A stretch of DNA of 64,000 nucleotides from Mytilus galloprovincialis (taxonomy: Eukaryota > Mollusca > Bivalvia > Mytilida > Mytilidae), in NCBI RefSeq assembly GCF_965363235.1, contig NC_134850.1, positions 37,816,602 through 37,880,601 of the forward strand, written 5' to 3'. The notes under the pieces were generated by a model that worked only from the letters and a program-made list of their open reading frames with translations, was not told where the DNA came from and did no database searches. A program made the position numbers and the translations under genes. Of this stretch, positions 1 through 64,000 are shown piece after piece (position 1 is the stretch's first letter; each line of letters opens with the position of its first letter).

Positions 1-393
1 TAGAAACTGACAAAATGGCAAATTACACTTTCTTAAGAACTGAATTCATATTAATCTTTACCATTATTCTATTTTCATTTAGAATTTTTAACATTACTAC
101 TAGATTTAAGTCATTTTTCAAGTGAAACATTACTTGCTTCAGATGACTTACTTCAGACTTACATAGATTCTTTTTGAGCAGTTTGATTTACAACCAGACA
201 GTGTAAGAAAATTGGTTTACATTTGTAGACAATTCTGTTTTTAGCATCAGCAGCCACAAATAGGAAGAAGCAATTTTGGATTTTCATTAATTAGTAGAAC
301 ATTTGCAGAAGACAAGAATTACCGGTATGAGTACTGGATCTTTAACAAATATCTAATGAAGTGATGAAAATTTCACCAATATACTATACTTAC

Positions 394-1189
394 TCCATAC
401 GTATAACACTATTCAAATATAGTTTCTTGAGTACTCCTACCAATAAAAGTGAAAATAATAAAATTACTGAATGAACAGAAAAACAAAAACATATCTCCAA
501 AAGAACACTATGATGTCGGTTTGCAATATCACATATTGATGTTAAGGGATCTCTGAAACTCAAGTAAAAACTGATGTTTTTTTTACTAATATTATAATCA
601 TAATAAACATGAATATGAATGTATATTAGTTTTCAATATCATGCATTATTGTTTGCAGGCTATAAAAATCTTTCAAAATGTTGGGTCCTCCATGCTTTTC
701 AAGTGCATACTCTACTACTCTGTAATGATTTTTTTTCAGTCAATTTAAGTGTACTAAGTGTATTTTAAATATAATAATATCCGTTTTTGTTAAAATTATA
801 TAGTAATTATCAATTCTAGTTCTGAGTTTTGATTAAACAAAAGCTACAGATTATTATTTTTACAAGGTCTTATTTAAAAGAAATCAAAACTTGTATCAGT
901 TGATTACATGTATGTATTAAAAGTACAACCAACTATAAATACTTTTTTTTTATGTTCTTCATATTCATTGAAAACTTACCCCAATCAAATTCATAGAGAG
1001 ATATTTCAAAAACAAAATTTTCGATCCCAACAATTAATTTTTCATCGCATGGATCCAGCTTTAGGATAACATTAAATGAATGATGAACTATGTCAACATC
1101 TATGCAACAGTCAACTTCTGTACATGAAGATAGTAAGACACATGCCATTCCTGGGTGAAGTTCAGGAAGTTCTGTTGTTACATGGCAAT
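394..1189 (-). CDS. Cassette R19, partial (A and B only; continues beyond the left edge)
   Basis: Exons are A 1189-980 and B 436-394. A starts [11 protein letters not shown], has [11 protein letters not shown] and DPC, and ends DWG at G|GTAAGT. B reads [14 protein letters not shown] between a TTGGTAG acceptor and GA|GTAAGT, again exactly 43 nt, which supports a real exon despite its small size. No C exon (expected motifs LPKPxCDW, SVC) is visible in positions 1-393, so the next exon lies beyond the window. The intron would be at least 393 bp, normal for this gene. Confidence 0.8.
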
Positions 1190-4100
1190 CTGAAAACAAG
1201 ATACAAAATAATGTGAAAACAAAATAATTTAATATGACAATAAACGATATCTTAAAGACCCACAAATACATATCGAAACTAAATACTCTTTTGAATACCT
1301 TTTTTTCTATTTTTGCTTTTATTTGTAGACTTCACTAACTTTCCATTTTGTTGGTGTTTTTATATGCAAGAAGATCTTAGTATGACATAATCACAAGGAC
1401 ATATACTCATGTTATTTTTCTACTGGCAAAAGTTCATATCGTTCATTTATCAAAATTGTTTTATACAAAATCTACAATTTTCCCACAGTCATAAACAGTA
1501 ATCTTATAGTACTCTTCTACCTCTTTTCCAACCAAGGTTTTCTGGTTGATAAAACATTCCGTTTCTGACACATGAAGGAATCTTGAAGAACTTAGATATC
1601 CCAAGGTCACTTGAAACTTGTTTAATTGCTAGATCTGTAAGGTTTGTTAAATCTTCTCCTCTTGCACTTGTCCAATCTTCTAAGGAAAAATCTGTAAAAA
1701 AATCAAGAATCATCTAGTTTAGCTTCCAAATGCTGAAGATTTCTCTGATTTCATCACTAACTTTCTTCTTAAAAATCAGGAACTGCAATTCTAAGAAAAT
1801 ACATCTATCAGATAGAAGAAGAACGCTAATGTTAATTATCGCTATTTTTTGCATTTTTCCTTTGATTTTTTTTTTTAATTTTTCACATCATGGTACTTGC
1901 TTGAGATGGAAAATTATCGCTAGAAACTAAGCATGCACACAGTGTTGTTAACGAAATTGACATGAAATTGACAACATAGTGATAGGTAAAATAGCGATAA
2001 ACAGATTATCATTGGTCATCTCAACTCGATTGCCTTCTTCGCTTTTGCCGTCCCGGCTCAAGCTAGAATCAATTTCGTTGAGATGATCAACGATAATCTA
2101 TAATTATTAAAGATTAAAGAGTGTGAACAATTATCGGTTTACTCAGTGGTACTGATCAAGAATGAACTTATGTTGACACACTTCAAGATGAAGACTTTAT
2201 CACATGAATTTTACATTTATAAAAATGATGTAATGGTCAGATGAAATCAGAAAGATGGATGTGTTACAACTTGCAGTCATGCCATTCACCGAATGTTTTG
2301 ACCTTTTTGCTGTTGGTATCTGAAAAACAGATTTCAATACCACTAAAACTTCATGTTGACCAATGGATCATGAAACTAGGTTAAACACAGATTGACAAGT
2401 AAAATTTATTTTGCTATTGTTAGATGAATGATTAATGTATGTGCTTCATATTTTTTTATCCCCACAAATTAACCTTACATTATATGTAATTTTACTGTTC
2501 ATCATGGAAACAACAAAGATGTTTACCTATTATATTGTTTTACAACTTGTTCTACTCACTTTGAATTCTATATCCTTGATTCCAGTCACAAGATGGTTTA
2601 GGTAGACTGATTTTGTCTGCTATAAGTTGTGTGATCATACAATGGGGTTCTGAGGACTCAAAGCATATACCAAGACTAAGAGATAATATAAATTCTGAAG
2701 CTGATAGCTCATCAACAGTATACCTGCAAAACATGACCAGTTTCTGTACATTAAAACAAACATATACAAACATCTACTAAATGAATGTAAATAAATTGAG
2801 ATTATCAAATGGCTATTTCAATATTATTCCATTGGCTCTGCACCCTTGTCTGGAAATTTGATTTTTGGAGTAAAAAAAAAAAAACTGAAATTGAACATGA
2901 CTTTATTCAGAATATGTCAGTTTTTTGATACCTGTGAACTGAATTATTCTATGATTATTTTGTATTGTGGTCAGACTATATGATTGCAGAGAAGATCAAA
3001 ACAGACTTGGCATTTGGTTGGCTAGCAGTACTTGAAATGGATATTAGATTTAGCAGTATTATAGTTTCTTGGTCAAAATATTTCACTATTTATCTCTTTT
3101 TTTAACATCTTTTAAATATAAGTCACTATACAAAAGATAATTGGAAAGCTTAGTACAGTGCTACCAACTTGACCTCTATACTCAATGTACAGTTTTATCT
3201 TGTAACTTAAAGTCAGATTTTGATTTTCAGTATAAAAACCAACTTACTCAATGAAGAAAATTCCTTTCAAATAAAACTGATGATGAGTCCCTAAAATACA
3301 AAAAAAAAATATGAATTACAACATTATCACATCACTAATAAACCTTGCATAAAACATTCAAAAAGTATCCTCATCATTTTTGTGGCATTCCTCAACAGCT
3401 TTTGTAAAATTAAAGAATACAATAAAATGATTTTGTTCCATCACTTTATTATCAACCAAACATATACATGCTTGAACTTCCAGTGTTCAAAGTATCCAAT
3501 TAATCTAATGTTATCAGTTTCCTAGACAATATGAATAAAAAAAACTCTGTACAAGACAATAAAGTTGATTAACTGAACAAACTTTTACGTCCTTTGGTAT
3601 TTGATGAAGACTTGTCTCATTGGCAATTATATCACATACTGTATCTTCTTATTTTCATATAGTATGGCATTTTTTCTGTTTCTTCAATTTCAAAACTTAA
3701 GAAATTCTTTATATATTATAATAATTTCTTACCATAGACATAATTCACAAGTGATTCATTGTAGACAAATCTCTCTATACGAATGGTTAATTGGAAGTTG
3801 CATGCATCAAGTTCAAAAGAGAAATCAAATGACATTCCGAGAGACAATACTTCCACACAACACTTTATTCCTGTACATGTATCCATGATAATACATGTAG
3901 TCTCCCCACTGTTAAGGTATGGAAGTGTCACATAGCTAGAACATTCTGTAAAAAAAAAACTTTAAGCAATTTTTAAACTTTAAAAACTTGAAAAATAATA
4001 CTTTTAATTTTAGCTAAAAGGAATTAAGAAACAACGTTATGTTTAAAGAAGATATCATCTCCTATTGCACATATAAACTTCAGTTAAAACACCACTTTTC

Positions 4101-7100
4101 ATTCAATGAAATTTTTACTTAATCTGTAGCAAATATTGATCATATTCAAAAGAATCTAAACTTCAACATTCTACATTTGTTATTAGCCATTTTCTTTTTA
4201 CTAGTAAATATCTTTTGATAAAAGAAATGAAATAAAAGTCATGTCTAATTAACCTCTTATCCAGCCATCATTGGTTGGTCCCCATGGTTCTGTTGATCTA
4301 TCACAAGAATATTCACTCAAAAAAGACAATGCATCAAGCTCCTCAAGGATCTGGTACAGCATGTACTCCTGTAACTCATCTGTCCTAGTGATATTTCTAT
4401 CTGACATCCACTTCGTCAACGAAAAATCTTAAAAAAGAAAAGTTAAATTTTTAATAGCAAATATGTAAATGCTATGTTCTTTTCATATATGATGAACAAA
4501 CACAATAAAAGCTAAATCTGCTGAACTTTCATGTAAAAAAAATAAAAATAACAATTATTTTTTTAGAAAATTGACCATCAGTGAAATAGAGCATTGTACA
4601 AATGGGACAACATCCCTAATGCACCTCGAAATGAGGAACTCAAAAGTCACGTGTAAAGAAAAAATCTGTGGTGTAGTGATATTGGACATGTTTTTATTTT
4701 TTACAAATGACTGAACTTAACCATTTGTGGTGATTAGGAAAGTAGAGGAACATAGAATAAATGTGTAATAAACTGTTGGGACCAAAACTCCCAAAATCAA
4801 ACCCAACCTTCCTTTTATGGTCATAAACCTTGTGTTTAAATTTCATAGATTTCTATTTACTTATACTAAAGTTATTGTGCGAAAACCAAGAATAATGCTT
4901 ATTTTGGCCCCTTATTCCTAAACTGTTGGAACCAAAACTCCCAAAATCAATCCCACCTTCCTTTTGTGGTCATAAACCTTGTGTCAAAATTTCATAGATT
5001 TCTATTTACTTAAACTAAAGTTATAGTGCGAAAACCAAGAAAATGCTTATTTGGGCTCTTTTTGGCCCCTAATTCCTAAAATGTTGGGACCAAAACTCCC
5101 AAAATCAATCCCACCTTCCTTTTGTGGTCATAAACCTTGTGTTAAAATTTCATAGATTTCTATTTACTTTTACTAAAGTTAGAGTGCGAAAACTAAAAGT
5201 ATTCGGACGACGACGACGAAGTAGACAACGACGCCAACATAATACCAATATACGACCAAAAAATTTTCAATTTTTGCGGTCGTATAAAAACTATGGAGCT
5301 ATTAAATGTGTTCAAAGTATTAAATTTTCAAAGAACTTATTGTGTTAAAAAGGAGATATTTTACCACAAGGAGCTGCATCACAAAAGGATGTTCAGGGTA
5401 TGCTAATTTAAGGAAAAAGTAATCTCACTTTGTACCCCAAAAATTTAACCACATATGTGAAAATGTCACAGCTTCGAAATGAGCTATGATACATATCCAA
5501 GTTAACGATATGGACTGAGCTACAGGAAAAAAGGTTACCATTACTGCCTATGTGAAAACAATTAAAGATATTGACCCAAATGTATAGCCAATTACCAGCT
5601 CCAAACTAACTGAACCAAATTTATTGAAAAAGGGATATCTGTGTTTAAACCAAAACAGATTGTCACACAAATGGAATCCACACTGTGTGTTTCAAATTAA
5701 AAAAAAATATACATGAGTTGTTCAATTATCTTGTAATATTTTTATTTATTGTATGCAATAATCTTACCTTCTTCAACAAAATCTTCTGAATATTCACACT
5801 GTTGTTTTGGTAGCAAGGCATTGTTCAGAACATTCACTATATCATCCTCACAAGTACTGTTAGCATCAAAACAAACTGACACATTCATACTGACAATATA
5901 CATCTTGTCATCTGGCAAATCATCTATTGTAAAACTGTATAGCAAAATATTTAGAATAATCTATGATATCTAAATGCAACAAAATGATAATTCATTCTAT
6001 ATATAATTATTAACTGCAACAAGGACATATGTGTTTTTTCAAAAGGTCCAAAATGTTTAGTTTTTACTGACAACCATAATTTATATTACATTACATAATT
6101 CACAAGGAATATGACAATTAATGTAGTTAAAATTTCATCAAAATACAAGACACAAGCTACATTAAGTTTATAAAGATACAACAGGTCAGGTGATACAAGC
6201 TTAGTATATCTTTAAAAGGCTTTTAGTGAGATTTTTTTCTAATCAGAATACCTACTTCAAGTTTATGACTCCTAATAAAGATACTGCTAAAACTGTACCT
6301 GCAAAAATCAATTAATAATTGTATCATATGTAATGATTATGAAACATAGGATATCATTAATTTATAAAACAACTATTATTGTACATTACCTTATATATAA
6401 TTAAGATAAACTGCTGAAACAGAGATATGTCTCGTCTGTATGCATACAATTAAGATAAAAGACAATCTGATGAACAGCAACATTGTTTGACCATGAACTA
6501 TTTGGGAGGGCTTTGAAGTGGTCATCACACTGAGATTAACAGACAGTAATGTAAGAATATAGAAATTTTCATTGTCTATTGTAAGTAGTTCCTCTCAAAC
6601 TAACTAAAGCAAAAAACTGAACATTGAGAATTGGTAAATAATTGAAAGTCACTAGACCATGACCTACAGAGAGTTGAAATAAACAACAAACTAATATGTA
6701 TGAATATTAATGCAACTTTATAGAAAATATCATTCATCTATCATAAGCAGTCATTATTATCCATTTTTTCCATACCCCAACTATAGTCTTGCAGACTTCT
6801 GTTAAACTGCATCTGTTCAATACCAACTGTCAATCTATGATAACATGGACCAATGTCCAGGTAAATGTGGAATGATTTGTCCAGCAGCTCCACATTCATA
6901 CAGCAATCCACACGGGTACATGTATCAGACAGACTGCAAACAATGTTGTCTGGGAGTGGTAAGATCGAGCCGACTTTATGAGGGCATGCTGGAATAATAG
7001 TCGAGAATAGCATAACTCTAATCAGATATCTGTAACATGTAAACAATCTGTCATTTTTGTTTTTGATAGAGTTCATTGTGTAAAATAAGACATGGAAGGG

Positions 7101-10100
7101 GTAATCGTGGGTTTGTAACACTGAATTTGAAACTTTAGACTCTGTTTCTTTTACACCAAATCTTGAGTTGTGCACAAGACATTTAATGGAAAGGATTTGA
7201 TGGAGGCATATATACAGAGACGTAAAAAGAGATATTCTGATCATTACAGGGAGAAATTGGTACACTGAAAAGTGGTATAAAAATAACTTTATATACTCAG
7301 GACTCATGATAACTTGGGGTACCAATTATTGTAAATTTCCTGCAGGTATTTAAACCACAAATTTTATCCAACAACAAAGTATAAATTTTCTAAGGTGTGT
7401 ATGCTGTTTTTGGCAAAAACATGAAATCAACTTAAATACAACAGTTCTTCCAATTCATGAAAATTGGTATTGACACAAATAAATGAATCCACAGTAATGG
7501 ATACACTAAAAAAACAAAAAAAGATCCTTACAATTTCTCCATCCCTCAGCTGTAAGTGGAAAATCAGGACGGCTGCTTGTATTACATTGTTTACTCTCAT
7601 AATACTTGGAAACACCAAGTTCTTCTAGTAAATCTGTCAATGATTGTCCATTTAAAGATGTATTTACTGGATATCCATTTTCAATTTCCCATTTTGTCAA
7701 AGAAAAATCTTCAAATGAATGAAAAAAGATCATTAAAATACAGACAATGAGATTCATCCTTCTAAGGTTAGGTGATAAAAATTAGTCTAGATTAGGTTAC
7801 ATGTAAAAGACTATCTTTGTCAGACCAGAACTCAATTACCTGCATACAAAGCTGCCATAAAATTTAAAAAAAAAAGTATAACAAGAGGCTGTCACAACGA
7901 CAGCAAACCGGATTTATTAACATTTATTTGTGTCCTGGCAATATCACAAGAACCATTACTGATGAATGGTGAAAGTGAAAATCGTCAATATCAAATTTGA
8001 CCTCCATTTTGTCATCAGTATCAACATATTAAAATTTGAAAAGCTTAGATTGAATGGTTCATGAGTAAATGCAACAACGTGAATGGAAACACCATTTTAC
8101 GATCTTTCAAGAACCATAACTCCTGAACGGTAAAAGTCAAAATCGTCATTATTGAACTTGACCTCTATTTTGTCATCAGTAACAACATATTAAAATTTCA
8201 TAAGCTTTGGTTGAATGGTTCATGAGAAAATGCACGGACACGACGGGAAACACCATTTTTCAATCTTTCAAGAACCATAACTCCTGAACGGTAAAAGTCA
8301 AAATCGTCATTATTGAACTTGACCTCCATTTTGTCATCAGTAACAGCATATTAAAATTTCGGAAGCTTTGGTAGAACAGTTCATGCATAAATGCACAGAC
8401 ACGACTGGAAACTCCATTTTTCAATCTTTCAAGAACCATAACTCCTGAACGGTAAAAGTCAAATTCGTCATTATTGAACTTGACCTCCATTCTGTCATTA
8501 GTAACAACATATTAAAATTTGGGAAGCTTTGGTAGAACAGTTCATGCGTAAATGCACGGACAACTCCATTTTTCAATCTTTCAAGAACCATAACTCATGA
8601 ACGGTAAAAGTCAAAATCGCCATTATTGAACTTGACCTTCGCATAGTTGTCAGTAATAATATATTAAAATTTTAAAAGCTTTGGTTGAATGGTTCATGAG
8701 TTAATGCACGGACAACATTTGATTGCCGCCCGCCTGCCCGACCGCCCCCCCGCCGTACATCCCCAAATCAATAACCGACATTTTTGTCACAAAAATCCGG
8801 TTAAAAACTCAAATACCTGGTTTTAGGAATGGCCTTTTCCAGTCACAATCTTCTTTTGCTAAAATATTGTTTTCAAGGATTGTAATCTTATAATCACATG
8901 TTGCTTCAGAATCCCAGCATATGCTAATGTCCATACTGATAATATAGTTGTAACTTCCAGGTAATTCTTCAAGTTGAAAACTACAATAAAATACTAATGA
9001 AATAAATAAATGTCTTAAGAATAAACAATTCTTAGATTATTGTCAAATAAATGACTTTTTAATGAGTCGTTTAAAGAAAATAAGATATGAACATGTATGT
9101 TATAAAATCAAAATTTCAAAGTTACTCTTATTCTAAAGATATATACAGTCGATTCCACTTAATTGCATACCGCTTAATAGCATAATTCGGTTAATTGCAT
9201 ACTTTTCTCCTGCACAGAACCATTTCCCATTCATCTAATGTTAAATTGTACGGTTATATGCATAGCCCCTTAAGTGGCATTTCGGTTAATTGCATAGAAA
9301 ATAATCGCCAGCTAGATATGCTTATTTAAAACTGACGAGATTTTTGACCGGAAACAGCAATTTGGTAAGTATATTTTTCTTGAATGCATCACATTTTTTT
9401 ATATTATTTCACATTTACTTCTGTGTTATTTAAATAAAGTTTTAAAACAGTTTCTTTCGTGTTTTTATGATTATAAAAAAGGCCTTGATGTGTACACAGG
9501 TAAAGTTTCCCATATTCTATTTTAAGCCTCGAGGTCATAAAGATGTCAATCAGCTGATTGTTGTAAAAACACAACCATTCTATGATCTTCTATCTCAAAA
9601 GGTGTTAATTATTGATTGCATTTCAAACATTGTTCATAGATTATTTTTAAAACTATAACGCCTGCTAATTATCGATCATTATCCAATGTGCAATCTCGTA
9701 ATTTGGCATAGGGTGATCTACATTTATGTTAAATATTACAGGGCATTTATATATATGGTTGAAGAATTTCATACATCAATCTTTCATTTTTCATATTTTT
9801 TTAAAAGAACATTAACTTAAAATTATTATATTCATAGGCGGATTTAGGGGGGCGGGGCCAGGGGGCCCGGGCCCCCCCCCTTTTTGGGAAAAAATTTGGT
9901 TGCTTATATAGGGAATCACTGAAGCGTGACTGGAGCGGGCCCCCTCTTAGGTCAGTCAGTGGGCCCCCACTTATGAAAATTTCTGGATCCGCCACTGATA
10001 TTTTCTCACTTTCAACATTCATGTCCAGCAAATAACCCGTGCAGGAACCCATTACCTGTTAAAACTGCTTTGCATACTGTATTGTCTTAATTTTGTATGC

Positions 10101-13100
10101 CATAACCATTTAATGTAAATGTGTTTGTGCGAATAAAATATTGTCTAAAATATTGTCTATATTGTATACGAAACTAACGAGGTTATTGTAACAGTGTTAC
10201 ATCACTGTGCAATCGGTAAATACTGCATATTAAAGGCAGTTCATTACACATTTATTGTATCAAATGATCATAAACTGTGTAGCATTGTTAAACAGTTTGT
10301 TTTAATCAAAGCGTAAAAATATAATTTGTACATCCGGGTTATAGAAACAAATCTATTTTTAGAACAATTTTATTTTCGTATCTCAGGTAAAGGAAAAGTC
10401 GGTACATAAATAAACTAAAACTAAATGTGTTTATAAACTTTATTGAAAGAATAAACAATGAAATTAAAAATGCACAACACTAGACAAATAACTTTTATTA
10501 GAATAAATAATCATTCAATATGTTGTAAGTGGATTATGGACGTTCATCTTTCTTCAGGATTTCCTCTATCGATGTTATTTGACTCCGTATTTTGGCATTT
10601 CGGATATAAGCATACTCCGCTTTATTGCATAATTTCGTCTGACAAATAGGCTATGCAAATAACCGGAATGTACTGTATATCTTTTGCTGTATCTGATAAG
10701 TATAAGTTGAAATTTTAGTACAAAAATAGTGTTTACTCCATTTTTTTTTACAAATTAAACTTTCTTGTGGCTATAAGACAACTTACTGAAGTCGATAAAT
10801 TCCACCGAGATAAATTTCATGCTCTGTTTCTAAAAAGAAATAAGTAAAAGATATTCTTTTAAATCACATACCATGGTATTTTGTATCAAATTATGATATG
10901 CCATTATCATCAAGATTCCGCTTTTGTTGTAGTGTACAAGACTTTAAAGGGTCTGTTTAACCCTGCCCCATTCGGTATGTATGTCCCTGTCCCAAGTCAG
11001 GAGCCTGTTATTCAGTGGTTGCATGTTGTTTGTTTATATGTTACATATTTGTTTTTGTTCATTTTTTGTACATAAATTAGGCCGTTAAGTTTTCACGTTT
11101 GAATTGTTTTACATTGTCATTTTGGGGCCTTTTATAGCTGACTTTGCAATATGGGCTTTGCTCATTGTTGGAGGCCGTACAGTGACCTATAGTTGTTAAT
11201 TTCTGTGTCATTTGGTCTCTTGTGGAGTGTTGTCTCATTTGCAATATCTTCTTTTTTATATTTATAAAACCATCAATGTTACTGCAAGTAAAAAATATAG
11301 TCATTGCAAAACAAAACTGTATTCGCAGTATAGCAAGTCATTTTAGCAGGGTTATTTCTTTTACTTTTTTTAGAGGTTAAATGATGCTATATTCAAATAA
11401 ATTAATTTTGTAATTTAGTTACAAGGTGAAAAAAGGGACAGTTAGAACATAACTACAAAGAACTATAAAATACTTACTCCAATCAAATTCAAGAAGTGAT
11501 TTTGAAAATTTATAATTTTCGGTTCCACCATCAATAACATCATTGCATGAATCAATATTAATGAATACATTAAGACTTGTCAGTATCTTCTCATCAGAGA
11601 CACAACAGTCTATAGAACTACAATGACCATTGATGTAGCATCTAACAGGTCCATCTAATGGGTCTATGTTTGCAATCTTTGAACAATCTGTAAATAGATG
11701 GATTTGATTAAAGAACATGTTTGATGTTTTGACATGGAATTTTCTGTCAAACACCATTTTAGATCATACTAAATAGTATACACCATTTTTGGTCATACTT
11801 AAACCTATATTTGCATGCCACATTAAACAGACCTCCCTGCTTACATGGTGTCTGTGAGTCACAGCTCAATATTCATGTATGTGCATGTCCTCTGGATTTT
11901 GACATTCAGATTTCCCTGTTAGAAACATGTGGTTCAATGTTGTCAGAAATTATCTATTCAGATGGAAATTCTAGTATAAATTTTAACATGTTGAGGGGCT
12001 AATCATAAATTGACCAAAAGGTTTCCATACCTGACAGTAATCTATTATCCACAAAGTGATTTGGGCATGAACTCTCTTCCATGTAAAGTCCTATTCTTGT
12101 TTCGTCAATTAGGTGTAGAATAAGCTCTTGTTCAGAATAATCATAGTGATTAAGCTTAGAGATTCTCCAGTCACTGTATGAAAAGCCTGAAATCATATAC
12201 ACTTAATATGAGCTTACATTGTAAACAAAATATTTTCAAACATTTTATTTTCATTATTATTATTAAAGATTTAAACAGCAAACAAACACTGTTCCTCTAC
12301 TTTAGGAAACTATTTACAATCAATTTTTTAAAGTTTATTGTTTTAACAAAATATGTCATTTTGAAAGAATTCTACTGTATGTAAATATCTACTTAAATTA
12401 GCACATCACAAATGTACTCTTGTTACTTTTTCATAGTTGTTGTATAGTTGAATATGTTTATGTATAATTATAGATTATCGTTGATCATCTCAACGAGATT
12501 AATTTTCTCGCTTGAGCTGGTACAGCGAAAGTGAGAAAAGCAATCGAGTTGAGATGACCAATGATAATCTGTTTATCGCTATTTTACCTATGACGACGTT
12601 GTCAATTTCATGTCAATTTCGTTAGCAACGCCACGTGGCCTCCTTAGTTTCTAGCGATAATTTTTCCATCTCAAGCGAGAAGCATGATATGAAAATTATC
12701 ACAAAAAAAGATCAAAAGAAAAATGCACAAAATAGCGATAATTACTTGGTATTGTATAGTTCTGCCTCCAATCACATTTTACTTTGGGCATGTCGACATT
12801 GTGAAATATTGTGATATTCTGTTCACATGGTTCCGTTGATGACATGCATACTTCAAGTGACACTGACAATCTGAACGTTTTAGCATACTGTAAATCATGT
12901 ATCTGATAGCTGAAAATAAAATCACCTTCATTACACAATGTTCAATTGAGGAGTTTATGAACTATTAATCATTTAAATATCCGACAAAAAATGTACGAAT
13001 TTGGGTTCTTTATGTCTATATAAAAAAAGAAAAGCCATATTTAAAAACTTTAAAATCTGAAAGAAATGCTGAAACAGTTATCCTTTGCAAAAGAAATTAA

Positions 13101-16100
13101 AACTTTCATGAGAATCAGTTAATGGTGGTCAAGATGTTTAAATTATTGAAAGATCTGTTACTCATAACACTATCATAATACTAACTTAATTCTAAGGATT
13201 CCATTTAGCCACACAGATTTCTTTGTTCCCCACTGATAGCTGGCAAGCATCTGGTCAAACTGCAGTTTTTCAATTCCAACAGTCAACTTTAGGTTACAAG
13301 CATCTAGATTCATAAACATGTTAAATGACCTCTGAAGGACAGGAACTTCAACACAACAGCTGATGGAAGTACATGAGTCACCCAGATGACATTTTGTTGC
13401 TGATGGTAGTACTGGTAAACTTATAGATGCCAAACATTCTGGAAAGTAAGAGGGTATATAAATAGTATACAGCTGATTCACAGAAAAGATTAAAATGGAT
13501 CAAACTAAATAAAAAGAAAAGTCAAGAGTTCAAAATTTAATCAAAAGATCAATAAAATCACTATTATAATAGAAAACAATTGGTAGAAAAACTTGAAGCT
13601 TCATGTGGCTTTTTTTAATAAAAAAATAATACAATACAACTAGATAATTTGTGTTGAATGGAAAGTAAGTTGGCAAAAAATCTGGTCTATGAAATTAACT
13701 GATAAAAATAAAAAGACTTTGCACCACTCATCAATTATGATAACACTGCTATAAGTATTTGGTAAATATAGAATAACCATACATTGTCTTGAAATATCAA
13801 TGTTATTTGTACAAGGCTTAGAAACAGGTAGAAAACAAAGACACGAGAGTTGTGAAATCATATCAAAGAGTAGTATGCTCACATAAATCTTAATATCATA
13901 AGAAAAAAACATCAGAGAAAAGGCAATATAGCAGTAAAAAACACCCACTTCATTTTGAGTAGGATTATCAAAATAAAAATACATTCTAAATCATACCAGA
14001 GTTCCAGCTGTTGGAGAGCACTGTGCTGTTATCACATTCATTTGAGAAAAAACTCTCTATGTCCAAATCATTGTACAATCTCAGAAGATCAAGGCTACTT
14101 AAATTTCTAGAATCAATACTTCTCTCTGAAGTCCAATCCAAAAGGTCAAAATCTGAAATGGAATTAATAAACATATCTTTTCAATATCAGCAGACTGTAT
14201 CTTATGTTCTCTAAATATTATCTATTCTCCTCTTCTATCAAATTATTTCTTTTCTAATAAGAGGCTGTTTCTTCTTTATAAGCATTTAAAAAAAGTTCTT
14301 GAAATACATGAGTTATTTTCAAATAAACAGTTTTTTAAGGGCTTTTAAGGGCATTCAAGTTCAATCATGGGGAATTAAGTATTCTCTTTTCAGTACATGT
14401 ACTATTATTGCACAAGTTATTTAGCAAAATGAATTTGAACAAAAAATCTTTTGGCAAAATTTACGAAGCAATCCACACTTGTATCCATCTGGCAACATTT
14501 TATAATTTTAAAGAAAAGGCTATGGACTGTGTTTTGAGAAAGTAGTTTTATAAAAATTCCAATAGATTTTATATGTGCTTCATACAAATGTTAACCAATT
14601 TTGAGGATTTCAGTTCTTTTTAGATTTTAATATAACAGTTAAATCAATTACTTTTGAATGATTTTCTACAAGATCAACATGTCCAGATTGAATGCCAAAT
14701 TAAACTCTACCTAGTATTTTTTTTGAAATTTTACCATTCTGGAGCATGTTGAGTGAATAGTATTGTATTCATTAAACAATTGTTACCTATTAATAGTTTT
14801 CAAAGGTACCAAGCTTATAATAGATACCCCAAACACACATTTCATCTACATAGGACTCATCAGTGACCCTCAGATCAAAAAAATGTTAGAAAGCCAAACA
14901 AGTATAAAGTTGAAGAGCATTGAGGACCCAAAATTCCAAAAGAGTTGTGCCTATACAGCTAAGGTAATCTATGTTTCGGATAAAGAAAAAATCTTAAGTA
15001 TTTCGAAAAATTAAAATTGTATTTATTGAAATGCTTACCTGCAACACTGAAATCATTCTGTAAATTTCTTGGTTGTTTAGGAAGTCGTGTATTCTTTAGT
15101 ATAAAAGTAGACCATGCACATGGTTTGTAACTCTCCCAACAAACAGAAACCTCCAGTGTCACCAAGTAATCATTCTGATATAGTGAGTCGTATATGTTAT
15201 ATCTAGATAAAGAAATATATATAAAACACATGAATTATTGAAGGAAATATCAAATAAAACCAAAAAATCTTGTTGAAACTGTTCAAATATTCCAATGATT
15301 TTTTTCATAGCTCCAGTGCTTTCACTGTTAAGTTCTGCAATTTCAAGTATCATACTTTTTTGTCTTTAAATCTAAATAAAATACAAATAAAAAACATTGT
15401 CAAATATTCCCGCCCCCCCCTTTCCCAAGTTAAGTATTGTTTAGAAGTTGAATTTTTCTAAAGAGTAAAAGTACTCCTAGCAAACCTCAAAAAAAATATA
15501 CCCCTTGCCACTTGCAAAGTACTCAATTTGCTCAGGGAAAATCATCTATAATTAATAAGAATAAAAGAGATGCACAATAGCTATTATAACGGTTGAAAAT
15601 GTGAAAGTTCAACAGGGTGTAATACAGGGGTTAAGAAGGAGTTGCAAATAAGAAAAAGGAAAATAATCCCCCCTAACTAACAAATTAAGCAATCCCAATA
15701 TTCACTTTGGTATCAGAACCAATCCTCCTCCATTCCCCCCAAAAAACAAGCAATTAATTTGAAATAGGTGTAAAATTACATCTTGTAAGTAAGATAAGAT
15801 AAAAGATTCTATTGAGCTTTTTAGGAGCAGCTGCAGATACATCATCATCAATATTGACTGCTTTAGAAAGCTGCAAGTATAACAATAAATAAACATACCT
15901 TAATCTAAACACATTTAGCAATCTGAATTCATGTTCAACACCTGAAAAAAAGGAAATTTTGTAAATAGTTAATTCGTTATCAATGACATCTAGGGAGGGA
16001 CTAGGAAGTACTTACTATGAAAAAGATCAGGGGGTCTAAAATGTAGTTTATATCATGCTTTAAACAGATAGATGCAATACAAAATAATGGTCACAGTTCT

Positions 16101-19100
16101 TATTGTACTTATGATACACGCAAAATTAATTTTGAGTGTATAGAAAGAAAACTGAGCCTTTTATAGCTGACTATGCAGTATAGACTTTGCTCATTGTTGA
16201 AGGTGGTAGGGTAACCTATAGTTGTTAATTTCTGTGTCATTTGGTGTCTTGTGGAGAGTTGTTTCATTGCCAATCATACCACATCTTCTTTTTTATATGA
16301 ATGATAAAAATATTTTTCAGAAAATAAAGAGAAGAAGTAACCTGGACTCTTTTTCTAGCTACAAAACAAAATAGTGTGGATTCATTAATAATCGTTGGAT
16401 ACCAATTTTCATGGATTTCATTGGCACAGAGGTACTATGAATTTAAATGTTCCAACTACTTACAAATTTTCTAAAGGAATGTATGCAGAATTTGGCAAAA
16501 CAACCAAATCTAATATCGACGAAAATACAAGTTTTTCTCAATCCACCAAAATTGGTATCCATGAAAATAAATGAATCCACAGTAGGTAAATTGAGTTATC
16601 TCCCCTTATATGGCTTATTTTGACAAAAATCTTTTCTAACAGTGTCTCACCTGCTATTACTACTTAGTCCATTTATTAGTAAAAATACTAAAAATATCCT
16701 TGTTTTAGTAGAGTCTGTGTTGATAAGTTTTTGAGTTTTCTGTGTTATGTTTTCTGGATTTGTATTTAAATGTCTTTATCTTTTGTTCATGGTTTTGTCT
16801 GTAGATATAAGACTTATTTTTTTATTGAACCTTAGCATTTAAATTTACCAAAGTCAAATCCTAGCAAGGAATCCTGAAATTGATGCTTTCCTATTCCGAT
16901 CTCAAGTAACTGTAAATCCTGATTAAGTCCCAAATGCACCTCAATGGTTTTTCCAATGAATTCCAGTTTCAAACAGCAAGATATTTCTGTACAGCTGCTT
17001 TTTAATTGACAGACCAATGGATATGATGTTATATTTGGTAAATCTGTATCTTCAATACAATCTACAAAATAATAAAATCATTCAAAAATATATTAGACTC
17101 AATACAAAAATGAGGTACATGAGGCAACAATTTGCAAATTTGGTTAATGTTAACTCAAAAAACTTTGTGTCAAACAATCTGTGAATATTAATTTGTTTTG
17201 TAAAGACAGACAGAGCCTATAACCATATCCCCCACTATTGCTTACTAATGAAACCCCTGTTTTAAGATTTGTTTATCAGAAAGTTGATTAGATAGAGCCT
17301 GTATATGTTAGTATAATATACAAGTATTTGGTAAACAGGATGTTGATGATAGGATTGATGAATATGAAAAAACTGTCGCATATTAAAGCAACCAACATGA
17401 AGCTCAATAAAAAATTCCAGGAAGCTCTGATTTATAGCTCCTTGAAATGATGTGACAGAAATTTCATGTGATATACAGACAGACAGGGGAATCTACAGAG
17501 GTAAAAGAGTATATTAAAATGTTCCAAGAAATAAAAGCGTCATACCCTTTTTCCAACCATTGACATCAGCTTCATGCATGCTAATAACACAAGCTTCATC
17601 AGATGTATATCTTGTCAACCCTGTTTGTTCCAGAAGTTCAGATACATAGTGTTCTGGCAAACTGGTATATAATACAAGTTGTCTTTCTCTATACCACTGT
17701 TCTAAAGAGAAATCTGTAATAAAAACGATTTAGATTATGTCTTTGTCCGCTTGAATATTGTTCGATGATGATGGTTCGAGACCACAATTATTTCATAGTG
17801 CATTTCTTTTAGACAATAAATGCTAATTAAAAAAATCCCACCTGCGCTTTCTCGATAATTTTTTTATAGTGTGTTGCACTACTTTTGGAACAAATTATAT
17901 CAAAATTGTAGAAAACTTCATCAGCTCTAACTCAAAATATGGACAATTTTATGTTAAGGGGTCTTGAATTCTTTTAACAGCTTCCGAAGTGCTAATTTTT
18001 AACCTTTTTCAACTGGACCAAATCACTACTTTACTTTAAAATGCATGACCCGAATTATTTGAGAGTCTCATTTCATCCCTGAACTTGCTATTTGAGGCAT
18101 CAAACATGGAGAAATACATTTGGAAGGGGTATACAATAAATTGGCAAGTAACACACTGTCCACACTAGGGACTACATTCATGGACAACAAAAATTAAGGG
18201 ACGACAATTGTGGTCTTGAACTGATGCTTATAAACATTGAGTGGCTAACATTACATGTATATTCAGAAGTTTTCTTCAATCATCTTATTTTGTACTTTCC
18301 TGTATAACAAATTATTTTTTACTATGCCCAAGTTGCTACAAATTGAGTGTGTTCTTATTGTGAGGGTTAACAGGATACACATGATCATATATAAACTTAT
18401 GCCTTTACCTCATTTTCAACTAAATTTAAAACAAAATAATTGATTCATGTGCTTTTAATATTTTCACTTTGTCTAATGGTGTGTTGAATCAGAAAATACA
18501 TTGAACTCCTTTTCATAGTATAGGAAGAGAATTGGACGCATTCATATGCAATAGGTTTGCTAGGTTTCAAAGATGACTGAATAAAAAGATTTTTCAGTGC
18601 TATCTTAAAATCTTATCATGTTTCCGAACACTAGTAAAAATGCAAAAACTTTTATGTAGGAAATTTTTCCAGTTTGACAAGGTCAAGGTCTGGTTGCAAT
18701 ATTGCTAAATTTTCATTCTAGATTTAACAGAAGTATTAACGTTTAAGGTATGTAAAAACAAGAATATGTCCAAAGTACACGGATGCCCCACTCACACTAT
18801 CCTTTTCCATGTTCCATGGACCGTGAAATTGGGTAATTATCTAATTTGGCATTAAAATTAGAAAGATCATATCATAAGCAACAAGTGTACTAAGTTTCAA
18901 GTTGATTGGACTTCAGCTTCATCAAAAACTACCTTGACCAAAAACTTTAACCTGAAACTCACACTTTCATTTTATATGTTCAGTGGACCGCGAAATTCGG
19001 GTCAAAAGTCTAATTTGGCTTAAAAATTAGAAAGATCATCTCATAAGCAACAAGTGTACTAAGTTTCAAGTTGATTGGACTTCAGCTTCATCAAAAACTA

Positions 19101-22100
19101 CCTTGACCAAAAACTTTAACCTGGACGGACAAACGGAACCACAGAGGGACGGACGGACGGACGGACGAACGGAGCCACAGACCAGAAAACATAATGCCCC
19201 TCTACTATCGTAGGTGGGGCATAAAAATTAAACGGACTGAAATTATATTTTTTCTAAATCAGCAGGTAGATTATTCTATAAAACATTTAAGAAGTCTTAC
19301 CATTACTTGTTGTTTGAACCCAAGGAATATCTACAATGTAAGAAAATCTCAAATTATATTTACAATCTTCAAAAACAACTAATAGATGCAGATATGGTGG
19401 TAACTATCTATATTAAATCATTCAAAATGAAAAGATAAAGCCAAAATTTGGTTTTGAAAATTCTAATGAATTCATAAGACCTTACAAAAAATTAAAATCC
19501 TGTTGTAATCCAATAATAAGATTCAATAAAGAAGGACAATGGTTTTCATCATTTAAAGTACATGCATTTACAAAGGAAAATAACTTAGCTACAAATACAA
19601 ACCATTATATATTGTAAATTAGACTGAAATCAAACAATCACATTATTCATGTCAGGGCCTTTTATAGCCTACTATACCATTTGGGTTTTCTTATTGTTGA
19701 AGGCCATAGGTTGCCTATAATTGCTTACATCCATATCATTTGTCGGATAGTTGTCTCATTGGGAATCATACCACATCATCTTATTATTATACAGAACATC
19801 TGTTAACACCTAATGGACGATTTAAACCATATCATTATCTTACCGTTGCTATGAAAGACTGTATCCAGCTTGCAAACAGGTTTAGGAAGCACCATGTCAT
19901 TCAGAATTGTTGTTTCCAATTCACATGAACTATTCGATTCCATGCAAAAGCTGAATGTTAAGTGCAGAACTATCACTTCTACGTGAGGAAGATCTTCTAT
20001 GGTATACCTTTAATTCAAACAGTTTAAGATGAAATGTATTGAGACAAAGCCAACAGTGACCAGTTACACACATGTTTTTTTTAATATAATAACACTTGTA
20101 TCTATCTTTATCAACTTTTACTTAAGAATGTATAATCTTTTTTCTTTTGAAATTGTAGTATTTCAATAATTGATGCATAATCAGAATATTTCTGTTACCA
20201 TTTCATGAAAATTATTTTCCTGAAACTATTTCAATGGAACTTTGTTTTAAAATTTGCATGCTGTAGTTTACGGATTACGACTCTCATTGGACTCGTAACC
20301 TCTTCTTGCAGTTTTAATAGTGGGAACAATGTAACATTAACAATTTGCTCAAATATGATATCTATAACCTGATCTATACATAACAGGAGTCTTATTCATG
20401 GGTACCAATAGGGTAGAGGTAAACAGTGAGTTTAAATATTAACCAGTACTGCACAATTTGTACAAGCATGAATTCAAATATCCATGACTGTAGAGTTCAT
20501 TCTCATTCTTCAAAAATTGGTACAAACGAAAAATAAATGAATCTACAGTCAAACCTGATAATCAAGTTTAGTACTGTAATAATGAAGCATACATACTTCA
20601 GTCTTGCCATCCCAAGCAAATTGAAATGTTCTGTTTCTCCATAGGTATAATCCAGCAGGCTATACTTGTGGTACATTTTCTCTATTCCAACAGTTACACT
20701 TGAATGACAAGAATCTATGTCTAGATAAAAGCTTAATGTTGTGTTAAGTAGCGGTATCTCAGCACAACATTCTATATTTGTACATGACTCCAAAAGTTTA
20801 CACATTAAGTTTTCAGGCAATGTTGGTAGGGTTATGTCTTGTGAACATTCTGTAATAAAAACAAACATAGATAAATCAAATGGATTTATTAGAATTATTC
20901 ATAGCAGGATTTCACAAAATTGTCATTTATGCCAATGATTGATTGATTGATTGAATGTTGGTTGCTTAACGTCCAGTGGCAAATATTTCATGCATATTCA
21001 GGACAAGAACAAGTTCACAATAAATACAATAGGTAGGTTGTTGTAATAGAGGCTATCTAGGATGATGGTCGGGGAAATTTGGACTGCCACTGGAAAATGA
21101 GGGTACATTGGATGGGGACAGCATTTTGCTTTGCAACAGGCCACCTACAGATCCCTCAAAGAGATGTTGCAAGGGTTCTTAACGTGCATAGAGCGTGGAA
21201 CTCTCTTTACACGAGGCATCGGATTTAACGTCCCCCTTCTGACCAGACGTGACTGCGAACTTGATACATCCCACACAGCCAAACGGACGCCTACTTCGGC
21301 AAGCGTTTTACTGCCGGTCGGGAGAAGACCAAGTGACCATATTTCTATACCTCAGTCACCCTTGGGGTTTTATGCCAATGAAATATTTGTCTATCATAAG
21401 TCTAATGATCATAGAAAAGCTATTCTTTTTTTTCTGAAATAGAAGTTCAAAAGGCCTTCGGTTTTGTTATCAGGTGTTTCACATTACGTTTACAAGATTC
21501 ATTGCAGAACGTCTTTTGAATATAAAACATGTTACATCTGGGTTCTTTCAAGATTTTTAATTACCTCCCTCTATTTTTAATATTCAACATTATGTTCATT
21601 CTAACTTTATTTATGAGACAAATGTGTGCAACTTATTGAGAAACTAAAATTTGAATGTGTACCCCTCTAAAAGACAAAGTCAAAAATTTCCAAAATTGAA
21701 AAAGAGCTTTCTTCCTTCAATCCCAACATTGCATCAAAACAATTGGCCAAAGCAAATTTGAGTTAGCGAACAAAATTTTGACAGGACATTTGTATAACGT
21801 AAAATATGGTTAGGAATGGCATATATTGAAACTGTCATATTCTCTTGAAAAAATAATCATGAAACATAAAAAAAAAGCTAACATTAATTTATAATAGTTT
21901 TTTTCAAGGTTTCAGTTGAAAATAGATCATATATTATAATATGGAATGATCAATGCATTAACTTACCATTCTTCCATCCATTTTGATAGGATGTATTATT
22001 CACCTGACATGGAGTATCTAGTTGGTAAGCAGCTACATTTAGGTCAGAGAACAATTGTTTAACTGTGTAAGCAGGCAAAGGTGAGATGTTGGGGAAACCG

Positions 22101-25100
22101 CTCTCAATCAACCAATTTTGTAGAGAAAAATCTGGAAAAAAGAAAATAATTAGACTGTTATCATGCTTATCAATAGGGTTTGAGCTGTTAAAATTGTCAA
22201 TGGATGAATACATTTAAAGCTGTATGATGATTTCATTCATTTTAACAGGAAAATTATTCACTTTACAACATCACAATGAAAATCAATTAAAAAAATTATA
22301 CTTACTGCTAATATAGAAATCTGTATTCCAATCACACTTTTGTTTTGGCAGTTTGTATTTGTTGAAAATCTGGAGTGATATTTCACAATGTAAGGAACTG
22401 TCCGTCTCCATACAAACACTCAGTGTTAAATCTATCAGATACTGTTCCTCTGATGTTAAATCCACTATTTCAAAACTGCAAGTGAAATGCAAAAATTATA
22501 TAATTTGATAACTTTAATCAAAATTGATAATATTCAAATTTAATGTTTATGTTTGATGAGTGTTGACTTTTTGAAAATGTAGAAGACATTCTAAAATCTG
22601 ATTCGTCTTTAGCATACTTTGGTATGTAATGTAAGTAAATGGACACCATATTGAAAGCTCAAGTTTTTAAAATTTTAAAGGTCTGTCTTAAATTTTTTGG
22701 GTTACTGTATCATTCATTTTCACCTTTTTTCTTTTCATTTCATCATACATTATTATATCTTCTAGGAAGAAGTGTGCTGTTTGCTGTCTCCAAAAAAAGC
22801 ATTTCAGCAAAAATGTCTAAGTTTATGTTCTGATTTTAGAAAGCCAAAATTTAAAAATTTATATAGCTGGTGTACAACTTCCTGTCCGATAAGGAATCAG
22901 TGCATGCAAGTATTGGGGAATTCTGTCAAGTTGTTTTTGAGGAGTTGCAAATCAACAAACTGATTTAAGTAGCAGTGGCTTTGTTCATGTTTTCATAAAG
23001 AAAATCATTAAGATGCAAAATAAAATAACTTTATGTTTGATAAACAAATTTGTGCAAGTTCAATTAAAAGGCTATTGAGAGTAATTTTGGAAGAATTGTA
23101 ATTGGAAAACATCAAAGTAAGACAACAGGTGTGCTCCCTAAATGTACATGTATGTGATAGACAACATAAAAAGTAAATGTACCTTTAACTTTTAAGAAAA
23201 CACATGGTCTTATATATTATATGTTGCTATACATACTCCATTCTAATGAATCCAAACAGCCAGACCTGGACAGGATATCCCCATTCATAGTCAAATAACC
23301 ATTTACTGAACTGCAGTTGTTCGATGGCAACAGTCAGCTTGAAGAGACAGGGATCTATGTTGATGAAAGTCTTAAATGATCGACCAATCTTCTCTGGTGT
23401 TATACAACAGTCTATGGCATTACATGTGTTACTGATGTGACATCCTACTGGTTCTGTGTTGTTGGGTAACACTACCATGGGCTGATTACATTCTGTAAAT
23501 ACATATTCATACACATGCAGTTACTGAAAAAACAACTATTTTCATGTGTGATTTATTTTCATGTGTAAGAGTAGAAAAATAACACGAATATAAATCTTCC
23601 TGAATATGTAAACCTTGTATGTTTCCTTATTAGTTGTTACATCAAGAAACTTTGAAATCACGAAGTTGATTAGAAAGAGATAAACATGAAATAAAGTATA
23701 GGCAAAATATAAGTTAGTTTATAGTACGTTAAACCTACTACATATTTTATATCTCTATTCAGTTAGGTTATCTTGATCAAGTGGCACCAAAGAACACAGT
23801 TATTTTGCAGTGCATTTCTTTAAATATGGACAATTTCTATAATTAAGCTTGACTGCTTCAGATATACTAATTTTAACTGTTTTAACAGGACAAAATCTTT
23901 ACTTTACTTTAGTTAAGATATAGCAAAATCTAAATATAAAATCTATGATGGGCATCTTCTAATTGAAGTCTTTAGTTTTTTCCTTATACAAATTCAAAAG
24001 TTTTGGTTGTGATTACTTTTATATAAACCTTTAATTTTTTTCCAAGTAAAATAAATTATAAACTTAAACAAGATAAATTTGAAAAACGAGGAGGTTAGAA
24101 GGAATTTGAGAGATTGGGGAGTACACATTCTATGGTAAAAATAAAAATATGAATCCATTTTTATACTAAAATTATAGTTTCCATTTTACCGTTTATCCAA
24201 CCAACTATACTGCATTGGTCTGTATTTAAAAAGTCTGTTAAACCAAGTGTTTCCATTAGGTCTATCCTATCATTCACACTAAGTGTACTGTCAGTTGATA
24301 AACCTTTTCCCGCCATAAACTCCTTGTATGAAAAATCTGCACAAGACAAATACAACGTTAGTAATATCAATAAAAGTTCATTACATTTTTCTTAAATCAA
24401 TTACACAATAAAAATATTTTAAACATGCATGTATTGTCTGCTCTATGGTTGGGTTGTTGTCGCTTTGACACATTCTCCAATTCCTTTCTCAATTTCATTA
24501 TACATCTAAATAAAATGGAGATATCGAATGTTTAGGCTGGCTTCCTCCTTCTAATTTTAATTTTTCTTATCCACTTTTAACATAAAGGCAACACTATCTA
24601 GACCTGCTACAGTTGTGCACTTTAACATATCATATACAAATTATTCTTGTTTTGGTAAAAAATATTATCCGATGCGCTTTAAGGAGGTACATAACATTAC
24701 AGGGAGATAACTCTGTGAATATCAGCTGACCTTTTCAATCACATTCTATTGTTGAGGAAATATTAAGCTCCCCAATGATCAAATCAGTGTTTGTCAAACT
24801 ACTATATATCGAACGAAATTTTTCAGATAAAGTGTGTGGTTCAAGTTTTTTTAATTTAGTTTAAAGAATCCAAGTTAAAATTTTATGAAAATTAACATGC
24901 CAAATTAATTTTAGTCAGGACTTTCCCTTGACATTGAAGTAGTAGGCTAAATTACAATTATAGGTGGCTGTAACCTGTTTGTCGAAGCCGTACGCCCACC
25001 AAGCTGTAAGCTTGGTGCTTTACGGCAGGGGGTCTGGGCATAAATAGAGCAAAATCCTGCATTCTCGCAATCTCCTGGCACCTAATTTCATCTTTTAAAT

Positions 25101-28100
25101 GACCATTTTTTATGTAAAGAAAAAAAAAAAATCTCAAAGAAATTTCATTTTTTTTTTATGTAATGGTTTGTGTTTTTTTTTCTTTATAATAACCTTATGC
25201 TTAAAATTTGTTTGCTTTTAAAGCAGTTTTATTTATATAATAATCTGATTTGTTAGAAATCTTGATCGATTTATTTTGCATAACTACGTGCATTTGTAAA
25301 CTGTTCAATAAGTCGGATACATAAATCATTTGGAAATATTATTTATTTGTGATCGAGTCGACAATATTCTACTTTTGTTTTTGACCTTGATTCTCTGAAC
25401 ACCACGTGGGCTTTGAAAAATGAACTTCAGAAGATACTGTTTTCCAGATTCTGAACAACATGATCTACGACACTTTCTTTTATTTGACTGATATTATTCC
25501 ATAACATAAAATTGTCATCCTATCTGATTGTCTTCACGTTCTAAAAGCCAAAACCAACGAGTTAATGACCATCGGAACATCTCTATTGTTATCGTTCAAT
25601 GACCACCGGAACGTCTCTCTTGTTATCTTTGAAAAAAACGAAGCATTCTGACTTTAAATAGACAACCAAATCAGTGACCTGTATTTAGCCCAAGGTAAAC
25701 ACTGACTGTTCATCCTTGTTTATCGTGACCGCAACTTTGTGACAATACGTCTCTCGGCTGCCTATAAACATTTGAAAAAGATATTTTTTTCTTTTTGAAT
25801 TTATATTTTTGTCAGTGAAATAGCCGGCACTTGAAGCCACCGTAAACGGCAGAAATCGGCCGTCTACCGGCTACTTTAGAAAGCCCTGTTTAGTCAAGGG
25901 GTTTGGTACCACCTTAATTCATGTATATCATATTAAATATATTCTTGGGTGCACTTTAACATTTACATAAAATAATCAATCAAAAAACACTTACTTGGAT
26001 CAATGAAATCACTTTTCCACTCACATACGGACTTTGGAAGAACTGTATTTTTCAAAATAGGGACTGATATTTGACATGAAGAATTTGACTCCAAGCAAAC
26101 AGTAAGATCAAGTGTTACTTCAAACTTTCTATCTATAGGATGATCTTCGATCACATAGCTGAAAAGAAACTGCGTATTATATTTCAATGAAAAGAAAAAC
26201 ATTTATATATATCAATGTATTTACAAAGCAATAAAACTATGATTTTGTCAAAGTGACACTCAGTGAACATAGAAATTTCATTTGAAAATTAAATATAGAA
26301 TGGTGTATGCTTGTAAAAGTTTATATGCTAACATAAATAACATATATGCATAATCTAATCTATATCACTTTCAGTTTGATGATCATGATCTTCTGAAAGT
26401 TCTTTAGAACTGTGGATTTATTTTAGGCAAGTGACTTTAACCATAAAAATAAATTTTTAATGCACCTACCTAACACACGGCTAAATTATATATCATTTGA
26501 ATGCTACACATCTGTACTATCTGTTTTGACCGGTCGTAAAAAAATCGTACGTTGCAACTTCCGTCAAATCAAGATCAAAAGCCAAGGACGAATAAGTGCA
26601 TATTTTCTAAGATTTCAGCCTGATTGCATAATATGACTTTTATATACTAAATTCACATATGCAAACAATTTAAACTTTTAGCAGAGAGATTAACAGTCAT
26701 TATTCAAATGCATTTTTTTAATATTTAAAGCGTGTTTTTGACAGATAGCACATGTTTCCTGAAATTCGAGTAAAAGTTAACAAAATGTGTAAAAACCCAA
26801 TTTTTCTTTCTGGTGCAAATGCTAATCAATTAAAACTAAGTAAAACCCTGTAATGACTATCAAAGAAGTTTTTAACATCATAAAATTTCCTAAAATTATG
26901 CTTACTTCTAATCAAACAGCAAATCATAACAACTTATACAGTTGCCCAAAATACCGCCATATGCAAAAAAAAACAACTTTTAAGCATTTCTTCCTATTTA
27001 AACATTGTATGTGGTCAATATAAGATTTAATAAAAAAATTCTTAAGAATCTGAAAAAATAAGAGTAGAAAAAATATGTGCGCGAATCATCTTATTGCTTG
27101 AAATAAAGGGGGTGAAACTAAGAGATTGCAATCTGCATTGTAACTACCAGACTGAAATAAACATATTTCGACTTTTCTAATTGTTTGATTTGTAGCTTCA
27201 TTATAAATATTGATGTAGTGAAAAGACCTTTTATTTATTTAATGTGAATAGAAAATTTAGACCAAAATAAATAGAAAATAAATTGATGAAAATTGAAATT
27301 TCAAAGAATTTCAAAAACTAGTAAACACATTATAAAACTTGACTACTTGATTGCTTAAATTGCGTTGTTCATTGTTTACATGCATTAATTCGTCAAATAA
27401 GAATAATTTTGAAGAAAAAATATCCATTAATACGCAACGATTCTAGTTACAACTCGAGTTCCTGAATAGCTTGAATGAATAGTTCATTTTTCATACGAGG
27501 ATGACTTCATGCAAGAGTTTCTGATGACGACTGAAAAGAAGCTATCATTATCTTGAAACTTCACATTCCATTATATAGATGATGTCATCTCACTGAATAT
27601 CGCAAAATTTGTGACAATGTTGGACTCGTATTTTCAATAAAAATAAAAGACTCAAAAGATACAGTTTACTCTATCACGTATCTTGAAATCGATGATGAGG
27701 GTTGGTTGAAAACAAGTTTTACGACAAAAGAGATGAGCATAAAACAACCCATAAAAACATCCCTTACTACCAAATTATAAACTTTTCATTTCTTTGTAAC
27801 AACATTATAGCAACGCCTGCATATCTATACTACTAAAGGAGAGACCGATATGAGCCTCAACTCCTCTGAAATAAAGGCAACTATAGTATACCGCTATTAA
27901 ATAGTCATCAATCGATTTACTAGTAACTGAAATAAATCCGGGTCAAAAAGCAAAAACTAGGAAAACGCATCAACTATAAGAGGAACACAACGATATAACA
28001 GAAACACAGAACTGCTACAAAAACAAACGCCAACATACAAAGAAACAGATTATTCGATACCAACTGCCATATGCCTGACTTGGTACAGGACATTTGAAGA

Positions 28101-31100
28101 AAAATGGTGGTTTAAACCTGTTTTAAACCAGAGTTCAAATGCAAAGTTGAAATCATCCCTTTGAAAATTTCATGGACGCCACTACGAGTAGGTTGCAATT
28201 ATGAGATATCTGTTTCGCCAGATGACGACTGATAAGTTCCATCGACGTAACCAAATTGCCGTCATTTCTGTCGTGAATGTCACCAACCGAATAAGGCTTG
28301 GCACCGAGTTAGGAAATACATGAGCCACAAGACGGGTAAAAGAGAGTCGTGGTGTAGAGGTTAGTGCATCGGACTACTAACACAAAGGTTCCTGGTTCGT
28401 TTCCGTTCCGTGATGAAAATTTCAGGGACTGAATTTTCGGCTCTTCCTTGTCACCATTTGTGAGTATGGTCTTGAGGAAACGATGAAAGTCCGTCGGAAG
28501 GGGACGATAAATGGCTGACCCGTGTTAAGAGAGAGCCATATCTCTTGCACGGTAAACACACCTTTGTAGATTTCGAAAAAGAGCAGGCTAATGCCGCTAC
28601 AAGGCAGCACTCGCACCCGCAAAGAATAAAGCGATTAATTTAAGTTGCAAAACTTGTTTCCCAATCCACTATAAATAAATATGTTTAAACTAAGACGGGT
28701 GTCACTTGTGGAACATGATCTGCCTACCCTTCGGGAGCCCCTGAGTTCACTCAAAAAATGTTTTGGGGGTTTGTGTTACTCAATCTGTAGTTTTATATGT
28801 TGTGTTTTGTATACTGTTGCTTGTCTTGTTCGGTTTTTGCCTGGCTTTGTCAGTTCGTTTTTAATTATGAGTTTGATGTCCCTTTGATATATTTCGTCAC
28901 TATTCAAGTAGTAACAGGTTTTAAAATTGTAGATCAGTGTAGCTAAATGTATCATGATAAAGATTTGGTTCTATATATATATATCATCGTGAGCAAATCA
29001 AGTTATTTTCGCGGATATTTGTCTTTTTGCGTTAATCTTCTTCTCTTTACTTTGAGGTGATTTTTTGGCTGATTTTCATTACTGCAAGTTAATGTGTTTA
29101 AAGTAAAATAATACCAAAGGGACAATCAACATCTCAAACCATGGATCAAATAAAGTTAATTAAAACCATGAACAAAATAAGATTAAAGTCCAAGAGATTA
29201 ACAACAGTCCAAAAAACACAGCATACCATGAAAACGAACACTCCTAAATCAGCGAATGATCTTATGAGGTCAGGAAGGGAATTTAACTTTTTCATTTTGT
29301 TATTTCACAACTGCTTATAGTGTTTTACATACACAATGACATGCATTTGTATTTAAAGCTTATGTAGAAAATACTCAAAGCATATTTTATTCAAATAATT
29401 AAAGCGATTAAACTTCTAAACACATTTAATATGACTTACTATAACACGATTTTAAACTAAATAAGAAGCGGCCGCATTTTATTTAGTTCGTTTACATCCC
29501 GCCAACCAAGTGCTAAACAAGGTTACTTATTTCAATGTTGCCTACGATTTAGTCGCAAAGTAATGTTTGCATTTAAACAAGATTACAAAAAGTAAAACAG
29601 TTTGACTTCGTAAAAAACATATTTTAACCTCAATTACCTCGCATATATTCTTTTCTGACTTTAAATACCCCTTCTTTTATTATGGAAAATCATTCTCCTC
29701 CCTGATATTCACAATTAACAATGTGCTATTTTAACATAGATTAACAAAATGATCGCTATTTGCAGATGGCAGATTTTTGGGCAACTGCAAACACTTCAAT
29801 AAAAGGCTGTTCCATGAGCAATAATTAATAATTGCATCTTAAAATTACAAAACTAATATTCCTTGACCTAAAACATATACATTTATCTATTTTTTTAGCA
29901 TTCAAATATCTATTCCCCAAGATTTATTTTGCTTCTTGAATAATTTTTCATTTTTTTTAGGATTTGTGATGAATTTCAATTTTCGGGAAATTTTGCGCAT
30001 CCAATCTCTTATTTTTTGTTTGATTTGGAAATTATGTATCATGTTCCATAAAGTTCATATGATCTTCTGGAAAATTTTATGGTACAAGAATTAGAAAATG
30101 GCGTTTTATTTAGTAATCGCAAAAATTGGAATTTTTTTTCATGACCTTTGACCTTGATTTAACAAAAATTGCACCGTACGATTTTGTTACGACCGGGCAA
30201 AACAGAAAGTACAGATTAACAGCTTTCAAATGATATATAATACAGCCGTGTGTTAGGTGAGTGCATTAAAGTCATTAACTAAGCGTCTTTTTGAAATAAG
30301 TCACTCGCCTATTTATATTAGTGGGTATTAATTCTCATGGATTGAGGAAAACTTGCATGATCCTGGATATTTGATTTCGTAGTTTTGCCGAAGTCTGCAG
30401 ACAAGCATATAGAAAATTTGTTATTTCAGCGTACATTTGAATTCATGGTTCACCTGTAGCCACGAAATCCAAGAAAATTGGTACCCAACGAATAATCATG
30501 AATCTATAGTATTATATATATACTTACTCTAGACCAACAAATCCAAAGAGTTTGATATGTTCCTGCTTTCCAAAGTTGTAATCAAAGAGACTTATGTTAA
30601 CAGTAAACTTTTCTATCCCTATGCTCATCCTTTTGTTACAGGGATCCAGTGTTAAGTAAGTGTTAATAGATCTGTCTATCATTTCCACAGTTGTACAACA
30701 GCTTATTCCAGTACAGGAATCATAGAGGTAACATGCTGTGGACTCGTCCAGTGCAATCAGAGTTACTTCCTTCTGACAGTCTGCAAAAAATATCACATTT
30801 AGCTTTTCTTTAAGAATCTCAAGCTCATAAAGGAAGATTGATATACACCAATGACAGGCCTTTTGTGGGAAAAAATTGTTTGATTAAATAGGGAATCATT
30901 GAAGAATGACTGGAGCAAACACCTCCCCCTTTTAGGTTTATAGTCAGTGCCTTTTAATAGACCATGACATTTCAGTAGGGAAGATTTCCAATAGTTTACA
31001 GATGACAAAATCAAGAATGACAGACTATTGACACCTAACGGCAGCATTTGTTCACACAAACCTTTTAAAAACTTCACACAATATGTTACCTTTACTCCAT

Positions 31101-34100
31101 CCCATTTTCCTAGGATAATAAGGTGTATCAGTGGGATCACACTGACTCTTCAGGAGGAATGGGGCTACACCAAGTTCTTGGAGAAGTACTGATGTTGCAA
31201 TAGCAGAAAGTTGTAATCCATCAAAATCAAGTTCCTTCTCTGATAAGAACTCTGTTAGTGTAAAATCTACAAACAATAAAAAAAAATGTTTTCAAAAATT
31301 TTAAATGATTCATTTACTCATCTTCAAGTTTACTGATATGATCGGAATAATGTTTTTAAACAATAAAAAATGGCAAAGAATACCAGTGCAGATATTAGCA
31401 GCATAATGCATTCTGAACATGGAACTGTTGTGTGGTCATCCAAGAAGATTCAAAACCTATAATTGAATAAAAATGTGCCCAAAAAAAAGGATACATTGTA
31501 CTTTCTTTCATTTTATGTACACATCAAATCTTTTTTTTTTTTTTAAATATTTGAATTGATATCACTGAAATCTAATAATCACTAAAAGTGGATTCAGTTG
31601 GACAAAGGGAATCTTCCTGTATGCATCATTAGTAATCATACTAGACCAAAGGCTCTACAACACAACATGATGTGATGACAAAGCTTGACACAAGTATGAC
31701 TAAAAATATTTGGTCTTTGGTAATTATGAAAGTGCTTTACACAAATCTGATGTGAAACAGTCAGTAACTATACAATATGTTTTTCTAATTTTTGAAGGCC
31801 ATACAGTTGCCTACAATTACTTACATCCACTTCATTTGAACTTTGGTGGACAGTTGTCTCATTGGCAATCATACCACATCTCCTTATTTATATATTAGCA
31901 AAACACAAATGATCTAAATATATGTGAATGCCATATATTATTGCTGTTCACAATAGATAAAACCAAGTCATTTGTTAATTTTAAAACCGCACTACAAGTA
32001 CTGGGAAACAGGAAGTTGTTGAGTGATTAATGTGAAAATGCATCACATAGTGTAACATGCTCATATAAAGAAAGCTTGAGTTGTAGTGGTTGAGAAAAAT
32101 TTTGTATGGAAAGGAGAAAAAAATTGACCGACAGAAACCTGGATAATATGATAGAAAGATTTTAACCTGTGCATACACCCTAACATTTCTTCTTTACAAA
32201 CAGGGCATAATTACTAGAAAGAAGCATATAAATAATCATAAAGGATATCTTAATTTACACAAAAATACTTTCTTACTTGGGTTCTTGAATCCTAAATTCA
32301 TGTGACAGATAGGTTTAGGAAGTTGAACATCTTTCATCAAAATTTGCTCAAACTGACAAATACCAGTTGATTCTAAACATGCCGAAATATTCACACTGAA
32401 CATAACATTTTCACTGGCCAAATCTTTTATTATGAAGCTGAAATATAAAAGGTCAGTATTTCAGTTAAAACATAGATGGGGAAAATATAATAATGATGAG
32501 CTGCACTTTTATTGTTCTCCATCTTGATATATTCTGGAAATTTTCTATGCTAAAATGAAGTGCTCTTTAAAATACTGTAAATTCAGTAAATATTGTAGAG
32601 TTTTTATTATTGCTAAAATGCGACAGAGTTGTAAACACAATAATTTAAACTCGCATTTTGAAATATTTTATATGAATTAAACAGTACTTTTCTCAAAATT
32701 GTAAAAATTAAAATTGCATTTAAGTATAAAATGACAAAATCGTAATCATAAAATGCACGCAAAAATTTCTGAATTCACAGAACTTAAAATCTAAATCGGC
32801 CCTAGTATCAAGTAATTAGCCTAAATATCAAGACCGGTTCAATAACAATCATGTTGGAGTAATGGTCTACATTGTAGCTGCATATAAAATTGTCCAACAA
32901 ATTGATTAATACTGTTCTGTACAAATAATTTCAATTAAAAATTACAAACTAACAGAAAATCATTTGGTATACCTTTAAGTTTGTATCCCAATGTTAGTCT
33001 ATATGTTTGATTGTGTCTTTCCTAAATATATCTACCTGAGATCAAATAACCCAAATAGAGAAAATTTCTTCTTGGATCCATATTCATAGTCAACCAATGA
33101 ATATTCCAGGGTCACTTCTTCTAGTGACACAGTTAGTTGATAGTCACAAATATCCAGATCAATACCAGTATTTACTGTGATGTTCAGCTGTGGGATATCA
33201 GTGCAACAGTATATGGCTGTACATTTTTCAGAAATATGGCAAGAAGAATGACCAGAAATCACTTCATTTAAACCAATGGTTGATGCACAATCTGAAAAAA
33301 AATATATTTATGAAATAAAACAGTGAGGTCTCTAATTTTCTTAATCCTTTACAAAGTATTAGAGGGAAAAAAACAAACGTTTCTGGATGTTTTAGTTACT
33401 GTTAGTATTCAAATCGTAAAAAAAATATATATGTAATGAGTAAGTTTCTTTGGATATAAATATTTTCAAAATCTAAAGCATAGAAGCTGTGCAAACGTTC
33501 TTTCAATTAAAAATTTCAATTCCTGCATGGCAGAAGATCAACAATAGGTTAATATTGGCCCCATAGATTTCAATTATTTCACAAAAGATTAACAAAGGGT
33601 CAAAATCTGCATTGAGATTTTAATGTTTTTTTTAAAACTAGCCAAAATACTTTTAAAATTTTACATAAAAATAGTTGTATATGAAATTAGTAACACAAAA
33701 GAAGTTCTTTCTAGATTTTCAAATCATAAATTACGAAGGAATCAATAAAAAAAAGGATAATAATTTCAAGAATCCTGCAAATGAAAAGAAAATAAGCAGC
33801 TCATTAGCTCATCATCAGTTTGCCATAGGTAAAAAGAAGAGATATGCACTGTTTCTAGGTAAGAAAAAAACCTGGATGCAAAAATGCTGCCAAAATTGTA
33901 ATCCTTAAAACATCTCTTGCATACTTCATTTTAAAATCCTCATGAAGATTTTCAAAGTCAGCAAGTATGTTTCATTTCTACTTCTTTTTTTCAAAAGTGT
34001 GAAAAATTTGGAATTCATTAAAGTTAGGTAAAATCTGGAAAAGCTATTTATAATTTCCATGAGAAAGTATGATTTATAGCATTAAGGGGGTTCGCGGGTC

Positions 34101-37100
34101 TAAATCATTTATATAGGATTTCTCTATATTTTTCTATAAATGAACTTTATCTTATAGTTAATAGAAAAATAAAATAAAAAAGTTGGGTCACCGATCATTT
34201 GCGCTCACAATTTGCCTTCGAAAGAAGCATACATTTTTGTAAAGGTGAGTTTTTTTTCTGTTGAAGTAATAGGAGAAATAAATTTAATATCGAAATAAAA
34301 AAAGAAATTTATTACAGAAATCGCTCAAATTTTACAATAATTTAGTTTAAGTACAGCTTATATGGAAATTATATTAAAAAATATAGGTCACCGATGAGTT
34401 AAAAAAGATATTTCAATTTTAAAGCCAAAAAATGGCATTTTTCCATCAAAGGGAGATAATTTCGAACTTTTTCAATGATATATACATTTTAAAAGTCATC
34501 TGGGGCCAACACGAATTGTTTGTTTTGAATGATTTTTGTACCATATGATAAGTAACAACTACAAATGGTTACAAATAAAATTTGAAATGAAAAACAAATG
34601 TTTATTTTTTTCTGAAATTTTTATACCCTCGAGCCTCCTTAAAAGGAAACATCAATTTAAATACCATTTGACCATCCATTATTGTCAACAGTAAAAGGTG
34701 CTGTATATCTGTCACAAGATGGAGACTTCAAATAAGATGATACTCCTAAAGTTTCAAGTACATCTAACACTGCCATCTGATTAAGCTGAATCAGTCCTTT
34801 TTCTGACATGTATTTGGATAAAGAAAAGTCTACAATAAATAAAACAACAAAAATGTTAGCATCAATTAATACTCCTCACATTTACAAGTTATCAATTGTC
34901 AATCAACAAATTATACATTAAAGGATGACAGCAATTATCAAAAATTGAATATTGCAACTGACCACACCAACCATTTATGATCACACATAGCTACTACCGG
35001 TAATGAGGAACATGATCAAATAAAAAGGTAATTCCATATATATATATTACTTTAAAGCTTGTAGATAAATAGACAGACAGACAAAGCATGGAATAACATA
35101 TACAAATATAGTCTATATGTGACATATGTTACTCAAAGAAATACAGTGATATTGTTATCATTGAATTATCCAAAGAGGTTGAAAAAAGTTAACAAAATAA
35201 TGAAAAGAAACCAAATCTAATTAACCCCACCACATTCTGTATGTATGTGTCTGTCCTAGGTCAGTTGCTTGTAATTCAGTGGTTATCATTTGTTGTTGTG
35301 TTACATTTTTGTTTTTCATTCATTTTTTGTATATAAATTAGACTGTTAATTTTCTCATTTGAATTGTTTTACATTTTGCCTTTTATAGCTGACAATGTGG
35401 TATGGGCTTTGCTCATTGTTGAAGGCAGTATGGCGACCTATAGTTGTTAATTTCTGTGTCATTTGGTCTCTTTTGGAGAATTGTCTCATTGGCAATCATA
35501 CAACATCTTCTTTTTTATACTAACCTTGTATTTTGAATCCTTTATCCCAGTTACACACTGGTTTCGGTACTCTAATTCTGTCCAGGATGTGAAATTCTTG
35601 ACAGGTTCCATTAGATTCCAAGCATACACTAGCAGTCATGGAAATGGCATACTCTTGTTCAGTAGATAAATCATTAATTAAGAACCTACAAACAAATTTA
35701 AAAAAAATAATCCAGCAAATGTCAATTCAGAGATTTATTTAGAAAAGGTGGTTAATAAGTGCTTTGAAAAATAAACTGGCTACTGGGAAAGTTTCTCTTG
35801 GTTGTAAACAGCCAAATTCAGAGATGGCACCTCACAAACAAAAGCACTTTTTGTTTTTGGACACAATGCCAAGGATATCCCAATGATTATAACCTTGAAC
35901 TTAAGATTAACATTCTGATTTCTGATTTTCTCTAAAGAAGCATTCATATCTTACAACATTATAACAAAGATAAAGCCAACTATAAGTACAAAAACATCTT
36001 AAGTTTTCTATTTTATGTGTCCTTTTGGTTTTTGCTTTTTTCATCTGAAGTACCTGATGAAGTTTAATCCTGAAACAGGTGTTTCCCCTTCAGGAAGTTA
36101 TATCATACATTTTATTTGTAAGAAATGTAATAATCTTACTTTATCTTGAGTATGCCAAACAGATCCATTTCTTTCCATTTACCCCACTGATAATCAGTTA
36201 AAAAAATGTCCATCTCTAATCTCTCAATTCCAACTTTTATTACATAGTTGCAGGGATCAAAGTTCAAAAAGAAATGTAGAGATCTGTCAATTAAGTCCAC
36301 ATCAAGACAGCACTGGACATTGTTACAACTGTCATCTAAGTAGCATGTAATTACAGATGTGTCAAGGTGAGGTAATGCAGTGGTGCTTGATTTGCAGTCT
36401 ACAAAACAATGTCATAGAATAATTAACTATGCTATCATTCAAGGGTAAGCTATAGGAGATTGAGAAATCGCAGGGAAATATCATCTGCCATACTCAGAAC
36501 AGTCAGATCTTAGCAACTCTATGACACTCACTAAGACCTACTGCCCTTACTGGCAACAACAAGCTACACCTATCAGTGTTCTAGGTAAAGCAGATCAAGA
36601 TGACTGAAATTTATTAAAGTGGTCAAGAATGCAATAACTAACATTTTTGGCACTTAAAAAATGGTTGTATTTTGGACAGGATGAAAGGAGTTTATATATT
36701 TTTTTAAACTGCATAATTCCATCTGCATTTTAGCAAAGAAGAACAGATATATCTATCTAAAAGAACCAATATTCATTACCTGTACTCCAACCTTGGTACT
36801 GAAGAGCAAATATAGAGCTTGGATCTTGTCTACTGCATTCCTTCTTTTTAAGAAAAGGGGCTACTCCAAGGGTATCCAACAACACCAATATTGCACTTGT
36901 AGAAAGCTTTTCAGACGTGTCTATATTCATTTCAGTATACCATGTTGAAATTGACCAGTCTTAAAAATAGAAAATAGAACTCATTATAACTAGAGGCTCT
37001 TAAGAGCCTGTGTCGCTCACCTTGGTCTATGTGCATATTAAACAAAGGAAACAGATGGATTCATGACAAAATTGTGTTTAGGTGATGGTGATGTGTTTGT

Positions 37101-40100
37101 AGATCATACTTTACTGATCATTCTTGCTACTTACAATTTTCTCTATCTGTAATGAACTTGGCCCTTTAGTTACAGAGGAAAACATTTTGTAAAAACTTAC
37201 CAAAATTTACCAAATTAATGAAAATTGTTAAAAATTGACTATAAAGGGCAATAACTCCTTAAGGGGTCAACTGACTGACCATTTTGGTCATGTTGATTAT
37301 TTGTAGATCTTAATTTGCTGAACATTATTGCTGTTTACAGTTTATCTCTATCTATAATAGTATTCAAGATAATAACCAAAAATGGCTAAATTTCTTTAAA
37401 AATTACCAATTGGGGGGCAGCAACCCAACAACCAGTTGTCCAATTCATCTGAAAATTTCAGGGCAGATAGATATTAACTACATTAACAAGTTAATCCCTT
37501 GTAAGATTTGCTTTAAATGCTTTGGTTTCAGAGTTATAAGCCAAAATATACATTTTACCCCTATGTTCTATTTTTAGCCATGGTGGCCATCTTGGTTGGT
37601 TGGCCCGGTCACCACACACTTTTTTTTAAACTAGATACCCTGATAATGATTGTGGCCAAGTTTGGTTAAATTTGGTCCAGTGGTTTCAGAGGAGAAGATT
37701 ATTGTAAAAGATTACAAAAATTTACGAAAAATTGGTAAAAAATGACTATTAAGGGCAATAACTCCTTAAGGGGTCAACTGACCATTTTGATCATGTTGAC
37801 TTATTTGTAGATCTTACTCTGCTGAAAATGACAAAATTACCTTAAAATTACCAATTCAGGGGCAGCAACCACAACAAACCATTGTCCAATTCATCTGAAA
37901 AATTCAGGGCAGATACATCTTGACTTAATAAATTTTTTAACCCCATGTCAGATTTGCTCTAAATGCTTTGGTTTCAGAGTTATAAGCCAAAATATACATT
38001 TTACCCCTATCTTCTATTTTTAGCCATGACGGCCATCTTGGTTGGTTTGGCGGGTCACCAGACACAATTTTTAAACTAGATACCCTAATGATGATTGTGG
38101 CCAAGTTTAGTTAAATTTGGCCCAGTAGTTTCAGAGGAGAAGATTTTTGTAAAAGTTATTGACGCCGGACGCCAAGCGGCAAGTGATGAGAAAAGCTCAC
38201 TTGTCCCTTTGGGCCAGGTGAGCTAAAAATGAAAATAAAAGCAGAACAAGAGTACAACATAAAATGTTGGGTTTTTAAACATTTCTTAGAGGAGTGAGTG
38301 CTTGAACATTTTTATTTCTTTAAATAGCAAAGTAACATGGCATATTTGTTGAAAAATATTCAAATTAAACAAATTAAACATGAGAAAGCCTGAAAATACC
38401 AGACAAATGGGTGATTAAATTAATTAAAATGAGCAACTTCTGTACTTCAAAAGTCTTTCTGTGCTGGGGCCTTTTATAGCTGTCTTTATGGTATGAACTT
38501 TTCTATTTTTGAAATCTGTATGATGGCATATAATTGCTTACTTTCACTCACACTCACTCATCCTCTTCGTGCCTGTCAGCACATAAGGCCTCAACCATTA
38601 TTGGCCGCATTTGCCTGTCTTTTGCCTACTTTCACTTCATGTTAACTCTGGTGGATAGCTGTCTCCTTGGCAATCATACAGTATCTCCTGAATTTTATAT
38701 TGTTAAAATATACTTACTTGAATCTAAAAACCCTTTGCTCATGTGACAATGGACCATTGGTAACTCAGTGTTAGAAAATATTGTAGCCTCGAAAGCACAC
38801 GGACCTCCATCATTGAGGCAAACTTTAAATTCCATATCTATGTAATATAGTGACATACCAGGGAAGTCTGTAATTTTGTATCTGCAAAAATTATTATATT
38901 TTCAACTTAGTAAGTAATAAAACTTTGGCAATGAACAAGATCTTTGAAACAATAAACTAATTACAGTATGAAATATGTTAATGTAGAAATTTATGGAATA
39001 TGTTGCATGATCTAAATCATTATGAACAATGTTTTGAAAATAGAAAAAGACAGATTGAGAATTAATTATCTTGGGGAGATTTCATTTACATTTTGCATTA
39101 AATACATAAATCAAACATCTATGATTATATGGAACAGGTTCCATATGGCACCCCAAGGGAATAAACTGTTGTACGTTATTGTGTTCTTATAGTTTGGTGG
39201 GGGTGCCATATTAAACGCTTACCGATTATATATCTTTAAATCATTAGCATACATACCTGACTTCAATCACTTTTCCAATATGAAACTGTTTCTCAATTCC
39301 AAACTCAAAGTCCATAAGGAAAAATTCAAATTGATATTTTTCTATACCAATGTTTAGTTTATAATTACAAGGGTCTATCGTGAGAAAGATGTTCACATTT
39401 CTGTCTATGAACTCAATGTCAGCACAACAACTAAATCCTGTACAAGTGTTGTCCAAGTGACATGTTATAGAATCAGGAAGGTCAGGAAGTGTTACATTTG
39501 TTGCACATTCTGAAAAATAGAAATAGAAATTAATCAGTAAGTAGAATCGACAGTAGTATTAGTACTACATGTCAGCATCTTTAAAGCACAAAACAATAAA
39601 CTAAGAAAGCAAATAATCATTGGAACATAGTTAAAGAAAGCTAAAAGCCATCTTGTTTATTAAAAATTGTCATTTTGATAAAAAAAAAAAATGGCAAACA
39701 ATCTATGTTCTTTTGGTAAATGAGTGCTTTCTTGAGATTGAGGGCTTTGCTGTATCATATGTATCTAATATCCTTCCCAAGTATTGGAATCAACCCATAA
39801 CAGCTTACCACATGACTGACTTTTGAATGCTCTCATTTAGTTCTAAGTTCATTTTTTTTCAAAATTAAACACTGGTCTATTTATACAAGTTTCCAAATTT
39901 GTTTTGTTTATTGTTATTTTCTTTAATGATACCTTAGTTTTCTCTTTGTAATTACTTCACATTTAGTCACTTATGGTCCTTTCACTGTAGGATATGGGTT
40001 TTGCTTTAAGGTTGAAGGCTGAAGGCAGCTGCAGGGTGACCAGAGTTGTTTTCAATCTTATTCTTTAGTTGTCTCATATGCAATCATACCAAATACCAAA

Positions 40101-43100
40101 TGTCTTTTTTATGTCCATGATTGATTTATCCAAACGTTTGGAAAATACTGACTGGTTTAATTCAATTGAATTTAACATATAGTCCTCATTGATCTTTTCG
40201 TGTGTTAACAATAAAAGACATTCTTACATAAATGTAACTTTTTCCTTCTTTTTATTACCTGAGTTCCATCCATGGTTGTGGTCAGTTTTATATTTATCAG
40301 CTGACTGGTCACATGTTGGATTCAAAAGATAATCAGCCAGGTCCAGATCTTCCAATAACTGTGATGTTAGGATTGGAGGTAACTGCTTCAAGGAACTACT
40401 AAGTCCTTTATCACTCATCCAGTTATCAATTCTAAAACCTGAAATACAAATTTACAGGGAGTCACATTATTTATTCAGGTAAACTAATCAATGTATGATT
40501 GGCTCTTCAAGGAAAAAACAAGTGAAACTGCGAGCTACTGCTCACTGATGATACCCCCGCCGCAAGTGGATAATATTAATAGTGTAAAAATATGCAAGTG
40601 TTCGGTAAACAGGAAGTTGTCGAGTGATGAATCTGAAAACGCATCACACGGTATAGCTGACTTATATAAATCCTGAAACCAAATTTCAGAAATCCTTGTA
40701 TTGTAGTTCCTGACAAAAAATGTGACGAAAATTTTCAACTTGGCTATCATGTGTAAAATCATACAAGTGTTCGGTAAACAGGAAGTTGTCAAGTGATCAA
40801 TCTGAAAACGCATCACACGGTATAGCTGACTGAAATAAACCCTGAAACCAAATTTCAGAAATCCTTGTATTGTAGTTCCTGAGAAAAATGCGACGAAAAA
40901 TATTCATGGGACGGACGGACTGACTGACGGACTGACGGAAGGACAGACAGAGGTAAAACAGTATACCCCCCCTTTTTCAAAGCGGGGGTATAACTAAAGA
41001 TCTCAATGAATAAACTCCACAAAGGGCAATGATAGCTTTTGTAACTATTCAATGAGACAGACTTGCAAATGTTTAAATGAACATTATACACCAAAGCTTC
41101 TAAGGAAAAGTTTCATATGTTTCCTCACACAAACAAAAGGAACAACATGATAAGAATAGAAGCAAACTTGGTTTCAAAAATATGTTGCTAAATGTCTATG
41201 AAAATGTCCATGAAATACCAGGTTTTATTTTCTCCTTCTTAAAGAAACACATTTGTATATTCCATAGATGTCTGGTTTTTTTTATGAAACTTGTAATACA
41301 GTTTGGATTTTTCTCATTTTTGAAGGCTGAATACTTGCCTAAAATTGCTTACATCCTTTTCATTTAACTAAGGAGGAAAGTCATCTCATTGGCAATCATA
41401 TCACAGCTCCATATTTTCATGTGACTAATTCTTTCAATTTGTCCTTTAGCTTTAAAGTAAGCTGACCTGGAATTACAAAATCATCAGACCAGGAACAAGG
41501 CTGTTCTGGTATCCTTACACCATTCAAAATGTCAAACTTGTATCTACAGTCACCGTGGGTCTCAAAACAAACACTCATCTTGGCATCAAACAGGTAGATC
41601 TTCTCAACTCTAATTTCTTCTATCTTAAACCTATTTCAAAATATCCTTACAATCAAATTCAAGTATCTAGCATTCTGATTGTGTATGTATTTTTTTTTAA
41701 ATAATTCTATTTCAAAAAGATTTATTTAAAAAGTATTTGCTTTAAAAAAAAATTAAGAGATTTTAAAGTTGTTTAATTCTCAATTTAGGAAAAAACTTAA
41801 AAATCTTAAGTCTGACTGGCAACTAAACATGTTAAATCAATAGTAATATTTTTAAATGTATGCTTACTAACAAGTCAACCATGTTATCAAGTGATGTAGT
41901 TTTCATGCATTAAAAATGGAAGTTATAGAAGGATTTTTTCTTTAACATCAATTTAAATGTAATTGATTTCTCGTAATTTTACATTTAAGGTATTAACTTA
42001 CTCAAGTCTGATCATATTTCCTAGTGATACAGTTTTCCATGTATTTAAAGTGTAATCAAACAAAGATTCATTGATGACAAGTTTCTCAATTCCAATACTG
42101 AGTTTGTAGGCACAAGCATCCAATAAAACATGTGTTTCAAATGTTCTTTGTAGGAGAGGTACCATCATGCAACATAGTAGTCCTGTACAGTAATTTGGTA
42201 AATGACAGCTTACATAGTTTGGTAAGTGAGGAAGGGATATATTTTCTGAGCAAGCTAAAATGACATAATCAAAGCATATAGAAAATTTGAAATACATGTA
42301 CTGAAAAAAACTACACAGAACTTTTTTAATTAACAATTAATGAATGATTAATTAATTAATAAATAAACATGTGATTGAGTGAGTACTACACATTATAATA
42401 ATTTATTGTTTTTTTTTCATTACCATGTCTTCTTGAAGGCCGAACTGTATCTCTGATTAAAGAAAGTTTAAACATTGCCAATTTCCAATAAGCATGTATG
42501 GCAAAGTTATAGTTGAAACCAGTAAATCAAGCACCCCTATAAATTTCTCTCGAGCAAAGAATTTTTATACATGTAGATTATGATAAAATGATTTTCATGA
42601 TGTTTTTTTGGAGCCTATTCAGTCTCAATTAATATCTTATACCTAAAGTATTCCATCCAAAACTGTTAGTATTATTTGTGGACTGTATACATCCAGGATC
42701 CTTCAAGTATCCAGATATTCCCAACTGATGAAATAATAAGTCAACTGTGTACTCTGGTAATGTTTTTGAAATAACTACATCTTGCTTTTCCAACCAGTGT
42801 GTTAAAGAAAAATCTGAAATCAAAAGAACAAGAATTTAGTTTTAATTTACAAATTAAATTATACAACATTAAAAACAAAAGCATTTTCATCAATAAAACC
42901 CCACATGCATTAAATATTAAGGACCTTCAGTAAACTCAGTTGTCAATATATATGTGTTCCACCTCACTAGAGTTCCCCTAGAAACTTTGTTATCAATGCC
43001 ATAACATCTGTTCCTGTTGGAAGAAACATATTTGTTTTTTTTTTTGTAAATAGTTATATGCTAGTTTCTTGCTTGAATTGTTTCACATTTTTTTTTTGTG

Positions 43101-46100
43101 TAAGGGCCCTTAATAGTCATATATATAGTATAGGATCTTCTCATCATTATTCAAGACTTATTGGTCTGATCCTGGCTTAAGTGCTTTAGCCCAATGCATT
43201 TCAACTCTGGTGGATATATGTCTAATTGGCAATCATATCACATCTCCTCATTTTTATTTGTGTACAAAGTTTCAAATTGCTGTCAGCATGAACTCATGGT
43301 AAACTTCCGTAAGCAAACTTTAACCTGACACAGAACATACAAACAGACAGACATGCTGACCAGTAAAATAACACCCTCTACTACCATAGATAGGCATGTT
43401 ATAAAAAAAAAACAGAGACAAGAAATATCTGAACATTTGTGATAAAATGGTTCATCCATTGTAGCCTAAAAGAACAATAAAAATTAGAACAATGCTTACA
43501 TAATAGTACAAAATCGATTACTCATTCAATATAAATCTGAAAAACATACTTCTATTTATGTAAAAATTATAATGGGAGAACATTTTGTAAAACTAATGAA
43601 CATAAATCACCTTTACCAGGAAATCCTTGACTAAAGTCACAAAGAGGTTTTGGTAGTTTTGTATCCCTGAGTACCGTTTGTTGAAAGATACATCCAGATG
43701 ACTCTAAACATAAACTCATGTTGACATTGGCAACAAATACACTTTCACTTGGGAAATCATAAATCTGGTAACTAAAATAACAAGAAATAAAGTTTTAATA
43801 TTACAATACAGCTGAGATAAACCTGCTGTCACAAAATCCTTTTAATTTGGTCAATTCAATAACATAAAAAGTTCTTGTTATTCATAAACTAAAAGTTACA
43901 AGTTATATGATATCGCTGTTAAAAGTCAAAATGATTTCATGTAAAAGAGAGGTGACTGCTAACTGCATTAGGCAGGTGACAGTTAAGGCAGGTTTGACTG
44001 TATATAGATATAGTAATATAAAATTGTATATGAATCAAAAGCAGTATGTTATACATGTTTTGTATTTTCATGTCTGCGCCTTTTAAGGCTGACAATACAG
44101 TATGGGTTTTTTCTCATTGTTGAACGCTGTATGGTTGCTAAAAAATGTCTGTGTCCATCTCATTTGATAATTGTCTCATAGCAATTATTCCTTATCTCCT
44201 CATTTTTATAAAGTCTCCAACAATTAGATTCATCACATGTTAACCATTGTTTACTGAAATTGTTGAAGACAATTGGCATACAGGCATACTCGAATGCATC
44301 TTTTAAAATAATAATAAACGGAAATCACTTACTTTATCTTAAGGAGACCCATAAAAGAGAAGGTGTGGATTGTTCCAAATTCAATGTTCAATATTGATAT
44401 TGTTCTGTTTAGGTTTTCAACTCCAACTGTGAATCTGTTATTGCATATATCCAAATTCAAATAAAAATTCAGAGAGAGACCAAGTTTCTGTACATCCATG
44501 CAACAATCAACTCCCATACAGCTGTTTGTGATATGACATGATAGTCTTGACTGCAGCGATGGCAAATCCATGATTGCTCCGGCTTCACATCCTGAAATTA
44601 AAGTAATCATGATTATAAAGACAGAAAAAAACATAAGAAGAATAAGTAATGTATAGTTTTTGTTTCTTTCATAATGTTTCAAACCTTTTTTAGAAACTCA
44701 TTGCAAACAATTCATATCCGACACAAAAAGTTTTTGCTGGCTCTGTAGCTTCAGTGATGAAAAAGGGACTTGCAAGACAGTAATTAACCTCATTTAAATC
44801 GCACTGCCATATGTATTCATGCAACCTTAAATTTGACCCTTAGCTAAGTTACCCATATGATCAGTTATTAAAAATAATGATCTGGGATCACTGTTAAATC
44901 CTTGCTAAAGTTTCATTTTGAAAATAAGAAACTTATAAGAAATTAACCTCAAAATAAAAGGGCCTATGTTGATTGTTTCTCAGATCAGAAGCAACTGATT
45001 TTACACTCCCTCATTCTGGTTATGAGTCTGCTTATATATGCATGAGCATATCTGTTAGATTTTTTTGAAAAGCTTAAAGATATTGATTCGACACAAAATA
45101 ACTGTTACTTCTTTCGAGTTTTAGACAATTGAATGCCCAAAATTGGTGAATTATACAAAGAAAGCAATGGTGTAATCAATTAGTGGTTTGATGAATTGGT
45201 TACTTTAAATTCAGAAATTATTGCGAGGTTTTTAAAATTGCGAAATATGCGACAGAGTTGGAAACGCAATAATTTAAACTGGCATTTTGAAATATTTTAT
45301 ATGAATTAAACAGGATTTATCTCAAAATAGTAAAAATTAAAATCGCGTTTAAGTCTAAACAGACAAAATCACAATAATAAATGCATGCAATAATTTCTGA
45401 ATTTACAGTATTACTTTACACCTCAACAGCACAAAAAGGCTCTATTACATCGAAATTATATACCATAAAAGACCAAAAAAGAAATGCAAAGTAATGACAA
45501 AAGCTCATTGAGTACTATGGAAAGTAATGGTTTAAAAAATTTAAATCTAATAAAAACATACCATTACTGATATTCCATCCATTTTGTGTGATGTTAAAGT
45601 ACGATGCTCTGTTACATTGTGGGTCCTTTAGATATGGCCTTAGTCTCATTTCTTCCATTAATTGTGCTACCATATATTCATCTAGTGTTGCATTGTTGTC
45701 ATATGTGTTATCAGATAGCCACTTATTCAAGGAGAATCCTAAAATTTAACTCAGTATATTATCTAGAGCATCAATTTTTTCTCTTAGAAAGACAACAATG
45801 AAACCTAGGCTGCTTTGTTTTTCCTAATGTTTTTCTTTTCAAAATTGTTGCATCTCCCAATCAAACTGAATGTACATTATTCTTAACATTTCTGATATTT
45901 TTCTTTTCCAAAGCAGATGCTAGCTAAGCATTTTTGTGAATAATTTAAACTAGTTTTAACATTGCCAACCAATCAACTTTTTTAATTATCAAATTTTGAA
46001 AGCATCATCTTAATGTAATATAACAACTACAAAATTAACTATACTGCAATATTTTCCACAATTAGATTTGTAGTTGCTATAAGCATTTAAACCAATACTT

Positions 46101-49100
46101 TGCTTTCTTTCGGCAAAAGAAATTCTGTTACCATTATCCTAGTGAACCAAAGATAAAAAATGTTCTGTTACCATTAATCATTATACAAATTATACAAATT
46201 TGTGACTAAAATACTTAAAAGTAAAGAACTTATTCCACACCTGGAATATAAAATCCTTCATCCCAGTTGCACAATGGCTTTGGAAATTTCTGTTTATCAA
46301 AGATGCTTATATTCCAGATACAGTCATTTGGGTGTGTATATTCCAAACACAGCTCAAACTTCAAGTCAACAATATACATCCTGTCCTCTGCTAGATCAAA
46401 AACTTTGTACCTTCAAGGAACATGTATCGTTATAAAATAACCGTTTACAAAAAACTATAAGCATAATAATAATATGAAAGCGTGCTGAAGTTTTATCTCC
46501 TAGTTCTATTCTTGGAGCTTAATTCTTTAGTGAAAAAAATTATGCAATAAAACTGTTGGAAACATGCACAAAACTGTCCAACAACAAAAATAGCTAAACT
46601 TACAAAAAATTGCTTAGCATACTATAATAAAATGATATTTCTCAATAGCTGGCACGCTGAAATGTTTGGCTTGCTAAATTAGCATTAACTAATTAATACG
46701 GTAAAAGTCTTTTTGATAAAAGATGACTGAGGAATGAAATTAAACATAGGTAAATAAACCCCAAAAAACTGAGGTCAAAAGATAACATTCTTTCTTTTTG
46801 CTAGTAGAGTTTGATCATTCTAAACACATGAACTAAAAAAATCCATACAATTGAACTTACTTTAATTTGATTCCTCCTTGTAAAGAGAATGTCTCCTCTT
46901 CTCCCCATACATATGTCAAAAGGGACTTTTTAACATGCAATGCCTCTATTGCAATTTCAATTTCATACACACATGGATCTAGTGAAATGTTTACACTAAT
47001 GGTTTTATTGATAGGTGTAACATCAATGCAACACTGAGCAGCCATGCAGGATTCAGGAATATGACAAGATACGTCTAATGGTAAATTTGGCAAATCAACT
47101 AACTTTGAACAATCTAAAACAAATAATTTTATTTAAATGAAAAAATATTAAATCATTGGGCTAGAAGTAAGCATGTCTGACTCATACCTGTCAACTGACC
47201 CGTATTCTGCAGTGTGACCTGAGATTTCACAATTCTGAGGGATCACCTTGGACACCAGACGGGTCATTGAATAACCCTGGAATTTCGAAAATGACCCGTT
47301 TTCACCTGTATTTCTTAGCCTTGAGATTGATTCCATAAGTAATATTCCTTTAAAATACCGGCAAATTCGTAATTCTTCAATGAACAGGAAGTTCATCTTG
47401 CTGTGTAAACTGTCAAATTAAGTGACCCATTAAGTGCATGGCTTCACTTGACAGCTTTGGTGTCAAACACACTGTTAATTAACACCAATTACCTTAGCTT
47501 TAGGTCATAAATAAATTGCACGTACTGTTGTTTTACAAACATATTTCAACTAGAGTTACTTCCCCTCTTTTGTCACCATTCAAAAGAGGCTCTTCAAAAT
47601 TATTCCTTATATTTACGTTTTTTTGGTAAAAAAGATTAAATTTCAAAAAAATAAAATTCAAATACATATTGAAATATAGCTTTTCGTTATTTTTATCCCT
47701 TTATACAATTTTTAAAAAGAAGATGAAAATTATTTTGTTCATCTATACTTCCTTTAACTGTATTACTATATTTAATTATAGTCTAATTTCAATGAAAGAT
47801 TATGATAGTGTGTTTAAGGCTGAATAGCCAGTTTCGAACATTTTAAAATTACTTTTGATAAATACATCCTGATATTTGATGTTTGAGGTTGAATTACATC
47901 ATCACAATAAGTAGAGAACATAAGACTGTGTTACACAAATTTATCAAAATCTATTAAAAGTGCAATGGAATAATAATAATTTCTTAATAAGATTAAAATT
48001 ACTTAACCAAGTGAACATGTATTGATGTTTTGGTAACTTTGATTTAAATTATAAGAAAAATGTACCCTAAATACTGAAATTCAGCATCGAAATAGTTTGT
48101 ACGCATTATGACCTGAGATTTGATTCTTCAATGCAGGTCATGACCTGCATTTTCATAATCACAGGTTGACAGGTATGGTCTGTCTGACTGAGATAAGAAA
48201 GTATGATTGAGAGAAGCAGGTCTGACCAAGGGTTGTTTCCTTGTACAAACAAATCTATACAAAAAAATTATTAATCTTAAATCTCTGCTTTACTATTTCA
48301 ATTATCCCTTTTATGTAAGACAAATGGTAGTATTCTGCAAATACTCCTTAGTTGATTATTTACAATAGAATTAGGGTATCTTAAACAGCACACTGGTTTT
48401 ATTTGGTTTGAAATCTAGATAATTCCTTTTGAGTACAGTTTTATAACTGAAAAGTGGATTTAAAAAGAAAAGTTGACTCACTGTTTGTTAAGGAATTGTG
48501 CTTAGAAAATGGGAATGTGGTTCTAGTGCAGGATGATGAAAGCAGAAACTCTTCAATTCCAAGTTTGGTCAAGATGTTTTCAATGACTGGTGCTGGTAAT
48601 ACATCTGTTATTATCTCTGGTGTCTGCTTAAACAATGATGTCAGAGAAACATCTACAAACAAATAATTAAATGAAAAGTATTAAAACATTTTCCACCATA
48701 GTGTATCCAATGATTTCTTGACATTAATTTTCAAAAGTATTACTATTTTTTTTTTTTTTTTTTTTAAGGTATTTCTTAACAATAACCAAATCATGAATTT
48801 GTATTGTATCTTCTATTTTCATCAAATCATAAACATTAATATATGTTGTCAAACATAGGTTATTATATCATTATACTGTTATGTGCAAATTGTAGCATGT
48901 TTATTAGAAGGGCAAATACAAAGAGATATTACCTTGTGGGTAACCAGTTCCCCAGTCACAATACACTTTTGGTAATTGTGTATCCTTTAAAACATGAACA
49001 GTTGTCAAACAGTCTTTGGAAGTTTCAAAACAAAGACTGATATTCAAATTGATCTGGAACTTTTTCTCAGAGACAAGATCTTCCACTATGTACCTAGAAG

Positions 49101-52100
49101 GAAAAAACAAATGAAGTCACACTAAATTTTCTCATCTACTTAATTGATCATAATTGAATTTATGCTGGAAGTCTTAAAGAAGTAACTAACACTACAATTA
49201 TTTCATAAACAAGAATGTGTCCATCGTACACGGATGCCCCACTCGCCTTATCATTTTCTATGTTCAGTGGACCGTGAAATTGGGGTCTAAACTTTAATTT
49301 GGAATTAAAATTAGAAAGATCATATCACAAGGAACATTTGTACTAACTTAAATTTCAAGTTGATGTATCAAAAACTTTAACCTGAAGTGGGACGAACGAA
49401 CGAACGGACAAACAGACCAATGAACGGATGAACAAACGAACAGACGGACGAGCGGACCCACAGACCAGAAAACATAATGCTCGCTACTTTCGTAGGTGGG
49501 GCATATAAATAAAAGGACAATGTACCAGTGTGGTCTTCACAAGGCCAATTATGATAATCATCCTTATAGATGTCTTGATAGAATTTAAATTGAACTAATG
49601 TCAGTTGAAAGAAAAGACATTAAAGGATAACCTTGAGGAAATTAATCTGAAAATTGCTATTTCAGGGTCTTAATGAAACATGCTTCAAATATCTCATGCA
49701 AGAACCTATTTAACTGTTTCAGTTCATATACAAACAGAATCCTTTTAAAAGCTATAATTCTGCATACAAAAACTTACTCAATTTTTACAACATTCATGAA
49801 GCTTAATTTCTGTATGGATCCTGAAAAGAGAAGATAAATAGTGTCAGAGCGGATAAGCATTTGGCCAGATTTACAGAATAAATACATGATTAGCATACAG
49901 CAGTACACTTTATACAAGATGTTAAGAAGAGAGGTGAACAAATTTTTCACCAATGGTTCATCTTTGATTGATTTAATTAAATTAATAAGTGGATAAAAGA
50001 GGATTGCAAAAAAAACAGTGGATAAGAAATATTACGTCATGATCAGTTTAGAAGGTAACAGACAAGTGAGACAACCTAATTTGAGCTGAGAACGCTGATA
50101 GCAAATGTCAACCAAGGCAGGGCTATAATCTTATTTCTCCATATTCATTTGTAATCGTTGCAATATAATCGTTTTACTTATGGTTAAAAAATTTGTGCAT
50201 GCATTTATCATTGTAATTGTTATACAATTGACACAAATTTAAGTTTATTTTTTTCAACTTCAGGAAATACTGCAAAAAAATAATGCAATCAAAACTTAGA
50301 ATACCAGTTTATTTATATACCATATTTATAATCTATCAAATTCAATGTCTTCTGATATCTTTCAATCTGCATATGTAACTGATGACTGCATACATCAAGT
50401 TCAAATGAAGCTTTGAATTTGTGCTCCAAGAAATCTACACCTAAACAACAATCAATGCCTAAACAAGATGGAAGAATGTTGCATTTGGCATCAGTTGGTA
50501 AGTCTGGTAATACAACATCCTCAAAACAACCTGAAAATAAAATCAAATATTAACAAAAATGGTTAAGAATCTGATTTAGATCAAATGATGAATTGACAAT
50601 TTGGATTAAAAGTCAATGTCAGAAATTGAGCATCCCAAACTGCAAGTTCCTAAAAGTAGGAAGTAGGTGTCTCACAAACATTAAAGTACCCCATGTTACA
50701 ACTCATTGTTGTCAAACTGAATATTCCAAATGAACTCATTGTGTTTAGAAGTGGGGAGAAGTATGTGACAAAATTTGTGAAGAGGATAGACACAAGTGAA
50801 TGCAAGTTTTTTCTACAAAATTTTACTCCTCCAATATTAAATAAAGCTGCATTATATGTATAAGTATAGATTATCGTGTTTTCTACACCTTAATATTGTA
50901 AAATATCAGCCGTGAGCTACAATGTGAACCTGTTTGGAAAGATTCACATTGTATTGAGGGCGTATATTTTAAGATATCTATACGAAGAAAACCTGATTTA
51001 TCTGTTTATCGTTCTTTTACTGATCGTTTTCCCTTCCATACAACAGTTTTATACTTAAGGAAAGCATGCTTGATAACACCTCCTCTCACATTCTGATGTC
51101 ACTGATAACTTCTCCTCAGACATGGTGACATCGCTGATAATGCCTGCTCTCATCTAAAAGCCGTGATAAAAGAATTATGTAGCGACTGAGGAGGGTGATA
51201 TAGGTGTAAAGAAGGACAATAGAAAAATGTATTGAGATGAATAAACTTGTAATAACACTTTGCAGCATGCATATTACCCCGAAAATAAATATTTCTTATG
51301 ATATACTGGTTATTTCCTGGTATTTCATGGTGTGTCGGCATCCTATCTGTAAAAGTTTTTCCATAAAAAAATATATACAAACATTATTAAAGCAGAAAAT
51401 ACCTTTAATCCACCCATCTTTACCACTCTCATATTCCAGGCCACAAGAGTCACTGTTAAGATAGGATAAAAGTCCTAACTGTTCCATCATCTTGCCAGCA
51501 ATGACATTAGGCAAGATGTCATTTGCATTTACTCCTTCTTCAACTAGAAATTTCTCCAAAGAAAAATCTGCAATAAAATAGATGAAACTTGAATTTGTAT
51601 TTAAAAAAAAAAGTATTATAGAAACACTGCATAAAGTATACCTTATAGGAGATATGGGGTATAAGTAAAAAATAAACCATCAGCTAAAAGGACATTAGAT
51701 GTCTCTTCATGACAATCTTGAACATTAAAACTAAATACCAAATAAAAACGCTTATTTTTTTAGTGGTTGGTACAAATTGGCTGTCACTTTGTATAGATCC
51801 CTATGGGGAAAAACAGAGAACTCTTTTTGTCAGAAAACACTGTCAAGCATCTAAACATTTTCCACACTGATCTGTGTCCACACTTATTTAAATTTTAAAA
51901 TATGACATAACAACAAACTTTTGAAAAAAATTGCACATCTATATAGAAAGAGGTAAAATCAATGAAATCAGTCCTTGAAGTTGTCTTTGAATTGTAATAT
52001 TTCCACAACCAATGCAAACCATAGATTTTTCTAAAAAATTGATATGTTATCCCCAATAAATTTTCTTTTTAATGTTACCAAATAAATTTTTCTTCATATA

Positions 52101-55100
52101 ACAAATGCTTAAACAAGAATGTGTCCCCAGTACACAGATGCCCCACTCGCACTATCATTTTCTATGTTCAGTGGACCGTGAAATTGGGGTCAGAACTCTA
52201 ATATTGCATTAAAATTAGAAAGATCATATCATAAGGAACATGTATACTAAGTTTCAGGTTGATTGGACTTCCAACTTCAACAAAAACTACCTCCACCAAA
52301 AACAGACAGACGGTACAACAGTACGACGAACAGACGGACGAAAGGACGCACAGAACAGAAAACATAATGCCCCTCTACTATGGTAGGTGGGGCATAAAAA
52401 GATACCATACTTTATAATAGTATTGAAATAATATTACAATGTGTGATAATCAACCTTTTGTGAAGTATGAATCTGCTTCCCAGTCACAGAGAGGTTTAGG
52501 CATGACAGTATCCTGGAACACAATAACATCATACAAACAGGAACCAGACCACTCAAAACATACACTGAGATTCATGTTGACAACTAACTTCCTTTCCTCT
52601 TGTAGATCATCAATCTTGTATCTAAAATATTTGAGTAGACTTCTGAATAAATTTGAAATCGACAACAGAAACTGTAAATGAGTTAAAATGTTTGATATAC
52701 AATATTTTTACTACTTATGTGCTTTTAAACATATTGTTTTATATGTATGTACACATCATTTTGAAACTTGAAATTTTGAGTAATGATCATTAATAAACTG
52801 CATCAGTAGGATTCAAAAATTAATATTTATAATACAATACAAACAATAAACTGATCATGTATTTTTTTTTCAAAGAAATAGGCAGCTTAGGATTTTTATT
52901 GTGCTTTCTTGCTTTAATTCATTTTTCTTTATAACAATACATACGTTATTCTCAATACTCCTTTCAAATTGAAATGCTCTGTTTTACCTGATGAAAAATA
53001 ATAAAAAAAAGTTTTATATTACAGTGGCTGAATGAAAAAAAAAAATTGACATTAATAAATTTCAACAATGATAAAGTGGGGTTGCAAACTCAAAAAGTTA
53101 CCTAAAAGTTTCATTAAATGAAAATTCTGAAACTATTGCGTGCATTTATTACTGCTAATTTTGAAAAGTGAATAAAAATGTGTGTGTAATTAATGTGATC
53201 TCAGGACAATTTGTCTTCCATTAATTTCTAAAAAGACAGTATTTGTCTTCTGAAATTTTCAATCTCAACAGGATTCTTACTACAGGTTATTCCAAATAAT
53301 TGTTTTGAGACTATAATCACTTTAGAAAACTTACCAAATGTATAGTTCAACAAACTTATTGGATCTATTACAAGTTTTTCTATTCCTACTGTCATGACAT
53401 TGGTGCACGTGTTCACATCCAGGAAGGAATTAAATGATCTGTCCAGAAAATCTACATCAATACAACAATCCACGGAAGTACAGTGAGAGGGAATCATACA
53501 AGATATAGGACCAAGTAGTGGTGTCAAAGATACATCTAGTGAACATGCTGAAAAAGAAAAAATCGATCAATACAACCACAGTAGAGCTTTACTACTAATG
53601 TATTTCCTTAGGAAAACAAGAGTAGAACTATATTGCCTTTTTCATATAAAATATGATGATTCCATATCTTTGACTGAACGTCCTAACTTTTGGAAACTAA
53701 GCATGAATGATGTGTGCAGCATGCATAAATATAGTGCCACAAGCCTTACAAACAGTAAACAATGATGTTAAAGTACAACTGATAAATGTATGTGCCTGAA
53801 AGACAAAGGTCTTGCAATGCCAACAAAAGATAAACATTCTTGGAAAATTCGGAGAAAAATCTATCATTAAAATTAAGAATGAAAATGGGGAATGTGTTAG
53901 CTTATCTTATTACATTTAAAGAACTCAAGTGTGGGATATAGTTTTACCAAAATCCAAAACAATGACAATAATTCCTAATTCCAAACACTCCAACTTCACT
54001 GTTTTAAAATTAATATAAAATATTCAAATCTTTTTCACAGAAGATGATTTTCAATACTTACAATTCTTCCAACCATTTATAGCTGGACTGTACTTTGCAC
54101 CAGATCTCTGACATGATTCTTCATCTATAAGCCTACCAATACCAAGCACTTGAAATAACTGAATAATCATTATTTTTGACAGATGTTTTTCTGATGTAAC
54201 ATTAACTTCCTGAAGCCAGGTCTGTAGGGAAAATCCTGAAGAAAACAATCAGTATTTTTTTTATATATATGTTATTACTTACTCTCCTTAAAGATATGCA
54301 CATATACATTATGACCATATATTATACTGAGTAAAACACCCAGACTAATCATGAAATTTGATTGATAAGCTAGATTTGGGATATGAGCACACATCCCTTG
54401 TGAACAAACTTGAAGATCAGAAACATAGTTTACCGGTATGCTAAAATCAGGACATGCCAGCATAATACAATCGTTATTAGGGCTTCAGTTGGGATATCAT
54501 AAGTTACACAGTAATCTTGTGACCAAATTCAATATATACAGGGTTAGTAATACTGAGAGGTTGCAACTGTGTGCATATAAAAATTGAGAATAAAATTGCC
54601 ATGTATTTATATTATGCTATATAAATTGATGTTTGCTTGCTTAACATCCAGTGGCCATACTATATAAAGATTTAATAATTATGACATACTATACATAAAA
54701 CGTATCTTGTACCTGTTATGTCAAAATCTGTGTTGAAATCACATGGTATCTTTGGAAGAATTGTATTTGTCAATACTATCCATTGGAACATTTTCTCCCC
54801 TGGATTAAACTGCACACTGACATTTAGATCGACTCTGAACTCATTTGCATCTTCTGAATCATCCAAAGTGTAACTGAAATTGAATAATAAACTGTTATCA
54901 CAGAGATATGTCTTGCTTTTTTATAATTTCCATAATGCAAATTTTGAAATCAAAATAGCAACACTTTAACATGTAAGTTTTGCAAATATTCAAAGTCAAT
55001 GAACCATGACTGAAGGTACATGGCTAAAACATCTCTATAGAAATGAGATGTGCAAATGTAAACAAAGCAAAATTTCAAAGTCAATAAATCATATCTGAGG

Positions 55101-58100
55101 GGACAGGGTCAAATAATCACCATGGAAATGAGATGTGCCAATGCTAATACAACTGCATACCAAATATCATTGATCTACCACTAGCAGTTCCCCATAAACC
55201 CACCTAATCAAAAACTAATACATGAAAACTAGGCAAAAGTTTCAAAATCAATAGACCATGACTGAGGGGGTGTGGCCGAATAATTTCCATGGAAATGAGA
55301 TATGCCAATGATTATGCAACTTCAGACCAATTATCATTAACTTACCATTAGTGGTTCCCCATAAACTGACCTAATCACAAATTAATACTTGAAAACTAAG
55401 CAAAAATTTAAAAGTCAACAGATCTAGACCATAACTAAGGGGACAGGGTCAAATAATCTCCATGGAAATGAGATATACATTGTACTAATGCTTATACAAC
55501 TGCATACCAACTAACATTAACTTACCACTAGTGGTTCCTCATGAACTGACCCAATCACAAACTAGTACATAAAAAAATAAGTCCAGATACCATAACAGAG
55601 AGGGCGAGGCCAAATAATCTCCATGGTAATGAGATGTGCCAATACTAATACAACTTCATACCAAATATCTTTGACTTACCACCAGTGGTTCATTATAAAC
55701 TAGACCTAATCACAAACTAATATATTGTTGGCGCCGCTGACGCCGGAAACAGCATACCTATGTCTTGCTTTTTGACTCTGTCAAGCGAGACAAAAAAAAG
55801 TTCTAAAGACTATAATATTTTTGGAACAAAGTATTTGTTTATTTCAGAAAGTAATAAATACTGTCCTAATTGCATCACCTTCTTTCAGCAATTAGGACCC
55901 TTACTTAAATTGACACAAGACCAAACTTTTGCAATGATTATTTTTACATGCAAAATAGGACATGCTTACCATTCAGGATCCTGTTATCAACCAGGTTTTG
56001 ATAAGGAATTGTATTGTTCATGGTTTCAGTTGTTTGTGCTTTCTTTTTGATACATCTTAATTTGTACATCTGTACACCTGTCTTTGACTTGGTCACTTAT
56101 CCCCATGGATCACAATTTCCTTTTTTTTATATTTCTGTATAGTCAACTTTTCATATTTTTGAAATTTCATAGAAATAAAATATTACTTACTCTAAGTTTA
56201 AAGCTGATCCTAGTTTTAATGTGTCTTTAACACCTGTAAAAAAACAAGAATCTGAAATATTTGTCACACATTTTTTTTCAAAATTACAGTTCTATTTCTA
56301 AGACATCACTTTCTGACAATATCAACTTATAACTTATTTAATGAAATACAGTTCTCATTTTATACTTGTAAGAGTAGACTGCATTTTATATCTCTATTAA
56401 TATTTTAAGAATTTTGGTAGGATATGGATGCATTATTTCATCTTACAGCTTATATCTATGGGAAGATGAATTTTTACAAATAAGGAGCTAAAAAAATTGT
56501 GTACATATACAGAGGAATAATGTTGAACTTAATATTTTGAAAATGACTCTCACTGTAGGGTTTTCTTCCTTGTATGCAACACACCTTTTACTTGTGGCGA
56601 AAAATCTTGGCAAACGTCATTTCCACAACTGATGGAGTTTTAAAGTATTACCAGAGTGGATAGGATTTTTGTAATAATGCACAGGGATGTCTAAGTTAAA
56701 CTAAATTTTTAATTAATGATTTTCTCTGTAGTGTCTTCCTCCTTGTATGTGACATATCTTCTAGTAGAAGTGAATAATTCCGTCAAGTTTCATTACCCAA
56801 CTCTATGCTTTTTAGCCGATAGGGACCTAAAACAATTTGTGACAGACAAGTTGATTACAATACGCCTTGTTCTGATTAATCAGGTGAGCCCTAACAAAAC
56901 TTTGGTATAATAAAACTTACCCCACTGGAAGTTAAGTAATGAATATTCAAATTTCAGCTTTTCAATCATAAAAATAATGTTTCTATTGCAATAATCAATA
57001 TCCATCTGAACATGAAAATTTCTCTTCAGAAAGTCCACATTAAAGCAGCAATCAACAGTTGTACAACTCTTCATGAGTTTGCAAGAAATAAGTCCTGATA
57101 ATTGCGGTAACTGTACAGAATGGGGACACTCTGAAAAAAACCCAATATTCTTAAAATAGTTTTTAGCATTGCAAATTGTTTTTATCTCAAGTTATAATTG
57201 ACCAACCCTTAACATCATATGCAAACTAAAAAGTGTAAACAATCATCTATAAAACATTTGTTCATAACACATGTTTTATATATTATTTCCAGGTTCCAAT
57301 ATAAAAAAAAAAAAATTTATCATCAAAACAGAAGCACTTAAGATAAGTAAGAGTTGTGAGTTGGTCACATAAAAATAATTAGATGTCTTTCTCAAACCTA
57401 GAAGCAGTACTTGTTTTTAATTAATAATATGAAAAAATTATATTTTCAAAAGGTCATATTAGAAAAGTAACATAGTGATGGTACATTTGTAAGTGCATGT
57501 AAATACAAAAGATTGCTCTGACAAGATTAAGCTAAAAAAAATAATGAAACAAAAAAAAATTATGAAAACATTTAACTGAATCCAAAATTATGTTTTCTTC
57601 TTACCATTCACCCAGGTGCTTCCTCCCACCACACACTGTGGACTTTGTAGATTATCTGTTATACCCAAACAGTTCATGATCTGAGTTATGACAATGTCAT
57701 TTAGATTGTCACTGATGGACAGTCCTTTGTTACCAAGGAAACTGCTCACAGAAAATCCTGTAACATAAAATGTCTTCATTGCAGATGTGATACAGAAATT
57801 TGTATTACTGACAAATCATTTGTATAAGAATTTATCATGTGGGAAAATTCTGGCAAATTCTATATTTTTTCAACTTTCTCATAAAAAACAAGACTATCAA
57901 ATATAATTTCATTGTGAATTTCATTCATGTGTGGATGCTAACAGCCAGACAACGAACTGTTTAAACAAAAAAACTCTCCATAGGATCCTGATTTATTCAT
58001 GCATTTTTGTTTTTTATTTGGTCGGGTTGTTGTCTCTTTGACACATTCCCCATTTCCATTCTCAATTTTATTTTTAAAAACAGTTTATTAAGAACATATG

Positions 58101-59552
58101 TAATATATAGATCTGTGCTTTTTTATACCTGATGAACTGGAGCTATATTTACAGAAGGTCTTTGGTAGATACACGTCTTGAAGAACAATTTGCTGTATCA
58201 AACATTCATTGCTTTCCAGGCATACACTCACATTCATATTCACAAGGAAAACATCATCATCAAGAAGATTGTAGATTGAATAGCTGTTAGGAAAAAAATC
58301 GTTTTTAAAACAGATTTAAAACTTCTTTCAATGGAATTGTTTTCATTGAAGATTTCTTGAATATTTAAGATACAAGATTCTTACTGAAACTTTTTAAATT
58401 ATCTGAGTTATCACCTCTTTAACATAACTTTTTTTATTTCTTCTAAAAACAGATTTAAAACTACTTACAATGGAATTGTTTTCATTGCAGCTTTCTTATT
58501 TCAATTAAGATACAAGATTCTAACTGAAACATTTTCAGATTTTCTGAGTTATCTCCCCTTTTAAAAAACATTTCTCTTTAGTTTCATTTTAAACATTTTA
58601 CAGAAATTCAAAATGAAATACTTTTATAGTCAAATAATGGTTCTGACTGTATGTTTTGTATGTGAAGAATAAGACATCAATTAGCAGAATGTCAGATAAA
58701 GCAAATCAATCTTAATAGGTTGAAAAGTAGAGTTACAAGACATCACTTACGTGATAGTGAATAGTGATGTTAACTTGAACTGTTCTACAATACCTACAAT
58801 CATATACATTTAAATAATATATTATATCCCTTTTTTGGTAACAGCATACAGTAAATAACTAGACACTCTGAAGAGCCTCTCACCTTGGTCTTCAACAATG
58901 TGGACTAGATTAAAATTCATGACAACTATTTTATTTTTTTTCGTTGATCTTGTACTGCTGATAAAAAAAATTCTGTTTAATGTTATCTTCAGTTTTTAAA
59001 GGTAATCACTCCGATAAAAAAAAACTATCTAGGTAAATAGTACTTATTTGCTGATCTTGTCTCGTCTACGTTTATTATTTTTTCTTATAAATCAAAAAGT
59101 TTTCTAGCATCAACTTTATCCGATCATTCAAAATTATGCATTATTAGACCAACATTCATATTTCCTGGGCAACACGATAACCCATTTGGGGATCAGGAAA
59201 AACATGAGGGACGAAAAAGCCACTTCTTTGCCATGTTCACCTCCTAGAGCACGCTATGATGCAAAGATGTCAGCTTAAAAACATATAAAAATACTTTTTT
59301 CTTCTGCAAAAACAATATCTAGCAATCAAAATAAATAATTACCAAATTCATAATCAAACAAGGAAATATCTATTTCATATTTTTCAATTCCTATTCTCAG
59401 TCTGTAAGAACAGGCATCAAGGAATATAAACACATGGAATGATCTTTTTATAGGATCCACGTCTATACAACATTCCACCCCTGTACAGATATCTGATATG
59501 TGGCAAGTCATTTGTCCTGTCAATGGCTGAATATCTACAGATTTATCACAAG
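394..59552 (-). CDS. Giant tandem-cassette gene, cysteine-rich, 64 exons resolved, incomplete at both ends
   Basis: I see 64 exons in 19 tandem cassettes (R1 at the right to R19 at the left), each coding segments A, B, C and D. Every junction has GT/AG borders, and exon lengths agree with fixed phases: A alone 210-213 nt (1-1), B 43 nt (1-2), fused A+B 253-259 nt (1-2), C 155-170 nt (2-1), D 147-180 nt (1-1). The coding total is 10,804 nt, about 3,600 residues. A full cassette normally carries ten cysteines: six in A, three in C, one in D. Alternating hydrophobic residues in A, B and C suggest beta strands, and D looks helical; both are inferences. N-linked sequons are common. No signal peptide, start or stop codon lies in view, and there is no transmembrane segment in the exons. 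I do not recognise the family. I have an unverified impression that similar uncharacterised proteins exist in other bivalves. Likely secreted; function unknown. Confidence 0.88.
1521..3945 (-). CDS. Cassette R18 (A, B, C, D)
   Basis: Exons are A 3945-3733, B 3290-3248, C 2723-2560 and D 1691-1521. A starts [11 protein letters not shown], has [11 protein letters not shown] and DAC, and ends VYG at G|GTAAGA. B reads [14 protein letters not shown] and ends GA|GTAAGT. C has [17 protein letters not shown] and PSCDW and ends IQS at A|GTGAGT. D has [16 protein letters not shown] and LGWKRG, with donor G|GTAGAA. The C-D intron holds an inverted copy of the hairpin MITE also seen in R15. Ten cysteines. 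Confidence 0.85.
1833..2106 (-). mobile_element. Hairpin MITE, copy 1 (family H1)
   Basis: This copy of about 275 bp lies in the R18 C-D intron. It matches the element at 12465-12744 in reverse orientation, including 'taattatcgctatttt' at one end and 'gataatctataattat' at the other. The inner arms (tcatctcaactcgattg and caatttcgttgagatga) form a hairpin of about 30 bp with a short loop. There is no coding sequence. The family is not one I can name. Confidence 0.7.
4254..6988 (-). CDS. Cassette R17 (A, B, C, D)
   Basis: Exons are A 6988-6776, B 6298-6256, C 5934-5768 and D 4427-4254. A has [11 protein letters not shown] and GPC and ends SWG at G|GTATGG. B reads [14 protein letters not shown], with donor AA|GTAGGT. 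C has the NVS sequon next to [10 protein letters not shown], and its third cysteine is in QQCEYS, so CDW is lost but the cysteine kept. D is typical ([25 protein letters not shown]), but its donor G|GTTAAT is a poor match to consensus. The C-D intron has a three-copy repeat element (4771-5291). Ten cysteines. Confidence 0.84.
4771..5291 (+). repeat. Dispersed element with three tandem units of about 150 bp
   Basis: Three units begin with a variant of 'ctgttgggaccaaaactccc' at about 4772, 4921 and 5079. Each continues through 'ggtcataaaccttgtgt' and 'aaagttatagtgcgaaaacc'. The block ends with a GAC-rich stretch and 'gcggtcgtataaaaa'. I remember this repeat type from mollusc sequence; that is recall, not a search. 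It fills the R17 C-D intron. Confidence 0.7.
7301..7506. mobile_element. Palindromic MITE, decayed copy (family H2)
   Basis: The right arm reads 'aaaattggtattgacacaaataaatgaatccacagta' in two adjoining parts, and the left arm is a degraded inverted match around 'tcatgataacttggggtacc'. Better copies lie at 16373-16585 and 26409/30311-30512. It is non-coding and sits in the R17 A to R16 D intron. Confidence 0.5.
7532..11687 (-). CDS. Cassette R16 (A, B, C, D)
   Basis: Exons are A 11687-11478, B 10829-10787, C 8980-8817 and D 7708-7532. A has [11 protein letters not shown] and DSC and ends DW at A|GTAAGT; joined to B, the split codon is A|AA (lysine). B reads [14 protein letters not shown], one of the cleanest B exons. 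C reads [20 protein letters not shown] and ends KPG at CCA G|GTATTT. D is typical ([22 protein letters not shown]) and ends AAT T|GTAAGG. The 1.8 kb B-C intron holds a pogo-like element and the 1.1 kb C-D intron an array-bearing element whose end lies about 12 bp from the C donor. Ten cysteines. Confidence 0.86.
7881..8804 (+). mobile_element. Array-bearing element with terminal 'aaccggatt' inverted repeats
   Basis: It starts 'acaagaggctgtcacaacga' with 'aaccggattt' nearby and ends 'aaaatccggtta', an inverted match. In between are about five tandem copies of a 155-165 bp unit marked by 'ctttcaagaaccataactcc' (about 8103, 8263, 8423, 8576, with an older one near 7945). A C-rich stretch near 8727-8760 precedes the end. 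It lies in the R16 C-D intron, ending about 12 bp from the C exon donor. Confidence 0.7.
9146..10675. mobile_element. Pogo/Tigger-like non-autonomous DNA transposon, 1.5 kb
   Basis: The ends are inverted repeats: 'cagtcgattccacttaattg' at the left, and at the right the complement of 'cagtacattccggttatttg'. Both are flanked by TA, the target duplicated by Tc1/mariner and pogo elements. Near the ends, short repeats of 'ttaattgcata' recur, typical of Tigger-like termini. I see no transposase frame. A second element (9835-10000) is nested inside. It occupies most of the R16 B-C intron. Confidence 0.7.
9835..10000. mobile_element. Short GC-rich TIR element nested in the pogo-like element
   Basis: Ends 'ggcggatttag' and the complement of 'ggcggatccag' form inverted repeats around a body that is strikingly GC-rich (runs of g and c) against an AT-rich background. 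The internal stretch 'agggaatcactgaagcgtga' recurs in decayed form at 30855-30955. The type is familiar to me from bivalve sequence, by recall only. Confidence 0.7.
10950..11262 (+). repeat. Dispersed mussel repeat M1, longest copy class
   Basis: It begins 'taaccctgccccattcgg', passes through 'caggagcctgttattcagtg', 'ccttttatagctgact' and 'tatagttgttaatttctgtg', and ends 'gtctcatttgcaatatcttc' followed by a T-rich tail. It lies in the R16 A-B intron, antisense to the gene. The family has at least ten other copies in this window. Confidence 0.75.
12031..13438 (-). CDS. Cassette R15 (fused A+B, C, D): isolated fused copy among split ones
   Basis: Exons are A+B 13438-13186 (253 nt), C 12909-12746 (164 nt) and D 12186-12031 (156 nt). 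A and B form one exon ([17 protein letters not shown], ending AA|GTTAGT), although both neighbours R14 and R16 have the A-B intron. C is typical ([21 protein letters not shown]) and ends IPS at A|GTAATT; the donor from its third base on belongs to a hairpin MITE. D is short and lacks [16 protein letters not shown], then DNRLLSG. This is the most compact cassette, about 1.4 kb. Ten cysteines. Confidence 0.85.
12465..12744 (+). mobile_element. Hairpin MITE, copy 2 (family H1), ending at a splice donor
   Basis: This copy of about 280 bp matches 1833-2106 in the opposite orientation. Inner arms at about 12474-12500 and 12541-12570 pair as a hairpin. Its right end, on the minus strand TAATTATCGC, follows the G of the GT donor of the R15 C exon directly, so the donor from its second base on coincides with element sequence. 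Confidence 0.7.
13997..17061 (-). CDS. Cassette R14 (A, B, C, D): lacks one cysteine in A and one in C
   Basis: Exons are A 17061-16849, B 15941-15899, C 15202-15039 and D 14152-13997. A and B are separate again. In A the first five cysteines are kept ([13 protein letters not shown]), but the DPC position reads LNQDLQLL, so the sixth is missing; no other A in the gene lacks it. B reads [14 protein letters not shown] and ends AG|GTATGT. C keeps [10 protein letters not shown] but has KQPRNLQ where CDW normally stands, so the third cysteine is missing; no other C lacks it. D is short (156 nt) with FSNECDNS and ends SWNSG. Eight cysteines remain, an even number. The paired absence within one cassette is informative about disulfide pairing. 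Confidence 0.85.
16145..16300 (+). repeat. Dispersed mussel repeat M1, partial copy
   Basis: It runs from 'agccttttatagctgact' to 'ttgccaatcataccacatct' and a T-rich tail, with good similarity to 10950-11262 but without the 5' part. It lies in the R14 A-B intron, antisense to the gene. Confidence 0.75.
16373..16585. mobile_element. Palindromic MITE, best copy (family H2)
   Basis: The ends 'agtgtggattcattaata' and 'aaataaatgaatccacagta' are inverted repeats that extend inward (gataccaattttcatgga against tccaccaaaattggtatcc). There is no coding content. It lies in the R14 A-B intron, next to an M1 copy. Confidence 0.7.
17546..20849 (-). CDS. Cassette R13 (fused A+B, C, D)
   Basis: Exons are A+B 20849-20597 (253 nt), C 20007-19844 (164 nt) and D 17713-17546 (168 nt). 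A+B starts [12 protein letters not shown], has [11 protein letters not shown] and DSC, and ends GMARLK at AA|GTATGT. C starts after an ATTAAAG acceptor, has [10 protein letters not shown] and VCKLD instead of CDW, and ends G|GTAAGA. D is typical ([17 protein letters not shown]). The 2.1 kb C-D intron contains a mussel repeat copy (19653-19795) and a 'gtaggtggggcat' element (18757-19221). It is the last of nine consecutive cassettes with fused A+B. Ten cysteines. Confidence 0.86.
17714..18756. other. Intron sequence of R13, no gene recognised
   Basis: This AT-rich sequence follows exon D of R13 and precedes the element at 18757. I see short open frames only, with no motif of the cassette and no clear repeat boundary. 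Confidence 0.5.
18757..19221 (+). repeat. Dispersed repeat M2 with a (GGAC)n stretch
   Basis: It starts 'aacaagaatatgtccaaag', contains 'cggatgccccactc', two partly duplicated inner segments ('gtactaagtttcaagttgat' near 18888 and 19056) and a GGAC-rich run near 19148, and ends 'cgtaggtggggcataaaaa'. 'Tgccccac' and 'gtggggca' form short inverted ends. It lies in the R13 C-D intron. Confidence 0.75.
19653..19795 (+). repeat. Dispersed mussel repeat M1, partial copy
   Basis: It runs from 'agggccttttatagcctac' to 'aatcataccacatcatctta'. It ends about 48 bp from the donor of the R13 C exon and is antisense to the gene. Confidence 0.7.
20391..20553. mobile_element. Palindromic MITE, decayed copy (family H2)
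   Basis: The right end 'aaaataaatgaatctacagt' with 'ttcaaaaattggtaca' matches the H2 terminus, and the left side 'cttattcatgggtaccaat' is the inverted match. It lies in the R13 D-side part of the AB-C intron, close to the A+B exon. Confidence 0.5.
20941..21372 (+). repeat. Dispersed repeat M3 (ttgattgattg ... gttgcttaacgtccagtgg)
   Basis: It begins with a TTGA tandem stretch, then 'gttgcttaacgtccagtgg' and a stretch of about 400 bp that is more GC-rich than its surroundings ('acttcggcaagcgttttac', 'tcagtcacccttggggtttt'). An open frame through it (21131-21442) is probably chance. A short related fragment is at 54629-54656. It lies in the R12 D to R13 A intron. The family is recalled from bivalves, not named. 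Confidence 0.6.
21967..23492 (-). CDS. Cassette R12 (fused A+B, C, D)
   Basis: Exons are A+B 23492-23237 (256 nt), C 22475-22306 (170 nt) and D 22131-21967 (165 nt). This is one of the most compact cassettes, about 1.5 kb. A+B has [11 protein letters not shown] and DPC, then [17 protein letters not shown], ending GA|GTATGT. C has two extra residues between its first cysteines ([12 protein letters not shown]) and a good KCDW; it ends ISS at A|GTAAGT. D is typical ([17 protein letters not shown]). Ten cysteines. I see no large recognisable repeat in its introns. Confidence 0.87.
24190..30780 (-). CDS. Cassette R11 (fused A+B, C, D), AB-C intron enlarged to 4.4 kb
   Basis: Exons are A+B 30780-30528 (253 nt), C 26158-25995 (164 nt) and D 24336-24190 (147 nt). 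A+B starts [11 protein letters not shown], has [11 protein letters not shown] and DPC, and ends FVGLE at GA|GTAAGT. C is typical ([20 protein letters not shown], ending DPS at A|GTAAGT). D is the shortest in the gene: [21 protein letters not shown], with the spacer between the cysteine and GW reduced. The 4.37 kb AB-C intron holds a 3.9 kb long-TIR element inside a MITE; the 1.66 kb C-D intron holds an element flanked by TTAA. Ten cysteines; the reading frame looks intact despite the insertions. Confidence 0.85.
24679..25917. mobile_element. Non-autonomous element flanked by TTAA, 1.2 kb (piggyBac-like)
   Basis: The left end reads 'tttaaggaggtacataaca' and the right end 'ggtaccaccttaa', inverted repeats each bordered by TTAA, the target of piggyBac-type elements. 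The interior holds 'cgtacgcccaccaagctgta' and poly-T stretches but no transposase frame. It fills the R11 C-D intron. Confidence 0.6.
26409..26424. mobile_element. Left remnant of an H2 palindromic MITE split by the 3.9 kb element
   Basis: The sequence 'actgtggatttatttt' matches the terminus of the MITE at 16373 (read from its right end) and ends where the long-TIR element begins. The remainder is at 30311-30512. Confidence 0.5.
28343..28628 (+). mobile_element. tRNA-derived SINE
   Basis: A box-like sequence (tggtgtagaggttagtgc, about 28349) and a near-perfect B box (ggttcgtttcc, 28394-28404) are spaced as in a tRNA gene. A non-tRNA body follows, with 'ggctgacccgtgttaagag' and 'gctacaaggcagcactcgca'. 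It cannot be a functional tRNA because the acceptor arms do not pair. It is nested in the 3.9 kb element. Confidence 0.7.
28640..28895 (+). repeat. Dispersed repeat M4 (ggtgtcacttgtgg ... gatgtccctttgata)
   Basis: The stretch includes 'gatctgcctacccttcggga', 'cctggctttgtcagttcg' and 'gagtttgatgtccctttg', which I recall as a common bivalve repeat. A short frame through it encodes nothing recognisable. It directly follows the SINE. Confidence 0.55.
30311..30512. mobile_element. Right part of the H2 palindromic MITE split by the 3.9 kb element
   Basis: It starts 'atttatattagtgggtatta' and ends 'aataatcatgaatctatagt'; the two halves pair as an inverted repeat (gggtattaattctcatgg against aagaaaattggtaccc). 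Its missing terminus is at 26409-26424. It ends about 15 bp from the R11 A+B donor. Confidence 0.6.
30855..30955 (+). repeat. Decayed fragment of the GC-rich TIR element seen at 9835
   Basis: 'Tgggaaaaaattgtttgatt', 'agggaatcattgaagaatga' and 'ttaggtttatagtcagtg' align with the body of 9835-10000, with the GC-rich ends lost. It lies in the R10 D to R11 A intron. Confidence 0.55.
31090..33291 (-). CDS. Cassette R10 (fused A+B, C, D)
   Basis: Exons are A+B 33291-33036 (256 nt), C 32437-32277 (161 nt) and D 31266-31090 (177 nt). A+B starts [11 protein letters not shown] without the LPxLP motif, has [11 protein letters not shown] and DIC, and ends LFDLR at AG|GTAGAT. C has [10 protein letters not shown] and ICHM in place of CDW, like R8. 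D begins [13 protein letters not shown] and ends GWSKG, with one cysteine (SQCDP). The C-D intron has a copy of the mussel repeat (31785-31892), and the AB-C intron a 208 bp MITE (32574-32781). Ten cysteines. Confidence 0.86.
31785..31892 (+). repeat. Dispersed mussel repeat M1, partial copy in the R10 C-D intron
   Basis: 'Tttgaaggccatacagttgc' to 'tctcattggcaatcatacca' and a T-rich tail. It is one of five consecutive cassettes with M1 in this same intron. Confidence 0.65.
32574..32781. mobile_element. MITE family H3, copy 1
   Basis: The ends 'tactgtaaattcagtaaa' and 'aaatttctgaattcacag' are inverted repeats about 208 bp apart. The centre ('aatatgcgacagagttg'-type and 'aaatattttatatgaattaa') matches 45201-45410 closely. 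Non-coding, in the R10 AB-C intron. Confidence 0.7.
34083..34642. mobile_element. Non-autonomous element flanked by TTAA, 560 bp
   Basis: The left end 'attaagggggttcgcggg' and right end 'ccctcgagcctccttaa' are inverted repeats bordered by TTAA. 'Ggtcaccgat' occurs twice inside (about 34186 and 34386). There is no gene. It ends 22 bp from the donor of the R9 D exon. Confidence 0.6.
34665..36398 (-). CDS. Cassette R9 (fused A+B, C, D)
   Basis: Exons are A+B 36398-36140 (259 nt), C 35685-35525 (161 nt) and D 34829-34665 (165 nt). A+B reads [10 protein letters not shown]..., then [11 protein letters not shown] and DPC, through [12 protein letters not shown] to LKIK at AA|GTAAGA. C has [10 protein letters not shown] and VCNW and ends FKIQ at G|GTTAGT. 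A copy of the mussel repeat begins right after this donor sequence, so GTTAGT lies at the edge of the repeat. D is typical ([22 protein letters not shown]). An element flanked by TTAA (34083-34642) ends 22 bp from the D donor. Ten cysteines. Confidence 0.86.
35222..35518 (+). repeat. Dispersed mussel repeat M1 abutting the R9 C-exon donor
   Basis: From 'aaccccaccacattctgtat' through 'tgccttttatagctgaca' to 'aatcatacaacatcttcttt' and a T tail. The tail stops about 5 bp from the GTTAGT donor of the C exon (exon edge 35525). Confidence 0.75.
36780..39509 (-). CDS. Cassette R8 (fused A+B, C, D)
   Basis: Exons are A+B 39509-39257 (253 nt), C 38881-38718 (164 nt) and D 36959-36780 (180 nt). A+B starts ECATNVTLP, carries [11 protein letters not shown] and DPC, and ends VIEVR at AG|GTATGT. 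C is divergent in its second half: [10 protein letters not shown], then VHCHM in place of CDW, but all three cysteines are kept. D begins DWSISTWY instead of DFSL and has KEC and GWSTG. The C-D intron is expanded to about 1.76 kb by a 1.2 kb element (36992-38226) and a copy of the mussel repeat that ends 14 bp from the C donor. Confidence 0.85.
36992..38226. mobile_element. Dispersed 1.2 kb element M5 (agaggctcttaagagcctg ... gggccaggtgagcta)
   Basis: The left end 'agaggctcttaagagcctgt' followed by 'cgctcacct' and the right end 'gggccaggtgagcta' give short inverted termini (ctcacct/aggtgag). The interior is a direct duplication of about 500 bp: 'gggcaataactccttaaggg' occurs near 37245 and 37752, and 'gggcagataga/gggcagatac' near 37463 and 37908. 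A fragment of the left end recurs at 58868. I recall it from bivalve genomes. It lies in the R8 C-D intron. Confidence 0.7.
38468..38702 (+). repeat. Dispersed mussel repeat M1, diverged copy in the R8 C-D intron
   Basis: 'Gccttttatagctgtcttta' to 'tccttggcaatcatacagta', interrupted by an unrelated stretch of about 60 bp (38541-38625). It ends about 14 bp from the C exon donor. Confidence 0.65.
39966..40115 (+). repeat. Dispersed mussel repeat M1, decayed copy in the R7-R8 intron
   Basis: 'Ggatatgggttttgctttaa' with 'gttgaaggctgaaggcagct' and 'gtctcatatgcaatcatacc'. Same orientation as the other copies. Confidence 0.6.
40259..42254 (-). CDS. Cassette R7 (fused A+B, C, D)
   Basis: Exons are A+B 42254-42002 (253 nt), C 41630-41467 (164 nt) and D 40438-40259 (180 nt). 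A+B runs from ACSENISLP to MIRLE, ending GA|GTAAGT, with [11 protein letters not shown] and DAC cysteines. C reads FKIEEI...[10 protein letters not shown]...QPCSW and ends IPG at G|GTCAGC. D starts [13 protein letters not shown], has PTC, and ends HGWNSG. Ten cysteines. A decayed copy of the mussel repeat (41293-41425) ends about 40 bp from the C donor, and an array-bearing element (40518-40993) sits in the same C-D intron. Confidence 0.86.
40518..40993 (+). mobile_element. Array-bearing element M6, short copy
   Basis: It starts 'aacaagtgaaactgcgagct', then 'gatacccccgccgcaagtgg', two units of about 170 bp ('gtgttcggtaaacaggaagt'), a GGAC-rich run, and ends 'aaagcgggggtataa'. The ends 'atacccccgc' and 'gcgggggtat' are inverted repeats. 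A longer copy is at 62178-63027. It lies in the R7 C-D intron. Confidence 0.75.
41293..41425 (+). repeat. Dispersed mussel repeat M1, decayed copy in the R7 C-D intron
   Basis: 'Gtttggatttttctcatttt', 'tgaaggctgaatacttgcct' and 'catctcattggcaatcatat'. It ends about 40 bp from the C donor. Confidence 0.6.
42643..44591 (-). CDS. Cassette R6 (fused A+B, C, D)
   Basis: Exons are A+B 44591-44333 (259 nt), C 43771-43617 (155 nt) and D 42813-42643 (171 nt). A+B is two residues longer than R5 ([10 protein letters not shown] start) and ends LLKIK at AA|GTAAGT. C has SLCLESSGC, with one fewer residue between the cysteines, and LCDF instead of CDW. Its donor is either G|GTAAAG at 43617 or, six bases on, G|GTGATT at 43611. 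Both keep phase 1; I chose the first by comparison with other C exons. D is typical ([18 protein letters not shown]). All ten cysteines are present. A copy of the dispersed mussel repeat lies in the C-D intron (43092-43258), as in R7-R10. Confidence 0.86.
43092..43258 (+). repeat. Dispersed mussel repeat M1, decayed copy in the R6 C-D intron
   Basis: 'Gggcccttaatagtcatata', 'gtataggatcttctcatcat' and 'gtctaattggcaatcatatc' match the M1 backbone with many changes. Same orientation. Confidence 0.6.
44072..44218 (+). repeat. Dispersed mussel repeat M1, decayed copy in the R6 AB-C intron
   Basis: 'Tgcgccttttaaggctgac', 'acagtatgggttttttctca' and 'ttgtctcatagcaattattc'. Same orientation, different intron from the R6-R10 set. 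Confidence 0.6.
45201..45410. mobile_element. MITE family H3, copy 2
   Basis: The ends 'tactttaaattcagaaatta' and 'taatttctgaatttacagta' are inverted repeats. The centre is nearly the same as in 32574-32781. Non-coding, in the R5 D to R6 A intron. A short related fragment is at 53118-53160. Confidence 0.7.
45562..47113 (-). CDS. Cassette R5 (fused A+B, C, D)
   Basis: Exons are A+B 47113-46861 (253 nt), C 46410-46241 (170 nt) and D 45738-45562 (177 nt). Here A and B are one exon: the [15 protein letters not shown] stretch is read straight through, ending AA|GTAAGT, with no intron at the usual TGG G position. A has [11 protein letters not shown] and DPC cysteines. C is one of the longest, with two extra residues ([11 protein letters not shown]), and ends PLCNW...IPG at CCA G|GTGTGG. 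D starts [10 protein letters not shown], has PQC, and ends GWNISNG. All ten cysteines are present. The intron before this cassette contains a 1 kb TIR element (47183-48177). Confidence 0.87.
47183..48177. mobile_element. TIR element, 1 kb, in the R4-R5 intron
   Basis: The left end 'atacctgtcaactgaccc' and right end 'cacaggttgacaggtat' are inverted repeats (at least 12 bp exact), and inner 'tgacctgagat' occurs near both ends (about 47216 and 48110). Similar 'gtctgact' words lie on both outer sides. The small open frames inside look accidental. The type is unknown to me. Confidence 0.6.
48482..50530 (-). CDS. Cassette R4 (A, B, C, D): last split A/B before the fused block
   Basis: Exons are A 50530-50321, B 49820-49778, C 49093-48933 and D 48652-48482. 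A has [13 protein letters not shown] and DVC cysteines; its donor is G|GTATAT. B reads [14 protein letters not shown] and ends GA|GTAAGT. C is typical ([22 protein letters not shown]) with the sequon NIS just before its first cysteine. D begins DVSLTSLF and keeps its single cysteine (SSCTRT), but its C-terminal part lacks NGW and ends SKHNSLTN at A|GTGAGT. The exon length (171 nt) is normal, so the motif has drifted rather than been truncated. All ten cysteines are kept. Confidence 0.84.
49208..49505 (+). repeat. Dispersed repeat M2, copy 2
   Basis: 'Aacaagaatgtgtccatcgt' through 'cggatgccccactcgcctta', a GAAC/GGAC-rich run and 'cgtaggtggggcatat'. It lies in the R4 B-C intron, in the same orientation as the copies at 18757 and 52111. 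Confidence 0.75.
51403..53547 (-). CDS. Cassette R3 (A, B, C, D)
   Basis: Exons are A 53547-53335, B 52987-52945, C 52621-52455 and D 51567-51403. A has [11 protein letters not shown] and NTC cysteines and ends TFG|GTAAGT. B reads [14 protein letters not shown] and ends AC|GTATGT. C is typical: [22 protein letters not shown]. It contains the sequon NLS next to its first cysteine, and its donor is G|GTTGAT. D starts DFSLEKFL and ends DGWIKG, with one cysteine (DSCGLE). All ten cysteines are present. The C-D intron contains a copy of the 'gtaggtggggcat' dispersed element (52111-52400). Confidence 0.87.
52111..52400 (+). repeat. Dispersed repeat M2, copy 3
   Basis: 'Aacaagaatgtgtccccagt' through 'gatgccccactcgcactatc' to 'ggtaggtggggcataaaaa'. 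It lies in the R3 C-D intron, ending about 55 bp from the C exon. Confidence 0.75.
54062..57130 (-). CDS. Cassette R2 (A, B, C, D): C module lacks its first two cysteines
   Basis: Exons are A 57130-56921, B 56233-56191, C 54873-54713 and D 54235-54062. A is complete ([14 protein letters not shown]) and ends at QWG|GTAAGT. B reads [14 protein letters not shown]. The C exon is in frame and well spliced, but the usual SVC...C pair is replaced by [11 protein letters not shown], so both cysteines are missing while the third (IPCDF) stays. D is typical, with GFSLQTW, ESC and NGW. It ends AAT T|GTAAGT, so the codon split with R3 is T|CA (serine). The B-C intron is long (about 1.3 kb) and holds a tandem-repeat element (54907-55796). 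Eight cysteines remain, still an even number. Confidence 0.85.
54907..55796 (+). repeat. Dispersed element M7 with tandem units of 155-175 bp
   Basis: Units are marked by 'ccatgactgaggggacaggg'-like words near 55010, 55085, 55255, 55429 and 55585, with 'ccatggaaatgagatgtgcc' and 'ccactagtggttcccc' recurring. It closes with 'gttggcgccgctgacgccgg' and 'tatgtcttgctttttgactc', the latter resembling its start (tatgtcttgcttttttata). It is in the R2 B-C intron. Confidence 0.65.
57605..59552 (-). CDS. Cassette R1 (A, B, C, D): most upstream cassette visible
   Basis: Exons in sense order are A 59552-59343, B 58793-58751, C 58283-58129 and D 57757-57605. A starts after a TTTTACAG acceptor and carries all six cysteines ([15 protein letters not shown]). 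Its donor, G|GTAATT, is weaker than most. B reads [14 protein letters not shown] and ends AC|GTAAGT. C has the SVCLES and NEC cysteines, but its third cysteine lies in FCKY rather than CDW, and the exon is short (155 nt) with a serine run at its end. D begins GFS instead of DFS and ends STWVNG, so the usual NGW is changed. A begins in phase 1, so an upstream exon must end with one base of a split codon. I find no such exon up to 64000, so this is the first recognisable cassette but not the first exon. Confidence 0.85.
58868..58935 (+). repeat. Fragment of dispersed element M5
   Basis: 'Ctctgaagagcctctcacct' and 'atgtggactagatt' resemble the left end of the element at 36992. The rest is not recognisable. 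It lies in the R1 A-B intron. Confidence 0.45.
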
Positions 59553-60192
59553 CTGTAAAAAAAGAAAGTGAGGAAATTTATAACAATATTTTTCATAGTG
59601 TAGTTCATTTTGTTTTACCATAATAGTGAAATTTAGTTAAAAAAATAATCATGCTATTTTGCTATTTTTAAACTAAAACTGACTATATCAATTGTGACCC
59701 TGTATTTGCTAGTTCATTCATTTCATTAGACATCATTTATAGGAATTATGTAAATAGAAAAATTCAGCCACAGAAATTAATTTGCCTATTTAGAATAAAG
59801 TTCATTCTGGGGAATATTTTCAATCAAAGAGCTGAAAGCTCTGAGGAAAAATGACGCCACTGTCTCTAATATTGAGATATTTTTTATGCAAGTCTTGATT
59901 TTCACATACCGTAATTATTTTAACAATGCAACATGTCTCGTAAGCATATAATTGATATTCGTATATATGTGTGTGTGAAGTGAAGATGACAACTGGCTGA
60001 TTTTTTTAAGACAAATGAATAGGTCAAGACTACCTGAATTGTACAAATAAATACCGTAGAAAGGCTTGTATATTTCTCACTGGTACATAGTCCGAAACCC
60101 CCTTCTCCCAGAAAATTTTAGGTAATTTTAAATAATCTTTTTGTTACTGTTATCAAAGGTCTTATGAAACTCGGGTAATTTCTAAGAATTCT
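59553..60192. other. Upstream of R1: no exon recognised
   Basis: This AT-rich sequence lies upstream (gene sense) of the first visible A exon. I looked on the minus strand for D-module motifs (DFSL, LLEELG, NGW) and for a signal-peptide exon ending in phase 1 and found neither. Confidence 0.5.
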
Positions 60193-61653
60193 AGTCAAAC
60201 CGGCACCTGGTTAAATTGGCACCTGTTCAAATCGGCACCCGGTATAGTCAAATCGGCACCTGGTTAAATCAACACCTGATATATTCAATTCGTCACCCAT
60301 GTTAAATATATATTTTTAACAGTATTTTAAGCAAAAAGAGTAAAAATAAGAAAGGGGTTGCCAGATTTGTTATAGTATTTAAGCAAAAAGAGTTAAATAC
60401 CTAAGGAAGGGATTGTCCAAAAATATTAACTTTCACATTTTTGGGGGTTCATGTACATTTTGTATATATTTATTTTTCTCAACTAAATGTGTATGTTCCA
60501 GACCGTATGAGTATTTGGACCGTACATGTACGGTCTGGACCGTATGCGTACTTTTTCAAAATACTCATACGGTCGAACCGTATGCATACGGTCTGATTAA
60601 TATCGTTAAGAAGTTGCTCAAGTTTATAAGTTACAAATGCATGTAAAGTTCATGTACAGATCAACATAACTTAACTCTCAAATTAATATGGAAAAGTTCC
60701 AATTGTAATTGGAATAAAAACTTTATTTTTTAACTAATACAAAAATTCACGCTTATTAAATCTGTTAATATCTTGTATTTAGCATGTCGATCAGTAATAC
60801 ATTAATTGAATTATGATCATAGAAATTTACGATATCGGAAATTAACATGATGTGGGACGACAATTTTAGAATATTAGAAACTTTACAAAATAATGCAAAT
60901 GCAAAGGAACATGAATGAACTGCAAACATGTAAATGTAAAAAATATATCATTAATTGTGGTAGTAAGTGTCACCTTGGGCGAGAGTACCAAAATAGGATT
61001 CAGATATACAATTAAACAAATATTTAATTTCAATTGTTCAATTTATCCATCTAAAAGTAATTGTAATGAACACAATTTATAAAACTAAAAATAAAGATTG
61101 TGATAAATGGTTAGCTTGTACTGGACCATACGCGTCTACTCATACGGTCCGACAGTACGCGTATGGTGGGACCGTACGATTATACGTATACAGTCCAGAC
61201 CGTACGCGTGCGGTCCAAATACTCATATGGTCTGGAACATGTATTTTTAATTATATATATGAGGTATATTTAGGAATTAACGGTATTGGATATTTTGTTA
61301 TGCATTTTTTAACCAGTTGAGCATTTTACAGGAGTGTTGGCTTAATGCTGTTTAAACTTTCCTGAAAAAGAACACCTTAAATTTGCTATTATTTGGCATG
61401 AAAGTTTGATTTATTGAAAGGTACTCGTAGTTTTCCATTTTATTTTTCTAATTGTCTCATTGTTAAAACAACAGCTTGGGTAAGGGCTTCGTTGTTTTCC
61501 TTTATACACAACAACATATTAACTATGTACTTGGTAAAAGTTATTAATTAATTGAATAGAAAATATTATAACAAATATTATTGGATGCCGAATTGAGTTC
61601 AAATAGGTGCCGATTTGACTAGATGCCGATTTAACCAGGTGCCGATTTGAGTT
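60193..61653. mobile_element. Outer inverted-repeat element with 'ccggcacctggttaaa' arms
   Basis: The left arm (60193-60310) has several copies of 'atcggcacctggttaaat' and the right arm (61590-61653) the inverted set ('taaccaggtgccgatttgag'). Between the arms lie a second inverted-repeat pair (60490-61243) and AT-rich sequence. There is no transposase frame. The total is about 1.46 kb. The family is unknown to me. Confidence 0.6.
60490..61243. mobile_element. Inner inverted-repeat element made of 'ggaccgtatg' arrays
   Basis: Left arm 60490-60598 and right arm 61119-61243 are inverted copies (gttccagaccgtatgagt against actcatatggtctggaac). Each arm is itself an array of alternating-orientation 'ggaccgtaygngta' words. 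The centre is AT-rich and non-coding. It is nested in 60193-61653. Confidence 0.65.
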
Positions 61654-62177
61654 GTACATTTCAAATCCTCTGCGATCGTTTGCGGTATTTTCTTATGACA
61701 CCCTGTTTTCGATCATCAAACAGAAGTAGAAACTGCTTTAAAATGATTCTAGAACGCTTCATGATTGTTAAAATAAGTTTAATTCACCTAAAAACAATTT
61801 TGAACTTTGCGATGTCTTGAAAGGAAGTTTAAAAAGCACGTGTAAAAGAAGAAATTAACCGGTGAGAGTCGAAATCCGTACATGACAGATATCACTATAA
61901 TACGACTTTGAAAATAAAACAGTTCTATCCTTTTGTAAAACAGTCTTTAATATTCCTATCACATTAATGTTTGAAGGGTCTTAAGTTTATACAAACCATT
62001 TAAGTCGGTATGAAACACCAAAACGGAATGAACAATAACCGATTACGTTTTGTAGTTTACAAATTCTAAATGCATTGAACCGAAAGGAGAAATTTGTAAT
62101 GAAAGGTTTAGTTTTTATATTTATCACTTTTAATTTGATATTAAATAGAAATAACTTATTAATATGGATGAGTTAAA
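61654..62177. other. No gene recognised
   Basis: Between the nested inverted-repeat element and the array-bearing element. I see no cassette motif, RNA gene or clear repeat. Confidence 0.5.
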
Positions 62178-63027
62178 ACAAGTGAAACTGCGAGCTACTG
62201 CTCACTGATGATACCCCCGCCGCAAGTGGATAATATTAATAGTGTAAAAATATGGAAGTGTTCGGTAAACAGGAAGTTGTCGAGTGATGAATCTGAAAAC
62301 GCATCACACGGTATAGTTTACTTATAAAAATCCTGAAACCAAATTTCAGAAATCCTTGTATTGTAGTTCCTGAGAAAAATGTGACGAAAATTTTTAACTT
62401 GGTTATCATGTGTAAAATCATACAAGTGTTCGGTAAACAGGAAGTTGTCTAGTGATGAATCTGAAAACGCATCACACGGTATACCTGACTTATATAAATC
62501 CTGAAACCAAATTTCAGAAATCCTTGTATTGTAGTTCCTGAGAAAAATGTGACGAAAATTTTCAACTTGGCTATCATGTGTAAAATCATACAAGTGTTCG
62601 GTAAACAGGAAGTTGTCGAGTGATGAATCTGAAAACGCATCACACGGTATAGCTGACTTATATAAATCCTGAAACCAAATTTCAGAAATCCTTGTATTGT
62701 AGTTCCTTAGAAAAATGTGACGAAAATTTTCAACTTGGCTATCATGTGTAAAATCAGACAAGTGTTCGGTAAACAGGAAGTTGTCAAGTGATGAATCTGA
62801 AAACGCATCACACGGTATGGCTGACATATATAAATGTTGATACCAAATTACAGAAAGGGTGGATGTGTAGTTCCTGAGAAAAATGTGACGAAAGTTTCAT
62901 GGGACGGACTGACTGACGGACTGACGGACGGACGGACGGACGGACTGATGGACGGACTGACGGACGGACGGACTGACAGACAGAGGTAAAACAGTATACC
63001 CCCCCTTTTTTAAAGCGGGGGTATAAT
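62178..63027 (+). mobile_element. Array-bearing element M6, long copy
   Basis: Same ends as 40518-40993 ('aacaagtgaaactgcgagct' and 'aaagcgggggtataa'), with four units of about 170 bp ('gtgttcggtaaacaggaagt' near 62259, 62428, 62596 and 62763) and a long GGAC/GGACT run (62908-62980). The second and third units are nearly identical, so the array expanded recently. A 169-residue open frame on the minus strand follows the array and is probably not a gene. Confidence 0.75.
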
Positions 63028-64000
63028 TATAAGTTTGAAAAATCATGAGAGCGCCCTCTACAATATCAATAACAAAGATGGCGGAACGTAAACAAATCAC
63101 CTCGCCGTGAATATTGAACTTGTTCTCTTATTTCTTGCTAATTGTACTATATAGTCCGCATCCCCACTGGAAGGTCCAATTTTGGAGAATAAAAGCGCGG
63201 ACTATACAAGCCTTCCTATGGACAGGTCAACATTTTTGTTGTAAATACAATAAAGAATGTAAACTGGTTCCCTTCCGACTACAACACTTTGTTTGAGTGT
63301 AGCAGAATACAAGCAGATACCAGTTAGTTTGTAAAATAGTAAATATGAAACCGAGTGCGGTAGGCGGAGGCAATAATCGACTTCCTGTTGTTCTGGTCAA
63401 TGGTATTGGAACAATGCCGCTGACGCGTCATTTTCCAAAAACGTACCCCAAAACATTGTGAATGGTTTAAAACGTTCTAAACAATGGAAACTTAACCAAT
63501 GACATAACGTTATTTTCATTTTGGTGTACAAACAATGAAATTACCCATAGTCCTTTAGATTCTGAAAAGGCGAATTAATCTATATCATTCAACAATACAA
63601 GTAGTACCAAAACATCTTTTCACAAAACCTGCATAAGGGCTAATCCTTTTAAAACATACATTAGACACAAGACAGGCGCTATGAAATTTTAAGTAATTGT
63701 AGAAGACCAATCCTTTTTTGTACAATGTAAGTGAGTCATAATATTGCCTATATAGGTGTTTATCCCACGGAAGAGAGGATTTCTGTGGTAACCAGTTGAG
63801 TTTTTAAAAGAATAACTTTTAGTGGTAACACAATGCAGGAGTTAAATCCTCATTCCTTTAAAATCTAAATATTTTGTAAGATAAAATAGAAACAACCAAA
63901 TGTTTATCTCTCATATTTTTTATCAAGTAAAAAAAAAATAAAAAAAATTGGAGGACTTTAACTGATTTTCTGAAATGTAAAAAGTTATAACTGCTAATAT
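63028..64000. other. Mostly unique sequence; possible promoter or 5' end of an unseen gene
   Basis: Only one local feature stands out: 'aacaaagatggcggaac' at 63072-63088, which resembles a YY1 site or a strong start-codon context. The plus-strand frame from this ATG closes after ten codons unless it is spliced at the GT that follows 'gcggaac'. No cassette exon is visible. The remainder is AT-rich without recognised repeats. Confidence 0.35.

Follow-up and report, generated by a model that had tools for sequence, protein, structure and literature searches.

Fibrillin and the hemicentin-like matrix giants are composed of tens of disulfide-rich modules encoded by phase-1 symmetric repeats, and the crustacean clotting protein forms clots. 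PMC1783640 places clotting protein in the Vtg/CP family of the large lipid transfer proteins (LLTPs), and together with PMC10799875 it provides the LLTP definitions used here. LLTPs are known lipid binders (PMC10799875), and immune roles of vitellogenin are reported in PMC7949091. The window analyzed in this study is a stretch of 64,000 nucleotides from Mytilus galloprovincialis (NC_134850.1, positions 37,816,602 to 37,880,601; genomic coordinates on this contig are given with the prefix C13). Its features suggest that it covers the middle of a single functional gene, an interpretation that we hold jointly with the explanation as a whole and with the same moderate confidence.

Six-frame segments and self-comparison yielded one alignment for each exon kind, and profile scans combined with splice rules located 64 minus-strand exons in the window, neither more nor fewer, from 59552 down to 394. 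They comprise 19 A, 9 separate B, 18 C and 18 D exons, and 10 more B parts are fused to A. This recovers exactly the 64 exons with one phase pattern that a first-pass annotation had read from the letters, and its figure of at least 19 cassettes is true as a lower bound for the whole array. The summed length of the 64 exons corresponds to about 3,600 codons.

All exons below are minus-strand intervals of the splice model, listed in descending order. The separate A exons are located at 59343..59552 (unit 8 of 34, from the profile scan and splice rules), 56921..57130, 53335..53547, 50321..50530, 16849..17061, 11478..11687, 6776..6988, 3733..3945 and 980..1189. The fused A+B exons occupy 46861..47113, 44333..44591, 42002..42254, 39257..39509, 36140..36398, 33036..33291, 30528..30780, 23237..23492, 20597..20849 and 13186..13438. 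Separate B exons are found at 58751..58793 (an identical peptide occurs in the paralogue L003), 56191..56233, 52945..52987, 49778..49820, 15899..15941, 10787..10829, 6256..6298, 3248..3290 and 394..436; the C exon belonging to the last of these lies beyond the window, at C13:37816309-37816472. The C exons are at 58129..58283 (weak donor), 54713..54873 (alternative donor), 52455..52621 (3′ end at 52455 or 52488), 48933..49093, 46241..46410, 43611..43771, 41467..41630, 38718..38881, 35525..35685, 32277..32437, 25995..26158, 22306..22475, 19844..20007, 15039..15202, 12746..12909, 8817..8980, 5768..5934 and 2560..2723. The D exons are at 57605..57757, 54062..54235, 51403..51567, 48482..48652, 45562..45738, 42643..42813, 40259..40438, 36780..36959, 34665..34829, 31090..31266, 24190..24336, 21967..22131, 17546..17713, 13997..14152, 12031..12186, 7532..7708, 4254..4427 and 1521..1691.

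The A/B, C/D and D/A junctions are in phase 1 and the B/C junction is in phase 2. As first modelled, the phases agreed in 62 of the 63 adjacent exon pairs; the 63rd, involving a C exon modelled at 54690-54873, comes into phase with an alternative in-frame donor at 54713. All 64 exons are open and bordered by AG and GT, and the 3′ ends of three inspected C exons depend on weak donors. Profile matches within the array reach E 2e-34. The divergent D exon at 12031..12186 has a profile E of only 0.35 and is placed by the profile scan, the gene finder and the splice model. As a control, the A, C and D profiles were applied to a 264 kb region, in which the plus strand gave two matches, both to D (E 0.35 and 0.62), and the minus strand beyond the array gave two matches at chance level (E 0.32 and 0.16). 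A chance repeat was rejected by this strand control, because the plus strand contained chance-level matches only. Rfam and tRNA scans of the window returned no matches.

The array extends beyond both ends of the window. As a whole, it contains 34 A units between about 37,918.7 and 37,770 kb on C13 (~148 kb), with 7 A units upstream and 8 downstream of the window. In total, 123 exons were modelled for the array: 34 each of A and C, 30 D, 23 B, and two exons in D positions that resemble SAP. Together they amount to about 6,560 codons. This figure counts five of the 23 B exons that score below 8; all five lie outside the window and are not trusted. The two D-slot exons before the first two A units matched SAP (PF02037) with E values of 0.1 (12.7 bits) and 0.0047 (17.0 bits), both below the Pfam cut-off of 23.9; a single ordinary D exon, when scanned, had no match.

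A small gene finder, for which 73 array exons served as the training set, proposed exons on the same strand beyond the array. Its exon chain includes false exons in retroelement and repeat stretches, and outside the array the exons between the anchor exons are predictions of this gene finder. The gene spans 209 kb between its anchor exons, a length that would grow to about 250 kb with the predicted 3′ exons, should these be part of it. Predicted exons continue to the edge of the examined DNA, at a distance of about 250 kb from the start exon, and the gene end lies beyond. A hydrophobic candidate start exon is located at C13:37973659-37973747. A basic stretch, RKKRRRR, comes directly after the last modelled C exon and is taken here to be a possible processing site, and downstream of the array there is a conserved beta-rich C-terminal exon and then a PAN domain. 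PAN_1 (PF00024) scored 27.5 bits against a cut-off of 21.4 in the predicted exon at C13:37750031-37750444, 3′ of the window, which appears to belong to the same gene as the array. The predicted 3′ part also contains repeats with GTTPGG, DPESGI and TPP motifs, which presumably resemble fibronectin-like modules; Pfam FN3 was not matched by any of the 3′ repeat segments that were scanned. In one joined segment, Peptidase M23 (PF01551) reached 17.9 bits (cut-off 28.7); two other joins did not match it. In this model, the protein of the window gene would have about 7,000 residues or more.

Tandem repeats and mobile elements occur in and around the gene. At C13:37809530-37810144 (L041 2919-3630), an 88-bp unit consisting of the 3′ part of an A exon and its donor is present in about 8 tandem copies, the first of them at that exon, which makes it an exon-derived minisatellite. 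A 123-bp unit encoding GTTPGG is repeated at least 46 times with 96 percent matches at C13:37720905-37726803 (L050 4316-10000), within the predicted 3′ part of the gene. In a paralogue on C2 (L025 61-1725), an A exon has grown into an open frame of 554 residues made up of repeated half-A units, which adds a third minisatellite of exonic origin. The window itself contains intronic and flanking tandem arrays with a period of 158-169 bp at 4769-5193, 7947-8708, 18790-19123, 40582-40899, 55056-55722 and 62242-62897. Retroelement-like open frames are located in introns of the gene at C13:37961880-37964962 and 37899267-37902319.

Cysteine accounts for 5.2 percent of the array. The loss of cysteines was examined in the modelled exons of the 34 units, in which the C exon of the last unit was read by hand and three units have no modelled D or SAP-like exon; no cysteine was lost alone. 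A-Cys6 and C-Cys3 are absent from the same two units, one of which is in the window (16849..17061 and 15039..15202). C-Cys1 and C-Cys2 are likewise absent from the same two units, including the C exon at 54713..54873, and a single unit is without both A-Cys2 and one of A-Cys4/5. By chance alone, the same two of 34 units would be picked once in 561 times, for either kind of pair. These joint losses suggest that A6-C3, C1-C2 and A2-A4/5 are the disulfide partners, and the paired losses between A and C exons suggest that A, B and C constitute one domain. The AlphaFold2 model of one AB exon (39257..39509) is nearly all beta (pLDDT 81.6), and that of one D exon (4254..4427) is mainly helical (pLDDT 79.0).

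The 19 A members gave no Pfam match over the gathering score; three families matched one member each, with a best E of 0.033. No Pfam family was found with C scanned as part of a spliced A-B-C join and of a segment of almost two units, or with one AB exon and one D exon (1 of 17 aligned D exons). The best PDB sequence matched the A profile with an E value of 0.1. Foldseek searches with the AB model gave best E values of 0.64 (PDB) and 0.32 (viral models), and the D model gave no matches. As far as tested, the A-B-C-D unit is new to the domain libraries searched. The first-pass annotation had stated that the unit matches no nameable domain, which holds for Pfam, PDB sequences and Foldseek to the extent tested; the profile search and structure prediction that it had proposed placed none of the tested parts in a well-described family, and the cysteine-rich, extracellular character that it had assigned to the repeat is supported. 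The scaffold, adhesive or gel role that it had suggested is a possible one.

The gene is a member of a family. We queried the genome (1.385 Gb, 331 contigs) with single exons: the start exon and the third anchor exon each had 17 matches, the HEAT-like exon had 18, one of which is a fragment adjoining another match, and the C-terminal beta-rich exon had 19, consisting of 17 strong matches and 2 weaker ones on C5. One A exon brought up 532 first-look candidates, of which 150 gave scored matches. All 17 of the 17 loci have the same succession on one strand, from the start exon through the HEAT exon, the third anchor and the A exons to the C-terminal exon, and 149 of the 150 scored A exons lie between the third anchor and the C-terminal exon. 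Because the anchors and A exons keep one order and strand at every locus, each locus can be interpreted as one gene. The single continuing gene that had been proposed for the window is thereby supported, and one transcript per locus is supported but not proven. The loci span 120 to 390 kb between anchors, about 3.3 Mb summed over the 17.

The exceptional A exon, at C7:9858654 (L007), is outside all 17 loci and on the opposite strand to the nearby C7 locus. Several paralogues, among the loci on C2, C5, C9 and C13 (41.2-42.8 Mb), are arranged as inverted pairs or clusters. A similarity of only 81-85 percent between pieces of one C2 pair (L021, L026) speaks against a haplotype artefact there, and two C7 stretches (L019, L020) are 97 percent alike. 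PCNA was considered for the third-anchor segment and rejected, because single chains gave E 0.39 or worse and the value of 1.7e-07 came from a triple-copy chain with 10-bit domains. Myticin-prepro (PF10690) exceeded its cut-off at 17 places in the genome and in none of 14 control genomes, as would be expected of a mytilid mussel. Among the titles listed by the literature search, whose coverage excludes most subscription journals, none dealt with the A-B-C-D family; the proteins of the family may well be listed elsewhere as uncharacterized.

For the 5′ part of the gene, a remote relationship to the N-terminal domain of vitellogenin/apolipophorin (a large lipid transfer protein) is supported, though short of proof. 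The HEAT exon family used in the comparison was read at 13 of the 17 loci (the window gene and 12 paralogues). In a profile-profile alignment with two C5 exons, it gave an E value of 7.4e-5 and a probability of 62 percent, with 41 percent identity over 39 columns. The exon of the C5 relative in turn matched Vitellogenin_N (PF01347) at positions 483-523 with an E value of 1e-4 (21.5 bits; cut-off 24). Vitellogenin_N was matched directly by three of the 13 HEAT-family exons, with a best E of 0.032, and the window gene's own HEAT exon had no family match at E 1. When this exon was aligned with the C5 exon, and also with a C3 exon found by PF01347, 0 of 2000 shuffles reached the score.

Other comparisons of the N-terminal region gave no signal. 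The first exons of the window gene against another C3 exon, at PF01347 positions 1-52, were equalled by 673 of 2000 shuffles, and a further C3 exon, at positions 534-589, by 404 of 2000. The joined N-terminal model of 540 residues did not match PF01347 and gave HEAT_2 at 20.2 bits (cut-off 27.7), and the start-exon segment had four unrelated weak matches, Vitellogenin_N not being among them. PDB searches with the joined N-terminus had a best E of 0.71, and those with the HEAT exon families had best values of 0.2 and 1.6. A PF01347 scan of the mussel's own genome listed none of the 17 loci, gave the C5 exons at E 0.34 and 0.92 only, and identified separate positive genes on C3 and C1. The two C5 loci hold Vitellogenin_N-like and C-terminal exons within 31 and 37 kb in a consistent order, and they look like compact relatives. 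The verdict of the first-pass annotation, that the family is not recognised, is correct for the unit and appears to need revision for the 5′ part of the gene.

A true large lipid transfer protein, used in transport or in provisioning eggs and with the array as a belt that binds or stores lipid, would be consistent with the Vitellogenin_N-like N-terminal exons, with the helical appearance, judged by eye in the gene model, of the predicted segments between the HEAT exon and the array, and with the lipid binding described for LLTPs in PMC10799875. DUF1943 and DUF1081 were, however, unmatched in the predicted segments scanned, whose exon models are incomplete, as was VWD in the 3′ segments scanned, which stop short of the gene end. 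The genome also has the separate PF01347-positive genes on C3 and C1, and an array with this cysteine content looks structural rather than lipid-binding. We consider this explanation unlikely.

The 17 diversified paralogues could also represent recognition or immune molecules with variable arrays that bind microbes, gametes or self ligands. Such a role would suit a multigene family with a PAN domain, the range of identity of the A units to the reference unit (27 to 42 percent), and the vitellogenin immune roles reported in PMC7949091. The substitution rates point in another direction. Ka/Ks was 0.10 to 0.19 for one A exon in six pairs among four C13 loci, and 0.11 to 0.13 for the HEAT exon of the window gene against three paralogues. 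Values of 0.10-0.19 in two exon kinds indicate purifying selection on the protein, that is, constraint rather than diversifying selection, and a recognition role is decidedly improbable in our estimation.

The modular units, which have phase 1 at both ends, could in principle yield short transcripts, and a cluster of many small secreted cysteine-rich genes with one or a few units each was therefore considered. This possibility was rejected on the anchor layout, because each array, at all 17 loci, has its N- and C-terminal anchors in single copy; the 64 exons of the window are, moreover, open and mutually in phase, and we regard separate small genes as very improbable. A decaying pseudogene array, which the minisatellite amplification of exon fragments in or beside exons and the retroelements in introns might suggest, was rejected because Ka/Ks is far below 1 and is hardly credible with all 64 exons open between AG and GT borders.

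Our preferred explanation, which we regard as somewhat probable, is that the locus is one giant secreted gene out of 17 paralogues, with an LLTP-like head, an A-D array and a role as a scaffold or gel. This confidence lies mostly in the anatomy; the functional part taken alone falls a little short of an even chance. The protein is probably secreted, a hydrophobic candidate start exon having been seen, and would begin with a remote version of the vitellogenin/apolipophorin N-terminal lipoprotein domain. The middle would consist of the 34 A copies with B, C and mostly D, and the end of the conserved beta-rich block, the PAN domain and the fibronectin-like repeats. Within each unit, A, B and C may form one beta-rich domain held by disulfides, with the A-Cys6/C-Cys3 bond reaching across exons, and D may be a short helical linker with one cysteine. 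The array could produce a long, protease-resistant rod, and the rod could act outside the cell, as a scaffold or as a gel former, in hemolymph, in mucus, or in the egg or shell coat. The lipid-transfer-like head might aid secretion, lipid loading or assembly. We suggest only tentatively, and with some doubt, that in mussel ancestry a chassis of the vitellogenin kind became 17 secreted giants that consist mainly of a beta-plus-helix unit new to the libraries and supply bulk extracellular material.

About 3.3 Mb of the genome of one common mussel is given to a protein type absent from the libraries searched, and the exons tested in the 17-gene family are under strong constraint. The A-B-C-D unit needs its own domain model. 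If the N-terminal link is true, the lipid-transfer superfamily extends into giant repeat proteins, and the family becomes a testable candidate for an extracellular material that mussels make in bulk.

The large lipid transfer proteins (vitellogenin, apolipophorin II/I, apoB and MTP) appear to share with the mussel family the signature LGNA...S...I...RA...ALR in the N-terminal exon region, which, by way of the C3 and C5 exons, aligns to approximately positions 480-525 of Vitellogenin_N. In contrast to them, the mussel family is without DUF1943, DUF1081 and VWD matches in the segments scanned and has instead the 34 A units (in the window gene), the PAN domain and the fibronectin-like repeats, distributed over 17 genes of 120-390 kb between anchors. 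The crustacean clotting protein is a precedent for an LLTP relative that acts as an extracellular structural polymer; it bears VWD and is not known to have an A-D array. The mussel array resembles fibrillin and the hemicentin-like giants in its modular, disulfide-rich and phase-1 symmetric construction, whereas its unit, unmatched by the Pfam modules tested, differs from theirs in being composed of four parts with a phase-2 internal intron.
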